From: Sipunculus nudus
Lineage: Eukaryota > Annelida > Sipuncula > Golfingiida > Sipunculidae
NCBI GenBank assembly: GCA_026874595.1
Contig: CM049320.1
Location: 39,370,714-39,434,713 of the forward strand
Direction: 5' to 3'
DNA length: 64,000 nucleotides
The position numbers and the translations under genes were made by a program. The notes under the pieces were generated by a model. The model did not search any database. It was given only the letters and a program-made list of their open reading frames with translations, and had not been told where the DNA came from. Positions 1-64,000 of the stretch are shown in pieces (position 1 is the stretch's first letter; each line of letters opens with the position of its first letter).

Positions 1-8
1 GCTTTTAG

Positions 9-145
9 GTGTTAGGCATGGGTGTTGAGTGGAAAGGGGGTGATGTTGCGAGGTATGCTGGCGGAGGTCAAAAGGTCAGATTAATTCGAGAGGCCATGGA
101 GGAATACAAAGACAACAAAAGCTTGGTTGTCATGTTTGTGGACAG
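9..145 (+). CDS. PLOD: PLOD exon A: start of GT domain in window
   Basis: Acceptor CTTTTAG ends at 8, and the in-frame TAG at 6-8 rules out extension upstream. Residues 1-45 plus two bases of codon 46. Contains the conserved GGGQKVR block (residues 18-24) and ends in MFVD, the first Asp of the D-S-Y-D metal-binding motif (141-143). Donor AG|GTAAGA. Confidence 0.93.
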
Positions 146-3100
146 GTAAGAATATCGATAAAGATATAAAAAAAAATTCATCAATTAGACTGGTAGCTAC
201 ATATAAAATATTATTGAAAAAAATAAAACTGTACACCTCAAAGGTACAAAGGCGATACCTTAATCTTATCTCAGTAAGTTAAACTGTCTATCCAGTAAAT
301 AATGGCTTTGACGGTTTAAATTTTTAAAGTATCTGATTCTTTCACTATTTAGCCAAAATCAGGCATAAAGTGGCTTTCCATATTTGTGTATGCAGTAAGT
401 ATGCAGTACATATGTATATGCAGCCAGAAATGGGACATTTAGTATTCCCTTTGAGTGATTCCATACATGTGTATGCAGTAGATATGCATAATGTTTGTGT
501 GTGCGTAAGCATCATATTTCAAACTCACTGCAGCAATTGAAAACACATGCGCATGGTATTGGACAGGGGAATTCCACTACTGGATGTCTGTCATAGGGTA
601 TTTCTCTGTCAGATAACTTCTCTGTTCCTTCTGCATACATACGCATACATATTTATGGAATCACAAGCGTCTGTTTCCTAGCTGCATATTCATACCGTAT
701 GTAGTTCACATGCACTGATATGCATATATATGGAATGCTAGCTTAAGTGTAAGTAATTTGTCCACTGCCCTTTCCATTGCTAAGGATGCCTGTTGCTCGT
801 GTATTTTACTTTTGAAAACTTTGATCAGTTCCGCTGCTTGTATAAAGCTTTTTTGAATTGTAATTATATGGTTGTCATCTTTTCTGTGCTTTCAGCTATG
901 ATGTAGTCTTCTCTTATGGGGCTGACACCATCATGGAAGCGTTTAAAAAGTTTGATTGCAAAGTTGTCTTCTCAGCTGAAGATTTCTGTTGGCCAGATGA
1001 AAGCCTTGCTGTGAGTACTTATAACCTTAGTCAAATCTAGTTGTACCTCCACTAACGACCACCCAACCAACCTACACACCTCTGATGACCTATTTATTGA
1101 TCCCAGCCGAATAAACATATCCTTGGTGAATTAAATAGGCAGAGGTTATGTGTGTGTTAATTGGGGTTTGTTCAAAACTTTGCTCTTCATAAGTTCTCTA
1201 AGAATTTTCATGAAATTATGTGGAAAGATAGGTAAAAGGCAAAGATAAAGCTGATTTTATATTTAGTGGATCTTGCTGTGGCAAGAGGAATCTAAAATTA
1301 ACATTGCCATATAGAAAATTTTGGTTAATTGTTTTTCTGTTTGTTGATGCAGTCATCGGTGTCACCAAGGTGAAGTGTAAAACCAAATCTCACGCAAACA
1401 TAGATTATACTGTATATAATAGTTATTAATGTCAAGCTGTGTTGTCACAATTCATGCTTGTCAACTGAGCATCATGACCCATGGGTCACTTGTTTTCAAA
1501 GGCATTGCTTACCATTACATTCAGTTTTTTTGTATAATAATAATATATTTTCTTCAATTGGGATATTTCATGTTTAAGAATCAATTTGTAAAGAAAGTCC
1601 AAGATTTATAATAGTGAGTTTCTCCTTCAGGAAAAATATCCAGAGGTTCAACCAAACGAGAATAGGTTCCTCAACTCTGGAGGTAGGTGGTACTTTATAC
1701 TGTATGGTAAAAAAGTTAACTTATGCAATGAAAATAAACCTAATGGAGTGTAGATACAGTATACCCCCAACACCAGGACATCAGGATTTATTGGCAAGAG
1801 GTTGGGTTGACAGACAAGTGAGGGTTTTGTTGTGGTAAAAGCTTAACTAAGGATGAATAATAATGGGATTTTTAATGAATCATTGGTCACGTAGAACTGA
1901 ACTGGATTGTCATAGTCTTGTTGCTCGGAAAATGGTGGGTAATTAGGAGAAAATAACTTACAGCAAACTGTCAAAGTGTCAGACTCATTTTAAATCAAAT
2001 AACCCTAGTTTTGTCAAAGTTTTATGCTTCGCATTTCATTGAAGTTTAATTGTTATCATATAAAACCTACTTGTGTTAAACCTCAGATGAGTCATAGCTT
2101 TATCTAAGGTTCCTTTGACTTTGGCAATATTAGGTTTTACTGTATACAAATAGCTTAACAGATTAGGTGGCTCATATGAAGTTTAAAAAAAAAAACAACA
2201 GAAAGTAAACAGACCTTCCAGGCTCTTGACTTAATTTTACAGTGGGCAAGTTTGGAAATGAATGGGCAGCATATGAATGAGATTATACTGTAGATGGCTG
2301 AACTTAGCATTCTTTAAGCTCCTTATGAAGTAGTTCAAGATCTCATTCGCTTATGTGGCTTTATCCACTAAGTTTTCTGGGGTTTCAACACCTGTCCTTG
2401 CACAGGGCCAAGAATGGTAATCAGACCAGTAGGGTGGGGCATCAAATTGCATATCCAACTCCAAGTTTTCAATCTGCCAAACCTTGCTCTCAATGGTTTG
2501 ATTACAATTTTAGGCCAGCTACCTGGACTGGTGGTGAAACCCTGAAAAACTTGCTATACAAAGCTGTGGTTAAAAGTGAAAGAGTTCTGGGAAGACTGAA
2601 GTGTATAACCATAGCGTAATGAGATTGATTATTCTTGTAAATTGTAAGACTTTGAATATATATGTTTTGTGCTGAGAAATTAGTATTGCTGGGATCATAT
2701 GAAATACACCCATGTGTCACATTCAGTGATCAAGTGTGCATTCGCATTTCACCCACAATTCACCTGATAGTGAGATGTTGACATATTTATAACATTAGAA
2801 GGGCCAGAGGTCAAAGGTCAATTTACAGGGCAGCCACATGATTGTATCACCAGACAGAGTCTGGAGATACTATGGTTTAGGCACAGTTGCGTCGCAGCCG
2901 CCGAAATTTCATTTGGACATAATAACTAAAAAAATAATTCACAGATCTTTACCAAACGTGACATGTACATAGATATGGGTGAGAGAACGAAGCCTTTATA
3001 AAATGGGGTCATAACCTTTACTAGGAGAGTGACCTTGACCTTGAATAGGTCCATTTTGGGGGAAAATCACACAAATTCTTAAATATCTCATGAAATCTTG

Positions 3101-6100
3101 CATGGATTGATCCAAAAATCAACTTGACCAAAGATTTTGGATAGTGTTGTCATGTACCAGAAACTGGTGGCGCCATTTATTATCCTTTTCATGTTTTCGT
3201 GCCGTTTAATATCCCCATCATTGTCACTTAACAGTACTGTGAGCATTATAAGTCAAAAACTAATGGACAGATTTCTTTCATATTATGCATATACATAGAC
3301 ATGGGTTATGGGATGATGTATTTTTAAATTGGGGTCATCACCTTTCCTATGAGAGTGGCTTTGACCTTGAATATTGCTATATATGGTGAAAATCACACAA
3401 AATCATAAATATCTCAATAAGGGGTGCTTGGATTGGTCCAAAAATCATATTGACTGAAGATCTTCGATAGCTTTGTCTTTTGCAGAAGACAGGTGGTGCC
3501 ACCTTCTGTCTTTCTCTTGTTTTTGTGCCTTTTAATACCCCATCATTGCCACTTGACAGTACTGTGAGCATTAATAGTCTAAAACTTATGGACAGATTGG
3601 GCTGAAATTGTGCCTGTACATTGATCTTGGAATACCTCCATCTTGTATCCAAGACTGGTGGTGTCATCTGCAATCATTTTGCCATGTGCTTTTGGTGAAA
3701 ATTGCTTATAACTCTGGAGTGGTTCAAGATAGTTGTCTGAAATTTGACATGTCCATCCATCTTTGAAAGTTTTCTCTTAAACCAGACAGGTGGCGCCACC
3801 TACCTTCCCATATTTGTAGAATAAATTTATGCTCTTTAGGAGTGGTGTGCTGTATTTGTATGAAACTGTGCATTAACCATAGATCTTGGCCTCCTCTGTC
3901 TTGTATGCAAGACTGGTAGTGCCATCTGCCATTTTTTTGTGTGGTGTCCATCTGTACATTTGTTTTAGTTGGAAATTGCTCATATCTGAAGAGTCCTTTA
4001 ATGTGGTGGTCTCAAATTTGGCATGTACATCCATCTTGGAGAGTTTTCTTGTCAACCAGACAGGTGGCGCCACCTACCTTACCATTTTTATAGTATAAAT
4101 ATATCCCCTTTTCATAAGAGTGATTCTCTGTATTTGCCCCCATATTTGGTGAAAAACAAGTTGATAGATGTTCCATAGTAGCTTACCAAGTGTCAGTATA
4201 TGCTGCTGAAGATTGGGGGGGGGGGACTATTAATTGTCTGGCGATACTATGGCACCTGTGGTGCCAAAAAATATATCTAGTTTATAAATGTTTAACAGGT
4301 ACTGTGGTTGTCTTTTAGTTCACGAGGGTTTCAAATTTGCATTATTCGCAAAAGAGAAATTGTTGCTAAGATGAAACCTTTATGGATAATAGACCCTATC
4401 TTTGAAGCCAGGTGGACAGGCAAAGGACATGTGTTCATCTAACAGATATATATCTTGTATGTTACATGTAAAGATATTATAAATCTTTCAACTTATCTTG
4501 TAATATTGAACAAATATCTATATTCATTCAATGTTCACTTGGGTCCCCATCCTATGTGATCATTTTGCACACACATTAATTAACAGATTAATTCATGTCA
4601 TAATGGTTATACTGTGTACATCACTGCATGGTGAGACTGCTGCAAAAATGAAAATGCGGAAAAAGGAAAATTTAAACCCCACTAATATAAAGCAAACCAC
4701 AGTGTAATGATTTGGAATCAAGGGTGAGAATACATATATTTTGACTTTTTTAGTTGTTTATGATCATCCTACAATTCTGGATTGGTACTCTGTCATTGCA
4801 GGATTCATGGGCTATGCACCAGATATATATGAAATCGTCACAAACTCAGACATCCAAAACACTGATGATGACCAGCTGTATTATACAAAAATCTTCTTAA
4901 ATGATGAACTCAGGGTAAGAATGGCTGACCTTGACATTTGTAAAAAAAAATACAAAATGATAACTATTAATTTTGTTATTTCCTGAAATATGTAATGCAA
5001 GAAAAAATAAATGCTGTCTTTTTAATGATGTTATCAGAAATAAATCATGTAAAAAAGTAACAGCATTTTTCCACAATTTTAGTATACCTAAAGATTGTAA
5101 TGATTAATGCATGTACAAGTAACCAGGTCATCTTTCAGATATATTAGTGTATGTAACAGTTTGTTATACATGTCTGTGGGTGTTTCTAACATTACAGGAA
5201 AAACATGACATCAAGCTTGACTCCAAAGCGGAGATATTCCAAAACCTGAACGGAGCATTGGGTGAGTTTTGTCAATAAATATATATTTTTCCAAAATCCT
5301 TAAAAATATTAGATACACAAAATAACCTGTTGTGTGTCATTTATCATTTGTAATAAAAACTTGTACTGTACTATACTGGTCCTAGCCACTATGGTGGTCT
5401 TAATACATTTCATCTTAGTCTTCATAACCTGTGCAGTGAAATTATGGTGTTCTGTAGTCAAAGAGTACTGCAGTAATCAACTGCATTTACTGATACTGTA
5501 TTTACTGATACTGTATTTGGTGATACTACATTTAGTGATACTGTATTTTCTGATACTGTAATATACTGATACTGTATTAACTGATACAGTCATACTGCAT
5601 TAACTGATACTGTATTAACTGATAATGTAATATACTGATACTGTTTTTACTGATACTACATTTACTGATACTGTATTAACTGATAATGTAATATACTGAT
5701 ACTGTATTAACTGATACTGCATTTACTGATACTGTATTAACTGATAATGTAATATACTGATACTGTATTAACTGATTCTGTATTTACTGATACTGTATTA
5801 ACTGATAATGTAATATACTGATACTGTATTAACTGATTCTGTATTTACTGATTCTGTATTTATTGACAATGTGATATACTCATACTGATTTAGTGATACT
5901 GTATTTCCTACTATATATAGCGATACTCTATTTACTGATACTATATATAGTGAAACTACTCACTGATACTGTATTAACTGATACAGAATTTACTGATACA
6001 GCATTCACTGACACTGTAATATACTGATACTGTATTTTGTGTTCCACAGATGATGTCAAAGTAAAATACAGGGATGGTAACAGTTTCCTTTACAACATGA

Positions 6101-9100
6101 AAACCAACTCTTACCCCATTGTGGCGCATGGAAATGGACCCATCAAAGTGAGTAGCATCATCTTTTTATGACATTATAAAAAAATTATCTTGGTCCTGTA
6201 TGGTATTCTTAAAGTGGATTTGGGGATAAATTGCATACTGCACAGACAATACATCACTAAAGACAGAAAATGTTATATGCCACCAGAACTTAATTTTTTT
6301 CCATAGTAACTGTTTTGTATAAGAACCAGCATAATTTTACCCAAACACCTATTAGGCTGTTGAACACCTACTCCATTGGATTAACTAGCTCTTAGTATAG
6401 TCATGAACATCACTTTCAGCTTATATAACAGTTCATTTTCAGTCTTGATACATGTGCATCCTTAAATATTTAAACATGTATAACATACAGTAGACATCTC
6501 AAGAAAAAATATTTTTTTTAGCAGAATTTCTAGAGTTTAATATTTTCAGTTCATCATATTATTTTTTTAACACATATATTAAACTGTTTTAATGATTCTT
6601 TTTGAAAATCTTAAATATTATACATGTTTGTGCAAAATACCTTTGATTTTTTAGGTGAAGTTTAACAGTCTTGCGAACTACCTGGCCGGACATTGGACTC
6701 CTACAACAGGATGCCAGAGGTGCCTTGAAAACACTTTCAGCCTGGCGAATTTCAAGGTGAGAGGTCAAGGTCAAGGGAACTGTGATTTTACCCAGCATCC
6801 TGTCTGTTTTATGTGGCCAGCATTCATCTCCTTTTTCTGTAGAATGTTTGTTGACTTCAGGCTTACTCAGCATACATATTATTGAACTCTCTTAATAACT
6901 GTCAAGAAAATTTCTAATAACGCCTCTGTAATGGATGGATGAGCTTGTTTATATAACAGCTATTAGTAAACACGGTTCATGTCCCTATGTTGACAAACAG
7001 AAAAACCATGTAACCAAAGGTGTTGGTTACATATGTTCATAAGTTGTGGCTGGCCCCTGTGTGTTATAGATATGTGGATATAAACAGGCTGGCCCCCTAC
7101 CTGTTATAAACATATGGAAATAAACAAAACAAGAAGTCTGTGTACTGTGGGATTGGCTTTTCTTGCCTGTTTTTATGAAAGGTTGGTGCAATTATCTTTT
7201 GTTAATAGATGTCAGATATTGGAATAGGCCCTTTAATAATATTTCTTTAAATTTTATTTCATTAGCAAGTAAAATTCTGCCTTCTTCATGCAAGAGGCGG
7301 AGTACAATTTGAAATGCCATCAAACTGATCAAATCAATTCTGGCTGACTCAGTGTCAATATGTTGGTTTTAGTGAACTTATCAGACTAAATTTTGATGAA
7401 GTGGAATGGAGTGTAAGAACTTGAGGTTGACAGATTTTGATCCTGTATCATATAGACATCTGATTATGCCCCAGAACAAGAGAGGGTTAAAGTAACACCT
7501 CCTTTCCTGCGTCTCTGTCCTTCTGTCCTTCCAGAATTGTCTTGATGATAGGTTTCAAGCAAAATCGTTTGACCAAAATGCACATATGGCTGACCCACCC
7601 ATCAATGAAGAATTCGATCGATTTTGAGGTCATGGGTCAAAGCTCATGGCCAGAGGACCCACTTCTTGAAAAAGTTTGAGCATGTTAAAGTGTTCATGAG
7701 GTGTCTCACATGTACCTGACAGGCTATAAAGTTTGTGTGGACTGATTTCCAGGCCTTGTATATTATTATGTAAATTCACTTGTTACTGACTTGTTACTGT
7801 CTAAGAAAATATTTTTATTGAGTGATTTCTTTTATGTAATATGCCAAATTTAATCCACACTGCTGAAATTTTGCTCCAGTCCATAAAAAGAATAGATTGT
7901 ATTATTTTTTTTTTAGAATAATTGTTCTTGAGAATAGTTTCTAAATTGGACCACAGATGTCGCCACCTATCAATCGTCATATATACTACCTATAATCTCT
8001 TTATGCATGTTATACCTTAAATCTTTGCCCTCAAATGTTTAATACTTTCTACTGCCCTGCATTATTTTCTAAATTATGCCATAAAGGTGTCACAAAATGA
8101 GCTGACCCAGAAATCATCTGAAGTATAGTCCAGTACACTGCATGGGCTTATGGGTATAGCCATCTTCGGAGTGTGAACAGTACACAGGTGTTATATTACA
8201 GCAAGTTAATATTAACTGATAGTACATAAATACTTAGCAAATCAGGTGGCATCTAGTAACCTTAACTTTTATTGTCAGAGAACCTCTCTTGTGTTTCTTG
8301 TTCATGCCATGCAAAAGTCAACTGCTTTGTGTCACCACCTAGTGGCAATTTTCTGAACTGAATTGTGGTACCAGGGATGACCAAGGTGTTCCAAGTGTTT
8401 GTATCTTTATAAAGTTTATGATAAATCTGTAGTACAGGTCAAGATGGCCATGTTATTAGTTCTTTTGTGCTCATAGAGAAAATCCCGGTTCTGCTTGTTT
8501 GAACCCTGGATGTTTATTATTGTATGTTTCCATTTTGCATTACACATTTAGAGATTTATCTTTCTGTAACAGGTGATCCTGGCAAAAGCCAAGGTTACCT
8601 GGTGTGAGTGATATCAAGGCAGCGATATATATATGTATATAAAAGTCAGTTTATTCAGTAATATATATACATATCCTGGAATGCTCCAATCCGGAGTCCC
8701 TGCCAAGCACAAAATTGACACTCTGATACTTAACATATAATAAATATGATGTAGGGTATATACAGTTCATTTAACGTGCACATTACAATTAATTATACTG
8801 AAGTAGTGGACATTTTACTCAGTAAAATATACATGAGAAAATACTTGAATCACTATACAAATGGGCACACTTTAGGAACCCACATTTGAAGATAAGTACC
8901 ATTGCATATTACATGCAATGAATACAAATATTCATGTGTATACAAGAAATATAGATTACCCTGTAGCGTTACAAATGGAATTAGAATATAAACATTTTAC
9001 AAAATATACTGAAACTGAAACCTGAAAGTACCAATTGGTTAAATGTTAGGGTTTAAGAGTTCAGTAAAAACAGTCCTTACCTGCCAAGCACAAAATTGAC

Positions 9101-12100
9101 ACTGATTAGTTCTCGGTGTCATGAGACTGAGGCTTGGCAGGGTGTGGGTCGGTCGGTGTGTTTGTCCGAATAAAAACAATACAAAACAATAGAAAACTGG
9201 TTCTCGACTTGAAATCATTTTGAGACAATGCAACCAAAGCAACCAAGGCAATTCTTAACTGCAAGGCAGCAAGGGGATTCATGGCCTGATATTTTACGAT
9301 AATGTTATTTTTGGAGCCGTTACATTTATATTAGTTCATAGCCTCTCTTCTTCTTATATTTGGAATTACAAATGCTTTATATTCACTTTATGTTCCAGTT
9401 TTAATTCCACAACCACCGTGTTATAAGGCATGTCTTTATTTACCCCCCTCCCAAAAAAAAAATTTATTACAATGCATCTTATCTGTTTAATGATTACAAA
9501 GACGGTGTATAACCACCTGCTTTTTATATGCCCGTTTTAGAAGGGACGTATCTCGGTATACCCATGGTCTTTCTGTCTGTTAACTTTTAGTGTCACAGTG
9601 GTAACTTGCATGGGCTTCGAAGGATTTCCACGAAAGTCACCATAACTAATCACCACTAGATTAATTCACCCCAATTTGATTCCAGCCACACATATTCACT
9701 GAGGTCATAGGTCACTAGGCTACTTTGTGGTGTCACTGCCATAACTTACCAGGATTATGATGGATTTTGATGAAACAAAACAGAAATATTAACCAATATA
9801 ATATCTCACCTAAGTTCAATTCCTAGCAAAATCCAAGCATATTTAAAGAGGCTAGGGGTCAAAAGACATCAGACAGATGTATTAGGCACTCTTCCAAATA
9901 CTCATGTTACTGTTCTATATACTGCCCAGTGGTCTGTGTTACGTTTTTGCTCTGGTTTTACCGTTATCTGCTATTTTTGCTTACAGAAGGAGGATTTCCC
10001 CCGTGTGCTGATTGGACTGTACCTGGATTACCCAACAGCCTTTGCTGAGGACTTCTTTGACCACATCAGTCAGCTGACCTACCCCAAGTCAAAGATTGAT
10101 CTCCTGATCTATTATGCTGTGAGGACTTCAGTTTTTAAAATCAGTTTACATATACACTGATCACACACACAGTAAAAATAATTTTCTTACTATTAGAAAA
10201 TATCTAATGGTGAGATGATATTTTTGTTATCTTAAAGAAAGTTTTTCTTGTTATCTAAAGGATATTTTTCTGATGATAAGAATTTATTTCTTCTGATAAG
10301 ATGTTTTTTTGCTACCAGAAAAAAATATATCTTTTAGAAAATTTATCCTGGAATATTATGATGAAGGATAAGATAATATACTTCATTTTAGGAATCTTTA
10401 TATATTTTCTTGACTTTAAGCATGGTGCCTATGTCTTAAAGATTTCTTGTCACCAATAAAATTTTCTATGGATAAGAAATATAAACTTTTCAAGAAAATA
10501 ATTTGTTTGCAGTGTTTAATTATCTATAATTTGATATGCCCTTGTGCAGTATAAATATTGGTAAAAATTCTATTCTTAATTGGTGGTGTAAGATGTATTG
10601 CAACTTCTCTGACTCAAAAGGACATTGATCATGAAGCCGTTATAATATGATTGTCAAATCCTGGTTATTGTCATAATTTAAGCCTGTACAGATGACATGA
10701 CAGTAACTGGGCTTGACTATACATACATTTTTCACACAAATGCACAGGCCCAGTCAGTCTATAATTAGAAGTGTATTCCTAGCTTAAATACCCCAGCCAG
10801 GATCCTAAACTCTCTTGAGGCTACAATGTGTCTACATTCTGTACATGATCTCACAGTGACCTTCCACTCACATGCTGTGAGAAATAGCAGGATTCTTCAG
10901 GTTTGGCAAGATGCCAAGCACCAAGTCAGTTTTTGCTGGAAAAGCTAAAATCTGATTGGCTAAGTGTGTAAACAATGATGAAAAAAAAATAATATATCAC
11001 CTAAGTCTGATACCTGACAAAATCAATGATATTTAATAAGGTCAGAGGTCACCTGAGTTTGGTTGCACCATTGGTTGACCAAAAATCTGATGAAACTCAG
11101 AAATATTTACAAATTGAGTTTCTTACCAGAATTAAATTCTCAGCATAAACCATGTATATTCAGTGAGGTCAGAGGTTATCATACTTCTTTGTGGTAATAA
11201 AGTAACTCTTCTGGGTTAAAATGACTGCAAACTCTAAGCATATTTAAAAATTTAAGACAGTAGACATACATTGAGTATACTATGCACTCTTTGTGATTTG
11301 CTTTCTATTTTCTGTAAATCAGAAGAATTACTTCAGAATGTTGATTTTTAACTTTTCTTTATTGATTTTCAGGATAATTATCATGACAGAGAGGTAGTTG
11401 GGTTTTTGAAGAACCACATGGATTCATACAGTTCAGTGAAGGTGCTGAGACCTTCAGATAACCTAAACACAGCCGAAGCCAGGAATAAAGCCCTGTAAGT
11501 CTCAAATGTATTTAAAGATAGAGCCAGAAATAATAAGTGGTCTGCCAATTAATCAATTATATCAACAATTGATAGTTTTGTTTCATAATTAATTCAAGTG
11601 GTTGCATTTTTGCATAATTGAACCCAAACGGATATGAGTGGACATGGAAAGAATTTTCAGAAAAAAAATGTCTAATCTTATTAGAGATTGTAGAAAGATT
11701 GGAAACAAAGTAGGAATAGCATAAAATAAAATTTTGTTCAGAGAACAAATGTCAACCTGGCTGTTCACTTGACCTTACAGCCTGATGTACCAGTCCTACT
11801 GAATTTACATGGTCAGTATTTTATGTATAATTTTTTTATGGCAGATTCCACAGAAATATAAAATGTACATAAAATAATCATTTAATTTTAATCATCAGTT
11901 GTTTATTCATTCAGTCATTGAACATGATTTAAAAACCAATCCCTAACACTAGAAACAATACCATGAATCATGTTAAATGTTAAAAATATGTTGGATTCAG
12001 ATTTTTAGCTCAGCTGACTGAAAGTCATCTGAGCTATAGCGATCACTCTTTGTCCGTCGTCCGTCTGTCCGTCTGTCCGTCTGTCCGTCCGTTAACCAGG

Positions 12101-15100
12101 CACAAATCGTAACCGCTGGACCTAGAACCTTGTAACTTGGGATTCTGAGAGGTCCATAAAAAATCTCCTTGGAAACCAGAAATTAGGTCTCTGTTACCCA
12201 TATCCTTCGAGCTATGTGGCCCCAAAGTACCCCCCAGAAAAGTCAAAAATTTCATACAAAAACTTCAATATCTCATTAACTACTTGACTGATGGTCATGA
12301 TATTTGGCATACATATTGATCATGAGATGTTACATCACTTCCTGCAGACTGGTGGCGCCACCTGTATTTTTCGATTTTTTACGAATTTTTTTCTCTATTT
12401 TTGAGACCTTTAAAAATGTGAACATCTGTTAACAAGGCACAAATCATAAAGACTGGACTTAGAATCTTAATTCTTGACACACTGAGAGGTCCATGAAAAA
12501 TCTCCTTGGAAACCAGAAATTAGGTCTCTGTTACCCATATCCTTTGAGTTATGGGGCCCCAAAGTACCCCCAAGAATAGTAAAAAATTTCATACAAAAAC
12601 TTCAATATCTCAATAACTACATCACTGATGGTCTTCATTTTTGGCATACATATTGATCATGAGATGTTCGATCAGTTCCTGCAGACTGGTGGCGCCACCT
12701 TTACTGTTTGATTTTTTACGATTTTTTCCTCTATTTTTGAGACCTTTGAGGATGCTGTCATCTGTTAGCGTGGCACAAATCGTAACGACTGGACCTAGAA
12801 TCTTCATTTTCGACACACTGAGAGACCTATGAAAAGTCTCCATGGAAACCAGAAATTAGGTCTCTGTTACCCATATCCTTCGAGCTATGGGGCCCAAAAT
12901 TACCCCCCAGAATAGTCAAAAATTTCATACAAAAACTTCAATATCTCATTAACTACATCACTGATGGTCATGATTTTTGACATACATATTGATCATGAGA
13001 TGTTTCATCAGTTTGTGCAGACTGGTGGCGCCACCTGTATTTTCAATGTTCACGAATTGTTTTCTTCATTTTTGAGACCTTTAAGGATGTAGTTATCTGT
13101 CAACAGGGTACAAATCGTAACGATTGGACCTAGAATCTTCGTTCTTGACACACAGGGAGACCCATGATAAGTCTCCATGGAAACCTGAAATTTGGTCTCT
13201 GTTACCCATATCCTTTGAGCTATGGCACTCCAAAGTACAGCTCAGAATAATGGAAAATTTGATACAAAAGCTAAAGTATCTGAACAACTAATGCAGAGAT
13301 AACCATAATTGTTTGCATGGATATTGATCATGGAGTGTTTCATAAGTTTCTGCAGACTGGTGGCACCACCTGTATTTGTTCGGTTTTTTTTAACGTAATT
13401 TTTCTGTATTTTTGAGACCTTTAAAGATATGAACATCTGTTAACAGGGCACAAATCATAAAAACTGGACCAAGAATCTTCATTCTTGACACACAGGGAGA
13501 CCCATGAAAAGTCTCCATGGAAACTTGAAATTAGGTCTCTGTTACCCATATTCTTTAAGCTGTATGGGTCCAAAATACCCCCCCCCCCAAGAATAATGGA
13601 AAATTTGATACAAAAACTGCAGTATTTCAATAACTACAACACTGATGGTCATGATTTTCGGCATACATATTGATCATGAGCTGTTCCATCAGTTTCTGCA
13701 GACTGGGTGTGCCACCTCTATTTTTTTTTCAAATTTTTACGAATTTTTTTTTTTTTTTTTGAGACCTTTAAGGATGTGGTTATCTGTCAACAGGGTACAA
13801 ATCGCAACAACTGGACCTAGAATCTTCATTCTTGTCATGCAAGGAGGCCCATGAAAGGTGCCTGTGGAAACTTGAAATTAGGTCTCTGTTACCCATATCC
13901 TTCAAGCTATAGGACTCCAAAGTATCCCTCAGAATAATGGACAATTTGATACAAAAACTGAAGTATCTGAACAACTAATGCAGAGATCACCATGATTTTT
14001 TGCATGGATATTGACCATTAAGTGTTTTTATTAGTTTCTGCAGACTGGTGGAGCCACCTGTATTTTTGTATCCGCCAAAACGAAGTTTTGCGGGTACTAT
14101 GTTTTTGACAGAGTTCCTCCGCCGCGGCGGCGTTCGTTTCCAGAGAGCTCCTCGGAGACTAATGGACCGATTTTTCCCAAACTTACACCTATTATCGGGT
14201 CACATGTGAACTGGTTCCTAACCAATTTGCATTGACCTCTGACCTTTTCTCTCTATCCAGTGTCCATTTGTGGGTCTGTTTCCACTCATAAACCCTCATA
14301 TCTCGGGAACCGTTTGACCGATCAGGAAATAAAATTGATACAAATGTAGCCCTTGGATTGCTTATAATATACACAAAAAATGGTGGCGCCACCTGTAACC
14401 ATGTTTGCACAGTGTCCATCTGTTCATCTGCCTTGGGTTAAAATCACTCATATTGACTAATTCACCTGAAATTCGTCATGTGTATACATCCAGGATAGCT
14501 TTCTTGATTTTATGACAGGTGGCGCCACCTACGTTCAAGTTCACGCTGATGACATCCAAGCTTATATCTCGGGAACCGTTTGACCGATCAGGAAATAAAG
14601 TTTATACAAATGTAGCCCTTTGATAGCTCTGTAACATACACAAAAAATGGTGGCGCCACCTGTAACAATGTTTGCACAGGGTCTGTCTGTTAGTCTGCCG
14701 TGGCCTAAAATCACTCATTTCTCTGTAGTGGTTCGACATAACTGCCTAAAATTTTGCAGGTTTATACATCGTGGACAGCTTTCTTGATTTTATAACAGGT
14801 GGCCCCACCTACATTCTAGTTAACGCTGGACACCTCCAAGCTCATATCTCAGGAACCATTTGACCGATCCGGCCAAAATTGTGCATGTGTTTAGATCTCA
14901 CATAGGTCTTTATCATATACAAAACTGGAGGGGTTACCTGCAAAGATTTTTGCACAGTGTTTGTCTGTTTGTCTGCCATGGGCAAAAAATCGCTCATATA
15001 CATGTAGTGGTTTGACTTTTCTGCCTAAAATTTTGCAGGTGTATACAACTTGGACAGCTTTCTGGATTTGTGGTAGGTGGCACAACCTACATACACATTT

Positions 15101-18100
15101 AGGCTGCAGACATCCATGCTAATATGCAACATACCTCACTCTATTTCCCCTTGCCACTCAATCCATGCCTCACTATCCGATTTTGCAGATACATGTAGTC
15201 ACTTGTCGGTTACCTGTATTCTAGTTTTAAAAGTTTACACATTTTTCTCTATTTTTGAGATATATAAATACAGACTAAATCTTGGCCTGTTGGTTAATCT
15301 GTTTGATGCTTCAGTTGAATGGGTATATACTACCATTCTGATGATAAAATTTCCTTTTGCAAATCTCTTCCCAGTCAGCTGAGCGTCATGACCCATGGGT
15401 CACTTGTTATTCACAAACATTTAAGTCTCTATGAGACTAAGATATGCATTGTCAGTGTTTCACAAAATAGTGGTTTATCTTACTGAGTAAACCTTTGTGA
15501 AAACTTCATTGGTTAGTGACACACTGGCTGAAATATGCAATACTGCAGCTCCTCATTTGGCAGATATTGTCATTTCATAGCTTTTTTGAAAACATCACAT
15601 AAATATTTATAACATATTTGGAACAGTCTCAGATCTTTTAAATGTTTCTATTTTCCTTACTTTTTATACACCAGTCCATGATGGGACGTATTATGGTGTA
15701 CCCACAATCCCTCAGTCCGTTAACTTGTAGTGTTGCTGCGATTACTAAACGGGGCTTTAATGGATTTCATGAAACTCACCAAAAGATTATTTCACCTGAA
15801 TTCCATTATAGGCAAAATCCCCACACATTAATAAGATTAGAGTTCACTAGGCTACTTTATGGTGTCGCCACAATAACTTACCAAGTTGCTCAACTGAATT
15901 ACATTCTCAGCAAAATTCACACATATTTAATGAGGTCAGAGATCACATGATATGTGACAGCGTATTATGCACCATTTGCGGTGCTCTTGTTTGTGTGCCA
16001 GTCTCACTGAGAGATCTTATTCTGGTATGGGCAGCAGCAGTATATCGGCACATCTATTCATCCATCCATCTATCTGTAAACCTTAGGTGTCACAGTGATA
16101 ACTTACCAGGATATTAATGGATTTTTATGAAACTTATACATGTTAAACTCATAAATATTTACCAAATCAATTTCTCACCTAAAACTAATTCTCCACAGAA
16201 TCAGTTTATAATTTATAGTGGCAGGAATCGGTTGTAAAATTGTATTTGATGATTGGAAAATAAAAAAAAACGACCAATGATCAATTATACATCGATTATT
16301 TTATGTAACGTCTATCTGACCATGAAATATACTGTATAGAATTAGACTAAAAATATTGAAAATTTATGTAATTCAGTCTTACTTAGAAATCACATTGAAA
16401 GGTCAGGGTAATGGCCAGGTTGTTCACACTTATTCATTACACAAGGTTAAACTCTAAGGCTGTTTGCTGTGTTTATGCACCGTCTTTCTTCTATCTCTGA
16501 CAGAATAAGAATATTTTATTGGGATAATATGACTTCTTTCCATGTCCACATATAATAATATTTTATCAGTTTTGCAAAAATACAGCCAATTTAATCGATT
16601 ACAAAAGAAAACAACCAGTCATCCATATAATTGATTGTCACACCACTAATATTTATATAGGGTCAGAGGTAACCAGGCTTCTATTATGTGTTGCTTTTAC
16701 CAAGATTTAATGAGTTTTGATTAAACTCTCTAATATAGACTATGAATATTTATCAACAAAGCATCTTGCCTGAATTTGATTCTCAGCAGAACCTGTGCAT
16801 ATATAATGAGGTCAGAGGTCACCTGACTTTGGTTTCATCTCTATGACTTATCAGATATTTGATGAAACCCACTTTGAAAGTTAAAAAAAAAATTGAAAAA
16901 AAAGTTTCATCTTGGGGAAAATCTATTCATATTTAATGAGGTCAGAGGTCACAAGACATAATATGGGCATATTTAAAACTTTGCATTACTCTTGTTAGAA
17001 AATACAGTAATATTTTTCTGCAAGATTATTAGCTCAGCTGACTATAAGTCATCTGAGCTATAGTCGTGGTCCATTGTCCTTCGTCCATCCGTCTGTCCGT
17101 CCGTCCGTCTGTAAGACTGGCACGTTTCGACACCTTTTTGGCATACTGTTAGATGTCCCCAAAATCTCCTACCATGCCGAAAATAGGGTCAATAGGAATT
17201 CTTTCCTTCGAGATATTAAGGAAAAACCTCAATTTTTTATTAGAAATCTATTTTCACACTTCAGGACTGCCTAATATCAAAACCACTCATCTGGTTTTCT
17301 TCATATTTACCATAAATATTCCTCTATATAGTTCCTATGTACATGCCAGTAATTAAGTCAGTATTATATAATTTAAAAAAGTTATGGGCCCAAACATAAT
17401 GGACTTTGTAAAAAAATCAGGAAGATATTTGGTCACTTAAGACCAAAAGTGTTAAAGGTAGGGACTTTTTTCCAGTAATACAACTTTAATTAATCAAAAT
17501 TTAATCGTATACCAAAAATTAGATCAAAATCTGTTAAATTTTTTTAAATATTGGCAAAAATATAAAATTGGTACCTTAAATTTTGCCCAAATTTGGCCAC
17601 AACACGTTTTTTTCCTGTAAGTACTGTGGATTTAATTTTCACAGCATGTATACACAAGGATTTAATCTGTTAAAATCTGAAATTTGAAAATAAAAGCTGC
17701 AAAATTAGGCTAGTTATTGAATTTTTTTGGAGGCTCTTGTTGTATTCCCTTACATTGTCAAGCAGTCCACTTTGATGACTGTAGGTCATTCAGTGCACAT
17801 CTCTATGCTCCCCAAGCTGTTGGCATAATTTTATTTTTTTAAATCTTCTACCTTACTGAAAATTGGGTCATTAGGACTTCGTTCCTTTGAAATATTAAGG
17901 AAAAAACTCCGTTTTCCATGAAAAAAGCCATTGTTACACTTCAAGGCTGCCTAATAACAAAACCACTGATCTGTTTTTGATCGTATTTAGTATTCACATT
18001 CTTTCATACATTTTCTATGAACATACCAAAAATTAGGGCAGTATTGGGTATTATTTTGAAGTTATGGGCCAAAACATAATGCAATTTTTTTAAAAATCAG

Positions 18101-21100
18101 GAAATATATTTACTCGCCTAACATGAGAATTGCTGAACCTAGAGATTTTTTTTCAGGAAAATAACTTTATATAATCAAGATTCAATTGTTTACCCAAAAT
18201 TTGATCTGAATTTTGCAAATTTTTCAAGTTATTAGCATAAATAAAAAATCAATACCTTAAATTTTGTCCAACTTTGGCACTGTTGATTTAATTTTCACAG
18301 CATATATACACAAGGATTTAATCCTTTAAAATCTGAAATTTCAAAGAAATTGATAGGAAAGAATAGATTTTATTCATGTTTTCATACACCATGTCAAGTG
18401 TTGTTTACATCTAGCCCACCTAGTAGTACAGCCTTCACTTGCATTATGTAACCCACCCGAGGCAGCTTGCCTTGGGTCAGCTTGGCCACTACCAGCAGGC
18501 TTCCCCTCTGCCCTGCACTCCCCCCCCCCCCCCAGAGGGTGCATAAACTAGATGAATGTTATTATTTTCTGTATTTGATTCATTCTTATTCTAGGCTATG
18601 CTACATTTTAGATTTTGTATTGTACCACCAGGGTTACAATTATTAAAGTGTACATTTAATTGTGTCCACAAAGTGGTGTATTGCTATGAAAGTGTGGATG
18701 TTCATCAGATAAGTAATTCCTTACTTCAGAAGAGTAAAAACTTCACCAGGTGTGAAATTGACTATTAATTTCAGTAATAAATTAAAACTGGGATAGTAAT
18801 TAGCACAATGATATTGTTTGTCCGTCATTCAACCAACAGTGTGTATACTTTATTTGAAAAGATTTTTATTTTGGTGAATAAAATTAAGCATGTACTGAAA
18901 ACTCAAATGTGCAAAACTTTTTAATAGTGATTCAAGGAATATTCTTGTAGATGCCATGTTGTGGCATTATTTTCTTTTAAATTCAGTTTAAAAATTTATG
19001 ATTTAAAAATAATAAAATATGTGTATGCATAATATGACCCAATATAAGCTACACTCTGGATATATGATGATTGCAACTTTTGCAACAATTCTAATATTTT
19101 AACTTATAGTTTCAGTTTTTTACTCTGTATATATAATGATTGCAACTTTTGCAACAATTCTAATATTTTAACTTATATTTTCAGGTTTTTTAATTAAAAA
19201 TTTATAAAACCTGTAAATAAAAAAATGATTCAGATAAAAACTTCTTAATGGAAAAAGTGGATATGCTTAAAAAAATAGGATTATATATAAACCTAAATGC
19301 ATTATTCCCTTGAAAGTGAAATAAAGGTATTAGTCCATTCTGTCAACTTGCCTGTCCATCTGTAAATTTTCATATGCATCACAGTATCTCAAAACTTTTA
19401 CTGTTTTACTTCATGAAAGTCTTGTCAGAGTATTAGTTTGGAATCATATATTTAGAACCTTACTATAACCAAGTAGGAGGGCCCCTTTCCTCATAGCTTT
19501 TCATATTCTTATATAAATGAAAAACATTACAATAGAATATTTCTACATCCACCTTTGTGCTGCCCTCACTTTTCCCTTCTCCGCACCCCATTCCAAAGTC
19601 AGCCTCAGTAAGCAAGAACAAGATGAATCAGATATATTCATACTTTAATATTTTGTATAACTATTCGTCCGTAGGTACCTATGTACATGCCAGAAATTAT
19701 GTCAATATTGTGTAATATGTAGACATAGTGGGCATCACAATAATGTACCTTGTCAAGACTAAAGAGATATTGTGTCATACAGTCACAAATTCATAAATCA
19801 CTTCATCAGCATAGTTAATCATAACATCATATCTGTCAAATTGAAAGCTTGCAGACTACCATACACTTTAGATCCTTCAACAAATAGCCTTATCATCATT
19901 CTACTACTACTTATTACTGCTGTCATTGCATTCATATTTGCTCAAATATATCACAATTTTCAACCCCTCCTAAATAAATAAAAAATAAACCACTATATTT
20001 GACTCTATTAATCCATCAGTCAGGTTATTTCATTTATCATTTACTCACATATTACATTACATTCCTTTATAATAGCCCAACATGTCCATGATATTCATAA
20101 GCTTTATCGACTCGATATAGTATCACAGTGGAGAAACATTTATAGTCCAATCACGATCAGCTGAGCGCCGTGACCCATGGGTCCCTTGTTTTCTTTTTGC
20201 TTGTGTGTGACAGCACAAAAATACAGTGATGAGGAGAATCTTCAGTTATAGATCCTCAGAGTTAATGATACATGTATTTTGTATTTGACAGGGATCTGTG
20301 TGAGTCCGTTGGATGCCAGTATTATTTCTCTGTGGATGGTGACACGCAGATAGAAGATAAGAAAACACTTCAGAAGCTGATACAGAAGAACAGGTGAGTG
20401 TAAAGTAAGAATCACGACACACTACTTTTCATAAGTAGAGCTTTTTTTAACTGAAACTGGGTTTGTTAAAAGCCAGCTATTTACCTGCCCTTTCTGTAGA
20501 ATTAGTGATTTCTGGCTTATTCTCAGTAAATTTTAATGAACTGCAGCAGGGTTCCTGTGGGGCCTTAAAAAGACTTATTTTTTAATTTGGTATTTTTAAT
20601 GATTTGAAAAGGCCTTGAAATGCCAGGTATCCTGACAAAGGTCTTAAAATGGTCTTCAATTTGATTTAACCAATCCTGATATAATGAATGTGCACAAACA
20701 GGTGATCAAAAGTTAACTTGAGGCAGTTGCCACAGGTACTTGTCAAAGAAAGATCTCCATAGATTATCAGGTCACACTATCATGAGACCAGTCCCAGCTT
20801 GTAGTGATAACCATTTGAGATCTTCAGAAGTTTAAATGCACGGTAGGGCCATTAAAGAATTCTGTGTATAAAAGGGTCTTGAATTTTCTGTCAGCTGGTC
20901 TTAAAAGACTTAATAAGGTCCTAAATTTGCTTTGCCAAGAGGTGCAGGAAACCTGTGTAGGTAATTCCTGTTAAAAAAAAATTCTTATTTTACCCCTGTG
21001 ACATGTGTGAGATTGTTTATCTGTAAGTTGTTGGTAAACATGGTACGTGCACCAATGTTGACAAACAGAAAAACCATGTAACATACTGGTGTGTGGTTGC

Positions 21101-24100
21101 ATATGCATGGAAATGGAAAGGCCCTTTTCTCTAATACTAAATTCATCATAGGGTATTCAATACACTTTGCGTTCAACCTGCACCAGAAAAAAGGCACATT
21201 CAGTACCATATTCAATAGGTTTTTGAGTGGCTCTGCTGTAATTGTTAGCAGTTATGGCACATGTGTGGATATATGTATATATTGCGTAAAAGGTATTTGA
21301 TAGGCAAACAGTTAACATCTTTTCACACTGTATTGATGCAGTTACTGTATTAATGAAACTAATGCCTGATGGTATTCTAGTGATGCAGGTCAAACGAGAA
21401 TTAATACTGATGTAGTGTGAGCGGAACATGGAGTTAAAGGCAATAAAAAAGTATTTGATATTGTATTCAGTGAATACAGTTGCAGTGGTAACAAGACATA
21501 ATTGTAATGATTGGATGTGGGTGCTAAATCAGACACTGATTGGCATCATGTATCTGTGTTTCTGCAGGACTGTGATCGCGCCACTATTCAGCAGACCCGG
21601 CAAACTGTGGAGTAACTTCTGGGGAGCACTGAATGCAGAGGGGTACTATCAGCGTTCTGATGATTATGTGGAAATCCTTACTAGGAAAAGAGAGTGAGTA
21701 TTCTAGAAATAGTTTAATCTATGGTTTGAGGGAAAAATTACAGCCAAACAGTCAGTTAACAGAAAATGTGATCTATGTTTGTAATCAGGAACTTTTCTTT
21801 GCTGTCAGTAGGAGTATTCCATTTATTTCATATATTTTTTTTTTTTTGCAACAGGGATCTGATTCACAGTCTAGCATACTTAGCCTGAGGAGTTTATAGA
21901 CTGGAGATCCAACTCCATGAAGCCATGCCTGCAGGTCCAGCACTCACATGTCAGCCAAGTGCTAATTGCAATAAAGATGTTGGGGGGGGGGGCAAGGAAC
22001 AAGACTGCTTATGCAAGAGCCTCCCCCCAACCTCAAATATTAACATATATTCTATTTACAATTTTTAAATTTTATTTTATTTTGCATCCAAAGATTTATA
22101 TGTTTTTAAGTGTCCTAATGTCTCTTTATCTTTGCTCTCTTTTTGAGTCTCTGCCAGTTTACATTTCTTTTTAAGGAATATGAGCAAATAAATGCAGTAA
22201 ATGGAATATACAGTTGGATGCTTTTGGCTCAGATGATGCTAAATCAGTTGAGGCTTACTTAGATTCAGCAACTGCCTGGTGTCTGCGGTCTTTTAATCTT
22301 TTCTGTACAATAGATCACATTGTTTTGACACAGTTGGACATATAGGTTATGAAATTTGACTTAGAGTTAGATGGGCATAAGTTCTCACAGTATCCACAAA
22401 CTAGTTCACCTGATGTTTTGCGATAGTTCTTAAAAAATATATTTTGGTTGCCACAACAAAATAGCTTTTATCAAAGGAGGTCATGTTATGATTTATGATG
22501 AACCAAAAAGGATGGTGTTAGTTCAAGTTTCCATATCTGTGTATTCATGTAATGTAGGAGGGACATGTGTGATGTAACAATAGTGTGAGAACAAATATCA
22601 CTGTGACTTCATGACTAAAAATCATCAAATGTAAGTAGTTTCAGATCGTCATCTTATGACGTCATTAATATGTCACAAGATGGTACATACAGTATGTTCA
22701 TTCATATTTCTCTCTGATTATTCATATGGAATAAATACACGGGAGAGCATTATTTTGCTTTTAGATAATGAAATTGCCACATTTGTCTGATTTACCTCCA
22801 AGGTAAATAAAGGTAAGCTTTAATGCATTGTATGAAAATTATCATGAAAATGAGGTGGACAGGGTTGGGGGAAAGGAGAATAGTTATAAAAGTAGCCAGG
22901 TGTGCTTCATTTGTACACTTGTTTGTCTTTCTCAGGGGCCAGTGGAATGTCCCCTACATGGCAGATATTTTCCTCGTACATGCCAACAGAATTCCACTTC
23001 TGAAGGGAGGTTACATTGATGGTGACCTTGACCCAGATATGGCTCTCTGCAAGAGGATGAGGGAAAAGGTGAAGTGAATACAATGGATATCATTGTAGTT
23101 GACCTTCGGCTACTCTTGGTCACTGTTGCTAAGGACCTGATGATTTAAGATAAAATATGCATGATTTTGACATAACAAAGCACATTTAGTATGTTTCTGC
23201 CAATCAGGAACAGTTACAATTTTGTATGCATATGGAAGTATTTCATTTGCACATGAATATATATGTTGCATTTGCATATTTCATGTATGTTGTTACAATG
23301 GCATATGAAACTGTTGCATTTGCATATAATATTGATACATTTGCACATGAAAATGTCGCATTTGCATATGATTTTGTAACATTTGCATATGAAAATATTG
23401 CATTTATAAATGAAATCATATTACACCAGCACATAAGTGTAAAGTATTAAAAAGAGTTTAAAATAATTCTCATCATCCTAGGCATGCCCAGGGACTTCAT
23501 GGAAGTGATTCTCGTGGCTTTATTTTACTTTTCTTTTTATTAAAGTGCTTTATAATATTCATTATCAGTTTTATGATAAGTTTTACCCATGTTATTTTGT
23601 CATGTACCAAATGTTCACAATCACAGGGGAGTTTTATCCCTTGTTGTTTAGCAGCTAAATGTTGATGAATATAACTGGCCTGGCACCAGTCCTTGTCACT
23701 GAGTATTTAACATGCCTTGCCACAGAGCTGATAACTTGGATTAACAGGTTTGAATATGGTATCTACTTCAATCATATTGGCCTTTTACAGGTCATTGTAA
23801 ATGACAGGGATGTTGGAGAACTCCCTGTTCTAGCCTAATTAGTGACATGATTGGTTGTTACATTATTGCAAAAAAAAAATAACTTTAGGTAAGGCTAATA
23901 AAAATGCATACTGTAATGTCTGCATTAATTTGTATCCTGTGTTACTTCATACACACTATTTTCTTCAGAAGGATATTTTCTAAATAGTCTGTTATAATTT
24001 GAATACGCAAATGCTGTTGCGATATTAGGGGATTCCCCGTGATGACATCTTGCGTGATGGGACTGTTGCTAATGTGCCAGCAATGTTTTGTTTAATCCTT

Positions 24101-27100
24101 ATTGAGTCATATTATGCTTGCTGTCTAGTTTTTAGGTCTCTTTATTTATTAACCATTGTAGGAGCATTGGGAAGAGAATATGTAAAATAATCTTATTTCC
24201 TGCCATATACTAATTTTTCATAATTTTTCTTTAATAATTAACAGTAAGAAAATAAATTATTATTCCTGTACAAACTGAAATAGACATTACAGTATAATGT
24301 GGAGGGGATAACCTTCTCGTAACAATTTGCAAAAAGCTAACTTAATTGTGTGTTAATGTTATATTTACAGGGCATATTTATGTACCTCGACAACACTGAG
24401 TATTTAGGCCATTTGGTGGACAGCGAAGGATACCCAACTCATCATCTACATAATGATCTCTATATGGGCATGTCTAATAAATATGTAAGTATACGAACAC
24501 AGAAAGAACATTCCCCAGTTGGATTATTGAAATTTATGAATCACCCAAAATTGTATTTCTGAGACTGAAAATGATATATGATTATTATGAGAAAAAAAAT
24601 ATTTCTTAAGGAAGTAATTAAGTTTATAATGCTAGAATTTTTTTTATTCTTTGTACACATAGTCAATGAAGTTACAACTGATAATAAGCCATTCCACAGA
24701 AATTTAAATAACTTATATGAGCAGTTTGCAAAGATTGCATGCTTTTAGAATTTTGCAGTGTTGTTTTTTATGAAATTATAGAATTTTAATATTTGGATTA
24801 GATTTTTGATTCATTTTTCCTCACTGGAGAATTCCCATTTTTATTTCATTGTCAAATATGGGACAAAAATAAACATTGTGTAATTGTTTGTATAAAATTA
24901 TAGCCATTGGCATCCTGTGTTGAAACAACTTAAATGTATAATTAAACAGTAAATTAGTCAAAAGTGTTTTATTTCATATCGATTTCTGATGATTATACAA
25001 ATTTTGAATTACTCTTACTTCCAGACATGGGAGAAGAAATACATACATCCCAACTACACTCGCATAAGGAATCAATACACAGAGGTTGATCAGGTCAGGA
25101 TCAAGAACAGTTTCATTTCTCTCAGCCATGACTGTTTAATGTCTACATGTTTATCCTAAAATATAAAGATAAAAGATATAACTACATACCTGGCATTTAA
25201 GCTATGTTGATTTTCAGTTAAACTTGATTTCATTATGGGTGCTTACATCTGTATAAGTATAATATTTGCTGAAACAGCTTTTAGTGAAAACTTTATTACT
25301 ATTCTTCTACCCTATTCTGAGCCCTAAGAAGTAATTAACGCTTGTCACTTACTTGTGTATAGATGTGTAAGAGTCTTTGCAATCTGTCCAGTGTCTGTGA
25401 ATCTTGTTCTGGTGTACAAAATTACCTGATATGACATACTTTTCCTGTTGTTGAGTACTACGCCAAAGGGGTTAAAATTTATCTTGGTTGCACAAGAGTC
25501 CACAAACTAGTATTATTCATTTTTTTAGGTGCACCAGGTAGCTTATGTGAGAAAAGTGTATTGCGCACAATGGACGCACAGTTTCCATACACATATCTGA
25601 ACATTAATGCTACATAACTGGAAGTGGTGTCATGTAGCATTGTACTTCAATTCTATTTAGAAAAAAATGGAAAAACTATTAGTGATATATGTATGCCCAA
25701 GAGTCATTTCCCCTATCCTCTTCAACTCTGGGGGGAAACAATCAAATAAAGTATGCCACATCAGGTAGTCCATATCAGGATTTTTTTAGTACTCAATAAC
25801 ATGTGTAGGCTGGTGAAGGAATAGTGAATTTGTGTGCATCCATTAAGAATAGATCTATACAGAATTCTGATTGTCAAATTTTGTGATTGACTAGATGAAG
25901 ACCAAGTAGACCCACTATTATGGCAGCCTAATCATGTGGTGAAACATTTCTGTGCATATCAAATCTAAATGTATATAGGACAGTTTGCAAGTTAGGGTTC
26001 AAGCCTTTTGTTCCAGGGTTCTCAACAAGTAACCAGCAATCAATATTATATTTAATGGTGTAACATTCTGTGAAAGGCAAGGAATGTTTATTGAAAGTTG
26101 AATGAAGACCTCTTAAGAAATATTTAACTGTTAGGGATGCAAGGATAATGATAATTTTGGTTTAATATACCTTCATGATTTTAAAAATAACTCAGTTAAT
26201 TTTATTTTTGAGAAAAAGCATCTTGTTATCTACACTTGTCATACTTATGGCAGTCAAATACATTTGACATCTGCTTTTTGGGTGATGTCATGTAAAATGA
26301 CCAGCTGAATGGACGCTGGCTACTTGTGTCTTAGCTGTCAGAAAATGGGTTAGAGTCAAGAGAGATGAAAAATATAAACTTGAAATTCAACGAACAAATC
26401 TTTACTGCCATATCAGGCTATGTTTTAATATTCTTGTACAATATTCTGTCAATTTACACAAAAATATGACTTTCCAGAAATTTATCAACCAAGAACAGGT
26501 GTACGTTGAGGGTGGACAGAGGATATACAGGAGTCTTTAATAATGCAAACCTTCATTTGTAGCCATGCCCTGACGTTTACTGGTTTCCCATGACAACCAT
26601 TAAATTTTGCGATCACCTTGTTGAAGAGATGGAGAATTTTGGCCAGTGGTCTAACGGTCAAAACAAGGTAAGAGGAGGTTTTATCATACACCTTTTTTTT
26701 TTTTTTTTCTTTTTTTTTTTTTTGCCTCAGATTTTTTCTTTGACTTAAAAGTTCACTTGATATTTCATCATAGGCGAATTTTTTTTTAATGTCAAACAAA
26801 CAATCAATTACAAATACTTATACATAGTTCAAGGTACATTATGATACAATGTACCGGTTTTATCATACACCTGTCTTTTAGAAGGGTTGTTATAAGGCAC
26901 AGGAGCGTCCGTCCATCTGTACGTCTCCCCGTTAATCTTGACGTCACCATGATAGTTTCCAGAATTTTAATGGATATTCAGGAACCTCACTATAAATATT
27001 TACTTATACAGTACCTTGCTTAAGTTTGATTATCAGCAAAATCTGTGCATATTTACTGGGGTCAGAGGTCAGCTAACTCCTTTGTGGTGTCACTGTGGTG

Positions 27101-27301
27101 ATTTACCAGAAGTTCAATGGATTTTGGTAGAACTCATAATGCTCTTTGGAGCACACAAAGGAGTATTCTTTGAAAAAAAAATCTCTTGACATTTAGTAAC
27201 TGCAAACTTCAGATATATATATATATATATATTTATACTGCAAGCACTGGAACCTACTTAGTTCTTTATATATATATAAACCGTGTTGTTTTTCTCCAGA
27301 G

Positions 27302-27348
<47 letters not shown>

Positions 27349-30046
27349 CATGAACATGTATTCATAATGTCATAGTGATTTGTTACTTGATTGTTCCACT
27401 TATTCCCTTCTATATAACTGAATTTAGAAATACACCATTTTAGTACTTATGAGGGACCTTGTATATAATAAGACCAGTACCTATGTCATCTGAATTGGCT
27501 TACATACAGGGGGAAAATGTTGGATGATTAGGTGATTGCATACAAGCCTGATCAGTGTCAAAGTCAGTTTATGCAGCGAGAAATTGAAAATAAATAGGAC
27601 TGTAAAAATACTGTTAAGAAAGAGTCTCATTTTCTTAGCTGAAGGTTTTATTCATATTATAATTTGAGGATCTGGCTGTCATAAAAAAAGCTTTATGCAG
27701 CTCTACACATCCCCTTACCACCAAACTCTCTCCACAAATACATTCTCTCCTTGGCATTGTCTTCTGAGTGCTTTCGTGTTGCATCTCCAGTCTCCACACC
27801 CTTATTGAACCCTGACAGGTGATTATTTCTCCCATTTTCTCAAAACAGCTCATGGGGGCTGCCATTTTGCGTACACACTTAAACCTGGAGGTGACAGATC
27901 ACGTGAGAAAATTATGGGTTTATTGCTTGTGTGTTTAACGGCTGATCTGTTGTCCTGGCAGTTTTGAGTTCAAATCTGATATTACCATGTACTTGGATAA
28001 GTTTGTAAATAAACAGCATCATAATGATCTGAACTGATGACAGATCCAAGTACTTGAACATCATAGCATTTACAGACACACACACACACACACATGCAAC
28101 ATCTTAGGAGTATATAAACATTGTTCAATGTCTGTTTCAGGATCCCCGTCTGGCAGGCGGTTATGAGAACGTTCCCACAGTCGACATACACATGAACCAG
28201 ATTGGGATGGAGAAAAATTGGCTGTACTTCATTAAGGAATACGTCAGCCCGCTGGCCAGCAAAGTATTCTGGGGTTACTTCCCTGACGTGAGTTCATTAT
28301 TGTGTAAAGTTTATTGTTTTTCTGAATTTGTGATAATCAGAGAAGCTTAAAGGTTAAGTAGTTCTTATCAATTATAAACTTATGTTAGAGTCCACTGGGG
28401 GTACCCATTTAACATTATTATATTTTCTCAAGTTGTTAAGCAGTTTTCAAAAGAACAATGACAAAATTAGACCTTGGACTAATTAATCAATGGTTTTAAA
28501 TGTGTTATAGTGAAATAGCTTGACCAGTAGATGTGACATAGAACTGTGGCAAAATGCCTTGCTATGATGCAAAACCCTTGGAGAATTGTGCAGTTCTTAA
28601 AGGAAAATATGGCAGGGCTGTTCAAGTAAATCACTGATTACTGTGACTTAGTAAAAGCCAGGACATGACACTGTACTCTATTCCACCATCCCTGTCCACC
28701 TTATTTTTCGTGATAAATTTGATACAATGCACTAAAGCTTACCTTTACTTACCTCATAGGCAAATTCGACAAATGTGGCGATTATCTAATAGCAAAATAA
28801 TACTCTCCCTTGTATTGATTCCTTATGATTAATTCAGAAAGAAAAATTGACCGAATAGATGTATGGGACTTGAGACAAATCAGTGACAAACTAAGCTGAC
28901 GGTCTTAAACTACAACCATTTGACGAATCGTAGTGATGACTTACCAATGGTATTTGTACATCACATGTTTATTACATCGCGACCCCCCTACATCGCATGG
29001 ATAAACAGGTATGGCCAGTTGAACAGAGCCATCATTTTTTAACCTCTTTTCATGCTTATTTTAATCATCAAAAATGGCCACATTACTTCCTTTGATAAAA
29101 GCTAGTTTGTAGTGGCAAACAAAATATATTTGAAAGAAATATCATGTAAAATTAGATGGACAGTGGTGTTAGTGCAGAGTACAGACTGTGAAGAATTGCC
29201 ATCAGTGGATGAAAGGCCCTTGAGAAGTTCAGAAAAAATAAGAAGAGTACACAGATCTGAGGACAACTTAGTGTGTTAGAGGTCTAGGCTAATTTTTGTT
29301 TCAGTGAAGGTTAAATCATACACAAAGTCAGGTTCAAGCTATTTTATAATGATTAACTTTTATTACCTTTCAGTCTCGATCCATCATGAACTTTGTTGTG
29401 AGATATAGACCCACGGAGCAGGATCGCCTCAGGCCCCACCATGACTCCTCAACATTTACCATAAACATCGCATTAAACAGAGCAGGCATCGATTTTGAGG
29501 TAAAGAACATCCGTACTCCTTAATACATCTAGGTACAAAGTCAGTAGGAGATTATATACATATATATTTTAATTGTGAGAGGTAAAATGATTATATAATT
29601 ACATTAAATGATTATAACCATATTTTATTATTCTTTTGATAATTCCTGTTTGTAAAAATACAAATCAATACATAAAATAATATTTTTCATTTCTTCTTCC
29701 GAAAAAGACCATATCTGGTCACTCACCTGATATAATGTATTGCCTGATAACAGATAATGAGTAAAGTAAACATTGTATGTTAACAGCCATTTCTATATTT
29801 GATTGCAAGCAATATAAATTTCACATTTCATCAAACTGCAGCAATTAAAATTCCAGGTTTGTGTATAAGTTAAACATGTTTGATTAACAGGGAGGTGGCT
29901 GCCGATTTACGCGATACAAATGCAAAGTGACAAATACAAGAAAAGGCTGGATGTTGATGCACCCGGGTCGACTGACCCACCAACACGAGGGACTGCCGGT
30001 TACCAAGGGAACAAGATACATCATGATCTCGTTTGTTGACCCCTAG
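9..30046 (+). CDS. PLOD: Procollagen-lysine 2-oxoglutarate 5-dioxygenase (lysyl hydroxylase), 18 exons, 5' end outside window
   Basis: Joined exons 9-145, 896-1010, 1631-1682, 4802-4914, 5198-5261, 6050-6147, 6655-6756, 9987-10118, 11373-11494, 20292-20393, 21568-21693, 22936-23068, 24371-24484, 25025-25093, 26563-26667, 28141-28287, 29374-29499, 29891-30046 total 2013 nt, an exact 670 codons plus TAG, with every intron GT-AG. The family hydroxylates collagen lysines in the ER using Fe(II), 2-oxoglutarate, O2 and ascorbate; multifunctional members also glycosylate hydroxylysine. Visible: GT metal motif D-S-Y-D (residues 45-48), HGNGP (187-191), accessory GT-like domain (about 228-490), C-terminal dioxygenase domain with iron ligands H599, D601, H651 and 2-oxoglutarate Arg R661. 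The 2/52/10 spacings match human LH3 (H667, D669, H719, R729). Vertebrate proteins are about 727-738 residues, so about 65-70 residues including the signal peptide are missing upstream. The C-terminus is FVDP, as in vertebrate PLODs. Family assignment is certain; the paralogue number is not meaningful outside vertebrates. Confidence 0.96.
146..895 (+). other. Intron, no element recognised
   Basis: AT-rich. Contains several near-repeats of GTATGCAGTA and ATATGCA between about 384 and 490, too loose for a defined array. No gene or ncRNA seen. Confidence 0.6.
896..1010 (+). CDS. PLOD: PLOD exon B: GT catalytic segment
   Basis: Acceptor TTTCAG ends at 895. Completes S46, then YDVVF with the second metal Asp D48 (900-902). 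Contains VVFSAE and a Phe-Cys-Trp triplet whose Cys (987-989) and Trp (990-992) align with LH3 Cys144 and Trp145. Ends in phase 0 at GCT|GTGAGT. Confidence 0.94.
1461..1494 (+). repeat. Orphan 3' end of AGCTCAG-family element
   Basis: CTGAGCATCATGACCC followed by ATGGGTCA and CTTGTT. The 14-bp palindrome TGACCCATGGGTCA (1475-1488) and terminal CTTGTT match the 3' ends at 15389-15408 and 20171-20190. No matching 5' end is visible upstream, so this is a fragment. Confidence 0.65.
1631..1682 (+). CDS. PLOD: PLOD exon C: short 52-nt GT exon
   Basis: Acceptor CTTCAG ends at 1630. Residues 85-101 plus one base of Gly102, reading EKYPEV...RFLNSG. The RFLNSGG block is a PLOD hallmark and continues across the intron. 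Donor G|GTAGGT. Confidence 0.92.
1683..2840 (+). other. First part of intron C-D, no gene
   Basis: AT-rich intron with no recognisable element. It ends in a perfect DR1-type direct repeat of AGGTCA (2808-2820) about 20 bp before the next element begins. Confidence 0.5.
2841..4265 (+). mobile_element. HINE-like non-autonomous element, family 2
   Basis: The 5' end is a hairpin (2841-2873): CCAGAC (2850-2855), loop AGA, GTCTGG (2859-2864), with an outer stem of about 13 of 15 pairs. GTCTGG-GATACTATGG (2859-2875) recurs with one change at 4236-4252, directly before a perfect 3' hairpin GGCACC-TGT-GGTGCC (4251-4265). The interior holds two kinds of tandem unit: about 323 bp (around 3.05-3.6 kb) and 274 bp (CCAGACAGGTGGCGCC at 3782 and 4056). 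Terminal hairpins, a subterminal inverted copy and a tandem core are features of Helentron-associated elements. No coding capacity. Class assignment is inference. Confidence 0.6.
4802..4914 (+). CDS. PLOD: PLOD exon D: GT domain with Asp run
   Basis: Acceptor ATTGCAG ends at 4801. Encodes the rest of GGFMGYAP and then [13 protein letters not shown]. The Asp run D123-D125 (4864-4872) aligns with the Asp-rich stretch of LH3 near residues 187-191, implicated in glycosyltransfer. Phase-0 donor AGG|GTAAGA. Confidence 0.94.
5198..5261 (+). CDS. PLOD: PLOD exon E: GT domain FQNLNGAL block
   Basis: Acceptor ATTACAG ends at 5197. Residues 140-160 plus one base. The conserved [12 protein letters not shown] block spans this exon and the next. 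Donor G|GTGAGT. The following intron is largely a 15-16 bp minisatellite. Confidence 0.93.
5488..6034 (+). repeat. 15-16 bp TGATACTGTATTA minisatellite
   Basis: About 35 degenerate copies of TGATACTGTATTAAC and TGATAATGTAATATAC, ending about 15 nt before the acceptor of exon F. Alternation of 15- and 16-bp forms gives a 31-bp composite period in the middle. Confidence 0.9.
6050..6147 (+). CDS. PLOD: PLOD exon F: GT domain with HGNGP
   Basis: Acceptor TTCCACAG ends at 6049, about 15 nt after the minisatellite. Completes D161; residues 162-193. HGNGP contains H187 (6127-6129), aligned with the third metal ligand of the LH3 GT site (His253). Phase-0 donor AAA|GTGAGT. Confidence 0.94.
6655..6756 (+). 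CDS. PLOD: PLOD exon G: end of GT domain
   Basis: Acceptor TTTTTTAG ends at 6654. Residues 194-227, reading [10 protein letters not shown] then W-T-P and C-x-x-C (Cys213, Cys216), matching the human QLNYLGNY...WT...C-x-x-C stretch. Phase-0 donor AAG|GTGAGA. Confidence 0.93.
6988..7014 (+). repeat. Dispersed repeat, copy 1
   Basis: TGTTGACAAACAGAAAAACC plus ATGTAAC is identical to 21056-21082. Similarity extends loosely on both sides (about 6965-7040 against 21033-21110). Here GTAACC/GGTTAC can pair over a short loop. Class unknown. Confidence 0.7.
7460..7740 (+). repeat. Possible degenerate dispersed repeat
   Basis: Starts near GCCCCAGAAC, followed by a CT-rich CTGTCCTT stretch and a gene-free body (ATCGTTTGACCAAAATG, GGTCATGGGTCAAAG). 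The composition is like the other intronic repeats but no second copy or clear ends were found, so the call is weak. The rest of the intron (6757-9519) is AT-rich with no gene. Confidence 0.3.
8699..9103 (+). repeat. Pair of 24-bp direct repeats
   Basis: CCTGCCAAGCACAAAATTGA plus CACT occurs at 8699-8722 and 9080-9103, 381 bp apart. AT-rich sequence with self-complementary ATATATAC/GTATATAT lies just upstream (8620-8680). Nature unknown. Confidence 0.6.
9530..9895 (+). repeat. Family 3 dispersed element
   Basis: Begins near GAAGGGACGTAT and contains GTCACAGTGGTAACTT, GATGGATTTTGATGAAAC and GAGGTCATAGGTCACTA, and ends near ATTAGGCACTCTT. The same ordered phrases recur at 15667-15991, 16655-16996 and 26873-27135, so this is a diverged copy of one repeat family. 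No coding capacity. Confidence 0.6.
9987..10118 (+). CDS. PLOD: PLOD exon H: start of accessory domain
   Basis: Acceptor GCTTACAG ends at 9986. Residues 228-271, reading [19 protein letters not shown], equivalent to the human VFVEQPTPF strand that opens the second GT-like fold. Phase-0 donor GCT|GTGAGG. Adjoining blocks follow the human order, so no exon seems to be missed in the 3.2-kb intron before it. Confidence 0.94.
10990..11300 (+). repeat. Family 3 dispersed element, partial
   Basis: Contains ATATCACCTAAG, AAGGTCAGAGGTCACCTG (perfect DR1 at 11039-11051), a second degraded GAGGTCAGAGGTTA near 11164 and the end-like GTATACTATGCACTCTTTG. Two tandem internal units are visible. The 5' end is not clear. 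Confidence 0.5.
11373..11494 (+). CDS. PLOD: PLOD exon I: accessory domain
   Basis: Acceptor GATTTTCAG ends at 11372. Residues 272-311 plus two bases, containing SSVKVLRP...EARNKAL, aligned with human SAVKLVGP...EARDMAM. Donor CT|GTAAGT opens the largest intron (8.8 kb). Confidence 0.93.
12100..14070 (+). repeat. Tandem array of about 340-bp units in the family 1 core
   Basis: GCAGACTGGTGG-type anchors lie at 12344, 12681, 13017, 13352, 13698 and 14040, giving periods of 337, 336, 335, 346 and 342 bp. Each unit carries ACATATTGATCATGAG, the palindrome GGTGGCGCCACC or a variant, TATTTTTGAGACCTTTA and GGACCTAGAATCTT. Shadow ORFs of 62-75 codons repeat with the unit. Confidence 0.92.
14071..15208 (+). 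mobile_element. Nested repeat element inside family 1
   Basis: Begins with a hairpin (CCGCCAAAAC, loop GAA, GTTTTGCGG, 14072-14092). The host unit stops at CCACCTGTATTTTT (just before 14070) and resumes with CCTGTATTCTAG and TTTTTCTCTATTTTTGAGA at about 15211-15259, which brackets the insertion. The core has units of about 267-275 bp marked by ATATCTCGGGAACCGTTTGA (about 14298 and 14564, degraded near 14844), each with two GGTGGCGCCACCT-type palindromes. The right boundary is approximate. Confidence 0.65.
15667..15991 (+). repeat. Family 3 element with both ends
   Basis: Starts with the inverted pair TACACCA (15667-15673) and TGGTGTA near 15700, with GGGACGTATTATGG inside. Ends CGTATTATGCACC, then hairpin arms GCACC (15969-15973)/GGTGC (15980-15984) and CTCTTGTT. 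CGTATTATG occurs near both ends. Body phrases GATTTCATGAAACTCACC and GAGGTCAGAGATCAC are shared with other family 3 copies. Confidence 0.6.
16655..16996 (+). repeat. Family 3 element, copy
   Basis: Contains GGGTCAGAGGTAACC and two perfect DR1 copies (16809-16821 and 16939-16951), and ends TTGCATTACTCTTGTT. It abuts the second family 1 element with about 35 bp between. A further degraded fragment lies at about 16020-16210. Confidence 0.55.
17031..20190 (+). mobile_element. HINE/pearl-like non-autonomous element, family 1 copy 2
   Basis: Same 5' hairpin as 12007 (17031-17059; arms AGCTCAG/CTGAGCT and TGACT/AGTCA, loop ATA instead of GAA) followed by a GTCC/GTCT microsatellite. The 3' end has TCAGCTGAGC (20157-20166), inverse complement of the 5' end, then near-palindrome GACCCATGGGTC (20172-20183) and CCTTGTT. 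The core is unlike copy 1: a 680-bp spaced duplication (GCCTAATATCAAAACCACT at 17269, variant at 17949). Ends are conserved while the core differs, as in related but distinct subfamilies. Confidence 0.65.
19054..19191 (+). repeat. 69-bp tandem duplication
   Basis: Two adjacent copies with period 69 bp. TTGCAACTTTTGCAACAATT occurs at 19071 and 19140 with near-identical flanks. Recent local duplication inside family 1 copy 2. Confidence 0.9.
20292..20393 (+). CDS. PLOD: PLOD exon J: accessory domain
   Basis: Acceptor TTTGACAG ends at 20291. Completes L312, then [17 protein letters not shown], matching the human DLC...YFS-x-D-A-D strand. Residues 313-345 plus two bases. Donor AG|GTGAGT. Confidence 0.94.
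21056..21082 (+). repeat. Dispersed repeat, copy 2
   Basis: Identical over 27 bp to 6988-7014 and in the same orientation; weak similarity continues outwards. Confidence 0.7.
21568..21693 (+). CDS. PLOD: PLOD exon K: accessory domain, LWSNFWGAL block
   Basis: Acceptor TTCTGCAG ends at 21567. Residues 347-387 plus two bases. Contains [15 protein letters not shown] and [10 protein letters not shown], nearly invariant in PLOD proteins. Donor GA|GTGAGT. Confidence 0.96.
22435..22829 (+). repeat. Dispersed element, forward copy of an inverted pair
   Basis: AAATATATTTTGGTTGCCAC, AGCTTTTATCAAAGGA, CCACATTTGTC and AAAGGTAAGCTTTAATGCA occur here in order and in reverse complement at 28722-29131. The middle is diverged. 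No coding capacity; class unknown. Confidence 0.75.
22936..23068 (+). CDS. PLOD: PLOD exon L: accessory domain, WNVPY and DLDPDMA blocks
   Basis: Acceptor TTTCTCAG ends at 22935. Completes E388, then [13 protein letters not shown] and [15 protein letters not shown] (residues 389-432). Phase-0 donor AAG|GTGAAG, slightly off consensus. Confidence 0.95.
23220..23425 (+). repeat. 21-bp minisatellite with octamer motifs
   Basis: About nine degenerate 21-bp copies of a GCATTTGCATATGAAAAT-like unit. ATTTGCAT, complement of the POU octamer ATGCAAAT, is at 23270-23277, 23318-23325, 23360-23367 and 23381-23388. Because 21 is divisible by 3, both strands stay open for about 63-74 codons, which explains the ORFs here. 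Confidence 0.85.
24371..24484 (+). CDS. PLOD: PLOD exon M: accessory domain, HLHNDLY block
   Basis: Acceptor TATTTACAG ends at 24370. Residues 433-470, reading GIFMYLDN...LGHL...HHLHNDLY, matching human LGHLL...THLHNDLW. Phase-0 donor TAT|GTAAGT. Confidence 0.95.
25025..25093 (+). CDS. PLOD: PLOD exon N: linker to hydroxylase domain
   Basis: Acceptor ACTTCCAG ends at 25024. Residues 471-493: [12 protein letters not shown] (human W-K-E-x-Y-I-H-x-N-Y). N-Y-T is a potential N-glycosylation site at a position conserved in vertebrate PLODs. Donor CAG|GTCAGG is the weakest in the gene. Confidence 0.9.
26563..26667 (+). CDS. PLOD: PLOD exon O: start of lysyl hydroxylase domain
   Basis: Acceptor TTTGTAG ends at 26562. 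Residues 494-528: PCPDVYWFP, then [17 protein letters not shown], matching human PCPDVYWFP...CDELVEEMEHFGQWS. Phase-0 donor AAG|GTAAGA. A probable retroinsertion flanked by 17-bp direct repeats lies just inside the following intron. Confidence 0.95.
26677..26872 (-). mobile_element. Probable LINE-mobilised retroinsertion with 17-bp target duplication
   Basis: The 17-bp direct repeat GGTTTTATCATACACCT is at 26677-26693 and 26856-26872. Between them is a T-rich run of about 30 nt (26692-26722; A tail on the minus strand) followed by a body of about 133 bp. Target duplication plus a terminal homopolymer is the signature of target-primed reverse transcription. The body's 5' end (minus strand) can form a GGTACAT/ATGTACC hairpin. 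The source transcript is not recognised. Confidence 0.6.
26873..27135 (+). repeat. Family 3 dispersed element
   Basis: Contains GCGTCCGTCCATCTGTACG, GGGTCAGAGGTCAG (27059-27072), GTGGTGTCACTGTGGTGA and TCAATGGATTTTGGTAGAAC, in the same order as other family 3 copies. It begins immediately after the right 17-bp repeat of the retroinsertion. Confidence 0.55.
27205..27346 (+). repeat. (AT)n microsatellites
   Basis: Two TA-dinucleotide runs, about 27213-27233 and 27302-27346. Prone to length change and assembly error. The rest of the 26668-28140 intron has no recognised gene. Confidence 0.95.
28074..28094 (+). repeat. (AC)n microsatellite
   Basis: Run of CA dinucleotides about 45 nt before the acceptor of exon P. 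Confidence 0.95.
28141..28287 (+). CDS. PLOD: PLOD exon P: lysyl hydroxylase domain
   Basis: Acceptor CTGTTTCAG ends at 28140. Residues 529-577: [20 protein letters not shown], the most conserved block of the C-terminal domain. Phase-0 donor GAC|GTGAGT. Confidence 0.96.
28722..29131 (-). repeat. Dispersed element, inverted copy
   Basis: Reverse-complement match to 22435-22829 at both ends and in the TGTGGC(A/G)AT segment. It lies in the intron between exons P and Q. Confidence 0.75.
29374..29499 (+). CDS. PLOD: PLOD exon Q: iron ligands His and Asp
   Basis: Acceptor CCTTTCAG ends at 29373. Residues 578-619: FVVRYRP, then [16 protein letters not shown]. His599 (29437-29439) and Asp601 (29443-29445) form the H-x-D Fe(II) pair of the double-stranded beta-helix. 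Phase-0 donor GAG|GTAAAG. Confidence 0.97.
29891..30046 (+). CDS. PLOD: PLOD terminal exon R: distal iron His, 2-oxoglutarate Arg, stop
   Basis: Acceptor ATTAACAG ends at 29890. Residues 620-670: [19 protein letters not shown] and [12 protein letters not shown], then TAG (30044-30046). The distal iron ligand is His651 (29984-29986) and the 2-oxoglutarate-binding Arg661 is at 30014-30016. Vertebrates have Tyr where this protein has Gln650 between the two histidines. Confidence 0.97.
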
Positions 30047-32892
30047 ACATAACCCACCTGTCAACCCCCCACCAGGGAAAATGCTCTTGACCTGTCACCC
30101 CCACCAACAAAATGCACTTGACCACTTTCAGCATTATGTTTTAAGATAATGTACTTAAAAACTGCTCAAACTACTTGACTTGAATTTGAGAGGATTTGGA
30201 TATGAATCTTTGCATGATATTAGTTTGTTGTTTTTCTAGAAATATTTTTATAGGCTTTGAAGAAAATTCAGATACTCCTATGGTCATTTAAAAATACATT
30301 TTCAGAACAACCAAATGAGTAGGGGTGTAATAAAGCATTTGTAATCTATACATTTAAATGCTACCCCTCAATTTAATTGTAATTGATTATTAACCTCAGA
30401 GTCAATTTGCTTGAGATATTTTTTCACACGTACCACCCATTGGCTTCTAGGAGTTGTAAGATTTGCACGCCATGAGGTCCAAGTTCTTTATGGTGTATGT
30501 GCCCAAAATCTAGTTTCCGCATTCTCCGGTGAACAGAACTTGCATAGAAACAAAAATAAGCAGAGGGAGAGGTACTGTGTTCCTTTACTTGCTAAATTCA
30601 CTAAGAGCCATTGTAGTGAAATATTGCTTTTCTTCAAAAATAAGTCTGTATTTTACTGCTTAGGTAATACTTGAATTTGAGTATTGAATCAAAGATGGAG
30701 AATCAGTAATTGAAATGATTCTGAGGCCCCTTGCTGTTAACAGGCCTACAAATGGGTCACTGGTGATAAAAAAGTGTTCATGACAGGTAACAACATGAAC
30801 ATACGAATAATGAAAAATTTGAAAAAAAAAACCTGCATTCACCAGGTCATTGATGGACCCGTAAACCCTAGTTGTTAAATTTACCATTCAGTATAATAGG
30901 TTAAAGTACAAAAATATACCAAAAAACATGATGTTCAATATAAAAGTCAAACATATTAGATAGGTTTAAATTTTTGGAAGATTTTTTATCCAGTCTTAAT
31001 TTTAAACTGGAATTTAATTTTAATAATTAGTAAAATCACCAGGGCTTTGTTACCTTGCATTTGTAAAATGTCTAAATCTGGACATATACAATTTAAATAC
31101 ACGGCAAAAATGTAATTTGCTAAATAGTTATTTTGACTGAGAATGTATTTAACCGAATTTATTTGTTAAGAAATATATACTGTCATAAATAATTAGGTCA
31201 AACCTTTTATAGTTTTCTTTGCTGGTGGAATAAAAATGACATTTACAGTAACATGAATACCTGCACTTTACATGGTGTTTTTATGTTACATGGATAATAA
31301 AGCCTACATTTTACTTGTCACTGCTTATACTAAGTAGTTGATGTATTGATAGTACATGTTCTTTATTTGATTTACAAAAAAGCCTAGTTTATTAACATAT
31401 ATTTGCTTTGGCCAATGCTGTGTGAGTGACTTAAGTTGGTTTTTGATTGCATTTTTTTGGTGCTGAATTTGTATGTGTATCAATTTGCCATGAAAGACTT
31501 AGATTCTGTTATTATTTTAAAGGTCACAAATTTAAACTGCTTTATAATTAGCACTTAACTGCTTTTTCCTGTTGGTATGTGTAATTAATATTGTTTACAT
31601 TGTATAAATTTTATATTATTTTTGTAGATCGTACCAGAGAGGTAATGAAAGTCATAGAAATTTAAACCTTACATTATCTATAATAGGCAACTAAAAATTT
31701 GAATAATATGAGAGCTACATGTCCTGTTTCTTCAAAATTAAAAGTACTTATTTATGCAAAAGTAATACATATGATTTGTCAAAATGAAATAATAGAATCT
31801 TTTGGATATAAACTACATAGCAGAAAAGTTTTGCATTGCAATCCAAATATTTGTAAATGCTGCAATTTGCCTCCTCTTATCTAAATGGATAAAAGTGACA
31901 ATGATACATAGAAAGTAAAAGTTCTTAATAAAACTGAAATCAAATGAAAAAGTTATTTTAAGATTGATAAATCATTAAAATGGTTATTTTAAGAGGACCA
32001 AACATACCTCATGTATCTAAGTATCGTTTCTTTTTCTTAGGAGATTTTCTTCTACACGTGCCTTCAACAATGTTCCAAACAGTTTGTACAAAAGCACAAT
32101 TTTGACAAGCCACATAAAACTACTGTTGGTCTTGGATTGAAACTTAATTTTCTTGATAACTTATTATTGATATACTAACACTGTCTTCTTGATGTTTTTA
32201 TATACAATAGGAAGTTGCAAAAAAAAAGTTTTTAGATGTATGTCTGTGTTTTTATATGTGTAAGTGGCATTTTATCTATAAAAATATGTGTGGCATTTGA
32301 GTAACATATATACCATTTATATTTTTAAACTGGAATTTCCGTGCTCCTTATTCTCAAAATGTTTTCCACTTTTTGGCACATACCCTGGTATTTTAAGAAG
32401 GACCCTGTTTTTCTGATTTCTTTCACTTTTGAATACCCAGGAATATCCTGTTTAAGATCAGATTGGAAGTTTTTTTTTTTTTCAAAGTGACTTTTGCATA
32501 GATGACAACTGTTCTAATCACCGCAGCATGTTAAACATGTAACATTTATTATCACTAGATAATTATTAATCACCATACAGGTGAAATCCGCAATTACTGT
32601 ACTAAATATACCCACAAGTATCAGGATTATACCCACTGCCAGATTGGGGTAAGCTTATATTTACCACTTGGGCCAGATCAAAATAAAATATTTTAACATT
32701 TTATATGGCCACTGTACAAGTTGCAGTGTACCATGAGATTTTTTTCTCAATATATAAATATCATCACTCTATTGTTATAGAGCTATTAATATCATGTAAT
32801 TATAAATATAATAAATTGCTAAAGTCAGTATGAATTATTAAATATGAAGCACATGTAAGAATTCTTTACCTTACAAACTTTCAAACTTTATA
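30047..32892 (+). other. PLOD 3' UTR and flank, no gene recognised
   Basis: AT-rich. Probably holds the 3' UTR, whose end cannot be fixed without transcripts. Short ORFs at 30411-30674 and 31699-31884 have no recognisable domain and biased low-complexity composition. Confidence 0.5.
30329..30334 (+). terminator. PLOD: Candidate polyadenylation signal AATAAA
   Basis: First AATAAA after the PLOD stop, 283 nt downstream. AT-rich context makes chance matches common. Other candidates are at 31296-31301 and 31927-31932. Confidence 0.35.
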
Positions 32893-33065
32893 CAGTAAAA
32901 CCTTGCCTAACAACCACCACTGTTTAGCAACCACCTCAAAATTATGACCACTCGACAAGGTCCCAATTTTGTTTGCTCTTTACAAAAGACCTTTATAGAA
33001 GACCACCTCAAAATGCGATCTTTATCCAGGTATCTGAGGGTGGTTATAATTTCAAGGTTTACTGT
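32893..33065 (+). mobile_element. 173-bp MITE with CAGTAAAACCTTG ends
   Basis: Left end CAGTAAAACCTTG...CAACCACC and right end GGTGGTTATAATTTCAAGG-TTTACTG are imperfect inverted repeats of about 28 bp. TA flanks both sides (32891-32892 and 33066-33067). TA target duplication and a CAGTA terminus suit a pogo/Tc1-mariner-related MITE. Confidence 0.75.
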
Positions 33066-35053
33066 ATAAAGATGTTTATGATATTCTCAGGACAGTTCTA
33101 TTGCTGTTCACTTACACTTTTATAATCTTTGTATGGTCAGAAATTTTGGGTGTAGGTTTACCAGTATGGAGGGCATAAATATCACTTCTGTCAGCTTTAT
33201 TATGGAAATAACTTGATCCGTACTGAATAACCAGAATTTATTCCCGTTCTCGCACATTCTTCTTTGCTTGTTAACAGTTTCAGACTGAGATGTACATGTG
33301 CTGCCATCTATAGGATACATGTAATACATGTAGTGAAATCTAGTGGCCAAGAGGAAACTATTTCATGTCTTTTTTTTCTGTCCAACATATTATATGTTGT
33401 AGTTTTTGAGAAATGTGAAGCTAAACTTTGAGCAGTCCCTTTATCTTAAATCTCTAATGATTGATGACAGGTTTGATTGATGATATGTTTACAGGATAAG
33501 TAAAGAAAATACTTATTTTACTGCTATGAATAAAAGTTTTATGATCATACATACATTAACAGGATATTGTCACTTATTGGTTGTCCTAAGTTTGGTGCTG
33601 TAGATACAAGTTTTAGGATGGTGCTGTTTTCTGGCACACTCTTGTGGGCGCATTAGCAGCTTGCACATGTATATACACAAGCTTAATATAGCCAAGTGCT
33701 CTAGTCTATGTAAATGTATTATATCTGGTCAGTTAGGTCCAAGTTTGCCAAATAACGATGATATTAGCAAGCATGTAGAATATACATGTCTCATATTTGT
33801 TTGTTGGATATGTATGTGTTCATGTAGTAAATTAAAGAGTTTTTGAAGAATTTAAAGTTTATTGATCCACCAATTGAAAGTTGATTGTCACAGAAAAATA
33901 TGTTAAAATTTGATACTGAATTAACAGATGCAGTCTTGTTTTAATAATTCTTATCCTGGATGGATTGGTTGAATATAAAATTTTCAAGTGTTTTCTTTTT
34001 CTTGGTGCACAGTTCACTGGCCTGGCAACCCACGTGCACAGGGCACTGTGCCGGCGAGATGTTGGGCCTCTCTTTCTGAGCCCTCTTGCCTATGTACACA
34101 GGTTGCTGGGCTGGTGATCTGTCAGTCAGAATGAAATGTAACAACATTGGCTTTTGGCACTCCTTGCTTGGCTGGTATCTGTATGCAGGCAACGGATACA
34201 TGGCTGGATACATGCCTACGATAATAAAGTCTTGATGTCATTATAGGTCGATGAAGCGTAAACAAAGTGGAAGGTGACATATGACCTTTTATTTAATAAG
34301 AGTATGCCAAAACATGACACGCAGAGAGCATTGGCAAGTTCACCATAGCAAGTGCTGTCACATCTGCATTGCAGATAATTTGCACTGCTGTTTTCTGCAG
34401 GCTATAAAAAGGTCAGGTCTTGGTCTCAGTTTGCCAAAGCGAATAAAAAGAAAAACCGCACGGCCAAACTTCATCTGAGCTTAAGTTTGTTTCCCCCACA
34501 GCCTCTAAGATTTTTTAGCCAAACAGTGATAATGATATTAAAAATATATGACATATATTTATGCACTTTACTACAAGTTTATTCATTTGTTTGAGCAGAT
34601 ATACAAATTTACATTTTATGTCAAAGAGGAATTTTTCCCAAAGCTTTTTTATTTACAAAAAGGTATAACCAGATGAGCATATTTTGAGCAGGAATAAAAG
34701 TAGTGTTTTATGAAGACTTACCATTATTTATGTAACCCTGCAACTTTGTGAGGTTAAAGATCAAATTGCAACTTATGATGTTCTTAGGAATCAAAATTTG
34801 TATACAATTATGGAATGTGTCCATTCATTGCCTTACAGCCATAATTTCAATATTTATTCATGTTTTGCTAGTCATAGGTAAGGCTATATAAGTAAAAACG
34901 GTGCTATATAATAGTATGTTAGGCTATATGTTGAATATAAGAAAAATATGCGGAGTGAATTGTGAAAATTTCATAAATTTTACAGTCTTTTGTAGAGGAA
35001 GGTGGTCATGATACCAGAGTACTTGTAACACATTTTACAAAAAACCCAATGCT
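33066..35053 (+). other. Intergenic stretch, no gene recognised
   Basis: AT-rich. A locally GC-richer patch (34015-34205) carries two related segments, which on the minus strand read S-P-A-Q-x-P-V-(Y/H)-(I/V)-G. It is not assignable to any family and is probably repeat-derived. Confidence 0.45.
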
Positions 35054-35391
35054 AAGGCCAAAAAAACAAAGGTTTGGTTCTCAGGCCCCTTTTTTCAGAA
35101 ATATTTTTCATATTTTTTTTAATTATCTTTTTTTGGATGTTTTGATAAAAATGTCATATGATCAGGGAAAAGCATGATAATAACAGATTTTTTTTTATAA
35201 ATAGGTAAAAGCACTTCATAACAAAGGAAATCTTATAAAAATTGTATAATTTATCTCCTGAAAGAAATGTCCGAGTGGCTGGAGCTCAAAATTAGTAAGT
35301 TCTATTGAAAATCAATATAAAATTTTTAATGCGTGGGTTATAATTGATGCATGTGGTGCCTGAGAACCATACTGTTTATTTTTTTTGGCTG
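35054..35391 (+). mobile_element. TIR-bearing element (MITE-like)
   Basis: Left arm GGCCAAAAAAACAAAGG followed by GGTTCTCAGGC (35076-35086); right arm GCCTGAGAACC (35358-35368) followed by a T-rich stretch and GGCT. The arms are inverse complements over about 30 bp with a few mismatches. Interior AT-rich, non-coding. No clear target duplication. Confidence 0.55.
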
Positions 35392-35906
35392 ATATCCTAA
35401 TTAATATTTTCTAAGGGTTTATCATTTAATGTAACTTAGATTTCTTTACTGTGAGCATGGCATTGTAAAGAACAGTTTGAATTTTTAGTCTCTCTTTCAC
35501 TCTGAATGTAATCCTTGAAATATATAACTAGTTTTGTATGATTTGTATGAAATCAGAAGTTCATATATTTAATTATGATTTCTTCAAATTGTAAGTTACC
35601 TTATGATGTAATTGAGAGAACATTATCAGAGAAATCTCATAATGCTGCAAAATATTACACAAAAAGATATATTTAGCTTTGTGGCTGCAAAATTGTTACA
35701 AAATGCTGGAACATTTTCCATTAAAAAATCATTATCTTGTTTCAAAATGTGAGATTAAAATATGATGTCACGTTCTACTCTTGTGCCTTATTGTGGGGAG
35801 ATATGAATGTGAACTGTAATAACAGACACATCCCTAACTGTACGTCATAAATACATGGAGGCAATAAATTAACCATGATTAATCGGGAGTTTGTTAATAT
35901 GTTAAA
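35392..35906 (+). other. Short AT-rich spacer before the satellite
   Basis: No ORF, repeat or RNA gene recognised. The satellite begins abruptly at TGAGGATTTGTGG (35907). Confidence 0.5.
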
Positions 35907-36150
35907 TGAGGATTTGTGGTGTGAATGGTCAGGTCTGTGACCCATGAGGATTTGTGGTGTTAATGTTTAGTGATATTTCTGACCTGTGAGGATCTATGGT
36001 GCAAATGTTTAGTGTTATTTCTGACCAGTAAGGATTTGTGGTGTGAATGATTAGTATTGTTTCTGACCTGTGAGGATTTGTTGTGTAAACGTTTAGTGTT
36101 ATTTCTGACTTGTGAGAATTTGTGGTGTGACTGGTGAGTGTTATTTCTGA
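35907..36150 (+). repeat. Decayed left edge of the satellite
   Basis: First five or six units carry many private changes (GGTGCAAATGTTTAGTG, TTGTTGTGTAAACGTTTAG) and CCAGTAAGG. Units become near-consensus after about 36150. Edge decay is expected where homogenisation by unequal exchange fades. Confidence 0.85.
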
Positions 36151-38552
36151 CCTGTGAGGATTTGTGGTGTGAATGGTCAGGGTTATTTCTGTGATCTATG
36201 AGGATTTGTAGTGTGAATGGTCAGGGTTATTTATGACCTATGAGGATTTGTGGTGTGAATGGTCAGGGTTATTTCTGTGACCTATGAGGATCTGTGCTGT
36301 GAACAGTCATGGATATTCCTGTGACCTATGTGGATTTTTGGTGTGAACGGTCAGGGTTATTTCTGTGACCTATGAGGATTTGTAGTGTGAATGGTCAGGG
36401 TTATTTCTGTGACCTATGAGAATTTGTAGTGTGAATGGTCAGGGTTATTTCTGTGACCTATGAGGATTTGTGGTGTGAATGGTCAGGGTTATTTCTGTGA
36501 CCTATGAGGATTTGTGGTGTGAATGGTCAGGGTTATTTCTGTGACCTATGAGGATTTGTGATGTGAATGGTCAGGGTTATTTCTGTGACCTATGAGGATT
36601 TGTGGTGTGAATGGTCAGGTTTATTTCTGACCTGTGAGGATTTGCAGTGTGAATGGTCAGGGTTATTTCTGACCTGTAAGGATTTGTGGTGTGAATGGTC
36701 AGAGTTATTTCTGTGACCTATGAGGATTTGTGGTGTGAATGGTCATGGATATTTCTGTGACCTATGTGGATTTGTGGTGTGAATGGTCAGGGTTATTTCT
36801 GTGACCTTTGAGGATTTGTGGTGTGAATGGTCAGGGTTATTTCTGTGACCAATGAGGATTTGTGGTGTGAATGGTCAGGGTTATTTCTGACCTGTAAGGA
36901 TTTGTGGTGTGAATGGTCAGGGTTATTTCTGACCTGTAAGGATTTGTGGTGTGAATGGTCAGGGTTATTTCTGTGACCTATGAGGATCTGTGGTGTGAAC
37001 AGTTATGGATATTTCTGTGACCTATGTGGATTTGTGGTGTGAATGGTCAGGGTTATTTCTGTGACCTGTGAGGATTTGTGGTGTGAATGGTCAGGGTTTT
37101 TTCTGTGACCTATGAGGATTTGTGGTGTGAATGGTCAGGGTTATTTCTGTGACCTATGAGGATTTGTGATGTGAATGGTCAGGGTTATTTCTGTGACCTA
37201 TGAGGATTTGTGGTGTGAATGGTCAGGTTTATTTCTGACCTGTGAGGATTTGCGGTGTGAATGGTCAGGGTTATTTCTGACCTGTAAGGATTTGTGGTGT
37301 GAATGGTCAGGGTTATTTCTGTGACCTATGAGGATTTGTGGTGTGAATGGTCAGGGTTATTTCTGTGACCTATGAGGATTTGTAGTGTGAATGGTCAGGG
37401 TTATTTATGACCTATGAGGATTTGTGGTGTGAATGGTCAGGGTTATTTCTGTGACCTATGAGGATCTGTGCTGTGAACAGTCATGGATATTTCTGTGACC
37501 TATGTGGATTTTTGGTGTGAACGGTCAGGGTTATTTCTGTGACCTATGAGGATTTGTAGTGTGAATGGTCAGGGTTATGTCTGTGACCTATGAGGATTTG
37601 TAGTGTGAATGGTCAGGGTTATTACTGTGACCTATGAGGATTTGTGGTGTGAATGGTCAGGGTTATTTCTGTGACCTATCAGGATTTGTGGTGTGAATGG
37701 TCAGGGTTATTACTGTGACCTATGAGGATTTGTGGTGTGAATGGTCAGGGTTATTTCTGTGACCTGTGAGGATTTGTAATGTGAATGGTCAGGGTTATTT
37801 CTGTGACCTATGAGAATTTGTGAATTGAATGGCCAGGGTTATTACTGTGACCTATGAGGATTTGTGGTGTGAATGGTCAGGGTTATTTCTGTGACCTGTG
37901 AGGATTTGTAGTGTGAATGGTCAGGGTTATTTCTGTGACCTATGAGGATTTGTGGTGTGAATGGTCAGGGTTATTTCTGACCTGTGAGGATTTGTAGTGT
38001 GAATGGTCAGGGTTATTTCTGTGACCTATGAGAATTTGTGGTGTGAATGGTCAGGGTTATTTCTGTGACCTATGAGGATCTGTGGTGTGAACAGTCATGG
38101 ATATTTCTGTGACCTATGAGGATTTGTGGTGTGAATGGTCAGGGTTATTTCTGTGACCTATTATGGTTTGAGGTTTGAATGGTCAGGGTTATTTCTGACC
38201 TTTGAGGATTTGTGGTGTGAATGGTCAGGGTTATCTCTGACCTGTTAGGATTTGTGGTGTGAATGATCAGGGTTATTTCTGTGACCTATTATGGTTTGTG
38301 GTGTGAATGGTCAGGGTTATTTCTGACCTGTGAGGATTTGTGGTGTGAATAGTCAGGGTTATTTCTGTGACCTATGAGGATTTGTGATGTGAATGGTAGG
38401 GGTTATTTCTGTGACCAATGAGGATTTGTGGTGTGAATGGTCAGGGTTATTTCTGTGACCTATGAGGATTTGTAGTGTGAATGGTCAGGGTTATTTATGA
38501 CCTATGAGGATTTGTGGTGTGAATGGTCAGGGTTATTTCTGTGACCTATGAG

Positions 38553-40468
38553 GATCTGTGCTGTGAACAGTCATGGATATTTCTGTGACCTATGTGGATT
38601 TTTGGTGTGAACGGTCAGGGTTATTTCTGTGACCTATGAGGATTTGTAGTGTGAATGGTCAGGGTTATTTCTGTGACCTATGAGAATTTGTGGTGTGAAT
38701 GGTCAGGGTTATTTCTGTGAACTATGAGAATTTGTGGTGTGAATGGTCGGGGTTATTTCTGTGACCTATGAGGATTTGTGATGTGAATGGTCAGGGTTAT
38801 TTCTGTGACCTATGAGGATTTGTGGTGTGAATGGTCAGGTTTATTTCTGACCTGTGAGGATTTGCGGTGTGAATGGTCAGGGTTATTTCTGACCTGTAAG
38901 GATTTGTGGTGTGAATGGTCAGGGTTATTTCTGTGACCTATGCCGATTTGTGGTGTGAATGGTCAGGGTTATTTCTGTGATCTATGAGGATTTGTAGTGT
39001 GAATGGTCAGGGTTATTTATGACCTATGAGGATTTGTGGTGTGAATGGTCAGGGTTATTTCTGTGACCTATGAGGATCTGTGCTGTGAACAGTCATGGAT
39101 ATTTCTGTGACCTATGTGGATTTTTGGTGTGAACGGTCAGGGTTATTTCTGTGACCTATGAGGATTTGTAGTGTGAATGGTCAGGGTTATTTCTGTGACC
39201 TATGAGAATTTGTAGTGTGAATGGTCAGGGTTATTTCTGTGACCTATGAGGATTTGTGGTGTGAATGGTCAGGGTTATTTCTGTGACCTATGAGGATTTG
39301 TGGTGTGAATGGTCAGGGTTATTTCTGTGAACTATGAGAATTTGTGGTGTGAATGGTCAGGGTTATTTCTGTGACCTATGAGGATTTGTGATGTGAATGG
39401 TCATGGTTATTTCTGTGACCTATGAGGATTTGTGGTGTGAATGGTCAGGTTTATTTCTGACCTGTGAGGATTTGCGGTGTGAATGGTCAGGGTTATTTCT
39501 GACCTGTAAGGATTTGTGGTGTGAATGGTCAGGGTTATTTCTGTGACCTATGAGGATTTGTGGTGTGAATGGTCATGGATATTTCTGTGACCTATGTGGA
39601 TTTGTGGTGTGAATGGTCAGGGTTATTTCTGTGACCTATGAGGATTTGTGGTGTGAATGGTCAGGGTTATTTCTGTGACCTATGAAGATTTGTAGTGTGA
39701 ATGGTCAGGGTTATTACTGTGACCTATGAGGATTTGTGGTGTGAATGGTCAGGGTTATTTCTGTGACCTATGAGGATTTGTGGTGTGAATGGTCAGGGTT
39801 ATTAATGTGACCTATGAGGATTTGTGGTGTGAATGGTCAGGGTTATTTCTGTGACCTGTGAGGATTTGTAGTGTGAATGGTCAGGGTTATTTCTGTGACC
39901 TATGAGGATTTGTGGTGTGAATGGTCAGGGTTATTTCTGACCTGTGAGGATTTGTAGTGTGAATGGTCAGGGTTATTTCTGTGACCTATGAGGATCTGTG
40001 GTGTGAACAGTCATGGATATTTCTGTGACCTATGAGGATTTGTGGTGTGAATGGTCAGGGTTATTTCTGTGACCTATTATGGTTTGAGGTTTGAATGGTC
40101 AGGGTTATTTCTGACCTTTGAGGATTTGTGGTGTGAATGGTCAGGGTTATCTCTGACCTGTTAGGATTTGTGGTGTGAATGATCAGGGTTATTTCTGTGA
40201 CCTATTATGGTTTGTGGTGTGAATGGTCAGGGTTATTTCTGACCTGTGAGGATTTGTGGTGTGAATAGTCAGGGTTATTTCTGTGACCTATGAGGATTTG
40301 TGATGTGAATGGTAGGGGTTATTTCTGTGACCAATGAGGATTTGTGGTGTGAATGGTCAGGGTTATTTCTGTGACCTATGAGGATTTGTAGTGTGAATGG
40401 TCAGGGTTATTTATGACCTATGAGGATTTGTGGTGTGAATGGTCAGGGTTATTTCTGTGACCTATGAG
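38553..40468 (+). repeat. Long-range satellite block, copy 1 (522 + 1394 bp modules)
   Basis: Markers at 38553, 39075 and 40469. Contains the rare variants GAACTATGAGAATTTG, GAAGATTTGTAG and TTATTAATGTGACC in the same order as 50871-52874. Confidence 0.85.
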
Positions 40469-43400
40469 GATCTGTGCTGTGAACAGTCATGGATATTTCT
40501 GTGACCTATGTGGATTTTTGGTGTGAACGGTCAGGGTTATTTCTGTGACCTATGAGGATTTGTAGTGTGAATGGTCAGGGTTATTTCTGTGACCTATGAG
40601 AATTTGTAGTGTGAATGGTCAGGGTTATTTCTGTGACCTATGAGGATTTGTGGTGTGAATGGTCAGGGTTATTTCTGTGACCTATGAGGATTTGGAATGT
40701 GAATGGTCAGGGTTATTTCTGTGACCTATGAAAATTTGTGGTGTGAATGGTCAGGGTTATTTCTGTGACCTATGAGGATTTGTGGTGTGAATGGTCAGGG
40801 TTATTTCTGTGACCTATGAGGATTTGTGGTGTGAATGGTCAGGTTTATTTCTGACCTGTGAGGATTTGCGGTGTGAATGGTCAGGGTTATTTCTGACCTG
40901 TAAGGATTAGTGGTGTGAATGGTCAGGGTAATTTCTGTGACCTATGAGGATTTGTGGTGTGAATGGTTAGGGTTATTTCTGTGATCTATGAGGATTTGTA
41001 GTGTGAATGGTCAGGGTTATTTATGACCTATGAGGATTTGTGGTGTGAATGGTCAGGGTTATTTCTGTGACCTATGAGGATCTGTGCTGTGAACAGTCAT
41101 GGATATTTCTGTGACCTATGTGGATTTTTGGTGTGAACGGTCAGGGTTATTTCTGTGACCTATGAGGATTTGTAGTGTGAATGGTCAGGGTTATTTCTGT
41201 GACCTATGAGAATTTGTAGTGTGAATGGTCAGGGTTATTTCTGTGACCTATGAGGATTTGTGGTGTGAATGGTCAGGGTTATTTCTGTGACCTATGAGGA
41301 TTTGTGGTGTGAATGGTCAGGGTTATTTCTGTGACCTATGAGGATTTGTGATGTGAATGGTCAGGGTTATTTCTGTGACCTATGAGGATTTGTGGTGTGA
41401 ATGGTCAGGTTTATTTCTGACCTGTGAGGATTTGCAGTGTGAATGGTCAGGGTTATTTCTGACCTGTAAGGATTTGTGGTGTGAATGGTCAGGGTTATTT
41501 CTGTGACCTATGAGGATTTGTGGTGTGAATGGTCATGGATATTTCTGTGACCTATGTGGATTTGTGGTGTGAATGGTCAGGGTTATTTCTGTGACCTTTG
41601 AGGATTTGTGGTGTGAATGGTCAGGGTTATTTCTGTGACCAATGAGGATTTGTGGTGTGAATGGTCAGGGTTATTTCTGACCTGTAAGGATTTGTGGTGT
41701 GAATGGTCGGGATTATTTCTGACCTGTAAGGATTTGTGGTGTGAATGGTCAGGGTTATTTCTGTGACCTATGAGGATCTGTGGTGTGAACAGTTATGGAT
41801 ATTTCTGTGACCTATGTGGATTTGTGGTGTGAATGGTCAGGGTTATTTCTGTGACCTGTGAGGATTTGTGGTGTGAATGGTCAGGGTTATTTCTGTGACC
41901 TATGAGGATTTGTGATGTGAATGGTCAGGGTTATTTCTGTGACCTATGAGGATTTGTGGTGTGAATGGTCAGGTTTATTTCTGACCTGTGAGGATTTGCG
42001 GTGTGAATGGTCAGGGTTATTTCTGACCTGTAAGGATTTGTGGTGTGAATGGTCAGGGTTATTTCTGTGACCTATGAGGATTTGTGGTGTGAATGGTCAG
42101 GGTTATTTCTGTGATCTATGAGGATTTGTAGTGTGAATGGTCAGGGTTATTTATGACCTATGAGGATTTGTGGTGTGAATGGTCAGGGTTATTTCTGTGA
42201 CCTATGAGGATCTGTGCTGTGAACAGTCATGGATATTTCTGTGACCTATGTGGATTTTTGGTGTGAACGGTCAGGGTTATTTCTGTGACCTATGAGGATT
42301 TGTAGTGTGAATGGTCAGGGTTATGTCTGTGACCTATGAGGATTTGTAGTGTGAATGGTCAGGGTTATTACTGTGACCTATGAGGATTTGTGGTGTGAAT
42401 GGTCAGGGTTATTTCTGTGACCTATGAGGATTTGTGGTGTGAATGGTCAGGGTTATTACTGTGACCTATGAGGATTTGTGGTGTGAATGGTCAGGGTTAT
42501 TTCTGTGACCTGTGAGGATTTGTAATGTGAATGGTCAGGGTTATTTCTGTGACCTATGAGAATTTGTGGATTGAATGGCCAGGGTTATTACTGTGACCTA
42601 TGAGGATTTGTGGTGTGAATGGTCAGGGTTATTTCTGTGACCTGTGAGGATTTGTAGTGTGAATGGTCAGGGTTATTTCTGTGACCTATGAGGATTTGTG
42701 GTGTGAATGGTCAGGGTTATTTCTGACCTGTGAGGATTTGTAGTGTGAATGGTCAGGGTTATTTCTGTGACCTATGAGAATTTGTGGTGTGAATGGTCAG
42801 GGTTATTTCTGTGACCTATGAGGATCTGTGGTGTGAACAGTCATGGATATTTCTGTGACCTATGAGGATTTGTGGTGTGAATGGTCAGGGTTATTTCTGA
42901 CCTTTGAGGATTTGTGGTGTGAATGGTCAGGGTTATCTCTGACCTGTTAGGATTTGTGGTGTGAATGATCAGGGTTATTTCTGTGACCTATTATGGTTTG
43001 TGGTGTGAATGGTCAGGGTTATTTCTGACCTGTGAGGATTTGTGGTGTGAATAGTCAGGGTTATTTCTGTGACCTATGAGGATTTGTGATGTGAATGGTA
43101 GGGGTTATTTCTGTGACCAATGAGGATTTGTGGTGTGAATGGTCAGGGTTATTTCTGTGACCTATGAGGATTTGTAGTGTGAATGGTCAGGGTTATTTAT
43201 GACCTATGAGGATTTGTGGTTTGAATGGTCAGGGTTATTTCTGTGACCTATGAGGATCTGTGCTGTGAACAGTCATGGATATTTCTGTGACCTATGTGGA
43301 TTTTTGGTGTGAACGGTCAGGGTTATTTCTGTGACCTATGAGGATTTGTAGTGTGAATGGTCAGGGTTATTTCTGTGACCTATGAGAATTTGTAGTGTGA

Positions 43401-44254
43401 ATGGTCAGGGTTATTTCTGTGACCTATGAGGATTTGTGGTGTGAATGGTCAGGGTTATTTCTGTGACCTATGAGAATTTGTGGTGTGAATGGTCAGGGTT
43501 ATTTCTGTGACCTATGAGGATTTGTGATGTGAATGGTCAGGGTTATTTCTGTGACCTATGAGGATTTGTGGTGTGAATGGTCAGGTTTATTTCTGACCTG
43601 TAAGGATTTGTGGTGTGAATGGTCAGGGTTATTTCTGTGACCTGTGAGGATTTGTAATGTGAATGGTCAGGGTTATTTCTGTGACCTATGAGAATTTGTG
43701 GATTGAATGGCCAGGGTTATTACTGTGACCTATGAGGATTTGTGGTGTGAATGGTCAGGGTTATTTCTGTGACCTGTGAGGATTTGCGGTGTGAATGGTC
43801 AGGGTTATTTCTGACCTGTAAGGATTTGTGGTGTGAATGGTCAGGGTTATTTCTGTGACCTATTATGGTTTGAGGTTTGAATGGTCAGGGTTATTTCTGA
43901 CCTTTGAGGATTTGTGGTGTGAATGGTCAGGGTTATCTCTGACCTGTTAGGATTTGTGGTGTGAATGATCAGGGTTATTTCTGTGACCTATTATGGTTTG
44001 TGGTGTGAATGGTCAGGGTTATTTCTGACCTGTGAGGATTTGTGGTGTGAATAGTCAGGGTTATTTCTGTGACCTATGAGGATTTGTGATGTGAATGGTA
44101 GGGGTTATTTCTGTGACCAATGAGGATTTGTGGTGTGAATGGTCAGGGTTATTTCTGTGACCTATGAGGATTTGTAGTGTGAATGGTCAGGGTTATTTAT
44201 GACCTATGAGGATTTGTGGTGTGAATGGTCAGGGTTATTTCTGTGACCTATGAG
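40469..44254 (+). repeat. Third-order satellite repeat, copy 1 (3786 bp)
   Basis: Bounded by the marker GATCTGTGCTGTGAACAG at 40469, with the same marker at 41079, 42209 and 43255, giving modules of 610, 1130, 1046 and 1000 bp. The same series follows in the next block. Confidence 0.9.
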
Positions 44255-47200
44255 GATCTGTGCTGTGAACAGTCATGGATATTTCTGTGACCTATGTGGA
44301 TTTTTGGTGTGAACGGTCAGGGTTATTTCTGTGACCTATGAGGATTTGTAGTGTGAATGGTCAGGGTTATTTCTGTGACCTATGAGAATTTGTAGTGTGA
44401 ATGGTCAGGGTTATTTCTGTGACCTATGAGGATTTGTGGTGTGAATGGTCAGGGTTATTTCTGTGACCTATGAGGATTTGGAATGTGAATGGTCAGGGTT
44501 ATTTCTGTGACCTATGAGAATTTGTGGTGTGAATGGTCAGGGTTATTTCTGTGACCTATGAGGATTTGTGGTGTGAATGGTCAGGGTTATTTCTGTGACC
44601 TATGAGGATTTGTGGTGTGAATGGTCAGGTTTATTTCTGACCTGTGAGGATTTGCGGTGTGAATGGTCAGGGTTATTTCTGACCTGTATGGATTAGTGGT
44701 GTGAATGGTCAGGGTAATTTCTGTGACCTATGAGGATTTGTGGTGTGAATGGTCAGGGTTATTTCTGACCTGTAAGGATTAGTGGTGTGAATGGTCAGGG
44801 TAATTTCTGTGACCTATGAGGATTTGTGGTGTGAATGGTTAGGGTTATTTCTGTGATCTATGAGGATTTGTAGTGTGAATGGTCAGGGTTATTTATGACC
44901 TATGAGGATTTGTGGTGTGAATGGTCAGGGTTATTTCTGTGACCTATGAGGATCTGTGCTGTGAACAGTCATGGATATTTCTGTGACCTATGTGGATTTT
45001 TGGTGTGAACGGTCAGGGTTATTTCTGTGACCTATGAGGATTTGTAGTGTGAATGGTCAGGGTTATTTCTGTGACCTATGAGAATTTGTAGTGTGAATGG
45101 TCAGGGTTATTTCTGTGACCTATGAGGATTTGTGGTGTGAATGGTCAGGGTTATTTCTGTGACCTATGAGGATTTGTGGTGTGAATGGTCAGGGTTATTT
45201 CTGTGACCTATGAGGATTTGTGATGTGAATGGTCAGGGTTATTTCTGTGACCTATGAGGATTTGTGGTGTGAATGGTCAGGTTTATTTCTGACCTGTGAG
45301 GATTTGCAGTGTGAATGGTCAGGGTTATTTCTGACCTGTAAGGATTTGTGGTGTGAATGGTCAGGGTTATTTCTGTGACCTATGAGGATTTGTGGTGTGA
45401 ATGGTCATGGATATTTCTGTGACCTATGTGGATTTGTGGTGTGAATGGTCAGGGTTATTTCTGTGACCTTTGAGGATTTGTGGTGTGAATGGTCAGGGTT
45501 ATTTCTGTGACCAATGAGGATTTGTGGTGTGAATGGTCAGGGTTATTTCTGACCTGTAAGGATTTGTGGTGTGAATGGTCGGGATTATTTCTGACCTGTA
45601 AGGATTTGTGGTGTGAATGGTCAGGGTTATTTCTGTGACCTATGAGGATCTGTGGTGTGAACAGTTATGGATATTTCTGTGACCTATGTGGATTTGTGGT
45701 GTGAATGGTCAGGGTTATTTCTGTGACCTGTGAGGATTTGTGGTGTGAATGGTCAGGGTTATTTCTGTGACCTATGAGGATTTGTGATGTGAATGGTCAG
45801 GGTTATTTCTGTGACCTATGAGGATTTGTGGTGTGAATGGTCAGGTTTATTTCTGACCTGTGAGGATTTGCGGTGTGAATGGTCAGGGTTATTTCTGACC
45901 TGTAAGGATTTGTGGTGTGAATGGTCAGGGTTATTTCTGTGACCTATGAGGATTTGTGGTGTGAATGGTCAGGGTTATTTCTGTGATCTATGAGGATTTG
46001 TAGTGTGAATGGTCAGGGTTATTTATGACCTATGAGGATTTGTGGTGTGAATGGTCAGGGTTATTTCTGTGACCTATGAGGATCTGTGCTGTGAACAGTC
46101 ATGGATATTTCTGTGACCTATGTGGATTTTTGGTGTGAACGGTCAGGGTTATTTCTGTGACCTATGAGGATTTGTAGTGTGAATGGTCAGGGTTATGTCT
46201 GTGACCTATGAGGATTTGTAGTGTGAATGGTCAGGGTTATTACTGTGACCTATGAGGATTTGTGGTGTGAATGGTCAGGGTTATTTCTGTGACCTATGAG
46301 GATTTGTGGTGTGAATGGTCAGGGTTATTACTGTGACCTATGAGGATTTGTGGTGTGAATGGTCAGGGTTATTTCTGTGACCTGTGAGGATTTGTAATGT
46401 GAATGGTCAGGGTTATTTCTGTGACCTATGAGAATTTGTGGATTGAATGGCCAGGGTTATTACTGTGACCTATGAGGATTTGTGGTGTGAATGGTCAGGG
46501 TTATTTCTGTGACCTGTGAGGATTTGTAGTGTGAATGGTCAGGGTTATTTCTGTGACCTATGAGGATTTGTGGTGTGAATGGTCAGGGTTATTTCTGACC
46601 TGTGAGGATTTGTAGTGTGAATGGTCAGGGTTATTTCTGTGACCTATGAGAATTTGTGGTGTGAATGGTCAGGGTTATTTCTGTGACCTATGAGGATCTG
46701 TGGTGTGAACAGTCATGGATATTTCTGTGACCTATGAGGATTTGTGGTGTGAATGGTCAGGGTTATTTCTGACCTTTGAGGATTTGTGGTGTGAATGGTC
46801 AGGGTTATCTCTGACCTGTTAGGATTTGTGGTGTGAATGATCAGGGTTATTTCTGTGACCTATTATGGTTTGTGGTGTGAATGGTCAGGGTTATTTCTGA
46901 CCTGTGAGGATTTGTGGTGTGAATAGTCAGGGTTATTTCTGTGACCTATGAGGATTTGTGATGTGAATGGTAGGGGTTATTTCTGTGACCAATGAGGATT
47001 TGTGGTGTGAATGGTCAGGGTTATTTCTGTGACCTATGAGGATTTGTAGTGTGAATGGTCAGGGTTATTTATGACCTATGAGGATTTGTGGTTTGAATGG
47101 TCAGGGTTATTTCTGTGACCTATGAGGATCTGTGCTGTGAACAGTCATGGATATTTCTGTGACCTATGTGGATTTTTGGTGTGAACGGTCAGGGTTATTT

Positions 47201-48126
47201 CTGTGACCTATGAGGATTTGTAGTGTGAATGGTCAGGGTTATTTCTGTGACCTATGAGAATTTGTAGTGTGAATGGTCAGGGTTATTTCTGTGACCTATG
47301 AGGATTTGTGGTGTGAATGGTCAGGGTTATTTCTGTGACCTATGAGAATTTGTGGTGTGAATGGTCAGGGTTATTTCTGTGACCTATGAGGATTTGTGAT
47401 GTGAATGGTCAGGGTTATTTCTGTGACCTATGAGGATTTGTGGTGTGAATGGTCAGGTTTATTTCTGACCTGTAAGGATTTGTGGTGTGAATGGTCAGGG
47501 TTATTTCTGTGACCTGTGAGGATTTGTAATGTGAATGGTCAGGGTTATTTCTGTGACCTATGAGAATTTGTGGATTGAATGGCCAGGGTTATTACTGTGA
47601 CCTATGAGGATTTGTGGTGTGAATGGTCAGGGTTATTTCTGTGACCTGTGAGGATTTGCGGTGTGAATGGTCAGGGTTATTTCTGACCTGTAAGGATTTG
47701 TGGTGTGAATGGTCAGGGTTATTTCTGAGACCTATTATGGTTTGAGGTTTGAATGGTCAGGGTTATTTCTGACCTTTGAGGATTTGTGGTGTGAATGGTC
47801 AGGGTTATCTCTGACCTGTTAGGATTTGCGGTGTGAATGATCAGGGTTATTTCTGTGACCTATTATGGTTTGTGGTGTGAATGGTCAGGGTTATTTCTGA
47901 CCTGTGAGGATTTGTGGTGTGAATAGTCAGGGTTATTTCTGTGACCTATGAGGATTTGTGATGTGAATGGTAGGGGTTATTTCTGTGACCAATGAGGATT
48001 TGTGGTGTGAATGGTCAGGGTTATTTCTGTGACCTATGAGGATTTGTAGTGTGAATGGTCAGGGTTATTTATGACCTATGAGGATTTGTGGTGTGAATGG
48101 TCAGGGTTATTTCTGTGACCTATGAG
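44255..48126 (+). repeat. Third-order satellite repeat, copy 2 (3872 bp)
   Basis: Markers at 44255, 44951, 46081 and 47127 give modules of 696, 1130, 1046 and 1000 bp. The first module is 86 bp (44+42) longer than in copy 1 through a local duplication of the units with GGATTAGTGG and GGGTAATTTC near 44690-44810. Confidence 0.9.
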
Positions 48127-50870
48127 GATCTGTGCTGTGAACAGTCATGGATATTTCTGTGACCTATGTGGATTTTTGGTGTGAACGGTCAGGGTTATTT
48201 CTGTGACCTATGAGGATTTGTAGTGTGAATGGTCAGGGTTATTTCTGTGACCTATGAGAATTTGTAGTGTGAATGGTCAGGGTTATTTCTGTGACCTATG
48301 AGGATTTGTGGTGTGAATGGTCAGGGTTATTTCTGTGACCTATGAGGATTTGGAATGTGAATGGTCAGGGTTATTTCTGTGACCTATGAGAATTTGTGGT
48401 GTGAATGGTCAGGGTTATTTCTGTGACCTATGAGGATTTGTGGTGTGAATGGTCAGGGTTATTTCTGTGACCTATGAGGATTTGTGGTGTGAATGGTCAG
48501 GTTTATTTCTGACCTGTGAGGATTTGCGGTGTGAATGGTCAGGGTTATTTCTGACCTGTATGGATTAGTGGTGTGAATGGTCAGGGTAATTTCTGTGACC
48601 TATGAGGATTTGTGGTGTGAATGGTCAGGGTTATTTCTGTGATCTATGAGGATTTGTAGTGTGAATGGTCAGGGTTATTTATGAACTATGAGGATTTGTG
48701 GTGTGAATGGTCAGGGTTATTTCTGTGACCTATGAGGATCTGTGCTGTGAACAGTCATGGATATTTCTGTGACCTATGTGGATTTTTGGTGTGAACGGTC
48801 AGGGTTATTTCTGTGACCTATGAGGATTTGTAGTGTGAATGGTCAGGGTTATTTCTGTGACCTATGAGAATTTGTAGTGTGAATGGTCAGGGTTATTTCT
48901 GTGACCTATGAGGATTTGTGGTGTGAATGGTCAGGGTTATTTCTGTGACCTATGAGGATTTGTGGTGTGAATGGTCAGGATTATTTCTGTGACCTATGAG
49001 AATTTGTGATGTGAATGGTCAGGGTTATTTCTGTGACCTATGAGGATTTGTGGTGTGAATGGTCAGGTTTATTTCTGACCTGTGAGGATTTGCAGTGTGA
49101 ATGGTCAGGGTTATTTCTGACCTGTAAGGATTTGTGGTGTGAATGGTCAGGGTTATTTCTGTGACCTATGAGGATTTGTGGTGTGAATGGTCATGGATAT
49201 TTCTGTGACCTATGTGGATTTGTGGTGTGAATGGTCAGGGTTATTTCTGTGACCTTTGAGGATTTGTGGTGTGAATGGTCAGGGTTATTTCTGTGACCAA
49301 TGAGGATTTGTGGTGTGAATGGTCAGGGTTATTTCTGACCTGTAAGGATTTGTGGTGTGAATGGTCGGGATTATTTCTGACCTGTAAGGATTTGTGGTGT
49401 GAATGGTCAGGGTTATTTCTGTGACCTATGAGGATCTGTGGTGTGAACAGTTATGGATATTTCTGTGACCTATGTGGATTTGTGGTGTGAATGGTCAGGG
49501 TTATTTCTGTGACCTGTGAGGATTTGTGGTGTGAATGGTCAGGGTTATTTCTGTGACCTATGAGGATTTGTGATGTGAATGGTCAGGGTTATTTCTGTGA
49601 CCTATGAGGATTTGTGGTGTGAATGGTCAGGTTTATTTCTGACCTGTGAGGATTTGCGGTGTGAATGGTCAGGGTTATTTCTGACCTGTAAGGATTTGTG
49701 GTGTGAATGGTCAGGGTTATTTCTGTGACCTATGAGGATTTGTGGTGTGAATGGTCAGGGTTATTTCTGTGATCTATGAGGATTTGTAGTGTGAATGGTC
49801 AGGGTTATTTATGACCTATGAGGATTTGTGGTGTGAATGGTCAGGGTTATTTCTGTGACCTTTGAGGATCTGTGCTGTGAACAGTCATGGATATTTCTGT
49901 GACCTATGTGGATTTTTGGTGTGAACGGTCAGGGTTATTTCTGTGACCTATGAGGATTTGTAGAGTGAATGGTCAGGGTTATTTCTGTGACCTATGAGGA
50001 TTTGTAGTGTGAATGGTCAGGGATATTACTGTGACCTATGAGGATTTGTGGTGTGAATGGTCAGGGTTATTTCTGTGACCTATGAGGATTTCTGGTGTGA
50101 ATGGTCAGGGTTATTACTGTGACCTATGAGGATTTGTGGTGTGAATGGTCAGGGTTATTTCTGTGACCTGTGAGGATTTGTAATGTGAATGGTCAGGGTT
50201 ATTTCTGTGACCTATGAGAATTTGTGGATTGAATGGCCAGGGTTATTACTGTGACCTATGAGGATTTGTGGTGTGAATGGTCAGGGTTATTTCTGTGACC
50301 TGTGAGGATTTGTAGTGTGAATGGTCAGGGTTATTTCTGTGACCTATGAGGATTTGTGGTGTGAATGGTCAGGGTTATTTCTGACCTGTGAGGATTTGTA
50401 GTGTGAATGGTCAGGGTTATTTCTGTGACCTATGAGAATTTGTGGTGTGAATGGTCAGGGTTATTTCTGTGACCTATGAGGATCTGTGGTGTGAACAGTC
50501 ATGGATATTTCTGTGACCTATGAGGATTTGTGGTGTGAATGGTCAGGGTTATCTCTGATCTGTTAGGATTTGTGGTGTGAATGATCAGGGTTATTTCTGT
50601 GACCTATTATGGTTTGTGGTGTGAATGGTCAGGGTTATTTCTGACCTGTGAGGATTTGTGGTGTGAATAGTCAGGGTTATTTCTGTGACCTATGAGGATT
50701 TGTGATGTGAATGGTAGGGGTTATTTCTGTGACCAATGAGGATTTGTGGTGTGAATGGTCAGGGTTATTTCTGTGACCTATGAGGATTTGTAGTGTGAAT
50801 GGTCAGGGTTATTTATGACCTATGAGGATTTGTGGTGTGAATGGTCAGGGTTATTTCTGTGACCTATGAG
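48127..50870 (+). repeat. Third-order satellite repeat, partial third copy
   Basis: Markers at 48127, 48737 and 49867 give modules of 610, 1130 and 1004 bp, after which the order changes (610, 1394). The 1004-bp module lacks a CTTTGAGG unit relative to the 1046-bp form. Confidence 0.8.
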
Positions 50871-52874
50871 GATCTGTGCTGTGAACAGTCATGGATATTT
50901 CTGTGACCTATGTGGATTTTTGGTGTGAACGGTCAGGGTTATTTCTGTGACCTATGAGGATTTGTAGTGTGAATGGTCAGGGTTATTTCTGTGACCTATG
51001 AGAATTTGTAGTGTGAATGGTCAGGGTTATTTCTGTGACCTATGAGGATTTGTGGTGTGAATGGTCAGGGTTATTTCTGTGACCTATGAGAATTTGTGGT
51101 GTGAATGGTCAGGGTTATTTCTGTGAACTATGAGAATTTGTGGTGTGAATGGTCGGGGTTATTTCTGTGACCTATGAGGATTTGTGATGTGAATGGTCAG
51201 GGTTATTTCTGTGACCTATGAGGATTTGTGGTGTGAATGGTCAGGTTTATTTCTGACCTGTGAGGATTTGCGGTGTGAATGGTCAGGGTTATTTCTGACC
51301 TGTAAGGATTTGTGGTGTGAATGGTCAGGGTTATTTCTGTGACCTATGACGATTTGTGGTGTGAATGGTCAGGGTTATTTCTGTGACCTATGAGGATTTG
51401 TAGTGTGAATGGTCAGGGTTATTTATGACCTATGAGGATTTGTGGTGTGAATGGTCAGGGTTATTTCTGTGACCTATGAGGATCTGTGCTGTGAACAGTC
51501 ATGGATATTTCTGTGACCTATGTGGATTTTTGGTGTGAACGGTCAGGGTTATTTCTGTGACCTATGAGGATTTGTAGTGTGAATGGTCAGGGTTATTTCT
51601 GTGACCTATGAGAATTTGTAGTGTGAATGGTCAGGGTTATTTCTGTGACCTATGAGGATTTGTGGTGTGAATGGTCAGGGTTATTTCTGTGACCTATGAG
51701 GATTTGTGGTGTGAATGGTCAGGGTTATTTCTGTGAACTATGAGAATTTGTGGTGTGAATGGTCAGGGTTATTTCTGTGACCTATGAGGATTTGTGATGT
51801 GAATGGTCAGGGTTATTTCTGTGACCTATGAGGATTTGTGGTGTGAATGGTCAGGTTTATTTCTGACCTGTGAGGATTTGCGGTGTGAATGGTCAGGGTT
51901 ATTTCTGACCTGTAAGGATTTGTGGTGTGAATGGTCAGGGTTATTTCTGTGACCTATGAGGATTTGTGGTGTGAATGGTCATGGATATTTCTGTGACCTA
52001 TGTGGATTTGTGGTGTGAATGCTCAGGGTTATTTCAGTGACCTATGAGGATTTGTGGTGTGAATGGTCAGGGTTATTTCTGTGACCTATGAAGATTTGTA
52101 GTGTGAATGGTCAGGGTTATTACTGTGACCTATGAGGATTTGTGGTGTGAATGGTCAGGTTTATTTCTGTGACCTATGAGGATTTGTGGTGTGAATGGTC
52201 AGGGTTATTAATGTGACCTATGAGGATTTGTGGTGTGAATGGTCAGGGTTATTTCTGTGACCTGTGAGGATTTGTAGTGTGAATGGTCAGGGTTATTTCT
52301 GTGACCTATGAGGATTTGTGGTGTGGATGGTCAGGGTTATTTCTGACCTGTGAGGATTTGTAGTGTGAATGGTCAGGGTTATTTCTGTGACCTATGAGGA
52401 TCTGTGGTGTGAACAGTCATGGATATTTCTGTGACCTATGAGGATTTGTGGTGTGAATGGTCAGGGTTATTTCTGTGACCTATTATGGTTTGAGGTTTGA
52501 ATGGTCAGGGTTATTTCTGACCTTTGAGGATTTGTGGTGTGAATGGTCAGGGTTATCTCTGACCTGTTAGGATTTGTGGTGTGAATGATCAGGGTTATTT
52601 CTGTGACCTATTATGGTTTGTGGTGTGAATGGTCAGGGTTATTTCTGACCTGTGAGGATTTGTGGTGTGAATAGTCAGGGTTATTTCTGTGACCTATGAG
52701 GATTTGTGATGTGAATGGTAGGGGTTATTTCTGTGACCAATGAGGATTTGTGGTGTGAATGGTCAGGGTTATTTCTGTGACCTATGAGGATTTGTGGTGT
52801 GAATGGTCAGGGTTATTTATGACCTATGAGGATTTGTGGTGTGAATGGTCAGGGTTATTTCTGTGACCTATGAG
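50871..52874 (+). repeat. Long-range satellite block, copy 2 (610 + 1394 bp modules)
   Basis: Markers at 50871, 51481 and 52875. Same order of rare variants as 38553-40468, 12.3 kb away, with the first module longer by exactly two 44-bp units. Confidence 0.85.
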
Positions 52875-55800
52875 GATCTGTGCTGTGAACAGTCATGGAT
52901 ATTTCTGTGACCTATGTGGATTTTTGGTGTGAACGGTCAGGGTTATTTCTGTGACCTATGAGGATTTGTAGTGTGAATGGTCAGGGTTATTTCTGTGACC
53001 TATGAGAATTTGTAGTGTGAATGGTCAGGGTTATTTCTGTGACCTATGAGGATTTGTGGTGTGAATGGTCAGGGTTATTTCTGTGACCTATGAGGATTTG
53101 GAATGTGAATGGTCAGGGTTATTTCTGTGACCTATGAGAATTTGTGGTGTGAATGGTCAGGGTTATTTCTGTGACCTATGAGGATTTGTGGTGTGAATGG
53201 TCAGGGTTATTTCTGTGACCTATGAGGATTTGTGGTGTGAATGGTCAGGTTTATTTCTGACCTGTGAGGATTTGCGGTGTGAATGGTCAGGGTTATTTCT
53301 GACCTGTAAGGATTTGTGGTGTGAATGGTCAGGGTTATTTCTGTGACCTATGACGATTTGTGGTGTGAATGGTCAGGGTTATTTCTGTGATCTATGAGGA
53401 TTTGTAGTGTGAATGGTCAGGGTTATTTATGACCTATGAGGATTTGTGGTGTGAATGGTCAGGGTTATTTCTGTGACCTATGAGGATCTGTGCTGTGAAC
53501 AGTAATGGATATTTCTGTGACCTATGTGGATTTTTGGTGTGAACGGTCGGGGTTATTTCTGTGACCTATGAAGATTTGTAGTGTGAATGGTCAGGGTTAT
53601 TTCTGTGACCTATGAGAATTTGTAGTGTGAATGGTCAGGGTTATTTCTGTGACCTATGAGGATTTGTGGTGTGAATGGTCAGGGTTATTTCTGTGACCTA
53701 TGAGGATTTGTGGTGTGAATGGTCAGGGTTATTTCTGTGAACTATGAGAATTTGTGGTGTGAATGGTCAGGGTTATTTCTGTGACCTATGAGGATTTGTG
53801 ATGTGAATGGTCAGGGTTATTTCTGTGACCTATGAGGATTTGTGGTGTGAATGGTCAGGTTTATTTCTGACCTGTGAGGATTTGCGGTGTGAATGGTCAG
53901 GGTTATTTCTGATCTGTAAGGATTTGTGGTGTGAATGGTCAGGGTTATTTCTGTGACCTATGAGGATTTGTGGTGTGAATGGTCATGGATATTTCTGTGA
54001 CCTATGTGGATTTGTAGTGTGAATGGTCAGGGTTATTTCTGTGACCTATGAGAATTTGTGGTGTGAATGGTCAGGGTTATTTCTGTGACCTATGAGGATC
54101 TGTGGTGTGAACAGTCATGGATATTTCTGTGACCTATGAGGATTGTGGTGTGAATGGTCAGGGTTATTTCTGTGACCTATTATGGTTTGAGGTTTGAATG
54201 GTCAGGGTTATTTCTGACCTTTGAGGATTTGTGGTGTGAATGGTCAGGGTTATCTCTGACCTGTTAGGATTTGTGGTGTGAATGATCAGGGTTATTTCTG
54301 TGACCTATTATGGTTTGTGGTGTGAATGGTCAGGGCTATTTCTGACCTGTGAGGATTTGTGGTGTGAATAGTCAGGGTTATTTCTGTGACCTATGAGGAT
54401 TTGTGATGTGAATGGTAGGGGTTATTTCTGTGACCAATGAGGATTTGTGGTGTGAATGGTCAGGGTTATTTCTGTGACCTATGAGGATTTGTAGTGTGAA
54501 TGGTCAGGGTTATTTATGACCTATGAGGATTTGTGGTGTGAATGGTCAGGGTTATTTCTGTGACCTATGAGGATCTGTGCTGTGAACAGTGATGGATATT
54601 TCTGTGACCTATGTGGATTTTTGGTGTGAACGGTCAGGGTTATTTCTGTGACCTATGAGGATTTGTAGTGTGAATGGTCAGGGTTATTTCTGTGACCTAT
54701 GAGAATTTGTAGTGTGAATGGTCAGGGTTATTTCTGTGACCTATGAGGACTTGTGGTGTGAATGGTCAGGGTTATTTCTGTGACCTATGAGGATTTGTGG
54801 TGTGAATGGTCAGGGTTATTTCTGTGACCTATGAGAATTTGTGGTGTGAATGGTCAGGGTTATTTCTGTGACCTATGAGGATTTGTGATGTGAATGGTCA
54901 GGGTTATTTCTGTGACCTATGAGGATTTGTGGTGTGAATGGTCAGGTTTATTTCTGACCTGTGAGGATTTGCGGTGTGAATGGTCAGGGTTATTTCTGAC
55001 CTGTAAGGATTTGTGGTGTGAATGGTCAGGGTTATTTCTGTGACCTATGACGATTTGTGGTGTGAATGGTCAGGGTTATTTCTGTGATCTATGAGGATTT
55101 GTAATGTGAATGGTCAGGGTTATTTATGACCTATGAGGATTTGTGGTGTGAATGGTCAGGGTTATTTCTGTGACCTATGAGGATCTGTGCTGTGAACAGC
55201 CATGGATATTTCTGTGACCTATGTGGATTTTGGGTGTGAACGGTCAGGGTTATTTCTGTGACCTATGAGGATTTGTAGTGTGAATGGTCAGGGTTATTTC
55301 TGTGACCTATGAGAATTTGTAGTGTGAATGGTCAGGGTTATTTCTGTGACCTATGAGGATTTGTGGTGTGAATGGTCAGGGTTATTTCTGTGAACTATGA
55401 GAATTTGTGGTGTGAATGGTCAGGGTTATTTCTGTGACCTATGAGGATTTGTGATGTGAATGGTCAGGGTTATTTCTGACCTGTGAGGATTTGTAATGTG
55501 AATGGTCAGGGGTATTTCTGACCTGTGAGGATTTGTAGTGTGAATGGTCAGGGTTAATTCTGTGACCTATGAGGATTTGTAGTGTGAATGGTCAGGGTTA
55601 TTTCTGTCCTGTGAGGATTTGTGGTGTGAATGGTCAAGGTTATTTCTGTGATCTATGAGGATTTGTAGTGTGAATGGTCAGGGTTATTTCTGTGACCTAT
55701 GAGGATTTGTAGTGTGAATGGTCAGGGTTATTTCTGTGACCTATGAGGATTTGTAGTGTGAATGGTCAGGGTTATTACTTTTTGACCTATGAGGATTTGT

Positions 55801-57324
55801 GGTGTGAATGGTCAGGGTTATTTCTGTGACCTATGAGGATTTGTGGTGTGAATGGTCAGGGTTATTTCTGTGACCTATGAGGATTTGTAGTGTGAATGGT
55901 CAGGGTTATTTCTGTGACCTATGAGGATTTGTAGTGTGAATGGTCAGGGTTATTACTGTGACCTATGAGGATTTGTGGTGTGAATGGTCAGGGTTATTTC
56001 TGTGACCTATGAGGTTTTGTGGTGTGAATGGTCAGGGTTATTACTGTGACCTATGAGGATTTGTGGTGTGAATGGTCAGGGTTATTTCTGTGACCTGTGA
56101 GGATTTGTAATGTGAATGGTCAGGGTTATTTCTGTGACCTATGAGAATTTGTGGTGTGAATGGTCAGGGTTATTACTGTGACCTATGAGGATTTGTGGTG
56201 TGAATGGTCAGGGTTATTTCTGTGACCTGTGAGGATTTGTAGTGTGAATGGTCAGGGTTATTTCTGTGACCTATGAGGATTTGTGGTGTGAATGGTCAGG
56301 GTTATTTCTGACCTGTGCGGATTTGTAGTGTGAATGGTCAGGGGTATTTCTGACCTGTGAGGATTTATAGTGTGAATGGTCAGGGTTAATTCTGTGACCT
56401 ATGAGGATTTGTGGTGTGAATGGTCAGGGTTATTTCTGTGACCTATGAGGATTTGTGGTGTGAATGGTCAAGGTTATTTCTGTGATCTATGAGGATTTGT
56501 AGTGTGAATGGTCAGGGTTATTTCTGTGACCTATGAGGATTTGTAGTGTGAATGGTCAGGGTTATTTCTGTGACCTATGAGGATTTGTAGTGTGAATGGT
56601 CAGGGTTATTACTTTTTGACCTATGAGGATTTGTGGTGTGAATGGTCAGGGTTATTTATGACCTATGAGGATTTGTGGTGTGAATGGTCAGGGTTATTTC
56701 TGTGACCTATGAGGATCTGTGCTGTGAACAGTCATGGATATTTCTGTGACCTATGTGGATTTTTGGTGTGAACGGTCAGGGTTATTTCTGTGACCTATGA
56801 GGATTTGTAGTGTGAATGGTCAGGGTTATTTCTGTGACCTATGAGAATTTGTAGTGTGAATGGTCAGGGTTATTTCTGTGACCTATGAGGATTTGTGGTG
56901 TGAATGGTCAGGGTTATTTCTGTGACCTATGAGGATTTGGAATGTGAATGGTCAGGGTTATTTCTGTGACCTATGAGAATTTGTGGTGTGAATGGTCAGG
57001 GTTATTTCTGTGACCTATGAGGATTTGTGGTGTGAATGGTCAGGGTTATTTCTGTGACCTATGAGGATTTGTGGTGTGAATGGTCAGGTTTATTTCTGAC
57101 CTGTGAGGATTTGCGGTGTGAATGGTCAGGGTTATTTCTGACCTGTAAGGATTTGTGGTGTGAATGGTCAGGGTTATTTCTGTGACCTATGACGATTTGT
57201 GGTGTGAATGGTCAGGGTTATTTCTGTGATCTATGAGGATTTGTAGTGTGAATGGTCAGGGTTATTTATGACCTATGAGGATTTGTGGTGTGAATGGTCA
57301 GGGTTATTTCTGTGACCTATGAGG

Positions 57325-60300
57325 ATCTGTGCTGTGAACAGTAATGGATATTTCTGTGACCTATGTGGATTTTTGGTGTGAACGGTCGGGGTTATTTCTG
57401 TGACCTATGAAGATTTGTAGTGTGAATGGTCAGGGTTATTTCTGTGACCTATGAGGATTTGGAATGTGAATGGTCAGGGTTATTTCTGTGACCTATGAGA
57501 ATTTGTGGTGTTAATGGTGAGTGTTATTTCTGTGACCTATGAGGATTTGTAGTGTGAATGGTCAGGATTCTTTCTGTCCTGTGAGGATTTGTGGTGTGAA
57601 TGGTCAGTGTTATTTCTGTGACCTATGAGAATTTGTGATGTGAATGGTCAGGGTTATTTCTGTGACCTATGAGGATTTGTGGTGTGAAAGGACAGGGTTA
57701 TTTCTGTGACCTATGAGGATTTGTGGTGTGAATGGTCAGGGTTATTTCTGTGACCTATGAGGATATGTGGTGTGAATGGTCAGGGTTATTTCTGACCTGT
57801 GAGGATTTGTGGTGTGAATGGTCATGGATATTTCTGTGACCTATGTGGATTTGTAGTGTGAATGGTCAGGGTTATTACTTTTTGACCTATGAGGATTTGT
57901 GGTGTGAATGGTCAGGGTTATTTATGACCTATGAGGATTTGTGGTGTGAATGGTCAGGGTTATTTCTGTGACCTATGAGGATTTGTGGTGTGAATGGTCA
58001 TGGATATTTCTGTGACCTATGTGGATTTGTAGTGTGAATGGTCAGGGTTATTTCTGTGACCTATGAGAATTTGTGGTGTGAATGGTCAGGGTTATTTCTG
58101 TGACCTATGAGGATCTGTGGTGTGAACAGTCATGGATATTTCTGTGACCTATGAGGATTAGTGGTGTGAATGGTCAGGGTTATTTCTGTGACCTATGAGG
58201 ATTTGTGGTGTGAATGGTCAGGGTTATTTCTGTGACCTATGAGGATTTGTGGTGTGAATGGTCAGGGTTATTTCTGTGACCTATGAGGATTTGTGGTGTG
58301 AATGGTCAGGGTTATTTCTGTGACCTATGAGGATTTATGGTGTGAAAGGACAGGGTTATTTCTGTGACCTATGAGGATTTGTGGTGTGAATGGTCAGGGT
58401 TATTTCTGTGACCTATGAGGATATATGGTGTGAATGGTCAGGGTTATTTCTGACCTGTGAGGATTTGTGGTGTGAATGGTTAGGGTTATCTCTGACCTGT
58501 GAGGATTTGTGGTGTGAATGGTCAGGGTTATTTCTAACCTTTGAGGATTTGTGGTGTGAATGGTCAGGGTTATTTATGACCTCTGAGGATTTGTGGTGTG
58601 AATGATGAGTGTTATTTCTGTGACCTATGAGGATTTGTGGTGTGAACGGTCAGGATTCTTTCTGTCCTGTGAGGATTTGTGGTGTGAATGGTCAGGGTTA
58701 TTTCTGTGACCTATGAGGATTTGTGGTATAAATGGTCAGGGGTATTTCTGTGACCTATGGGGATTTGTGGTGTGAATGGTCAGGGTTATTTCTGTGACCT
58801 ATGAGAATTTGTAGTGTGAATGGTCAGGGTTATTTCTGTGACCTATGAGGATTTGTGGTGTGAATGGTCAGGGTTATTTCTGTGACCTATGAGGATTTGG
58901 AATGTGAATGGTCAGGGTTATTTCTGTGACCTATGAGAATTTGTGGTGTGAATGGTCAGGGTTATTTCTGTGACCTATGAGGATTTGTGGTGTGAATGGT
59001 CAGGGTTATTTCTGTGACCTATGAGGATTTGTGGTGTGAATGGTCAGGTTTATTTCTGACCTGTGAGGATTTGCGGTGTGAATGGTCAGGGTTATTTCTG
59101 ACCTGTAAGGATTTGTGGTGTGAATGGTCAGGGTTATTTCTGTGACCTATGACGATTTGTGGTGTGAATGGTCAGGGTTATTTCTGTGATCTATGAGGAT
59201 TTGTAGTGTGAATGGTCAGGGTTATTTATGACCTATGAGGATTTGTGGTGTGAATGGTCAGGGTTATTTCTGTGACCTATGAGGATCTGTGCTGTGAACA
59301 GTAATGGATATTTCTGTGACCTATGTGGATTTTTGGTGTGAACGGTCGGGGTTATTTCTGTGACCTATGAAGATTTGTAGTGTGAATGGTCAGGGTTATT
59401 TCTGTGACCTATGAGAATTTGTAGTGTGAATGGTCAGGGTTATTTCTGTGACCTATGAGGATTTGTGGTGTGAATGGTCAGGGTTATTTCTGTGACCTAT
59501 GAGGATTTGTGGTGTGAATGGTCAGGGATATTTCTGTGAACTATGAGAATTTGTGGTGTGAATGGTCAGGGTTATTTCTGTGACCTATGAGGATTTGTGA
59601 TGTGAATGGTCAGGGTTATTTCTGTGACCTATGAGGATTTGTGGTGTGAATGGTCAGGTTTATTTCTGACCTGTGAGGATTTGCGGTGTGAATGGTCAGG
59701 GTTATTTCTGATCTGTAAGGATTTGTGGTGTGAATGGTCAGGGTTATTTCTGTGACCTATGAGGATTTGTGGTGTGAATGGTCATGGATATTTCTGTGAC
59801 CTATGTGGATTTGTAGTGTGAATGGTCAGGGTTATTTCTGTGACCTATGAGAATTTGTGGTGTGAATGGTCAGGGTTATTTCTGTGACCTATGAGGATCT
59901 GTGGTGTGAACAGTCATGGATATTTCTGTGACCTATGAGGATTAGTGGTGTGAATGGTCAGGGTTATTTCTGTGACCTATGAGGATTTGTGGTGTGAATG
60001 GTCAGGGTTATTTCTGTGACCTATGAGGATTTGTGGTGTGAATGGTCAGGGTTATTTCTGTGACCTATGAGGATTTGTGGTGTGAATGGTCAGGGTTATT
60101 TCTAACCTTTGAGTATTTGTGGTGTGAATGATCAGGGTTATTTATGACCTGTGAGGATTTGTGGTGTTAATGGTGAGTGTTATTTCTGTGACCTATGAGG
60201 ATTTGTAGTGTGAATGGTCAGGATTCTTTCTGTCCTGTGAGGATTTGTGGTGTGAATGGTCAGTGTTATTTCTGTGACCTATGAGAATTTGTGGTGTGAA

Positions 60301-63300
60301 TGGTCAGGGTTATTTCTGTGACCTATGAGGATTTATGGTGTGAAAGGACAGGGTTATTTCTGTGACCTATGAGGATTTGTGGTGTGAATGGTCAGGGTTA
60401 TTTCTGTGACCTATGAGGATATATGGTGTGAATGGTCAGGGTTATTTCTGACCTGTGAGGATTTGTGGTGTGAATGGTTAGGGTTATCTCTGACCTGTGA
60501 GGATTTGTGGTGTGAATGGTCAGGGTTATTTCTAACCTTTGAGGATTTGTGGTGTGAATGGTCAGGGTTATTTATGACCTCTGAGGATTTGTGGTGTGAA
60601 TGATGAGTGTTATTTCTGTGACCTATGAGGATTTGTGGTGTGAACGGTCAGGATTCTTTCTGTCCTGTGAGGATTTGTGGTGTGAATGGTCAGGGTTATT
60701 TCTGTGACCTATGAGGATTTGTGGTATAAATGGTCAGGGGTATTTCTGTGACCTATGGGGATTTGTGGTGTGAATGGGCAGGGTTATTTCTGTGACCTAT
60801 GAGGATTAGTGGTGTGAATGGTCAGGGTTATTTCTGTGACCTATGGGGATTTGTGGTGTGAATGGGCAGGGTTATTTCTGTGACCTATGAGGATTAGTGG
60901 TGTGAATGGTCAGGGTTATTTCTGTGACCTATGAGGATTTGTGGTGTGAATGGTCAGGGTTATTTCTGTGACCTATCAGGATTTGTGGTGTGAATGGTCA
61001 GGGTTATTTCTGTGACCTATGAGGATTTGTGGTGTGAATGGTCAGGGTTATTTCTAACCTTTGAGTATTTGTGGTGTGAATGGTCAGGGTTATTTATGAC
61101 CTGTGAGGATTTGTGGTGTTAATGGTGAGTGTTATTTCTGTGACCTATGAGGATTTGTAGTGTGAATGGTCAGGATTCTTTCTGTCCTGTGAGGATTTGT
61201 GGTGTGAATGGTCAGTGTTATTTCTGTGACCTATGAGAATTTGTGATGTGAATGGTCAGGGTTATTTCTGTGACCTATGAGGATTTGTGGTGTGAAAGGA
61301 CAGGGTTATTTCTGTGACCTATGAGGATTTGTGGTGTGAATGGTCAGGGTTATTTCTGTGACCTATGAGGATATGTGGTGTGAATGGTCAGGGTTATTTC
61401 TGACCTGTGAGGATTTGTGGTGTGAATGGTCATGGATATTTCTGTGACCTATGTGGATTTGTAGTGTGAATGGTCAGGGTTATTACTTTTTGACCTATGA
61501 GGATTTGTGGTGTGAATGGTCAGGGTTATTTATGACCTATGAGGATTTGTGGTGTGAATGGTCAGGGTTATTTCTGTGACCTATGAGGATTTGTGGTGTG
61601 AATGGTCATGGATATTTCTGTGACCTATGTGGATTTGTAGTGTGAATGGTCAGGGTTATTTCTGTGACCTATGAGAATTTGTGGTGTGAATGGTCAGGGT
61701 TATTTCTGTGACCTATGAGGATCTGTGGTGTGAACAGTCATGGATATTTCTGTGACCTATGAGGATTAGTGGTGTGAATGGTCAGGGTTATTTCTGTGAC
61801 CTATGAGGATTTGTGGTGTGAATGGTCAGGGTTATTTCTGTGACCTATGAGGATTTGTGGTGTGAATGGTCAGGGTTATTTCTGTGACCTATGAGGATTT
61901 GTGGTGTGAATGGTCAGGGTTATTTCTGTGACCTATGAGGATTTATGGTGTGAAAGGACAGGGTTATTTCTGTGACCTATGAGGATTTGTGGTGTGAATG
62001 GTCAGGGTTATTTCTGTGACCTATGAGGATATATGGTGTGAATGGTCAGGGTTATTTCTGACCTGTGAGGATTTGTGGTGTGAATGGTTAGGGTTATCTC
62101 TGACCTGTGAGGATTTGTGGTGTGAATGGTCAGGGTTATTTCTAACCTTTGAGGATTTGTGGTGTGAATGGTCAGGGTTATTTATGACCTCTGAGGATTT
62201 GTGGTGTGAATGATGAGTGTTATTTCTGTGACCTATGAGGATTTGTGGTGTGAACGGTCAGGATTCTTTCTGTCCTGTGAGGATTTGTGGTGTGAATGGT
62301 CAGGGTTATTTCTGTGACCTATGAGGATTTGTGGTATAAATGGTCAGGGGTATTTCTGTGACCTATGGGGATTTGTGGTGTGAATGGGCAGGGTTATTTC
62401 TGTGACCTATGAGGATTAGTGGTGTGAATGGTCAGGGTTATTTCTGTGACCTATGGGGATTTGTGGTGTGAATGGGCAGGGTTATTTCTGTGACCTATGA
62501 GGATTAGTGGTGTGAATGGTCAGGGTTATTTCTGTGACCTATGAGGATTTGTGGTGTGAATGGTCAGGGTTATTTCTGTGACCTATCAGGATTTGTGGTG
62601 TGAATGGTCAGGGTTATTTCTGTGACCTATGAGGATTTGTGGTGTGAATGGTCAGGGTTATTTCTAACCTTTGAGTATTTGTGGTGTGAATGGTCAGGGT
62701 TATTTATGACCTGTGAGGATTTGTGGTGTTAATGGTGAGTGTTATTTCTGTGACCTATGAGGATTTGTAGTGTGAATGGTCAGGATTCTTTCTGTCCTGT
62801 GAGGATTTGTGGTGTGAATGGTCAGTGTTATTTCTGTGACCTATGAGAATTTGTGATGTGAATGGTCAGGGTTATTTCTGTGACCTATGAGGATTTGTGG
62901 TGTGAAAGGACAGGGTTATTTCTGTGACCTATGAGGATTTGTGGTGTGAATGGTCAGGGTTATTTCTGTGACCTATGAGGATATGTGGTGTGAATGGTCA
63001 GGGTTATTTCTGACCTGTGAGGATTTGTGGTGTGAATGGTTAGGGTTATTTCTAACCTTTGAGGATTTGTAGTGTGAATGGTCATGGATATTTCTGTGAC
63101 CTATGTGGATTTGTAGTGTGAATGGTCAGGGTTATTACTTTTTGACCTATGAGGATTTGTGGTGTGAATGGGCAGGGTTATTTATGACCTATGAGGATTT
63201 GTGGTGTGAATGGTCAGGGTTATTTCTGTGACCTATGAGGATTTGTGGTGTGAATGGTCATGGATATTTCTGTGACCTATGTGGATTTGTAGTGTGAATG

Positions 63301-64000
63301 GTCAGGGTTATTTCTGTGACCTATGAGAATTTGTGGTGTGAATGGTCAGGGTTATTTCTGTGACCTATGAGGATCTGTGGTGTGAACAGTCATGGATATT
63401 TCTGTGACCTATGAGGATTAGTGGTGTGAATGGTCAGGGTTATTTCTGTGACCTATGAGGATTTGTGGTGTGAATGGTCAGGGTTATTTCTGTGACCTAT
63501 GAGGATTTGTGGTGTGAATGGTCAGGGTTATTTCTGTGACCTATGAGGATTTGTGGTGTGAATGGTCAGGGTTATTTCTAACCTTTGAGTATTTGTGGTG
63601 TGAATGATCAGGGTTATTTATGACCTGTGAGGATTTGTGGTGTTAATGGTGAGTGTTATTTCTGTGACCTATGAGGATTTGTAGTGTGAATGGTCAGGAT
63701 TCTTTCTGTCCTGTGAGGATTTGTGGTGTGAATGGTCAGTGTTATTTCTGTGACCTATGAGAATTTGTGGTGTGAATGGTCAGGGTTATTTCTGTGACCT
63801 ATGAGGATTTATGGTGTGAAAGGACAGGGTTATTTCTGTGACCTATGAGGATTTGTGGTGTGAATGGTCAGGGTTATTTCTGTGACCTATGAGGATATAT
63901 GGTGTGAATGGTCAGGGTTATTTCTGACCTGTGAGGATTTGTGGTGTGAATGGTTAGGGTTATCTCTGACCTGTGAGGATTTGTGGTGTGAATGGTCAGG
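57325..64000 (+). repeat. Right-hand satellite domain with distinct higher-order pattern
   Basis: After the marker at 57324 the next is at 59284 and then none to the window end. New variants dominate: GATATATGGTG (58420, 60418, 62028, 63894; spacings 1998, 1610, 1866), GGACAGGG, GGATTCTTTCTGTCCTG, TTTCTAACCTTTGAG. TTACTTTTTGACC, also seen near 55.77 and 56.6 kb, recurs near 57.87, 61.48 and 63.13 kb. Three 216-bp segments (from 58390, 60388, 61998) translate identically. Confidence 0.88.

What the first reader, a model, noticed from the sequence alone, without database searches (positions are those of the whole stretch)
35907..64000. A satellite array of at least 28 kb with nested higher-order structure beside a collagen-modifying gene
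The 44/42-bp unit is repeated about 640 times without foreign insertion, starting 5.9 kb after the PLOD stop codon. Variant units recur at fixed spacings (610, 1000, 1046, 1130, 1394 bp), so the array is organised above the unit level. Such order is best known from alpha-satellite and is less often described for a short-unit minisatellite next to a gene. Function, if any, is unknown; candidates include heterochromatin, a pericentromeric position, or a hypervariable locus.
Basis: partly seen in the sequence, partly recalled or inferred. Interest (0 to 1): 0.75.

Follow-up and report, generated by a model that had tools for sequence, protein, structure and literature searches.

The report
Giant private minisatellite with nested repeats
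A 44-letter DNA phrase is repeated about 955 times over 41.6 kb at one single place in this genome, between two genes, and its layered pattern looks like the ordinary result of repeated block copying; similar arrays turn up elsewhere in the same genome and in human DNA.

Summary
The array runs from 35,906 past the window's end to extended coordinate 77,462: 41,557 bp, 955 units. The quoted spacings recur. There are three levels: units; sub-blocks of 12-32 units (domain 1); blocks of 79-110 units (3.4-4.8 kb). 74% lies in exact repeats of at least 500 bp, the longest 2,986 bp.

'Satellite' is not supported: the 598 (and 866) genome-wide near-matches to the unit all lie in this array, on one strand. 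It sits between convergent genes: PLOD, 5.86 kb left, and a GFO/IDH/MocA-domain gene to the right. It is a giant locus-specific VNTR.

Neighbouring units are less alike than chance. Of 16 simulated settings, function-free block duplication and deletion (mean 60 units) matched all five statistics; events of 1-3 units did not. Such arrays are not rare here: 6 of 140 random pieces lay in tandem arrays, and 3 of those 6 arrays have kb-scale block repeats. Human counterparts are in print (40-bp unit, 52.9 kb, HOR; PMC2588610). Probably no function.

The parts
35906..64000 (+). Part of the 44/42-bp tandem array that lies in the window (646 units start here); it continues 13,462 bp past the window to C15:39,448,175
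   Evidence: TRF; unit segmentation; count; coordinate
35906..36153 (+). Degenerate left edge: the first six units differ from the consensus at 7-11 of 44 positions, against a mean of 2.5 over the array; the first place within 3 mismatches of the consensus starts at 36,154
36328..52913 (+). Domain 1 (units 10-390): 17 sub-blocks of 12-32 units, each opening with the 'G' landmark unit, grouped into blocks of 87-110 units (about 3.8-4.8 kb)
   Evidence: unit map; shifts; spacings
52914..64000 (+). Start of domain 2 (units 391-954; ends outside the window at extended 77,462): mostly other variant types, blocks of 79-96 units near its right end. 27 of 153 unit types are shared with domain 1, but these make up 260 of its 564 units
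40870..43855 (+). First copy of the longest exact internal repeat (2,986 bp; second copy begins at 44,742)
28141..30046 (+). Three coding exons at the 3' end of a PLOD (procollagen lysyl hydroxylase) gene: 28,141-28,287; 29,377-29,499; 29,891-30,046 with TAG stop; AG/GT splice borders
   Evidence: PDB match to LH3, E 6.5e-66; exon borders; Pfam matches exon by exon stayed below their cut-offs
35205..35389 (.). Dispersed repeat fragment in the left flank, 83-89% identical to copies listed on many contigs; the listed matches do not reach into the units
   Evidence: 39 of 3,196 first-look candidates scored

Best explanation
It is a giant, non-coding, single-locus minisatellite (VNTR) in the intergenic space between two convergent genes. 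Shown: one locus, one orientation, 955 units, no insertions, a degenerate left edge, a long-range mosaic of exact block copies. Inferred: a short founding sequence (perhaps a 22-bp dimer) was amplified in place, and the array then grew and turned over by in-register duplication and deletion of blocks of tens of units (about 1-4 kb), through unequal sister-chromatid exchange, synthesis-dependent strand annealing or break-induced replication. Point mutations that arose between block events mark the units, so the nested 'higher-order' pattern is a record of those events. No function is needed; the most likely effect is length variation between individuals.
For: Single locus: 598/598 and 866/866 genome-wide near-matches are in the array, 0 reverse. 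Block copying: 74% of the array in exact repeats >=500 bp and 53% in >=1,000 bp, longest 2,986 bp at offset 3,872; longest identical-unit run 67 vs at most 4 in shuffles and 19 in Markov chains. Adjacent-unit identity 0.018, below the 0.036 expected from unit frequencies. Simulation: block events with mean 60 units and 1.5 mutations per event give medians of 152 unit types, longest run 65.5, coverage 0.70 and best-shift identity 0.139, against 153, 67, 0.748 and 0.159 observed; events of one unit, or of mean 3 units, give adjacent identity 0.59 or 0.38. Non-coding: longest stop-free stretch 88 aa, at the degenerate edge. Block repeats in unrelated arrays of this genome: C9 81-bp (offset 7.87 kb), C8 129-bp (6.42 kb), C11 188-bp (3.39 kb).
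Against: No reads, second haplotype or relatives are held, so length variation and recent activity are not shown. The simulation was tuned by hand: of 16 settings tried (9 x 2 runs; 7 x 20 runs) one covers all five observed values; mean 30 misses on coverage (at most 0.713), mean 100 misses on adjacent identity (at most 0.0136), and mean 60 with 3 mutations per event misses on unit types (182-284), coverage (at most 0.727) and adjacent identity (at most 0.016). It starts from a uniform array and cannot separate sister exchange, SDSA, break-induced replication or rolling-circle reinsertion. Observed adjacent identity (0.018) is inside the range of the fitting setting (0-0.026) but above its median 0.007. 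The last nineteen units differ at only 0-5 positions, so the right edge is much less degenerate than the left. Three of six random arrays gave no kb-scale block repeat (two tested without one, one not tested). A function was not excluded by any experiment.
Confidence: 0.83

Rival explanations
1. The array has a cis function: terminator, insulator or heterochromatin seed between the convergent genes PLOD (+) and the oxidoreductase-domain gene (-), kept by selection.
For: Convergent placement; extreme strand asymmetry (GC skew about +0.54 against a maximum |skew| of 0.29 in 80 random pieces); a weak hairpin GGTCA...TGACC (G-rich strand z -2.07, 7 of 200 shuffles fold as well; other strand z -1.35, 18 of 200); 685 of 740 hairpin cells still pair.
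Against: Only 1 double change among the 740 hairpin cells; 43 of 44 unit positions vary among the 153 distinct units; large arrays with unrelated units occur at other places; PLOD has AATAAA sites from 283 bp after its stop, well before the array; a strand asymmetry follows automatically from repeating one skewed unit.
Confidence: 0.07
2. Chromosome-specific centromeric or pericentromeric satellite with HOR, like alpha satellite.
For: Nested HOR; array private to one chromosome. A human locus-specific VNTR (8q21.2, 12-kb unit, 863 kb) can act as a neocentromere (PMC8099727, passages read).
Against: 41.6 kb only; a gene 5.9 kb to the left and an exon 15.8 kb to the right; no match to the unit at up to 3 mismatches on other contigs; block length varies 79-110 units instead of one regular period. 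Chromatin and cytogenetic position not tested.
Confidence: 0.03
3. Assembly artefact: array length or block copies inflated, or alleles stacked in tandem.
For: Exact copies up to 2,986 bp; reads not available.
Against: The array joins non-array sequence at both ends and the 94 kb examined holds no N; the blocks differ by internal unit deletions and variants and are not whole-block repeats; independent arrays show similar order, though a systematic assembly error could affect them too.
Confidence: 0.05
4. The array was carried in by a transposable element and is one member of a dispersed family.
For: Dispersed repeat fragments lie in both flanks.
Against: No copy of the unit elsewhere at <=3 mismatches, and the listed matches to the flank repeats do not reach into the units; the fragments lie about 500 bp (left) and about 380 bp (right) away from the array edges. 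Only 39 candidates were scored in each flank search (of 3,196 and 5,517).
Confidence: 0.04

Closest known systems
Human locus-specific VNTR arrays >10 kb (Warburton et al. 2008, PMC2588610; passages and Table 1 rows seen)
   Same: Locus-specific, short unit (e.g. 40 bp at 1p36.32, 52,940 bp, marked HOR; 61 bp at Xp22.33, 18.6 kb, irregular HORs of 1.6 and 2.4-2.5 kb in a complex arrangement)
   Different: Unrelated genome and, as far as seen, unrelated sequence; here three nested levels were mapped unit by unit
Mouse single-locus large tandem repeats (PMC3218096; passages seen)
   Same: Arrays >3 kb found once in the reference genome (56 arrays, 29 subfamilies)
   Different: No claim on nested order for them in the passages seen
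Human hypervariable minisatellites such as MSY1 and MS32 (PMC2599865; passages seen)
   Same: Unit 9-100 bp, mosaic of variant units; SDSA proposed as motor
   Different: MSY1 length mutations change 1-3 units and the array has runs of like units; here neighbours are unlike and the inferred events span tens of units
Alpha satellite HORs and 'cascading' HORs (PMC11050224; passages seen)
   Same: Integral multiples of a unit, with unit types recurring inside one HOR copy
Hornerin quartic HOR (39-bp unit; PMC9584774, passages seen)
   Same: Short unit with several nested levels
   Different: Inside a gene, about 1.4-kb top period

Membership tests
Locus-specific VNTR / minisatellite | Head-to-tail unit of about 10-100 bp | tested here: met
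   44/42 bp, one orientation
Locus-specific VNTR / minisatellite | Found at one locus only | tested here: met
   598 of 598 and 866 of 866 matches with up to 3 mismatches inside the array; more diverged copies not searched
Locus-specific VNTR / minisatellite | Copy number varies between individuals | not testable with these tools
   One assembly, no reads
Higher-order repeat array (general) | Integral multi-unit blocks more alike to each other than units within a block | tested here: met
   Identical runs up to 67 units while adjacent units are rarely identical (0.018); 3,786, 3,872 and 4,748 bp spacings of one landmark in domain 1
Alpha-satellite-type centromeric HOR | One regular HOR length | tested here: not met
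   Blocks vary 79-110 units
Alpha-satellite-type centromeric HOR | Family present on several chromosomes | tested here: not met
   No match at up to 3 mismatches outside the C15 array
Alpha-satellite-type centromeric HOR | CENP-A chromatin | not testable with these tools
   No ChIP data
Transposon-borne tandem repeat | Unit linked to an element at several loci | tested here: not met
   Unit at one locus only; flank searches scored only 39 candidates each
Coding (exonic) repeat | Open frame through the array | tested here: not met
   Longest stop-free stretch 88 aa

The most novel reading that the evidence does not exclude
This genome is in a regime in which private minisatellites are repeatedly amplified in kb-sized, in-register blocks, so that several percent of it (6 of 140 random points; 95% interval 1.6-9.1%) consists of local tandem arrays, many with higher-order repeats, and the array beside PLOD is one example. 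If confirmed, HOR would be the default outcome of block-wise recombination in euchromatin and no sign of centromere function.
Probability: 0.35. Interest if true: 0.45.

Novelty: new member of a known kind. Interest (0 to 1): 0.2.

Why it matters
It shows that nested higher-order order, best known from centromeric satellite, is present in a private gene-adjacent minisatellite and, as kb-scale block repeats, in unrelated arrays of the same genome, and that a function-free model of block copying gives similar statistics. It is a clean test locus for measuring how large tandem arrays grow, because non-array sequence bounds it on both sides.

Tried and rejected
Rejected with evidence: slippage of one or about three units as main motor; coding repeat; multi-locus satellite; G3-quadruplex (0 in the array; 552 of 955 units have a four-GG motif, but no composition control was run); a hairpin kept by compensating changes. 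A weak 22+22-bp dimer signal remains (12 of 22, permutation p 0.009). CpG is depleted (92 against 1,281 expected), which may only reflect a founding unit without CpG.

Led nowhere: Pfam scans. Window: only the three plus-strand frames of 20,001-29,902 were scanned, with matches below their cut-offs; the rest of the window, its minus strand and the stretch between PLOD and the array were not. L003: three plus-strand frames gave nothing; the minus strand gave the GFO/IDH/MocA domain. L002: three plus-strand frames from 3,501 and three minus-strand frames of 7,399-10,000 gave only one hit below its cut-off; the first 3.9 kb right of the array was not scanned on the minus strand. Paper searches: unit core as text, 0 papers; single-locus + tandem repeat + array + mollusc + minisatellite, 0 papers; Mya arenaria + tandem repeat + satellite DNA, 2 listings, not read. 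Seventeen chromosome-sized contigs (61-111 Mb) and 36% GC in the sample suggest a mollusc, perhaps a bivalve; that is recalled knowledge, not a test. Single-locus counts for comparators: 43-bp C5 array 54 of 54 and 37-bp neighbour 17 of 17 in one place; for the 81-bp C9 unit, 507 genome-wide hits, of which the listed ones are all on C9 and 151 lie in the fetched stretch; the others were not placed. Of the six random arrays, C14 (about 376 bp) and C1 (71 bp) have no exact repeat of 500 bp or more. The C5 288-bp array itself was not analysed for HOR; the 43-bp array beside it was, and had none.

Full report
What is there. The window is C15:39,370,714-39,434,713 of an unnamed 1.43-Gb assembly. 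TRF reports one array of period 44 from 35,906 to the end of the window. I fetched the next 30 kb; the array ends at extended coordinate 77,462, 13.5 kb beyond the window, so it is 41,557 bp long. A cyclic alignment to the consensus cuts it into 955 units and a 4-base stub: 701 of 44 bp, 241 of 42, 11 of 46, one of 43 and one of 38. There is no foreign insert. There are 153 distinct units, mean identity to the consensus is 94.4%, and the commonest unit occurs 147 times. The first six units differ from the consensus at 7-11 positions; the last nineteen at 0-5.

Higher-order structure. Written as letters, the unit map shows 17 sub-blocks of 12-32 units in domain 1; 12 of the 17 open with the units GBE and 12 of the 17 close with F.I. 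They group into blocks: 26+24+23+16 = 89 units, 26+24+23+14 = 87, and one of 110; domain 2 has blocks of 96 and 79 units near its right end and a less regular stretch before them. The two domains, split near 52.9 kb, share 27 of 153 unit types; those shared types still make up 260 of the 564 units of domain 2, so the split is not clean. 74% of the array lies in exact repeats of at least 500 bp and 53% in those of at least 1,000 bp; the longest is 2,986 bp at offset 3,872. Controls: the longest run of identical units is 67, against at most 4 in 40 shuffles and at most 19 in 40 Markov chains built from neighbour pairs; runs of at least 10 units cover 75%, against 0 and at most 25%.

One locus. 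Two genome-wide pattern searches with up to 3 mismatches gave 598 and 866 forward hits and no reverse hits. The same counts come from the array alone. The unit is therefore private to this place at that threshold; more diverged relatives, and stretches withheld or missing from the assembly, are not excluded. A dispersed repeat lies in each flank; the listed matches do not reach into the units (39 of 3,196 and 39 of 5,517 candidates scored).

Neighbours. Three exons of a PLOD gene on the + strand end with TAG at 30,046; their joined translation matches human LH3 with E 6.5e-66 and the borders are AG/GT. Pfam matches to single exons were below their cut-offs. The array starts 5,859 bp later. To the right, a GFO/IDH/MocA C-terminal domain (E 4.8e-17) lies on the - strand at extended 93,286-93,516, so the two genes point at the array from both sides. 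The stretch between was scanned for genes only in part (see Tried and rejected). A second private minisatellite (37-bp unit, 814 bp) starts about 0.8 kb from the array's right end.

How it most likely works. Adjacent units are identical in 1.8% of cases, below the 3.6% expected from unit frequencies. Slippage of single units makes neighbours alike: in simulations with events of one unit, or of mean three units, median adjacent identity was 0.59 or 0.38 and median coverage by long runs 0 or 0.036 (at most 0.023 and 0.246). With block events of mean 60 units and 1.5 mutations per event, medians were 152 unit types, longest run 65.5, coverage 0.70, adjacent identity 0.007 (range 0-0.026) and best-shift identity 0.139; observed 153, 67, 0.748, 0.018 and 0.159. 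Mean 30 comes close, but its coverage never passed 0.713; mean 100 fails on adjacent identity (at most 0.0136). The nine settings (two runs each), which used more mutations per event for their block sizes, gave too many unit types (307-775, against 153 observed). So the fit was tuned; what it shows is that in-register duplication and deletion of kb blocks, without selection, is sufficient for these statistics and that slippage by few units is not. Which pathway does it (sister exchange, SDSA, break-induced replication) is inferred, not shown. Activity today is not shown either; exact copies of up to 2,986 bp only mean that no substitution separates them in this assembly.

Is it special here? 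The other 136 contigs were not sampled. Six of 140 lay (nearly) wholly inside a tandem array of period 10-500 by TRF, at least 1,100 of 1,200 or 640 of 700 bases (4.3%, exact 95% interval 1.6-9.1%). Extended, they are: C9 81-bp, more than 21.2 kb; C14 about 376-bp, more than 16.5 kb; C8 129-bp, at least 11.7 kb in three adjoining TRF rows; C11 188-bp, at least 7.7 kb; C1 71-bp, 3.6 kb; C5 288-bp, 1.8 kb. kb-scale exact block repeats are present in three of the six: C9 at offset 7.87 kb (84% of the array in exact repeats of at least 500 bp; unit-level analysis), C8 at 6.42 kb (90%; about two copies seen) and C11 at 3.39 kb (48% of the fetched stretch; about two copies seen). C14 and C1 have none; the C5 array was not analysed. 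The C9 unit first matches at 52,688,434 and the fetched stretch ends inside the array at 52,754,982, so that array would be about 66 kb or more if continuous, longer than the one reported here. Nested order and large size are therefore not peculiar to the place beside PLOD.

Compared with print. I saw passages, not whole papers. PMC2588610 lists human locus-specific VNTRs above 10 kb, among them a 40-bp unit over 52,940 bp marked HOR, and describes irregular HORs of 1.6 and 2.5 kb in a 61-bp VNTR. PMC3218096 has a class of single-locus large repeats in mouse. PMC2599865 proposes SDSA for MSY1, and PMC12240836 discusses NAHR, SDSA or gene conversion at repeats and reports that none of 27 TR de novo SVs coincided with recombination breakpoints, which speaks against crossover between homologues as the motor there. 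PMC11050224 and PMC9584774 describe nested HOR in alpha satellite and in the 39-bp hornerin repeat. PMC5874043, on a scallop, names unequal crossing-over or slippage among subrepeats as the source of HOR units. PMC8099727 shows that a human VNTR can host a neocentromere, which keeps a chromatin role conceivable. PMC11049206 places many satellite families in beetle euchromatin. I found no paper with this unit (text search for its core, 0 papers), in a library that lacks most subscription journals.

Verdict. Observation right and understated; label 'satellite' not supported; specialness not supported. New member of a known kind, interest 0.2. The broader pattern, a genome with several percent in local arrays many of which carry block repeats, is the part worth a whole-genome survey.

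Noticed in passing
L002:4256-5069 (extended 78,256-79,069): A second, unrelated minisatellite (37-bp unit, 22 copies) about 0.8 kb right of the array; 17 of 17 genome-wide near-matches are there.
   Followed up: yes
L084+L047+L085 (C9:52,733,783-52,754,982): An 81-bp-unit array of more than 21.2 kb, possibly over 66 kb, with a 97-unit (7.87-kb) higher-order repeat.
   Followed up: partly
L086+L077+L087 (C8:28,846,232-28,867,431): A 129-bp array with a 6.42-kb block repeat and an exact 3,443-bp copy; it runs to the end of the fetched stretch.
   Followed up: partly
window:12091-14067: A tandem array of a 336-bp unit, 5.8 copies, upstream of the PLOD exons identified here.
   Followed up: no
window:5480-6037: A 15-bp array with 61- and 122-bp super-periods, a small example of nested order in the same window.
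   Followed up: no
L003:3321-4043 (extended 87,321-88,043): Four copies of a 180-bp repeat at 96% matches between the array and the oxidoreductase-domain exon.
   Followed up: no
window:35906-64000: AGGGTTA occurs about 0.77 times per unit over the whole array, a heptamer that also occurs in the TTAGGG telomere repeat (recalled); no binding test was made.
   Followed up: partly
window:35906-64000: Unit lengths differ almost only by 2 bp (42, 44, 46; one 43 and one 38), with gaps against the consensus concentrated at unit positions 33-41.
   Followed up: partly
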